Virus record (IMG/VR): IMGVR_UViG_3300025362_000050 | Location: 1-22,094 of that record | Source of the DNA: a virus | Reading direction: 5' to 3' (one strand) | DNA length: 22,094 bases | In this document: positions 1 through 22,094 of the stretch, piece after piece | How the letters are laid out: each line of letters opens with the position of its first letter | How positions within the stretch are numbered: position 1 is the stretch's first letter | Position numbers and translations under genes: made by a program | The notes under the pieces: generated by a model | What the model was told of the DNA's origin: nothing | What the model saw: the letters and a program-made list of their open reading frames with translations, nothing else | Database searches by the model: none

Positions 1-227
1 AAAATAGTTTTTTCCTCTAATTCTGTATCTTTAGCAAGAAGAATTAAATCTCCAACTATTTTCTCAAATTTTTTTCCAAATCTAATACTTTGGGATTGTG
101 TTAATTTTATCCCTAATAATTTTGATATATTGTAGTCGTCCGATTTCTTATTTGTTAATGCCTTAATGTTGGCCTCATTTAATACAACCTTTTCTAACAA
201 ACTTATATCTATATTGCATTCCCTCAT
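1..227 (-). CDS. Unknown leftward gene, N-terminal part only
   Basis: A leftward open frame begins at the ATG complementary to 225-227 and runs off the left edge, giving 75 residues without a stop. The start is supported by a strong AGGGGA Shine-Dalgarno a few bases upstream. The product begins MRECNIDISLLEKVV and later reads SQSIRFGKKFEKIVGDLI, a soluble, charged helical sequence. That last stretch loosely recalls the entry helix of some type II restriction endonucleases, and a DNA methyltransferase lies at the other end of the window, but this is only a hint and I do not assign a function. It is the only leftward gene seen, so 228-419 is a divergent promoter region. Confidence 0.7.
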   Translation of the reverse strand, partial: MRECNIDISLLEKVVLNEANIKALTNKKSDDYNISKLLGIKLTQSQSIRFGKKFEKIVGDLILLAKDTELEEKTI

Positions 228-419
228 ATTGTCCCCTATTTTTCATATAAAATATTAATACGTCCCTATTCAAACATAACTATTATATAAAATCCCCAAA
301 ACAGAGTTTTTTGTTAAGTATTATTGGAAGATTATTGCCAAAAAATTTACATTTTGAATATTTATTAATATACAGAGTAATGTATATAATTATTAAAACA
401 AAAAAAAGGAGAATGCAAA
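228..419. promoter_or_regulatory. Divergent intergenic promoter region
   Basis: This AT-rich gap separates the leftward gene from the tail tube gene. On the + strand it contains TTTTGAATATTTATTA (352-367), one of a recurring set of promoter-like boxes, then TATATAAT (383-390), a good -10-like element, then AAAGGAG before the ATG at 420. On the - strand a TATATAAT-like box and a TATTTTATATGA box precede AGGGGA. No terminator hairpin is evident between the two genes. The assignments rest on motif and position only. Confidence 0.5.
356..367 (+). promoter_or_regulatory. Promoter-like box GAATATTTATTA
   Basis: This box lies 53 bases before the tail tube ATG and is preceded by TTTT. It matches boxes at 4661, 14656 and 21302 (TTTGATATTTATTA-type). 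It resembles the AT-rich -10-type element of T4-like late promoters, although the T4 octamer TATAAATA appears here in its reverse-complement form. Confidence 0.4.
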
Positions 420-911
420 ATGGCAGAAAATATACTAGACGTTAACGAAATGTTATTTGATAAGTTTGAGCCAAGATTAAAGAATAGATTTATATTAGAA
501 ATAGATGGAATACCTTCATTTTTAATTAAAGGTGCGGCGAGACCAAGCATAACTATTGATGAGGTTGAATTGCCTCATATTAATATAACAAAATATTCTA
601 TGGGTAAAGTTTCTTATGACGAAATTAGTTTAACTTTATATGACCCAATATCACCATCAGGTGCTCAAATTGTAATGAATTGAATTAGAGCACATCACGA
701 AGCTGAAACAGGCAGAGACGGATACGGAGCAATGTATCAAAAGGATGTAACTATACTTGAATTAGGACCAGTTGGCGATAAAATTAGTGCTTGGACATTA
801 AAGAAAGCATGAATTAAAAGTGCAAACTTTGGCGAATTAGATTGGGGAGATGCAACAGCACAAGAAATCACGATTTCTCTCCGCTACGACTACCCAGTAA
901 TGGAGTATTAG
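420..911 (+). CDS. Tail tube protein (T4 gp19-like)
   Basis: The product is 163 residues when TGA is read as Trp, matching the size of T4 gp19, the protein that stacks in hexameric rings to form the tail tube. In-frame TGA codons at 681-683 and 810-812 give MNWIRAHHE and KKAWIKSANFGELDWG. These line up with the KFVDW and GLWPTNVGELQLDWD segments of T4 gp19 as I recall it, so both TGAs sit at Trp positions of the family. The C-terminus ends in an LRYDYP-type strand, as in tube proteins. The start has an AAAGGAG ribosome site. Two further Trp codons are TGG. Read with the standard code the gene would be cut at residue 87, so this small conserved protein is the best proof of recoding in the window. 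Confidence 0.88.
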
Positions 912-913
912 AT

Positions 914-969
914 ATGATTAAGCGGTTCTTAAATCTTTTTACTGCTTAATCATAAAAGATTGTTAAAAA
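914..969 (+). repeat. Structured repeat, copy 1 (10-bp hairpin plus 16-nt tail)
   Basis: Directly after the tail tube stop, ATGATTAAGC (914-923) and GCTTAATCAT (944-953) form a perfect 10-bp inverted repeat around a 20-base loop. The right arm continues into AAAAGATTGTTAAAAA. The right arm plus tail (944-969, 26 bases) is repeated exactly at 2037-2062, together with its partner arm. Each copy is followed within a few bases by a second hairpin and a T tract. The two copies flank the HNH gene and one small gene. It may be a processing or termination element, a small RNA, or a scar of the insertion. Confidence 0.75.
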
Positions 970-975
970 CAATAT

Positions 976-1010
976 TCCTCCATATATATAATTGTATGGA
1001 GGATTTTTTT
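976..1010 (+). promoter_or_regulatory. Hairpin with T-run that contains the HNH gene's ribosome site
   Basis: TCCTCCATA (976-984) pairs with TATGGAGGA (995-1003) in a 9-bp stem with a 10-base loop, followed by seven T (1004-1010) and then ATG at 1011. It looks like a rho-independent terminator for the tail tube transcript. The 3' arm is also the GGAGGA Shine-Dalgarno of the HNH gene, so read-through RNA would have this site masked. The sequence CATATATATAATTG in the 5' arm and loop resembles the promoter-like boxes elsewhere; RNA starting there would lack the masking arm. Control by such an arrangement is known for T4 homing endonuclease genes such as I-TevI. Here it is inferred. Confidence 0.6.
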
Positions 1011-1805
1011 ATGGAAAAATTTAAGTGTAAAAGATGTAGCCGAATATTTGATAACTATAATAGTCTTAGGAAACATGTGGGTTGGCTTCATGGAATTAAA
1101 TCAGAGGATTTTCATTTAGAATTTTATCTAAATGGAATAAGACCAACATGCAAATGCGGATGTGGAGAAGAAACTAACTTTAATTCGCATGGGTTTTGCG
1201 ATTACAAAAGAGGACACATTTCAAGAGTAAAAAATAATTGGGGCCATAATCCAAAAGCAATTGAACATTCCGCAGAAACAAGAAGGCAACAATATAAAGA
1301 CGGCGTAAGAGAGCCTTGGAATAAAGGATTGGACATTACAGACGAACGTGTTAGATTAAATGCCGAAAATTCAAGAAAAACAATTTTAGCTGATAAAGAT
1401 TTATTAAAAAGAAAATCAGAACGTATGAAAAAAATGTGGAAAGATGGCGTGCTTAAAGTTGAATATGGTGCGGAATCTCCCGCATGATGTGGCGGTAATA
1501 GTTCAATAAATGCGGCATGTCACGGAAGTAGAAAATTATATAATGAATGAAAATTTCCAATATTAAAAAAATATGAATTCAAATGTTCAAAGTGTGGTGC
1601 TGGCGGCAAATTAGATGTTCATCACAATCAAATAATAATGTCAGAAATAATAAATATTATTAGAAAAAAGAACAATTTTGATGATAAGTTAGACAGAACT
1701 AAATTTATTGATGCAATTATAAATTATCATACGGACAATGAAATATCAGGCGTTGCATTATGCAGAGAATGTCACCGAGAACTTCACAATAGTTTTAATT
1801 TCTAA
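1011..1805 (+). CDS. HNH homing-type endonuclease with N-terminal zinc finger
   Basis: The product is 264 residues with two TGA-Trp codons (in SPAWCGG and YNEWKFP). The N-terminus has a C2H2-type finger (C6, C9, H22, H27), followed by a CKCGCG cluster and an EPWNKGLD stretch typical of NUMOD3-like DNA-binding modules. The C-terminus carries the nuclease: FKCSKCG (C192, C195), DVHH (H204, H205) and LCRECHRELH (C251, C254, H255, H259), the zinc-stabilised HNH layout. Free-standing HNH genes of this kind are selfish homing elements that cut phage DNA at a specific site. It sits between tail genes within the repeat-bounded island. I chose ATG 1011 over an upstream start because GGAGGA is correctly spaced there. 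Trp use is 4 TGG and 2 TGA. Confidence 0.88.
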
Positions 1806-1837
1806 TAAAAAAAACAAGAGTTTGCGATTTAAATTAA

Positions 1838-1852
1838 GCATATATATTTGTA
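1838..1852 (+). promoter_or_regulatory. Promoter-like box GCATATATATTTGTA
   Basis: This box runs directly into TATGGAGG, the ribosome site of the small gene at 1866. The composite CATATATA..TTGTATGGAGG is almost the same as 981-1002 before the HNH gene, so the promoter and ribosome-site cassette appears duplicated. Here the masking CCTCC arm is absent. Confidence 0.4.
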
Positions 1853-1865
1853 TGGAGGTTATTTG

Positions 1866-2042
1866 ATGGGTATATTTAAGAAAATTTTTAAGAAGAAAAA
1901 AGAACAAATTTTATGGACAGTAAGAAGAAATTGCTCCGAAAATGACGTAGTGGATGCATGGATTAGGGATAAAAATGATAATTATATTCCAATAGACTTA
2001 CTTATGATTAAGCGATACACGAAGTTTTTATGTAAAGCTTAA
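1866..2042 (+). CDS. Small basic hypothetical protein (58 aa)
   Basis: The gene starts at an ATG 1866 preceded by GGAGGT; a TTG 18 bases upstream overlaps the ribosome site and is unlikely. The product begins MGIFKKIFKKKKEQ, a strongly basic amphipathic start shared in style with the proteins at 2166 (MKFLDKVVKLFKK) and 2864 (MSFLSKLFKKK), so the three may be related or follow the same targeting. No known domain is recognised. Its last 13 codons overlap copy 2 of the structured repeat, so the present C-terminus may have been created by the repeat. It contains two TGG Trp codons and no TGA. Confidence 0.65.
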   Translation: MGIFKKIFKKKKEQILWTVRRNCSENDVVDAWIRDKNDNYIPIDLLMIKRYTKFLCKA

Positions 2043-2062
2043 TCATAAAAGATTGTTAAAAA
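2004..2062 (+). repeat. Structured repeat, copy 2
   Basis: ATGATTAAGC (2004-2013) pairs with GCTTAATCAT (2037-2046) around a 23-base loop. The 26 bases at 2037-2062 are identical to 944-969. The loops differ between copies (apart from a T-rich run), so arms and tail have been kept or copied while the loop was not. It overlaps the end of the 1866 gene and is followed at once by a strong terminator. Confidence 0.75.
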
Positions 2063-2068
2063 TATTAG

Positions 2069-2092
2069 CTCCGCCTTGTGCGGAGTTTTTTT
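2069..2092 (+). terminator. Rho-independent terminator
   Basis: CTCCGC (2069-2074) and GCGGAG (2080-2085) form a GC-rich stem with a 5-base loop, followed by seven T. It ends the unit containing the HNH gene and the 58-residue gene. Confidence 0.85.
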
Positions 2093-2126
2093 ATATAAAA
2101 ATAAGAGTTTTTGAATTTGTTTGAAA

Positions 2127-2140
2127 TACATATAGATAGA
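2127..2140 (+). promoter_or_regulatory. Promoter-like box ATACATATAGATAGA
   Basis: This AT-rich box sits about 25-40 bases before the ATG at 2166, after the terminator, where a new transcript is expected. The sequence AAGAGTTT upstream (about 2103-2110) also occurs upstream of the 1838 box (about 1816-1823), suggesting related promoters. It matches the recurrent consensus only loosely. Confidence 0.3.
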
Positions 2141-2165
2141 AATAAAAGTATAGGGGGTTACATTG

Positions 2166-2447
2166 ATGAAGTTTTTAGATAAGGTTGTAAAGTTGTTTAA
2201 GAAAACCTCGCCATTTGACGACCCGACATATATTCCTGATTGACTAAATTTTGACTTTAATACTATGGACTTAAAAACATATGACATTTACGGAAACGTA
2301 GCACAAGAAGAATTTACGATGGTAATCACAGAACATGGAAAGTGGATAGGCATAGACAATATTAATTGGAAAGCATATCCAGTTGCCGTATTGGGAGTCA
2401 AGCAATATACATATAGGGAATGTTTGACAGTAAAAAAAAGAAAATAA
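2166..2447 (+). CDS. YDIYGN-motif small protein (93 aa)
   Basis: The gene starts at ATG 2166 after an AGGGGG ribosome site and needs one TGA-Trp (PDWLNF). The product opens with a basic amphipathic helix, MKFLDKVVKLFKK, and carries TYDIYGN at 2277-2297. The same motif occurs twice in the product of the 2864 gene (YDIYGN at 3068-3085 and 3329-3346) and as TIYGD in the 2482 gene. After the motif comes a beta-rich segment (MVITEHGKWIGIDNINWK). No known domain is recognised. It belongs to an accessory cluster between tail tube and baseplate genes and may be a non-essential virion or host-takeover protein; function unknown. Confidence 0.75.
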
Positions 2448-2481
2448 AAGCTTATAACGAAAGAAAAAGTATGGAGAAATT

Positions 2482-2880
2482 ATGTCAAAAATAAAAGCAT
2501 TTACGATTTACGGTGATGAGTTTATGACATCTAAAGATAAATATAAATTAGTTGGTTTAACCGTTGTCAAAACTACTTGGCTTCAAAGAACAAAGTCAAT
2601 GGATTTTGGTTGGGGCAATGGTTATGTTGTTGTTGATAAATATCATCCAGCATATGGCAAAAAGTATCTTGAAGGAGTGGATGTTCATGGCGGCATTACA
2701 TATTCAGAAGAAATGAATGATAAAAAAATTGGGGATTTATATGTAAAACATGGTTGGTGTTTTGGATTTGATACAGCACATGGGAATGATTCGTTAACAG
2801 TTTATAATAAAAGATATGTAATAAGTGAAACAATGAGATTAGCAAAACAATTAGAGGAATACAATGAGCTTTCTTTCTAA
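2482..2880 (+). CDS. Conserved phage hypothetical protein (VHGGITYS ... GFDTAH type)
   Basis: The product is 132 residues and starts after a GGAG site. It contains GYVVVDKYHPAYGKKY, VDVHGGITYSEE and HGWCFGFDTAHGND, then ends in an ETMRLAKQLEEYNEL helix. This order (HP..GK, VHGG-T-S, W-x-x-GFD-x-AH) is, from memory, a widespread phage family of unknown function. The N-terminus KAFTIYGDEFM resembles the YDIYGN motif of the flanking genes. It contains three TGG Trp codons and no TGA. The end overlaps the start of the 2864 gene by 17 bases, suggesting coupled translation. Confidence 0.8.
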   Translation: MSKIKAFTIYGDEFMTSKDKYKLVGLTVVKTTWLQRTKSMDFGWGNGYVVVDKYHPAYGKKYLEGVDVHGGITYSEEMNDKKIGDLYVKHGWCFGFDTAHGNDSLTVYNKRYVISETMRLAKQLEEYNELSF

Positions 2881-3463
2881 ATTATTTAAGAAAAAAACTT
2901 CTTTTTGTGCTACTAAGGGGAATTATGTTAATACAATGGCAAGTACAGCACCGACGTGGGACGTTCCAATGCCAGCAAATTCTAATGCATTCTGTAAAAG
3001 CGTAGATGATTTGATTAATGAATTGAAAAATAATGATTATATGTCTAGAACATGCAAGTATTCTACTTATGATATTTATGGAAATAAAATTGGCGAAATG
3101 GACGTTACGGAAACAGTTGACGCACAATCTATAACAAGTGGAAGTGTGGCTAGTTTGTGGACTATGGTCTCAAACAATGTATTGGCCATAGATGAAGCAC
3201 GTAAAATGGCAGGTTACGTAAAACTTAAATGGCAGGGAAAAATGATTACACGCAAGAAAGATGAAATAGAAATGCCACTTAAAAAGTTAATGCTTGATTT
3301 GGGCCGTAAATTGGCATCCGAAAGAGAGTACGACATTTATGGAAATGAAATGAATATCATACACCAAAAAAAGCATAATTATTTGCATCATAATGCTGAA
3401 TATAATCTTCAAAGGGCAAGCAAATTTGGCGTTGGCAATTTGAAAGGCGGGCATTTAATATAA
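2864..3463 (+). CDS. Hypothetical protein with two YDIYGN motifs (199 aa)
   Basis: The gene starts inside the end of the 2482 gene with AGAGGA as ribosome site. The product begins MSFLSKLFKKKTSF, like the 1866 and 2166 proteins, and has two YDIYGN motifs: residues 69-74 (STYDIYGNKIGEMDV) and 156-161 (REYDIYGNEMNII). Between them is a helical, basic region (LKWQGKMITRKKDEIEMPLKKL). The C-terminus is rich in His and Asn. The paired motifs suggest a duplicated short beta-hairpin module. No known family is recognised. It uses three TGG Trp codons and no TGA, in contrast to the virion genes that follow. Confidence 0.75.
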   Translation: MSFLSKLFKKKTSFCATKGNYVNTMASTAPTWDVPMPANSNAFCKSVDDLINELKNNDYMSRTCKYSTYDIYGNKIGEMDVTETVDAQSITSGSVASLWTMVSNNVLAIDEARKMAGYVKLKWQGKMITRKKDEIEMPLKKLMLDLGRKLASEREYDIYGNEMNIIHQKKHNYLHHNAEYNLQRASKFGVGNLKGGHLI

Positions 3464-3483
3464 AAAAACAAGAAAAAAGTAAT

Positions 3484-3500
3484 AACATAATATATATAAG
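3484..3500 (+). promoter_or_regulatory. Promoter-like AT box before the gp26-like gene
   Basis: ACATAATATATATAAG lies in the 90-base gap before the tail/baseplate module, about 55 bases from the ATG at 3554. It fits the general AT-rich promoter pattern but lacks the TTTAT core. Confidence 0.3.
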
Positions 3501-3553
3501 AAATGGGTTATGTAAATCAATAAAACAAACCAAAATGAATATAGGAGAAAGTT

Positions 3554-4339
3554 ATGGCAGAAGAAAAAGCAACATTTCCAACAGAAATGATAGAGTTACC
3601 GAGTAAAGGGTGATTATATCCAGCGGAACATCCACTAAATAAAGGGTCAGTAGAATTAAGATACCCAACGGCGGCAGATGAAGATATATTAACATCAAAA
3701 AATTTAATACAGAAAGGTATCGTTTTGGATAAGTTTATTGAGGCAATATTTATCGGTGATAAAAATGTATTAAACGATATGCTTTTGGGCGATTATGATA
3801 AAGTAATGATGGCTGCAAGAATATTAGCATACGGTGGCAAGTATGATACAAAAATTAATTGTCCGAATTGCGGAACACGTAATGATATTTCAATTGATGT
3901 AATGAAATGGGAACACGTATCGATGAAGGAAAAAAATTATACTATCGGGAAAAATGAATTCACATTTAAGTTACCAGTAAGTAAGAAAGAATTAACATTT
4001 AAGTTATTAACTTACAAGGATAGTAAGGATGTTGAAATTGAATTGAAACGTATGAAAAAACTTTATGGTGCGACAGGCGTACAACCAGAAATGACGAGTA
4101 GATACAAATATATGATAACTGCAATAGATGGCGATGCAGATAGAAGGACTATTAATTTATTTGTTGATAAAGAATTTCTTTTGCAAGATTCACGTGATTT
4201 TAGAGATTATCTTTTGACAATAGCACCTTCTGTAAATACAAGTTATGATTTCGTATGCGTTGAATGTAATTTTGAAGATATCATTGAGGTGCCGCTTGAT
4301 GCGAACTTTTTTTGGCCTACCAAACATTCAAGGAAATAG
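3554..4339 (+). CDS. Baseplate hub assembly protein (T4 gp26-like)
   Basis: The product is 261 residues with one TGA-Trp at residue 20 (ELPSKGWLYP). The opening ELPSKG-x-x-YP followed by GSVELRYPTAADEDIL is the signature of the T4-type baseplate protein family (Pfam T4_baseplate, gp26), which acts in assembly of the baseplate hub. Two Cys pairs, CPNC at residues 103-106 and CVEC at 235-238, could bind a metal; the end ...DANFFWP matches the usual FFRP-like tail of the family. The start has an AGGAG site. The end overlaps the next gene by 41 bases, a typical pairing of hub-assembly genes. Family assignment is from recalled patterns. Confidence 0.78.
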
Positions 4340-4607
4340 GGAATTAACAGGAAAAGAATCATCAGCAATAATGATGTCAAAGCGTAACTTGTATAAGGAA
4401 ATATTTAATTTAAGTTATTATAGCAAAGGTGCATTTAATTGAGAAATAATTTATAATATGCCAATATGAGTAAGAAGCTTAAATATTAAATTCTTAAATG
4501 ACGCACGTGAAGCAGAAAACAAACAAGCAACCGCTTCTGGTTCTGGTTCTGGAAAAACTATAGCAAGACCGCCTAAATTAGGCAAATCGGTCTCAAGACC
4601 TAAATAA
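4299..4607 (+). CDS. Baseplate hub assembly catalyst-like small protein (T4 gp51-like)
   Basis: The product is 102 residues and requires two TGA-Trp codons (FNWEII and PIWVRS); there is no TGG. The core LYKEIFNLSYYSKGAFNWEIIYNMPIW-x-R..NIKFLNDAREAE is the short helical pattern found next to gp26-like genes in marine T4-like phages (gp51-like or tail chaperone-like). The tail is Ser/Gly then basic and Pro-rich. I chose ATG 4299 because GAGGTG lies just upstream; this makes a 41-base overlap with the gp26-like gene. ATG 4371 is an alternative without a good site. A strong terminator follows the stop. Confidence 0.7.
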
Positions 4608-4612
4608 AAGAG

Positions 4613-4640
4613 AGCCCAGTGAAAACTGGGCTTTTTGTTT
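4613..4640 (+). terminator. Strong terminator with GAAA tetraloop
   Basis: AGCCCAGT (4613-4620), loop GAAA, ACTGGGCT (4625-4632), then a T-rich tract. An 8-bp stem with a GNRA loop is a textbook intrinsic terminator, and ends the gp26/gp51-like unit. Confidence 0.92.
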
Positions 4641-4660
4641 TTCAAAAAAATTATTATTTT

Positions 4661-4672
4661 GATATTTATATA
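4661..4672 (+). promoter_or_regulatory. Promoter-like box GATATTTATATA
   Basis: This box lies just after the terminator and 37 bases before the ATG at 4709, preceded by TTTT. It is one of the best examples of the recurring element and probably starts the tape measure transcript. Confidence 0.5.
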
Positions 4673-4708
4673 CAATAGATGCGTACAATTATATATAGGA
4701 GATAACTT

Positions 4709-4885
4709 ATGAGTAAAGTTGATAATTTCATAGACAAATTCTTTGATAGAATTAAAAAGAAACAAGCAGACAAAATAATAAAAAATTTTAAAAAGACCAA
4801 TCCTGAGCTAGGCAAGAAGCTAGATCAAATCCATCAAGCGTCTCAAGAATTGGAAGACTTTCTTAATAAAAGTTCCAATAAATAA
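4709..4885 (+). CDS. Small charged helical protein (58 aa)
   Basis: The gene starts after AGGAGATAACTT and ends 10 bases before the tape measure start. The product MSKVDNFIDKFFDRIKKKQ... is almost wholly helical and highly charged, with a heptad-like C-terminal half (LGKKLDQIHQASQELEDFL). It has no Trp. Its position just ahead of the tape measure suggests a tail assembly accessory or chaperone, but no family is recognised. Confidence 0.75.
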   Translation: MSKVDNFIDKFFDRIKKKQADKIIKNFKKTNPELGKKLDQIHQASQELEDFLNKSSNK

Positions 4886-4895
4886 GGAAATGTAA

Positions 4896-7800
4896 ATGGC
4901 CGACATTATAGAAGTAAAGCACGAAGAAACCCTTTTGACCTTAACTGAATCCAGAAGACAAGAACTTGAAAAACAGAGTAAGATAAAAGATGAAATATCC
5001 AAGCAAGACGAAAAAATATTGGAGATGGAAAAGGAAAAGGATAAATGACAAGAGAAGACAAGAGCGGAAAACGAAAAAATACTTAAAGATTTGAAAGTGC
5101 AAAGGGCATTTAATTCTAAAGATTTAAAAGTTTTACAACAAAAAGCAAAAGCAGAAGAGGACAAACTTAGTTGGGCGTCAGGAATGAAAAGTTACGCATT
5201 GAAAATGTCGAAAGAACTTAAAAAACAAAATCGTTCTGTTGAAATTGGATTGGACTTGTCAACAAAACAAGCTTTGTTAAATAAAATACAAGATTCTTAT
5301 GCTAATGGCGCAAGTGAAGAAGCAATTAATCAAGGCAAAGGTGCGAAAATTCTTTATGAGATGCAACAAAGGTTAAACGACGAAGCTGAAGCTGGCAATG
5401 TAATAGACAGAAGCAAGGCCGCATTGTTAGAGGAGTACGCTCAACAAATGGGCACAAATTTAGAATCAATGAGCGAAAGCCAACGTAAGTATGCCGAAGG
5501 AATAATTGCACCTTTCCAAATCGCACATCAAAAATTATCTGACATGACAGGGGAAAATTTAGAAAGTTTAGTAAATGTAAATTCTCAATTAAGCGAAATG
5601 GCCGGAAGATGAGACAAAACGAAAAAGGGCGTTACAGATGTTAAAGATTTAGTTTCTGGATTGCTTAATAACCCTGCGTTATCAGCAAGTATATTTGGGT
5701 ATGAGGTTGGAAAAAAAGCCATAGAGCTTGGTAAATCATTTGGTGATATATTAAATACTGGAATTAGTGTTGAAAATGTAATAGGTGAAATGGGATTAAG
5801 TATGGGTACGGCTACCTTAGCAAGTTTGAAATATGGAGCGTCGGCCAAAGAAGTTTTAGAAGCAACGAAAGCTATAACTCAAGAAATGGGTTCGATTGAA
5901 CATGCCACTCACGAAAATGTTAAAGGTGCCGTTAAATTAATGAAACTTTATGATATGGATGCGAGTTCTGCGGCAAAAATAACAAAAGAATTTTCACAAA
6001 TAGGTAAATTAACTGGACAAACAAATGAAGAATTGCGCTCATCAGTGGCAGAAATGGCTAACTTGAGCAAAGTTGCACCAACGGCAGTATTTGAAGATTT
6101 ATCAAGTAATGCCGAAGCAATGGCAAAATGATTAGACGCAAGTGGCAAGAATATGATTGGACTTTCTGTATCATCAAGACAATTGGGATTATCCATGGGA
6201 GATACGTTAGCAATGACAGAAGGTATATTGGATTTTGAAAGTTCAATTGAAAAGCAAATGACGGCATCGGTAATGACAGGTAGAAGTTTTAATTTTGAGC
6301 AAGCAAGAATGTTAGCATTTGCTGGTGACCACGAAGGTGCGTTGAAAAATATAGTTTCACAATTAGGTACAGAACAAGAGTTCTTACAAATGAATGCATA
6401 CCAAAGGCAATCAATGGCTGATATGTTAAATACATCGGTTGGTAGTTTAAAGGATATGATTATAAATCAAAACAAACTTGGAAAAGAAACTGGAAAATAT
6501 AGCAAGCTTTTAGAAGAAATAGGCGGAATAGTGAAGGGCGGGTTTTCGCTTATTAACAAAGACAATATTATTATGATGGGCTCTTTAGTAGGTACTATAA
6601 AAAACTTAGGTCTTGATAAAATTATTGGGCAAACAAAAGTATGAATGGGATTAACGACAGGTGTTAAAAATCTTTGAGGAAAAGTTGGAGCTTTGATGCC
6701 TGGCGGTAATGCGCTTAAACAAGCACAAAAATCATATTCTGATAAACAAATAGGAATTGGACTTGGCGGAAAGAAAGCAAAAGATTTATTAGCCAAAAAA
6801 AGTCTAAAACTTGCCAATAAAGAAGCCAAATCACAGACCGCTAATGCAGTCAAGGCAAAAGCTAAAACTGTAGCCCAATCAAAAGCTGAAACTGTAGCCC
6901 AATCAAAGACCGCCGGCGTAACTAAGTCAAAGCTTGGTGCAGCCGCAAGAGGCAAAGATATAAAAACGACACCAGCAACGAAGGGTGTCGGTAGCAAAGT
7001 AACTAAAGTCGATAAATCTGGTGGTAAGGGTGGAGTTGCAGGGTGAATAAAGAGTTGAGATGGCGTTAAATGAGAAACTTTAGGTAAGATAGCAACAGCA
7101 CTTTTGATTATTGGAGTTGCAATATTTGGGTTTGGAAAAGTAATAGCATCATTACCAACAGATCCAGCGCAATATCTTGCGGCAGGAGTAATGATGGTTG
7201 GGCTTATGGCTTCAATTTGGGCTATATCAAAAATATCAAAAAAGATTGACATGAAGAGTCTTGTTAGGGGTGCGGCCGCAATGGTACTTATAGGCGCCGC
7301 ATTGATTCCATTTGCATTTGCTTTAAGTTTGATGGAAGGTGTTAGCTGAAAAACACTTGCGATTGCCGGCGTAGGATTAGTTGGACTTGCGCTCGTAGTT
7401 GCAGGGCTTGGTGCAATTATGCCTCTTATATTATCGGGAGCATTGGCGTTAGGTGCTATGGGATTGGCATTGATTCCATTTGCATTTGCTTTAGGTTTAA
7501 TGGAAGGCGCTAGCTGAAAAACACTTGCAATAGCAGGGGCAGGCATAGTAGGTCTTGGCATTATAGTATCTGGACTTGGTGCAATTATGCCTCTTATTTT
7601 AGCAGGGTCAATAGCGTTAGGTGCTATGGGATTGGCATTGATTCCATTTAGTGTTGCTATGAGTAAATTACAAGGTGTTAAATGAGAAAATCTTAAGGGA
7701 GCAGGCAAAGCATTGAGCGGACTTTCTTGGGCTATAATAAAACTTGGTGCAATAATGGCAACTGGTGTCGGCGCTTTAGTTTTTGGAGCTGGTATTTTGG

Positions 7801-8177
7801 CATTAATTAGTTTAAGTGGTGCGTTAATGAAGTTTGGCACAGCTTTAGGAGTTCTTTCAAAAAATGCAGATGGTGTAAATTATTTAGCGAGCTCATTAAG
7901 TATGCTTGCACAGTCAATGCAAGAATTGGCTGGAGTAAATGATAGTCTTAATGATATAAAGCCAGTATTAAAAACAATTCATAAAATTGAAACAGCGTTT
8001 GACCCTACAAAAGTAAATGGGCCAGCGACAGTAACAGCAACAGAAACAAAACAACAGTCAATAAAATTTGATGAGTTAATTAATCAAATAAAATTGTTAA
8101 GAAAGGACGTACAGCAGGGTATGACCATGGATGGCAGAAAAGTAAGTAGGGCAATAGCAAATACAACTGGAAATTAA
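4896..8177 (+). CDS. Tape measure protein (1093 aa)
   Basis: This is the longest gene in the window once 11 in-frame TGA codons are read as Trp (first at 5046, then 5610, 6129, 6642, 6675, 7044, 7056, 7071, 7347, 7515, 7683); only 3 Trp use TGG. The N-terminal ~110 residues form a Glu/Lys/Gln-rich coiled coil. The middle (about 255-560) is helical and Ala/Gly/Ser-rich, as in tape measures of T4-like marine phages. Residues ~600-710 are Lys/Ala-rich with a short tandem repeat. Residues ~736-960 are hydrophobic with a 56-residue repeat, likely the membrane-active part. The C-terminus is again coiled. Such a protein fills the tail tube and sets its length. It is followed by baseplate genes, as expected. 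Family is inferred from architecture and position. Confidence 0.88.
6861..6908 (+). repeat. 24-bp tandem repeat within tape measure (AKTVAQSK / AETVAQSK)
   Basis: Two adjacent 24-base units differing at one base near the start encode AKTVAQSK and AETVAQSK in the basic, Ala-rich linker of the tape measure protein. Near identity at the DNA level points to recent duplication. Confidence 0.85.
7299..7712 (+). repeat. 168-bp (56-residue) repeats in tape measure, 2.4 copies
   Basis: Units start at 7299 and 7467 and a partial unit at 7635, each opening with ALIPF and carrying a G(V/A)xW(K/E)(T/N)L segment. The Trp in each is encoded by TGA, at 7347, 7515 and 7683, exactly 168 bases apart. A degenerate relative GVKWETLG, also with TGA, lies at about 7062-7085. 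The units are hydrophobic and Gly/Ala-rich, fitting membrane-interacting hairpins. Confidence 0.9.
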
Positions 8178-8189
8178 TAGGAAGAAAAT

Positions 8190-10268
8190 ATGGCATTTAT
8201 TGATATAAAAACTGAATTCTCAAACGGTAACTTTGGAGTAAAAGAAACATCAACACGTCCACAAACAGAAGAGATATTTACAAGTGGATTGTTTGATACT
8301 TTAGGCGAGAACAATATTATTTTTTTGAAATCAGCAACAATAGTGAGTAGATATGTAAAAGATTTGGGCGATACAAGTAATGAAGATATTCAAAAACCAT
8401 TTACGGTTGAAATAGGGAACCAAGAAGACACAACGTATAATGCACCCCCACCATTGACAGGACTTGATACAATAGAAAAAAATATTGAAACTGAATATAA
8501 GAGTGGGCAAAGTGCTCCGTATATTCCAAAGATAGATGTACCAAAAGGTGGATTTCTTGGTACTGGTGCTGGCGGAGGAGTTGGCGAAGCTCTTGGCGAT
8601 TTTGTTGATAGAGCGACAAAAGATGTAATATGGATGGCAAAATATTTAAATCCAGTTGGTAAGAATTTCTTTGGTGAGACTGGCGGATTTTGGTTTTTAG
8701 CAAATCAACAATTCTTACAAACATTTAGTGCAAGAACAAGTACTAAAATATATAATCCATTTTCACTCTTTAGAGTGCGTGGGTTATCACCTCATTATCA
8801 ACTTCCAAGCTTTATTGATATAAAAAGAGACTTTCCATGAGGAAACCATCATTACACCAAATGAATGGAACAGAAAATTGAGAAAGAACCAAATACCGTA
8901 ACTCCCCCAATACCGAATGCGTTCACAAGAGCCGTTTTGGCAGTTACAGCGGCACTTGGAGTTAAAACGGACGACAGAACTTTATTTGAAAGATATATAG
9001 AAGATGGGGGGATTTCAACAGAATTAAGTTCAAACAATACGTCCAAGTATAACGCTAAAAATTTATTTTATAATGAAGGTTCGCAAGCATTTATAAATCC
9101 TTGGTCTTATAGTAAAGATAATCTTACTAAAACTCAATTTCCGAAAATTTATGTCCGAGATGATGGTTCTCCATACATCACAAGAAAAAATGAAAATCCT
9201 GAGCTAACAAGTCCGAGGGCGAAAGCTCCTGGTGGGGGAAGTTTCTTGACAGATTGAATTCAACTTTATGATGCATCATCACTTGCTCCAGAATTCACAG
9301 ATTTTAAAAAAGATTGACCAGATGCAAAGGATGTAGCGACAACGACTGCACATAAATATTTTGCATATGATTACGAACAGATAGGGCAAGTAGCAAGAGG
9401 TGAATTAAAAAAATATAGTGCCATAGATTTTATACATCCAGATGGTGCCAAAAATGTTAAAAGTATTAGGCAAATTACTTCGGGCAGTAGATTATCATAT
9501 ACTAATTTTGGTTATTCGCAATATCAAAAAGATTTAGATATTCGTAAAATGGGGAGTATGTTTGGCGAAGGTGGCGATGTAAGTAAAGTTGAGGGTAATG
9601 ATTGAAGAGATGCTGTTGATAAAATTAATATGCTTGATTATGACGACCCAGATATAGATAAAAAGACTGGCCTTATGAAAAGCGGTCTAAAGGATGTTAT
9701 ACCATTTAAAATTCATGATATTTATAATGATAAATATATAATATTCAGAAGTTTAATTACTTCAATTGTTGACTCTCCTAAAGCAGAATGGTCAGAAAAA
9801 AGTTATGTTGGCAGACAAGATAAAGTACATATCTATACAGGCGTAAGTAGAAACTTTAACTTTAGTTTGAAAGCAATGGCATATTCATTAGCAGAAATGA
9901 AACCATTATGGAGAAAATTAAATTATTTAATTGGATTACAATACCCACATAAGACAAGCGAAGAAAATCCAAAAATGATTGCTCCATTTATTAAATTGAC
10001 ACTTGGTAGTTTTTTGAAGGATACATACGGATATATTAACTCTCTTACAATTACTTATCCAGATGATTTCCCATGGGAGCTTGGAGGATATACTGCCGAT
10101 GATGGCTTTCCAGATGGCGTAGCCCCACTCGATTATAATATACAATTGCCAATGGGTTTTGAATTAACTATTGATTTTACAATTATACCAAATAAACTAT
10201 TACATTCGACTTCTCAACATATATTTGGCGCACCAGAAACTTGATTCCCAAAAGTTACTAGAGGTTAA
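8190..10268 (+). CDS. Large baseplate / tube-initiator-like structural protein (692 aa)
   Basis: The product is 692 residues with six TGA-Trp codons (for example FPWGNHH, TKWMEQ, TDWIQL, KDWPDA, NDWRDA, ETWFPK) and six TGG. The N-terminal half has a Gly-rich stretch (GTGAGGGVGEALGDF) and many loops. The C-terminal ~200 residues contain an IVDSPKAEW..YVGRQDKVHIY..SRNFNFSL segment, a Lys/Leu-rich helix (MKPLWRKLNYLIGLQYP) and FIKLTLGSFLKDTYGYINSLTITY, the sort of tube-like fold found where tube initiators (T4 gp48/gp54 role) meet the baseplate. It directly precedes a LysM-type gp53-like gene, which agrees with this. The role is inferred, and other virion functions are possible. Start has AGGAAG upstream. 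Confidence 0.7.
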
Positions 10269-10283
10269 TGGAGGTAATTAATA

Positions 10284-10556
10284 ATGAATAGATATAGATA
10301 CACAAATCAAAAAAATAGTAAATATTCCACTACAAAATATCCCAAGATAGAACCACGTGAAGATGATATTGTAATAGAAGTTAAATATGGAGATAGACTT
10401 GATTTATTTGCAGGGCAATATTATAGTGATAGTACTTTATGATGGATTATAGCGAAAGCAAATGGATTGCCTGGCGATTCATATTATATAAGCACAGAGC
10501 AAACAATAAGAATACCAACTGATTATATTGATATAATTAAAACATTAAGAGGTTAA
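10284..10556 (+). CDS. Baseplate wedge subunit, LysM-like (T4 gp53-like)
   Basis: The product is 90 residues and starts after a GGAGGT site. It holds a LysM-type pattern: VKYGDRLDLFAGQYYSD, then STLWWIIAKANG, then IRIPTDYIDII. This matches the gp53/LysM wedge proteins that clamp the baseplate to the tube in contractile tails. The Trp pair is written TGA then TGG (10440-10445), showing both codons side by side. The stop is one base from the next ATG. Confidence 0.88.
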
Positions 10557-10557
10557 T

Positions 10558-12726
10558 ATGCCACAATTATGAGTAAAAAAAATTCAACCTGAAATTGAAG
10601 AAGAATTAAACAAAAGAAAAAAATATTTAAGTTATAATTTCGGAGAAGGATTAAGTGATAATGATTATCAACAATGGAATGCGAAAACGCCTTGGATTAC
10701 TGTATATTCAAATGTTTTAGAAAGAAAACAAAGTCCAGAAATTACATTGATACTTGAAGGTAATATAAATGGCAAAACAAAACGCTGAAGAGACCAAGAA
10801 AGTGATTACGATGGGGGAAAACTTGCCAAACAAAACACATTTAGAGGATTGCTTTCAATCGGAGGGAAAGATAGAGAAACGTTTGATGAAATATATAAAA
10901 ATGATTTATCGGACCCATATGCATTAAGGCCAGTACCTACTTTGGAAGGATTGACCGTTGAAAATCTTGATGATAAAGGTGCAGTTAGAAAATCAACAAT
11001 TGAATTTACATGTTATACATTTCAACAATTAGAAGATATGGAAAAATTATATATGTCGCCAGGTGCGTCTATCGTCGTACAATGAGGATGAAATACAACA
11101 GAAAGTTCGGTTGAAGCAGAAACATTTGAAAATAAAAGCGAACTATATAAATCTGAAACCATTAAGAAAAAAATACGAAGTTCTGGCGGAAATTACGGAG
11201 CGCTTCTCGGCGTGATTGGAAAATTTAGTTGAAACATACAAGATGATGGAAGTATTGCATGCTCAACGGAGATAGTTTCGAGAGGGTATATTGAGCCATT
11301 TGAAAATATAAAAGAAAATTCAAAAACCCTTTTTGATGATGAAGATGCAAGAACGATTACCGATGTACTTGAGGGTATTGGTAATAATGATTATTTGGTA
11401 GAATTAGATTCAAGTGCAACCTACGAAGATTATCGAACTAACTTTGGGGATAAATTGAAACCATTGTTTCTTGACACAGAGTATAAAGGCGAAGCAATAC
11501 AATACGATCAGAAACATTATTTATCTATTCAATTCATATTTAATTTAATTAATATATTTTATTCTGATGATGCTGGTTATAATGGCGAAGTTTTCAAGAA
11601 TAAATGATTTACAAAAAAGGAAGTGCTTACTAGTGGAGGATCATACAATAAAACTACTGAACTTCCAGTTCTTATAGGCAATAGAACAGATTCGCCAATT
11701 CTTAGGTCATTAGACAGAGATATATTTATAATACCAAGAGAAAGAATGAACCCAACACTTAAGTTGGCGGACAAGACAAGTGGATATTGGGGAAAGATTG
11801 GCGTAAAAACCTGAAAAGGATATGCTGGAGTTGATAGTACTGGGTGAATTGCAGAACCCGTCGATCGTATATTGGTTAATTTGGAGGTGGTCAAAACTGC
11901 TTTTGAGAATTCGAATACATATGCAGATGCGGTAAAAAATATTTTAGCACAATTAAATGAGTTCTCAAATGGATTTTGAGAATTAAAGCTTGAAAATGAT
12001 GATGCTGGATTCGTAAGGATAGTAGATAAAAATTTTGATCCAACAGAAATTGACGAAGTAAATGATACATATAAATTTCCAGCAGTTGGGCAATATTCAA
12101 TGGCACAAAGTGTTACCGTTGCATCGGCTTTGCCCGACCAAATGAAAAATGCGGCGGCGTATAGTGGAGTTGGTAATCAAAACTCCAAAACCAAATCTGG
12201 TTTTGGAACTTTATATGGCAATATAAGAGATGACTATAACAAAGGATTTGGAGGCATAACAAGATATCCTGGAACAATAAAAAAATCCACGGCAAACGAA
12301 GAGAACGAAAAAGCTATCAAATTTACTAAAAAGGGAAAATATTTCACAAATGTTAAAATTGATTCAAAATATTGGGCGTATATCGCAACCCAGTGAGGAC
12401 TTTCCGAAGATAACACTGCTGGATATACAAGCGCACTATTAATTCCATTAGACTTATCATTAACAATAGATGGCATTGAAGGGTTGGAATATGGCAATGT
12501 AATAGCAATTGATTATTTGCCAGAAAGATATAAAAATAATTCTGGGTTTATCATCACAAGCATTTCGCATAATATAGGTAGAGACGGTTGAACAACAACT
12601 CTCGGAACTCAATTTAGAGTTACACCAATCAAAAATACAACAAATGAAACTAAAGACAAGATTAAATTGAATTATTGAAATTATATTCCGGTAAACGGTT
12701 CAAGACCATCCAGACATAGGGAATAA
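10558..12726 (+). CDS. Large baseplate hub-like structural protein (722 aa)
   Basis: The product is 722 residues and uses 12 TGA for Trp against 4 TGG, the highest TGA count in the window. An early part (SPEITLILEGN.., LEGLTVENLDDKGAVRKS) leads to a conserved-looking LEDMEKLYMSPGASIVVQWGW, where both Trp are TGA. The C-terminal part (LSLTIDGIEGLEYGNVIAI, then SGFIITSISHNIGRDGWTT and TLGTQFRV) resembles the final domain of gpD/gp27-like hub proteins, which build the ring joining tube and spike. It lies between the wedge gene and another structural gene. I see no lysozyme motif, so it is not a full gp5. The hub assignment is inferred from recalled motifs. Confidence 0.65.
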
Positions 12727-12728
12727 TA

Positions 12729-13256
12729 ATGGGACATACTAACGGAAATAAATTTTTATTAAACGACTTACCTTATATTGGAATATATAGTAAGGGTCCT
12801 GATGATAATTATTATACAGGCGACTCATATATTTTTGGTGTTTCAAAACTCTTAACATTAATTAATATAGAGAGTATTGGGTATAGAGTTGGCGATGAAG
12901 ATTACGATAAACTTGAAAGTACATTTTCACAAAGGGAAATAAATTATGCAAAGGATTTCTACCCAACTATTACTGAGGCCAATATTAAGAAAGAATTTAT
13001 ATATAGATATTTTGCACAACAATGAAACGATTTGAATGCTCGTATAATAGAAATTAAAGGCGACCAATTTAGCGAAATTGATAAAGGGTTTTATAGAGCG
13101 ATTAAATTAAAATGAATGGTTGCTGGAGATATCGCAAAAGTTTCAAGTAAAAATTTAGATGAAATTAATAGAATATCAAAAACAATGCCAAAAATTAGTT
13201 CAAAGTTAAACAACACAATAGAGTTATATAATTTACAACGTACAGATATAATTTAA
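12729..13256 (+). CDS. Putative virion structural protein (175 aa)
   Basis: The gene starts two bases after the stop of the hub-like gene (TAATAATG) and needs two TGA-Trp codons (QQWNDL, LKWMVA); it has no TGG. The product opens with FLLNDLPYIGIYSKGPDDNYYTGDSYIFG, reminiscent of small phage baseplate or tail proteins with an LPY-x-G-x-Y ... YYTG pattern. The second half is helical (KNLDEINRISKTMPKISSKLNN). Strict coupling to the hub-like gene makes a baseplate role likely; the precise function is not recognised. Confidence 0.7.
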
Positions 13257-13271
13257 CGTTTCGGCAAAAAA

Positions 13272-13286
13272 GCATATATTTATAGA
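13272..13286 (+). promoter_or_regulatory. Promoter-like box GCATATATTTATAGA
   Basis: This box lies 22 bases before the ATG of the polymerase-like gene, in the short gap after the structural module. It matches the 1838 box (AAGCATATAT..) and contains TATTTATA. A ribosome site (AAGAGG) follows. Confidence 0.45.
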
Positions 13287-13307
13287 AAATATAATAAGAG
13301 GTTATAG

Positions 13308-14633
13308 ATGCAAATTATTCATACTACAAAACAATTAAACGATATTGAGTTAGAGAACGATATTATTGTAATACCAATTCTTAACAATAATGTTGAACAC
13401 GCAAGTATTAATCCACTTTGCGTATTGTATGTGTATGAACTCAAAACAAAAAATGAATACATTTTATCCTTTACTCATATTGATACAAAATCACACTTAA
13501 AATTAAACGATTTGAAAGCATTGAACATAAATAATATAAAATACGTCTATGATAAAAAGGAGATGCTCCAGATATATGAATTTGAAGGTCTGGTTGATAT
13601 TTCACTTATGCAGTACCTCAGGATAAACAGAAACATAAATATTGAAAAACTTTTAACGAAAGCGCATCACTTTTTTTACAAACAATATGAGACATATAAA
13701 TCAAACAATCGATTAGTTCCAATTGTTAAGCACCTCGAAATGTGTACAAACTTGGTTAATAAATTTATACCAATGATTAACAAACATACCGATAGTAGAG
13801 AATTTCAATTTTATAATGAAGATGCGTCAATAGCGTTTAGCAAGCTTGAGTCTAATGGATTGTATGTAGATAAAGATAAATTAATGCGTAGCTTTGGGTA
13901 CAATGTCGCAAAACATATTACAGACAACAAAGTTTATACGAAGTATAATTTTAACACTATCACAGGAAGGCCTTCAAATGCTTTTGGCGGAATCAATTAT
14001 GCGGCACTAAACAAATCAGACGAAAGCAGAGAATGTTTTATTAGTAGATTTGGCAAAAGTGGAACTTTAGTTGAACTTGATTATGTTGCCTGCCATTTAT
14101 ATTTGATTGCTGATATTATTGGATATGAATTCCCAGATGGGCTAACGGGGCATGAGTATATGGCATCACAATATTTTAATGTTAAAGCCCCAACACAAAA
14201 AATGATTGACAAATCAAAAGGTATTACATTCAAACAGATGTATGGCCATATTAGTAAAGAGTATGAGCATATTGAATTTTACAAACAATTAAAAGAATTT
14301 ATTAATGTAATATGGATAGAACATTACTCAAATAAAGATGTTATTCCAGTAATTGAAAGAAAAACTTCAGTTATAGATAACAAACAAAAGTTGTTTAATT
14401 ATTTTGTTCAGAACTATGAAACAAAGAGAAATATTCCCTTAATGATAAAAGTGAATGAATTACTTGAGAATTACAAAAGTTGTTTAGTGTTGTATACTTA
14501 TGACTCATTTTTAATTGACTATCATGTTAGCGATGGCAAAGAACTTATAAAAGCAATAAGAGATATTTTAACAGAAGATGATAGATTCCCAGTTAAAATT
14601 AAACATGGCAAAAATTATAAAGTCATTAAATAA
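13308..14633 (+). CDS. Truncated, divergent family A DNA polymerase-like protein (441 aa)
   Basis: The C-terminal half matches the palm and fingers of family A DNA polymerases. TGRPSN is at residues 219-224, followed by INYAALNKSD. Motif A is LVELDYVACHLYLIAD with D258; motif B is DKSKGITFKQMYG with K304, F308, Y312 and G313; motif C is YTYDSFLIDY with D399. The two metal-binding Asp remain, but motif A has His where Glu of DYSQIE is usual, the first Arg of motif B is Ile, and motif C has D-S instead of D-E. The N-terminal ~200 residues show no 3'-5' exonuclease motifs I recognise. It may be a specialised polymerase or a non-catalytic relative. It has a single TGG Trp and no TGA, unlike its neighbours, and sits alone between virion-type genes. 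Confidence 0.75.
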   Translation: MQIIHTTKQLNDIELENDIIVIPILNNNVEHASINPLCVLYVYELKTKNEYILSFTHIDTKSHLKLNDLKALNINNIKYVYDKKEMLQIYEFEGLVDISLMQYLRINRNINIEKLLTKAHHFFYKQYETYKSNNRLVPIVKHLEMCTNLVNKFIPMINKHTDSREFQFYNEDASIAFSKLESNGLYVDKDKLMRSFGYNVAKHITDNKVYTKYNFNTITGRPSNAFGGINYAALNKSDESRECFISRFGKSGTLVELDYVACHLYLIADIIGYEFPDGLTGHEYMASQYFNVKAPTQKMIDKSKGITFKQMYGHISKEYEHIEFYKQLKEFINVIWIEHYSNKDVIPVIERKTSVIDNKQKLFNYFVQNYETKRNIPLMIKVNELLENYKSCLVLYTYDSFLIDYHVSDGKELIKAIRDILTEDDRFPVKIKHGKNYKVIK

Positions 14634-14655
14634 AAAGATAAAATTTTGAAACTTT

Positions 14656-14671
14656 GATATTTATTATTGTA
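14656..14671 (+). promoter_or_regulatory. Promoter-like box GATATTTATTATTGTA
   Basis: This box is preceded by CTTT, 30-45 bases ahead of the ATG at 14700, and is close to the boxes at 356 and 4661. It probably starts the unit of the 634-residue protein. Confidence 0.45.
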
Positions 14672-14699
14672 AGTGAAAATATAATAAGGGAATAGAATT

Positions 14700-16604
14700 A
14701 TGGACAATGTATCTGAATATATAGAAAGTATAACTGAAAGAGTTATCATAAAGACAAATAACGCTTTGATAGATTGAAGTGAAGCCGAACATATATTGGC
14801 TTTGGAAGAAATTCTAATAGAAGATGGCATTCCATTTTACCTTATAAACGAATTAGTACTTCAATTACAAAAAACCCCAAATCAATTGACTGAAGAAGAA
14901 GATTCGCCCGCCACAAAAAAAGCAAAAAAATTAAAATACGTTTATAAAGGTGGCGATGTGTGATTGGATAAAGAGAATGGCAAAGTGGTTGCAAAAAATT
15001 CTGCTGATGGTGAAACTTTGGAAGATTGAAGCGAAGTAGACCAAAAAAATGCCGAAAAGGGGAAGGAACCAGAGAAAATAGAGCCAAAGGCCGGAACGTC
15101 AACGGACCCTAATAGCGATGGGAAGTCAGACACTCCTGACGATAAGCAAGCTAATGGCAACACAAATATAAAAGAACCTAAGAAACCTAAAGAAGTAGTA
15201 ATTAAAGGGAAAACAAAAACATTAACGCCAGGCGACCCAACAAGTGATAAAGTTTGGAACGAAGATTTGGCAATTAGTGATGATGATTTTGTTAAAAATA
15301 TGAAAAAGGCCGGAGTAGCGATAAAAGAACCACCATTTAAAATTGATGCAGAAAAATTTCAAGCAAATATTCCAACAAAATATAGAAAGTTATTAGAACG
15401 TATAATGAGCGTTACACCTTCTAAAGAAACTGGAGGAATTAGTGCTTTTACTGGAGAAAGTGCTGGTGCTGGGACTATTAATTCTCAAGCTGGAGAGATA
15501 TTAACAATGGTCGCAGTAGCATTCAAGCCAAGAGAAGATTGGTCAGAATTTGCTAAAACAATAGAAGCTTATATAGCAGGGCAAGGCAAAGATTTACCTG
15601 AAAATAAAAAAGATAAAAATTCAATTGTTAAATTGAGCTGGATTGATGCGGCTACAAAGTCAGCGGAATCAATTGAAAGAGTTATTGCAGACAAATATGG
15701 CGAAGGTGCTAAGGTTATGACTGCCGTTTGAGATACAGAAAAAGATTTTAAATTAATAGGTGGGCAAAAATACAAAGATAACAAAGGTTATAGTACAGAT
15801 ATATATCTTAAAGTAAAGGACGCAAACGGTGATGAGGAACTTTTAGAAGTTTCATTAAAAAAAGATACTGAAACTTTTTTATTGAATTCGACTATTAGTC
15901 AAGTATATGGCGAAGGTCATGATTTAACAAAAATGGCAACAGATTATAGACATGAAACAAACAGCGAAGTTGTAAAAGCAATAAAAAATAATATTTTTAC
16001 AGACAAGGAACTTGCAAAATTTCCAAAATTAGCCAAAAGAGTTCAAGCCATATTAGAGAATTATGAAAACAATAAGCCACAAGTATATGCAGACACGTAT
16101 GCGGTGTACCAGGCTATAAGTGTAAAGGCAAAAGCGGGAAACAAAACTTCTAAGGTGTTCATGGATAATGATAGAAAAAATTATACAGATACACGTACTA
16201 AAATAATATCAAGTATGGTTGATGGTGATGAAGCAAAGAAAGCAACACTAAAAATGATTGATGAAAAATTACCACTTAGTTCTGTAGCTGACAATGAAGA
16301 AGTTATTGTTTTAGGTGATATTTATATAGACGGCCCAACATTAAAGAAAATTCTTGGAACCGATGATATTTCAACTTTACGTAAACATATTGTCCCAGCA
16401 ATGCGCCCAGCGAAAGGGGGCTTGCCAGCAACGCCAATATTAATCTATAAGACTGACAACGTTAATGACAAACCAATTACAATCGCTACGCTCAAAACAA
16501 GACAAAAGCCAAGAGGCAGTGGTAGCTTTTTATTTGACGTTAAGTTGCATAAAGATTTTATTAAAAAAATTAAAGATATTAGAGACCAAAAGAATCCAGA
16601 ATAA
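14700..16604 (+). CDS. Large unknown protein with possible nuclease-like middle segment (634 aa)
   Basis: The product is 634 residues with four TGA-Trp (LIDWSEA, GDVWLD, EDWSEV, AVWDTE) and three TGG. It starts after AAGGGA. The first ~55 residues are an acidic helix. Residues ~90-190 form a low-complexity, Lys/Pro/Asp-rich linker. From ~190 a folded part begins (YRKLLERIMSVTPSKETGG, AGEILTMVAVAF). Around residues 350-400, GYSTDIYLKV and LLEVSLKKDTETFLLNS recall the D...(E)-x-S-L-K core of some restriction-like nucleases, a weak match because a standard D/E-x-K triad is not present. The C-terminal region ends in a basic strand-rich part. It might be a virion or DNA-handling protein; no family is securely recognised. 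Confidence 0.7.
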
Positions 16605-16626
16605 ATATAATTAGGAAATAAATAAT

Positions 16627-17034
16627 ATGAGCAAACAATATGTAAAAAATCAACTGCTATGCACATTTAGCAAACCAAAATATTTAGAGCAAAATATTAA
16701 AGATATTAAAACTCAATATAATTTGATTAATGAGAAGATTATTGCAATACAAAACATTGAAAACGAAGATGAATTATTTTGTATTTATAATATTGTTGTA
16801 GAAGATAGAAACACAAACTATCCAAATACAATATTAATACATAGAAAAAGAAAGACTAACACATTATATACAATTAACAGCTTAAACTCTTTGATTTGAC
16901 TTTTAAATGATGGTAAATTTAGCCATGATTTCATTGTACCATGAGAAAATTATAGAAATACTTTATTGTTAATTCGTGATAATGACTTATTAAAAATTGA
17001 AACAAAATTATACAAAACTTTTAAGTTCGATTAA
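16627..17034 (+). CDS. Conserved-looking phage protein of unknown function (135 aa)
   Basis: The product is 135 residues once two TGA-Trp codons are read (LIWLLND, VPWENY); there is no TGG. It contains NQLLCTFSKPKYLEQNIKDI, DELFCIYNIVVEDRN and ILIHRKRKTNTLYTINSLN, compact and strand-rich, with few loops, which suggests a folded, conserved protein. From memory, similar proteins occur in marine T4-like phages without a known role. The ribosome site is AGGAAA. It lies in a run of small same-strand genes after the 634-residue protein. Confidence 0.72.
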
Positions 17035-17045
17035 GGAGAAAGTTA

Positions 17046-17285
17046 ATGAAAAAATCAGAAATAAGAGCAATGATAAGAGAAGAATTAAATACAAATAAAG
17101 AATATATTGTTTGAGGCGTTCCACATGGGAAAACTGATGAGGAAGTTCTTTATACAAAAGCTAAAAGCGAAGGCGAAGCCAAAAAAGTTGCCAAAATATT
17201 GTCTACAAAATATGGTGCAAAAAAAACAAGAATTCAAATTCTTGATTTAACAACCAAGATTGATTTCTCTAAAGTTGTTTCGTAA
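17046..17285 (+). CDS. Small unknown protein with MKKSEIR N-terminus (79 aa)
   Basis: The gene starts after AAGGAGAAAG and needs one TGA-Trp (IVWGVP). The product begins MKKSEIRAMIREEL, the same kind of N-terminal amphipathic helix as the gene at 17763 (MKKSELNEIRNIM) and partly the gene at 17422. The rest, with EGEAKKVAKILSTKYG and TRIQILDLTTKIDF, looks like a small alpha/beta domain. No function is recognised. Confidence 0.72.
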
Positions 17286-17421
17286 TATTTAGGATATATA
17301 ATGGCGCAAGTATATGTGGCGGCGGCAAGACCAAATGTTTGGCCGAAATATTAATATTGCTTGATGCAATGAAAATAAAAACAAAACAAATAAATAAGTA
17401 TATTTATTAGGAGAAAATAAA
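17286..17421 (+). other. Short intergenic stretch with possible micro-ORF and AT box
   Basis: A 17-codon frame (ATG 17301 to TAA 17354, MAQVYVAAARPNVWPKY) has an AGGA site 6 bases upstream and could be a tiny gene. Another frame across the same bases (about 17286-17409) reads CGGGKTKCLAEILILLDAM but has no start codon. Near the end is AAGTATATTTATTAGGAG (17396-17413), a promoter-like box running into the ribosome site of the 17422 gene. Nothing here is firmly a gene. Confidence 0.35.
17398..17408 (+). promoter_or_regulatory. Promoter-like box GTATATTTATT
   Basis: It shares the TATTTATT core with the boxes at 356 and 14656 and lies 14 bases before the ATG at 17422, touching the ribosome site; that close spacing would give a near-leaderless RNA if used. 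Confidence 0.3.
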
Positions 17422-17748
17422 ATGAACAATAACAGTTTTAAGAAATTATTAAAAGAATATAGAAGTAAAATGTTGTCCGAAGGATATAGCGAAAGTAGCT
17501 TATTAAAAGATTTAGCAGAAGATGCTTTTAATACGGTTGGGTTATGACTTGAAATTGACATGACCGAATTTATGGATGGCGATAGCAAAACGCAAATTGA
17601 ATTTATCGAAGATAGCCTTGATAACTTTATAGAAGATATTTATGATGATGTTGGCGATTCATTGCCAGAAGACACCAATGTTGATAAGTGGTTAAAGAAA
17701 AATAGAAAGAAACTTATCTTATTAATACGCAAAGCTTTAAACAAATAA
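17422..17748 (+). CDS. Acidic small protein of unknown function (108 aa)
   Basis: The gene starts after AGGAGAAAATAAA and contains one TGA-Trp (GLWLEID) and one TGG. The product begins with a basic helix (NNNSFKKLLKEYRSKMLSEGY), then a very acidic middle (MTEFMDGDSKTQIEFIEDSLDNF, DDVGDSLPEDTNVD), and a basic C-terminal helix (WLKKNRKKLILLIRKALNK). The charge pattern resembles small head-core or scaffold-like phage proteins, but this is only an impression. Confidence 0.72.
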
Positions 17749-17762
17749 AAGGAGAACACAAA

Positions 17763-18089
17763 ATGAAAAAATCAGAATTAAATGAAATTAGAAACATTAT
17801 GAGCGAAGAGAAATTCCAGTCTAAGCTTCCTACTCAGCTAAAAGCTTCGGGAGTCAAATGATTACCCAATACTGGTGCTAACTCTAAACCTAATATAATT
17901 AGCAATGTTAATGCTGGCAATACTGGCTTAAACAAATGAGTTAAGACGCTTAATAGTGACATCAAAAAGTTAGAGAAAAACAAAGATGACAAAGCATTAT
18001 GGCTTAGTATACATAATGATTTATGAACAATTATAGCAATTGCGCAAAAGACACAACATTCGGCGGAATATGGAACGCCAAAAAAATAG
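17763..18089 (+). CDS. MKKSEL-type protein, first frame of a frameshifted gene (108 aa as read)
   Basis: The gene starts after AAAGGAG with MKKSELNEIRNIMSEEKF and uses three TGA-Trp (VKWLPN, NKWVKT, DLWTII) plus one TGG. It stops at TAG 18087-18089, directly after a run of seven A (18080-18086). A well-formed continuation exists in the -1 frame (FGGIWNAKKIENHKQGYF and beyond), which reads through the A run as AAA AAA ATA GAG. A AAA AAA is a classic -1 slippery heptamer, so programmed slippage is possible. A missing base further upstream (for example in AAAA at about 18043) or a true mutation would give the same picture. Function unknown. Confidence 0.65.
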
Positions 18090-18306
18090 AGAACCATAAA
18101 CAAGGTTATTTTATTGATATGCAAAAGTTTAACGAAGTAAATAAAAATACAAAAATAACAAGAAAAAACGACGCAAAGAGATTCAGAGCTATATATATTA
18201 TAGTCAAGGTTACATAGTTACAAAAGTAATGAATGGTAAATGACAAAAAATAAAAAAACAAAAGAAAAAAGGAGAAAAAAAATGGGAATTAACACTGATT
18301 TTTTAA
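18017..18306 (+). pseudogene. Out-of-frame continuation of the 17763 gene, in two further frames
   Basis: From 18017 to 18217 one frame reads TTFGGIWNAKKIENHKQG, then YFIDMQKFNEVNKN and NDAKRFRAIY. It then ends, while the next -1 frame carries on from about 18196 as YYSQGYIVTKVMNGKW and QKIKKQKKKGEKK, to TAA at 18304-18306, overlapping the start of the gp32-like gene. The Trp of MNGKW is a TGA, as expected for coding sequence in this genome. Joined, the three parts would make one protein of about 178 residues. The second shift lies in an AT dinucleotide run and is not a standard slippery site. This could be a decaying gene, assembly indels, or recoding. Confidence 0.5.
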
Positions 18307-19055
18307 AGAAAAGGCTTAATCAATTACAATCCAAACGCAACGTACAATCAAACATCTGGAAACCTACCTCAGGAGAAACACGTATTAGAATCGTACCTTA
18401 CAAATTCAATAGAGAGAACCCTTTCATTGAGTTGTATTGGCATTATGGTTTTAATAACAAAAACTATGTATCACCATTTTCATTCGGAGATCCGGACCCA
18501 ATTCAAGAATTCGCTGAAAAACTTAAGTCAACAGGCGAGAGCGACGATTGGAAAAATGCAAGAGCCCTTGAACCCAAATTGAGAACTTATGTTCCAATTA
18601 TAGTAAGAGGCGAAGAAGAAGAAGGCGTTAAATATTGGGGATTCGGAATTAAAATTTACGAAGCATTGTTAAAATTAATTTCAGACCCAGAATGGGGCGA
18701 CATCACGCACCCTAACGCAGGAAGAGATATTACCGTTGAGTTCAAAACTGCAAAAGAACTAAAAAAGGATTACCCAGAAACAACTATTAGAGTTAGTCCT
18801 TCACAAACTAAACTTACATCAGAAGCAAAAGAACTTAAAAAGTTTTTAAATGACCAAATAGAAATCACACAAGTTTATGTAGTTTCTACTTATGATGAAC
18901 TTAAGAAAGAACTCGGTCTTTACTTGAATGGCCCAACAGCCGAAGAGGAAAGCGTAGATGAAGCAACTTCAACACCAGAATTAGAAGACATCGAAGATTC
19001 AACTGATGATGATTTAGATTCTGTAATGGACGATTTCGATAGCTTGGTAGATTAA
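18282..19055 (+). CDS. Single-stranded DNA-binding protein (T4 gp32-like)
   Basis: The product is 257 residues, somewhat shorter than T4 gp32 (301). The N-terminus (MGINTDFLKKRLNQLQSKRN) resembles the basic cooperativity region. The core has ETRIRIVPYKFNRENPF and LYWHYGF, then RTYVPIIVRGEEEEGVKYWG and ISDPEWGDITHPNAGRDI, the OB-fold pattern of gp32. The last ~35 residues are strongly acidic (DSTDDDLDSVMDDFDSLVD), the tail by which gp32 contacts partner proteins. The usual zinc Cys residues of T4 gp32 are absent. It coats ssDNA during replication and recombination, upstream of the UvsX-like gene. The start follows AAAGGAG. All five Trp are TGG. Confidence 0.85.
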   Translation: MGINTDFLKKRLNQLQSKRNVQSNIWKPTSGETRIRIVPYKFNRENPFIELYWHYGFNNKNYVSPFSFGDPDPIQEFAEKLKSTGESDDWKNARALEPKLRTYVPIIVRGEEEEGVKYWGFGIKIYEALLKLISDPEWGDITHPNAGRDITVEFKTAKELKKDYPETTIRVSPSQTKLTSEAKELKKFLNDQIEITQVYVVSTYDELKKELGLYLNGPTAEEESVDEATSTPELEDIEDSTDDDLDSVMDDFDSLVD

Positions 19056-19083
19056 AAATAAAAAAACAACGGGAGTATTACAA

Positions 19084-20190
19084 ATGGGTAAAACAGATAG
19101 AAATGCTTTAACATCAGCTTTGCATGACGCATTAAATAAAAAACACAAAACACAAAAGGTTGCATACTTTCTTGACGATGATATTTATACTCCAACAGAC
19201 GTGAGGGACTGATTAGGCACCGGTTCCTCCGTTCTTGATTTGGCCATATCAAACATCCCAAATGGCGGTGTTCCATATGGACGTATAACAGAATTACAAG
19301 GATTAGAAAGCTCAGGCAAATCATTAGTAGGTGCGCACTTACTTGCATCATGTCAAAAACAAGGCGGAATAGCTGTATATATAGATACAGAAACGTCAGT
19401 TTTTAGACCATTTTTGGAAGTAATTGGCATTGATTTGAAAAAACTATTATATATTAGATTGAGCTTAGTGGAAGATATATTTGAAACAATTGAAAGCATG
19501 ATAACCAAAGTAAGAGAGACCGATAAAGATATTAAATTAGCAATCTTGGTTGACTCACTTGCTGGTGCAACAACAAAGGTTGAAATGGAAAGTGATTTTG
19601 ATAAAGATGGTTGGTCTACAGCTAAAGCAATTATTACATCAAAAGCAATGCGTAAAATAACTGATATGATTGGCACTCAAAATATAGCACTTATTTTTAC
19701 TCAGCAATTAAGAGTAAATTTAGGAGTTACATTTGGGGACAAATATACCACAAGTGGCGGTAAAGCACTTGGTTTCCATTCCAGTGTACGTATTAGACTT
19801 GACAAATCAACTAAGATATTTAATAAAATGAAAGACGTTATTGGAATGAATATTCGAGCAAAGATTGCCAAGAATAGATTAGGTCCACCATTAAGACAAG
19901 CAATTTTTCAAATTTATTTTGATAGGGGTATAGACGATCTCAGTTCTTGGCTACAAACATTGAAAGAAAGAGGCGTTGTTACGAGTGCTGGAGCTTGGTA
20001 TTCAATACCACTTGAAGATGGTACGATTAAAAAATTTCAATCAAAAAGTTGGGGCGATATGCTTTCAAAAAAAGGTATGTATGATTATGTTTATGGACTT
20101 TTATGCGATGCGTGTATTATGAAGTATAAACCCAAAGAAGTAATTGATATTGATGAAATAGAAATCTCAGACGAACATGTAGAAAATTAG
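19084..20190 (+). CDS. uvsX: UvsX/RecA-like recombinase
   Basis: The product is 368 residues, close to T4 UvsX. The Walker A loop GLESSGKS is at residues 73-80 and Walker B LAILVD at 152-157. DWLGTGSSVLDLAIS and GGVPYGRITELQG before the P-loop match the RecA fold. EMESDFDKDGWSTAKA, ALIFTQQLR and TTSGGKALGFHSSVRIRL match UvsX sequences. It binds ssDNA coated by gp32 and performs strand exchange for recombination-dependent replication. An in-frame TGA at 19210-19212 (codon 43, in DWLG) must be read as Trp; otherwise only a 42-residue peptide is made, while the remaining 4 Trp are TGG. The start follows CGGGAG. Confidence 0.93.
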
Positions 20191-20201
20191 GATTTCTCGT
20201 A

Positions 20202-21266
20202 ATGTTAATGAAAAAAAGTTACGCTGATATTCTAAAAGAATTATCTAAAGATAAGAAGCCAGAAAGTATCAATAGTAAAGTTCTAATAATAGATGGCCTT
20301 AATACCTTTCTCAGAGCTTATGCAGTTTCGCCAGCATCTAACGACGATGGGGCTCATATTGGTGGCATTTCTGGCTTCTTATATTCAATAGGTTATGCAA
20401 TTAAAAGATTTACACCGACAAGATGTGTTATAGTTTTTGATGGCGTTGGCGGTTCGCAAAGAAGAAAGAAACTTTTCCCAGAATACAAAGCCCATAGACA
20501 TCCAACCAAAAAGAAAACCAAATACAACAGAGCGTATGATTTCCAAGATGACGTTAATGATGATAAGATGAAAGAGCTTCAGTTAGAACGTCTCATTGAA
20601 TACTTGCAAGCGTTACCTGTTACACTTATCAGTATTGATAACATTGAAGCTGATGATACAATTGCGTATATAACTGCATTAAGAAAAGATGCAAATTATA
20701 TTATTATGTCAGCCGATAGGGATTTCCTACAATTGGTTAGTGATAGGGTAAAGGTATGGAGCCCTACAAAAAAAGAAGTTTACACAGTGGCGAAAGTACT
20801 TCATGAGTATGGTATACATCCAAATAACTTTGCTTTATATAAAGCAATAAATGGAGATGTAAGCGATAATATTCCTGGAGTTAAAGGTTTCGGCTTATCA
20901 ACTATAAAAAAATATTTTGAATTCTTAGAAGAAGAGAAACAATATTGTTCTGATGATTTAATTACAGAAGCAAAGAAATATGAGAAGTCAAAGAAATGTC
21001 AGACAATGGTTAAAAATAAAAAAGTTTTAGATAGAAATTATGAATTAATGCAATTAGAAACATCAATAATATCCGGCAAATCAAAATTAGATATATTGGC
21101 GTTATTAGATAATCAAATTACTGAACTAAATAAGTATCAAATCCACCTTTTGTCATTGAAAGATAAACTATTTATGGTAATAAAAAATATTAACACCTGA
21201 ATTTTATTATTCAATAAGTTAAACTTATTTGCCATAAAATATAACAAAGAATTAGACGGAAGATAA
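20202..21266 (+). CDS. 5' nuclease of the RNase H / FEN family (T4 rnh-like)
   Basis: The product is 354 residues when TGA 21198-21200 is read as Trp; without that reading it would be 332. The FEN/PIN catalytic acids are visible: IIDGLN (D31), VIVFDG (D80), IEADDTIAY (E149, D151, D152), SADRDF (D172, D174) and GDVSDNIPG (D219, D222). The last begins the helix-hairpin-helix GVKGFGLSTIKKYF, which binds DNA. In T4 this enzyme removes RNA primers and flaps from Okazaki fragments. AGGA lies 8 bases before ATG 20202; an ATG two codons on is an alternative. It follows uvsX by 11 bases. Confidence 0.9.
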
Positions 21267-21290
21267 AATATTTTATAGATTTTTTTATCT
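21261..21290 (+). terminator. AT-rich hairpin at the end of the 5' nuclease gene
   Basis: AGATAAAA (21261-21268) pairs with TTTTATCT (21283-21290); inside it lies a perfect ATAAAATATTTTAT palindrome (21263-21276), followed by T tracts. It overlaps the stop codon. The lack of G/C makes it at best a weak terminator. Confidence 0.35.
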
Positions 21291-21301
21291 TTTGACTTTT
21301 T

Positions 21302-21314
21302 GATATGTATATAT
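21302..21314 (+). promoter_or_regulatory. Promoter-like box GATATGTATATAT
   Basis: Preceded by TTTT, this box is a variant of the GATATTTATATA box at 4661. TTGACT lies just upstream (about 21292-21297) but too close to serve as a standard -35. It lies 24-36 bases before the ATG at 21338. Confidence 0.4.
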
Positions 21315-21337
21315 GAGAAAGGTTATGGAGTGGAAAT

Positions 21338-21487
21338 ATGAACAAAAAAAATGTTAAGATTAACGAGGACGCATTTCACGATTTAAAAGTGTATTGCGCC
21401 GTAGAGAACAAAAAAATTTATGAGGTGGCTTCTGACCTCATTAAAGAAGGGATTGCAAAAGAGAAAGAAGCAGAAAGGAGCAAGTAA
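21338..21487 (+). CDS. Small ribbon-helix-helix-like protein (49 aa)
   Basis: The gene starts after GGAG and ends right at the methyltransferase ATG. KNVKINEDAFHDLKVYCAVE followed by NKKIYEVASDLIKEGIAKEKE fits the strand-helix-helix layout of small Arc/MetJ-type DNA-binding proteins. It may regulate its own operon or be an accessory factor for the methyltransferase. No Trp is present. Confidence 0.7.
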   Translation: MNKKNVKINEDAFHDLKVYCAVENKKIYEVASDLIKEGIAKEKEAERSK

Positions 21488-22094
21488 ATGAAATTAATAC
21501 AAGGTGATTGCTTAATCGAGATGCAGAAATTAGAAGATAATAGTGTAGACTCTATTGTTGTTGATCCACCTTACGGTATATCATTTATGGGAAAAAAGTG
21601 GGATTATAACGTTCCAAAAGTTGAAGTCTGGCAGGAAGCTCTAAGAGTTTTGAAAGCAGGTGGACACGCTTTGGTAGCTTGTGGAACGAGAACTCAGCAT
21701 AGAATGGCAGTTAATCTTGAAGACGCTGGCTTTGAAATACGTGATATTGTGGCTTGGGTATATGGTTCGGGATTTCCAAAGAGTTTGAATATAGGAAAAG
21801 CAGTGGATAAATTACAGGGTAATGAGAGAGAAGAAACTGATTATGTTGCACCAGATGGGAAAAAGAGATGGGGTGGAAATTCTTTTAGCGTTGGAGAAGA
21901 ACCAGATGGTCGTGGAATAAATAAACATACCAAAGGAAACTCTAAATACGAAGGATGGGGAACTGCTCTAAAACCAGCTATGGAACTATGGACTCTCTGC
22001 CGTAAACCTTTAGAAGAAAAAACAATAGCCTCTAATATTCTTAAATGGGGAACAGGTGGAATAAATATAGATGGGTGTAGGGTTGGGGTAGAAC
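21488..22094 (+). CDS. DNA methyltransferase, N4/N6-type (partial)
   Basis: The first 202 residues are present; the gene runs off the right edge. The N-terminus MKLIQGDCLIEMQKLEDNSV leads to the catalytic DPPY motif at residues 26-29, and then KAGGHALVACGTRT, typical of N4-cytosine/N6-adenine methylases of the N6_N4_Mtase family. The AdoMet FxGxG motif should lie in the missing part, as in beta-class order. It probably modifies phage DNA against host restriction. All seven Trp codons visible are TGG; the gene would be translated fully under the standard code. It is coupled to the RHH-like gene (TAAATG). Confidence 0.9.
   Translation, partial: MKLIQGDCLIEMQKLEDNSVDSIVVDPPYGISFMGKKWDYNVPKVEVWQEALRVLKAGGHALVACGTRTQHRMAVNLEDAGFEIRDIVAWVYGSGFPKSLNIGKAVDKLQGNEREETDYVAPDGKKRWGGNSFSVGEEPDGRGINKHTKGNSKYEGWGTALKPAMELWTLCRKPLEEKTIASNILKWGTGGINIDGCRVGVE

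Follow-up and report, generated by a model that had tools for sequence, protein, structure and literature searches.

An intron-split opal suppressor tRNA gene in a T4-like phage predicted to read UGA as tryptophan

The window analysed here, a stretch of 22,094 nucleotides (positions 1 to 22,094 of IMG/VR record IMGVR_UViG_3300025362_000050), is part of a T4-like phage known from overlapping contigs. Markers of a T4-like myovirus were found, namely the gp23 capsid (PF07068, 1e-53), the gp20 portal (PF07230, 2e-63), a T4-type terminase (PF03237, 1e-7), a contractile sheath, the gp19 tube, UvsX and gp32, and no close counterpart of window positions 420-12726 was found among named phages. The genes of the window are listed below with their in-frame TGA codons and, where read, the residues of relatives in the TGA columns.

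420..911, + strand, tail tube protein (T4 gp19-like); 2 TGA (681, 810); PHROG 4542, 2e-28; PF06841, 27.1 bits, just under the cut-off of 28.2
960..1805, + strand, HNH-type endonuclease-like gene; 2 TGA (1485, 1548); weak PHROG 8446 match, 4e-4
2163..2447, + strand, small gene; 1 TGA (2241); no PHROG match
3554..4339, + strand, T4-type baseplate protein; 1 TGA (3611), column R or H in 3 relatives; PF12322, 2e-9
4302..4607, + strand, small gene overlapping 3554..4339, its ORF also listed from 4245; 2 TGA (4440, 4467)
4896..8177, + strand, putative tape measure protein, assigned from length, repeats and neighbours, with no family match; 56-residue repeats; 11 TGA, 3 TGG
8190..10268, + strand, tail/baseplate-region gene; 6 TGA, 6 TGG; 7 alignments to standard-code relatives
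10284..10556, + strand, gp53-like baseplate wedge; TGA 10440; PHROG 7145, 5e-12
10558..12726, + strand, baseplate-region gene; 12 TGA, 4 TGG
12729..13256, + strand, tail-region gene; 2 TGA (13023, column A and I; 13113, Trp in 2/2 relatives)
13308..14633, + strand, DNA polymerase-like gene; 0 TGA, 1 TGG; PHROG 17, 2e-8
14700..16604, + strand, gene with no assigned function; 4 TGA, 3 TGG; 15729 Trp in a single match
16627..17034, + strand, gene with no assigned function; 2 TGA (16897, A/K/R; 16942, Trp in 17/17)
17422..17748, + strand, gene with no assigned function; 1 TGA (17545)
17763..18089, + strand, gene with no assigned function; 3 TGA
18240..19055, + strand, gp32-like ssDNA-binding protein; 0 TGA, 5 TGG; PF08804, 2e-13
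19084..20190, + strand, UvsX recombinase; 1 TGA (19210), 4 TGG; PHROG 97, 7e-62
20202..21266, + strand, 5'-3' exonuclease; TGA 21198; PF02739, 6e-33
21488..22093, + strand, DNA methyltransferase, truncated by the window end; 0 TGA, 7 TGG; PHROG 67, 1e-32

The 21 genes called under code 4 in the window contain 52 in-frame TGA and 53 TGG codons, and 16 of the 21 hold at least one in-frame TGA, which bears out the original observation of more than 50 such codons within otherwise intact genes. With table 4 in place of table 11, the share of the window taken up by ORFs of at least 100 residues rises from 0.59 to 0.88, and ORF coverage of contig G001, from another record, from 0.65 to 0.84. Within the window genes, TGA is rarest in frame, with 52 occurrences against 113 and 318 in the other two frames. 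The recoding had been placed at positions 420-18089; it extends beyond 18089, with UvsX holding a TGA at 19210 and the exonuclease one at 21198. It had also been stated that no gene ends at TGA. Indeed, 21198, the most stop-like TGA of all, was rejected as the true stop of the exonuclease, this codon aligning with Trp in 18/18 and 26/26 relatives; the general statement, though, is partly circular because ORF calling used only TAA and TAG as stops. Among eight standard-code relatives, TGA terminates 119 of 385 ORFs. That the interruptions are an artefact of gene decay or sequencing error, as might be suspected of data consisting of metagenome contigs only, is hardly credible when none of the 21 genes contains an internal TAA or TAG, when the TGA counts recur gene by gene in the 99.86% identical G001 record, and when TGAs sit at conserved Trp residues of the capsid, portal and terminase proteins.

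The identity of the inserted residue was assessed by masking TGA as X and then reading the columns in alignments to standard-code relatives. The masked columns were mainly Trp in 9/17 cases in the window and in 32/45 over the contigs of the same phage (13/45 were not mainly Trp), a distribution resembling that of the masked TGG control. Mainly-Gly columns numbered 0/17 and 1/45, respectively, and Gly was rejected. Trp was the best amino acid for the masked columns by 71 log-likelihood units, Ser lying 129 log units under it, and the capsid TGA column was Trp in 80/80 related loci. Moreover, TGA/TGG exchange was seen between members of the recoded group, where the partners of TGA sites are mostly TGA or TGG, with Ser in only 2/60, 2/78 and 2/104 partner counts. 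Site 19210 of UvsX is TGG in both contigs G005 and G022, and 7/11 aligned Trp sites in the gene at 10558..12726 are TGA in both sequences when compared with G022 and likewise with G005. Thus, the masked columns and the exchange within the group uphold the earlier choice of Trp over Gly.

Several individual sites had been put forward for Trp. In the STLWW segment of the gp53-like protein, TGA 10440 adjoins a TGG and its column is Trp in 7/7 relatives; the TGA of the UvsX segment DWLGTGSS, at 19210, falls in a column with W 15, F 5 and I 1; and the tape measure repeats do carry TGAs (7347, 7515, 7683) at the same Trp, spaced by 168 nt (56 residues). The alignment of both tail tube TGAs with Trp stood for 681 (3/3 and 14/15 relatives) and fell for 810, where the residues are mostly Phe or Tyr (W in 0/3 in one relative set and in 1/16 residues shown in the other), the comparison being with relatives. 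Collectively, these alignments indicate that UGA codes for Trp in the T4-like phage of the window.

The standard code is kept in relatives comprising 10 whole records and 15 fragments, and at 80 loci with related capsid genes table 4 gains at most 0.08 in ORF coverage in every one; the recoding is therefore local. Contig G018, suggested by ORF coverage as a second recoded phage, was rejected by the masked test, in which all 7 TGA columns that had three or more matches fell within a single, likely spurious ORF. A scan of genome contigs gave five loci of relatives (44-67% in UvsX), in MAGs of which four are labelled as unrelated to one another and one as 'uncultured bacterium'.

No tRNA in the phage array, which provides for all 20 amino acids, has a UCA anticodon. 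A tRNA with this anticodon, proposed earlier as something to seek in the wider genome, was found outside the window, in split form, in G001 (c69283-69595), G002 and G020. In this opal suppressor gene, a 222-nt group I intron separates U34 of the anticodon from C35, and splicing of the intron would create the UCA anticodon. The intron has the conserved catalytic core and matches Rfam RF00028 over positions 1-253 of 253 (67.5 bits, E 8e-17, gathering score 50). Default ARAGORN misses the split gene, and ARAGORN in intron mode reports it as (tca), intron 36,222, in all three contigs, with 313 nt identical; taken alone, this mode is weak evidence because it also reports further, perhaps false, split tRNAs (four in G028 and two in G018). 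A more distant phage, L202, carries an uninterrupted copy (RF00005 as best Rfam match, 57.3 bits, E 1e-10), which differs from the split suppressor by one compensating anticodon-stem pair and two inserted bases, pairable in the variable arm, and the exon ends of the split gene agree with this uninterrupted tRNA. No other UCA tRNA was found by intron mode in the remaining 12 of the 15 contigs or in the loci of other phages covered by such a scan, and the recovered parts of G005 and G022 yielded no suppressor. Among named phages, the best match to the suppressor had E 0.8, and none of the best 25 of 127 records spans 80% of the query. A tRNA candidate in G021 proved to be a tRNA-His of a standard-code phage. 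Neither a phage release factor nor a TrpRS was found in six contigs.

The suppressor has a class II shape with a 19-nt variable region, and of the tRNAs with which it was compared, the phage-encoded tRNA-Ser(UGA) is its best match. An origin from tRNA-Leu(UAA) was at first favoured for the common intron site; tRNA-Ser(UGA) aligns better. The acceptor pairs A1-U72, G2-C71 and G3-C70 of the suppressor, together with its G73, presumably fit Trp identity, and the TGA columns suggest that it would be charged with Trp. That it instead inserts Ser or Sec, or that another tRNA such as tRNA-Trp(CCA) reads UGA with the split gene a by-stander, appears very unlikely. Seryl identity is chemically conceivable from the class II shape and the closest match, but is at odds with the partner counts and log-likelihoods given above. 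ARAGORN labels the suppressor 'SeC', whereas its acceptor stem of 7 bp and T stem of 5 bp are not of the selenocysteine type, that tRNA having an 8-bp acceptor stem. A Sec-like match at G028 36878-36950 (27 bits, under the gathering score) was read as a CAU tRNA. As for tRNA-Trp(CCA), it is present in the phage array, and in bacteria a tRNA-Trp(CCA) whose anticodon stem has 4 bp is able to decode UGA, as described in PMC13092985; the phage tRNA, once suspected of such a stem, actually has 5 bp with one G-U pair.

Adjoining the tRNA array is a block that carries repeated sigma70-type promoters and NAD-salvage genes and is poor in TGA. With borders drawn by eye after gene mapping, TGA:TGG is 11:129 in the block versus 86:98 in the rest of G001, and 5:67 versus 73:49 in the diverged relative G022, while GC3 and NNA use are nearly equal in block and rest of both. 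The ten block gene pairs of G001 and G022 share 38-71% amino-acid identity, and their aligned Trp codons are TGG/TGG in 36/36 cases, whereas control NNG codons in the same comparison are kept in 10/38. These counts show that TGG in the block is held by selection. The block might alternatively be recent DNA from a standard-code source, in which drift to TGA is still to come, and its accessory nature would suit such an arrival (2/52 G001 block genes have a blastp match in standard-code relatives); this is nevertheless quite unlikely in view of the divergence of the ten pairs held in common with G022, the matching GC3 and NNA use, and the retention of TGG but not of NNG codons. It is likewise unlikely that UGA means Trp in the host's own code (table 4), with the phage simply following suit, even though 22/27 table-4-predicted INPHARED phages infect Mycoplasma or Spiroplasma in the account of PMC11210395. 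In such a host, nothing would require the phage to retain TGG in a single block with the other third positions scrambled, a UCA tRNA made by the phage would be of little use, and the use of the standard code by relatives speaks against it as well. The standard-code relatives, the phage-encoded UCA tRNA and the TGG-holding block thus point to a recoding that belongs to the phage.

The promoter motif was trained on 15 copies from the TGA-poor blocks. First genes behind the sigma70-type promoters have a TGA:TGG of 4:86 (25 genes), compared with 401:524 (286 genes). Promoter copies outside the training set gave 1:24 over 10 genes, a count that excludes the G028 match at 42199, which is a training copy through overlap with G001; 8/33 promoter matches have no counted gene within 300 bases. 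The T4 late promoter TATAAATA occurs exactly in 2/52 block upstream regions and 0/47 elsewhere in G001, and with one mismatch in 15/52 and 24/47, respectively. RNR usually has an early function. Its gene here is TGA-rich (7:1), the helicase and exonuclease genes also contain TGAs, and TGA:TGG is 35:137 in G028, a contig that carries the tRNA array and 11 promoter matches; therefore, the divide is not simply one of early versus late. The TGA-poor block probably consists of early genes, whose early timing we infer. A promoter was looked for at the suppressor gene and none was found; the place of the gene suggests its later expression.

Most likely, the phage infects a standard-code host and supplies its own opal suppressor tRNA-Trp(UCA), removal of the group I intron yielding the suppressor anticodon. 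The sigma70-type block, being kept nearly TGA-free, would therefore be translatable ahead of the suppressor, and the remaining genes, particle genes above all, which mix TGA and TGG freely, would need it. To this reading as a whole (UGA as Trp, a standard-code host, a phage-supplied suppressor, a block readable before it and other genes dependent on it) we assign a probability of roughly 0.8. More tentatively, and with considerable doubt, the intron may act as a gate in a timed change of code, in which splicing would set when UGA becomes Trp because the anticodon is absent until the intron is removed, and intron-split suppressors may explain many opal-recoded phages with no detected suppressor. 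The pair of split and whole suppressors makes the questions of splicing and identity directly testable, and the retention of TGG in 36/36 sites against scrambled controls offers a clean test for a gene block readable under both codes.

Stop-codon recoding may reportedly control late-gene translation (Borges et al. 2022). Opal-recoded phages are already known, and no report of an intron-split suppressor was found in the literature searched. In crAss-like phages, as portrayed in PMC7886860 and PMC12386605, TGA encodes Trp mostly in late and structural genes, close relatives use the standard code, and a UCA suppressor is found in some and not detected in others. The present phage resembles them in its TGA assignment, standard-code relatives and UCA suppressor, and differs in being a T4-type myovirus (gp23 capsid, gp20 portal, sheath, UvsX, gp32), to which phage opal recoding is thereby extended, in the splitting of its suppressor by a group I intron, and in the TGG constraint measured in the block. 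Theta ribozymes beside phage suppressor tRNAs have been proposed to mature phage tRNAs including suppressors, acting at the tRNA 3' end according to PMC10879173, in contrast to the group I intron here, which lies inside the anticodon. As in jumbo phages with alternative codes, 77% of which have tRNA introns by the figures of PMC13037316, a tRNA intron is present, its host tRNA here being the suppressor. The tRNA-Leu(UAA) introns of phages LR756501 and Atu_ph07 share the insertion point after the first anticodon base, with 72% identity to LR756501 over 221 nt, partly exon; their split tRNA reads a Leu codon, whereas the one described here reads a stop codon. Finally, among the table-4 phages of Cook et al. 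2024, in which TGA likewise becomes Trp, a UCA suppressor was detected in 11/73 as given in PMC11210395, and the present case, a split gene to which default ARAGORN is blind, provides a concrete reason why suppressor tRNAs reported missing can escape a default search.

Read with translation table 4, the window, which is the complete IMG/VR record (22,094 bases), contains 21 genes, all on the plus strand, with 52 TGA and 53 TGG codons; TGA is present in 16 of the 21 genes, and none has an internal TAA or TAG. Open reading frames of at least 100 aa took up 0.88 of the window under table 4, against 0.59 under table 11. The recoded feature, originally placed at 420–18089, extends to 21198. The window corresponds to 59451–37369 of the contig G001 (70.8 kb; 99.86% identity), which overlaps G002 (43.3 kb) over 33.6 kb at 99.99%; G002 in turn overlaps G026 (38.3 kb) over 7.8 kb at 99.9%, and the end of G028 (42.2 kb) equals the first 125 bp of G001 (100% identity over 125 bp). 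These four contigs jointly show about 150 kb of the phage, with genes for gp23, sheath, UvsX, gp32, an intein-containing gp20 and a T4-type terminase carrying 7 TGA. Besides this portal (gp20) gene, its RNR gene has intein domains. Contigs numbered 33000232xx presumably come from Ace Lake, Antarctica.

The amino acid at TGA was examined by masking TGA as X and aligning the window genes to standard-code relatives, with TGG left unmasked. The commonest residue in the 17 TGA columns with a match was W in 9, F in 3, A in 2 and H, I or N in 1 each, and Gly in 0 of 17, bearing out the original prediction of Trp rather than Gly; the unmasked TGG control gave W in 14 of 22 columns. The gp53-like, UvsX and tape-measure examples first cited also held, as did the tail tube TGA at 681 (Trp in relatives), but not that at 810 (mainly F/Y). 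In a wider test, both TGA and TGG were masked in the genes of G001, G026, G028 and the small unique part of G002, excluding columns with fewer than 3 matches (G028 contributed no TGA column with enough matches). Among 45 TGA columns, W was found in 32, A in 4, F in 3, H in 2 and R, G, T or Y in 1 each, compared with W in 30 of 51 masked TGG columns. Trp led the second-best residue by 71 log-likelihood units and Ser by 129, although three of five sheath columns and several RNR columns were non-Trp. The major capsid protein column was Trp in 80 of 80 relatives. Moreover, within the recoded group, the partner of a masked TGA was TGA or TGG in 36/60, 58/78 and 83/104 cases and Ser in 2 of each, every pair being entered in both directions. 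Collectively, these alignments show at the sequence level that UGA encodes Trp in the window phage.

The recoding is common to G003, G004 and G020, all near-identical to the window phage, and to G005 and G022, whereas table 4 gave no gain in the whole records of ten relatives (G006, G007, G008, G011, G013, G016, G021, G023, G024 and G025) or in 15 fragments of relatives. As judged from these sequences, the relatives use the standard code, and the host probably does as well. One such relative, G021 (139.6 kb; sheath identity 37%), has a very low GC content of 0.22. UvsX of G005 (locus L041, 9681–11195) carries an in-frame insert of about 137 aa resembling a mini-intein.

Default ARAGORN detected no tRNA in the window, G001, G002, G005, G020 or G022, and UCA was absent among the anticodons of a 34-tRNA array in G028, which covers all 20 amino acids and includes tRNA-Trp(CCA). 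A stray T-arm at G001 69294–69310, however, pointed to an interrupted tRNA carrying a group I intron (RF00028, 67.5 bits, E 8e-17). Indeed, ARAGORN in intron mode called anticodon tca with a 222-nt intron following position 35, with identical sequences at three places.

Split UCA tRNAs called by ARAGORN in intron mode
G001 c69283–69595, minus strand, split UCA tRNA
G002 10887–11199, plus strand, split UCA tRNA
G020 c11636–11948, minus strand, split UCA tRNA

No further UCA tRNA was found in the loci scanned, L202 apart; intron mode also called candidate split tRNAs in G028 and G018. An intron-free copy (RF00005, 57.3 bits) is present in L202, a locus of a more distant phage (UvsX 53%). This copy differs from the spliced G001 form by a compensating change of one anticodon-stem pair, G-C to T-A, and by two inserted bases, able to pair, in the variable arm. 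UvsX in L202 carries a TGA at a column with W 15, F 5 and I 1 in relatives. The sequences thus show a UCA tRNA that is split in the window phage and whole in L202. Related introns occupy the same point of tRNA-Leu(UAA) in phages LR756501 and Atu_ph07; a Microcoleus phage has one in a tRNA-Arg(CCU). Presumably, the intron is spliced out and the suppressor is charged with Trp. Its variable region is 19 nt, and the best alignment among those tried was with the phage's own tRNA-Ser(UGA), a possible ancestor.

The suppressor is adjoined by endonuclease genes of different families at different genome places (L202 6162–6917, 6 TGA; G001 68365–69192, 7 TGA), with which it may travel. The tRNAs and two RNA ligases of G028 (L182–L184), taken with a CCA-adding enzyme on G001, resemble a toolkit for supplying and repairing tRNAs. 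Two short G028 RNAs (36795–36874 and 30011–30098) are similar to the tRNA-like portion of tmRNA and lack a tag frame; their RF00023 scores, 38.4 and 24.5 bits, fall under the gathering score of 47.

TGA use is divided along the genome. With borders set by eye, TGA:TGG was 11:129 in the first 28.5 kb of G001 (52 genes; hereafter the block) and 86:98 in the remainder (48 genes; Fisher p 2e-15), and 5:67 versus 73:49 in the two parts of G022 (p 2e-14), with near-equal GC3 and NNA/NNG use between parts. Among 10 reciprocal-best-hit gene pairs within the block, aligned Trp codons of G001 and G022 were TGG/TGG in 36 of 36, whereas NNG codons for Lys, Glu, Gln and Arg (AGR) were kept in 10 of 38, which shows selection against TGA in the block; outside it, the counts were TGG/TGG 14, TGG/TGA 10, TGA/TGG 10 and TGA/TGA 12. 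Replication genes were intermediate (4:13) and structural genes highest (40:22), but RNR (7:1) and G028 (35:137) run counter to a plain early/late division.

The block also carries a repeated, mainly intergenic promoter (consensus TTGACA - 16 nt - TATTATAGTAATGTAAGTAA), of which neither the window nor three shuffled versions of each contig contained a copy. First genes behind it had TGA:TGG 4:86 (25 genes) versus 401:524 (286 genes; p 1e-15), 8 of 33 matches having no counted gene within 300 bases. The motif was trained on 15 of the sites; outside these, the ratio was 1:24 over 10 genes (G028 7, G002 2, G001 1), including members of a three-gene minus-strand island (0:6) amid plus-strand genes in G002. 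The region upstream of the suppressor, on the suppressor's strand, has no copy in G001, G002 or G026. The suppressor would be expressed after the block.

The first 28.5 kb of G001 (L034, L035) holds a NAD-salvage set of NAPRTase, NAD synthase, NUDIX and isochorismatase-like genes, each of which has an orthologue in G022; together with a Tad6-like Thoeris inhibitor (G001 31286–31831), it may counter NAD-depleting defence. A large Mom-like gene (G001 61291–63111; PF25680 5e-6, slightly under cut-off; TGA:TGG 0:7) is one of four plus-strand genes (59225–63111) amid minus-strand genes.

No report of an intron-split phage suppressor appeared among the titles and abstracts listed, which is no proof of absence because they cover the relevant literature only partly (Borges et al. 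2022 lies outside). Opal recoding with a late-gene bias is already known in crAss-like phages (PMC7886860, PMC12386605), a UCA tRNA was detected in only 11 of 73 table-4 phages (PMC11210395), and introns have been noted in tRNAs of recoded jumbo phages (PMC13037316).
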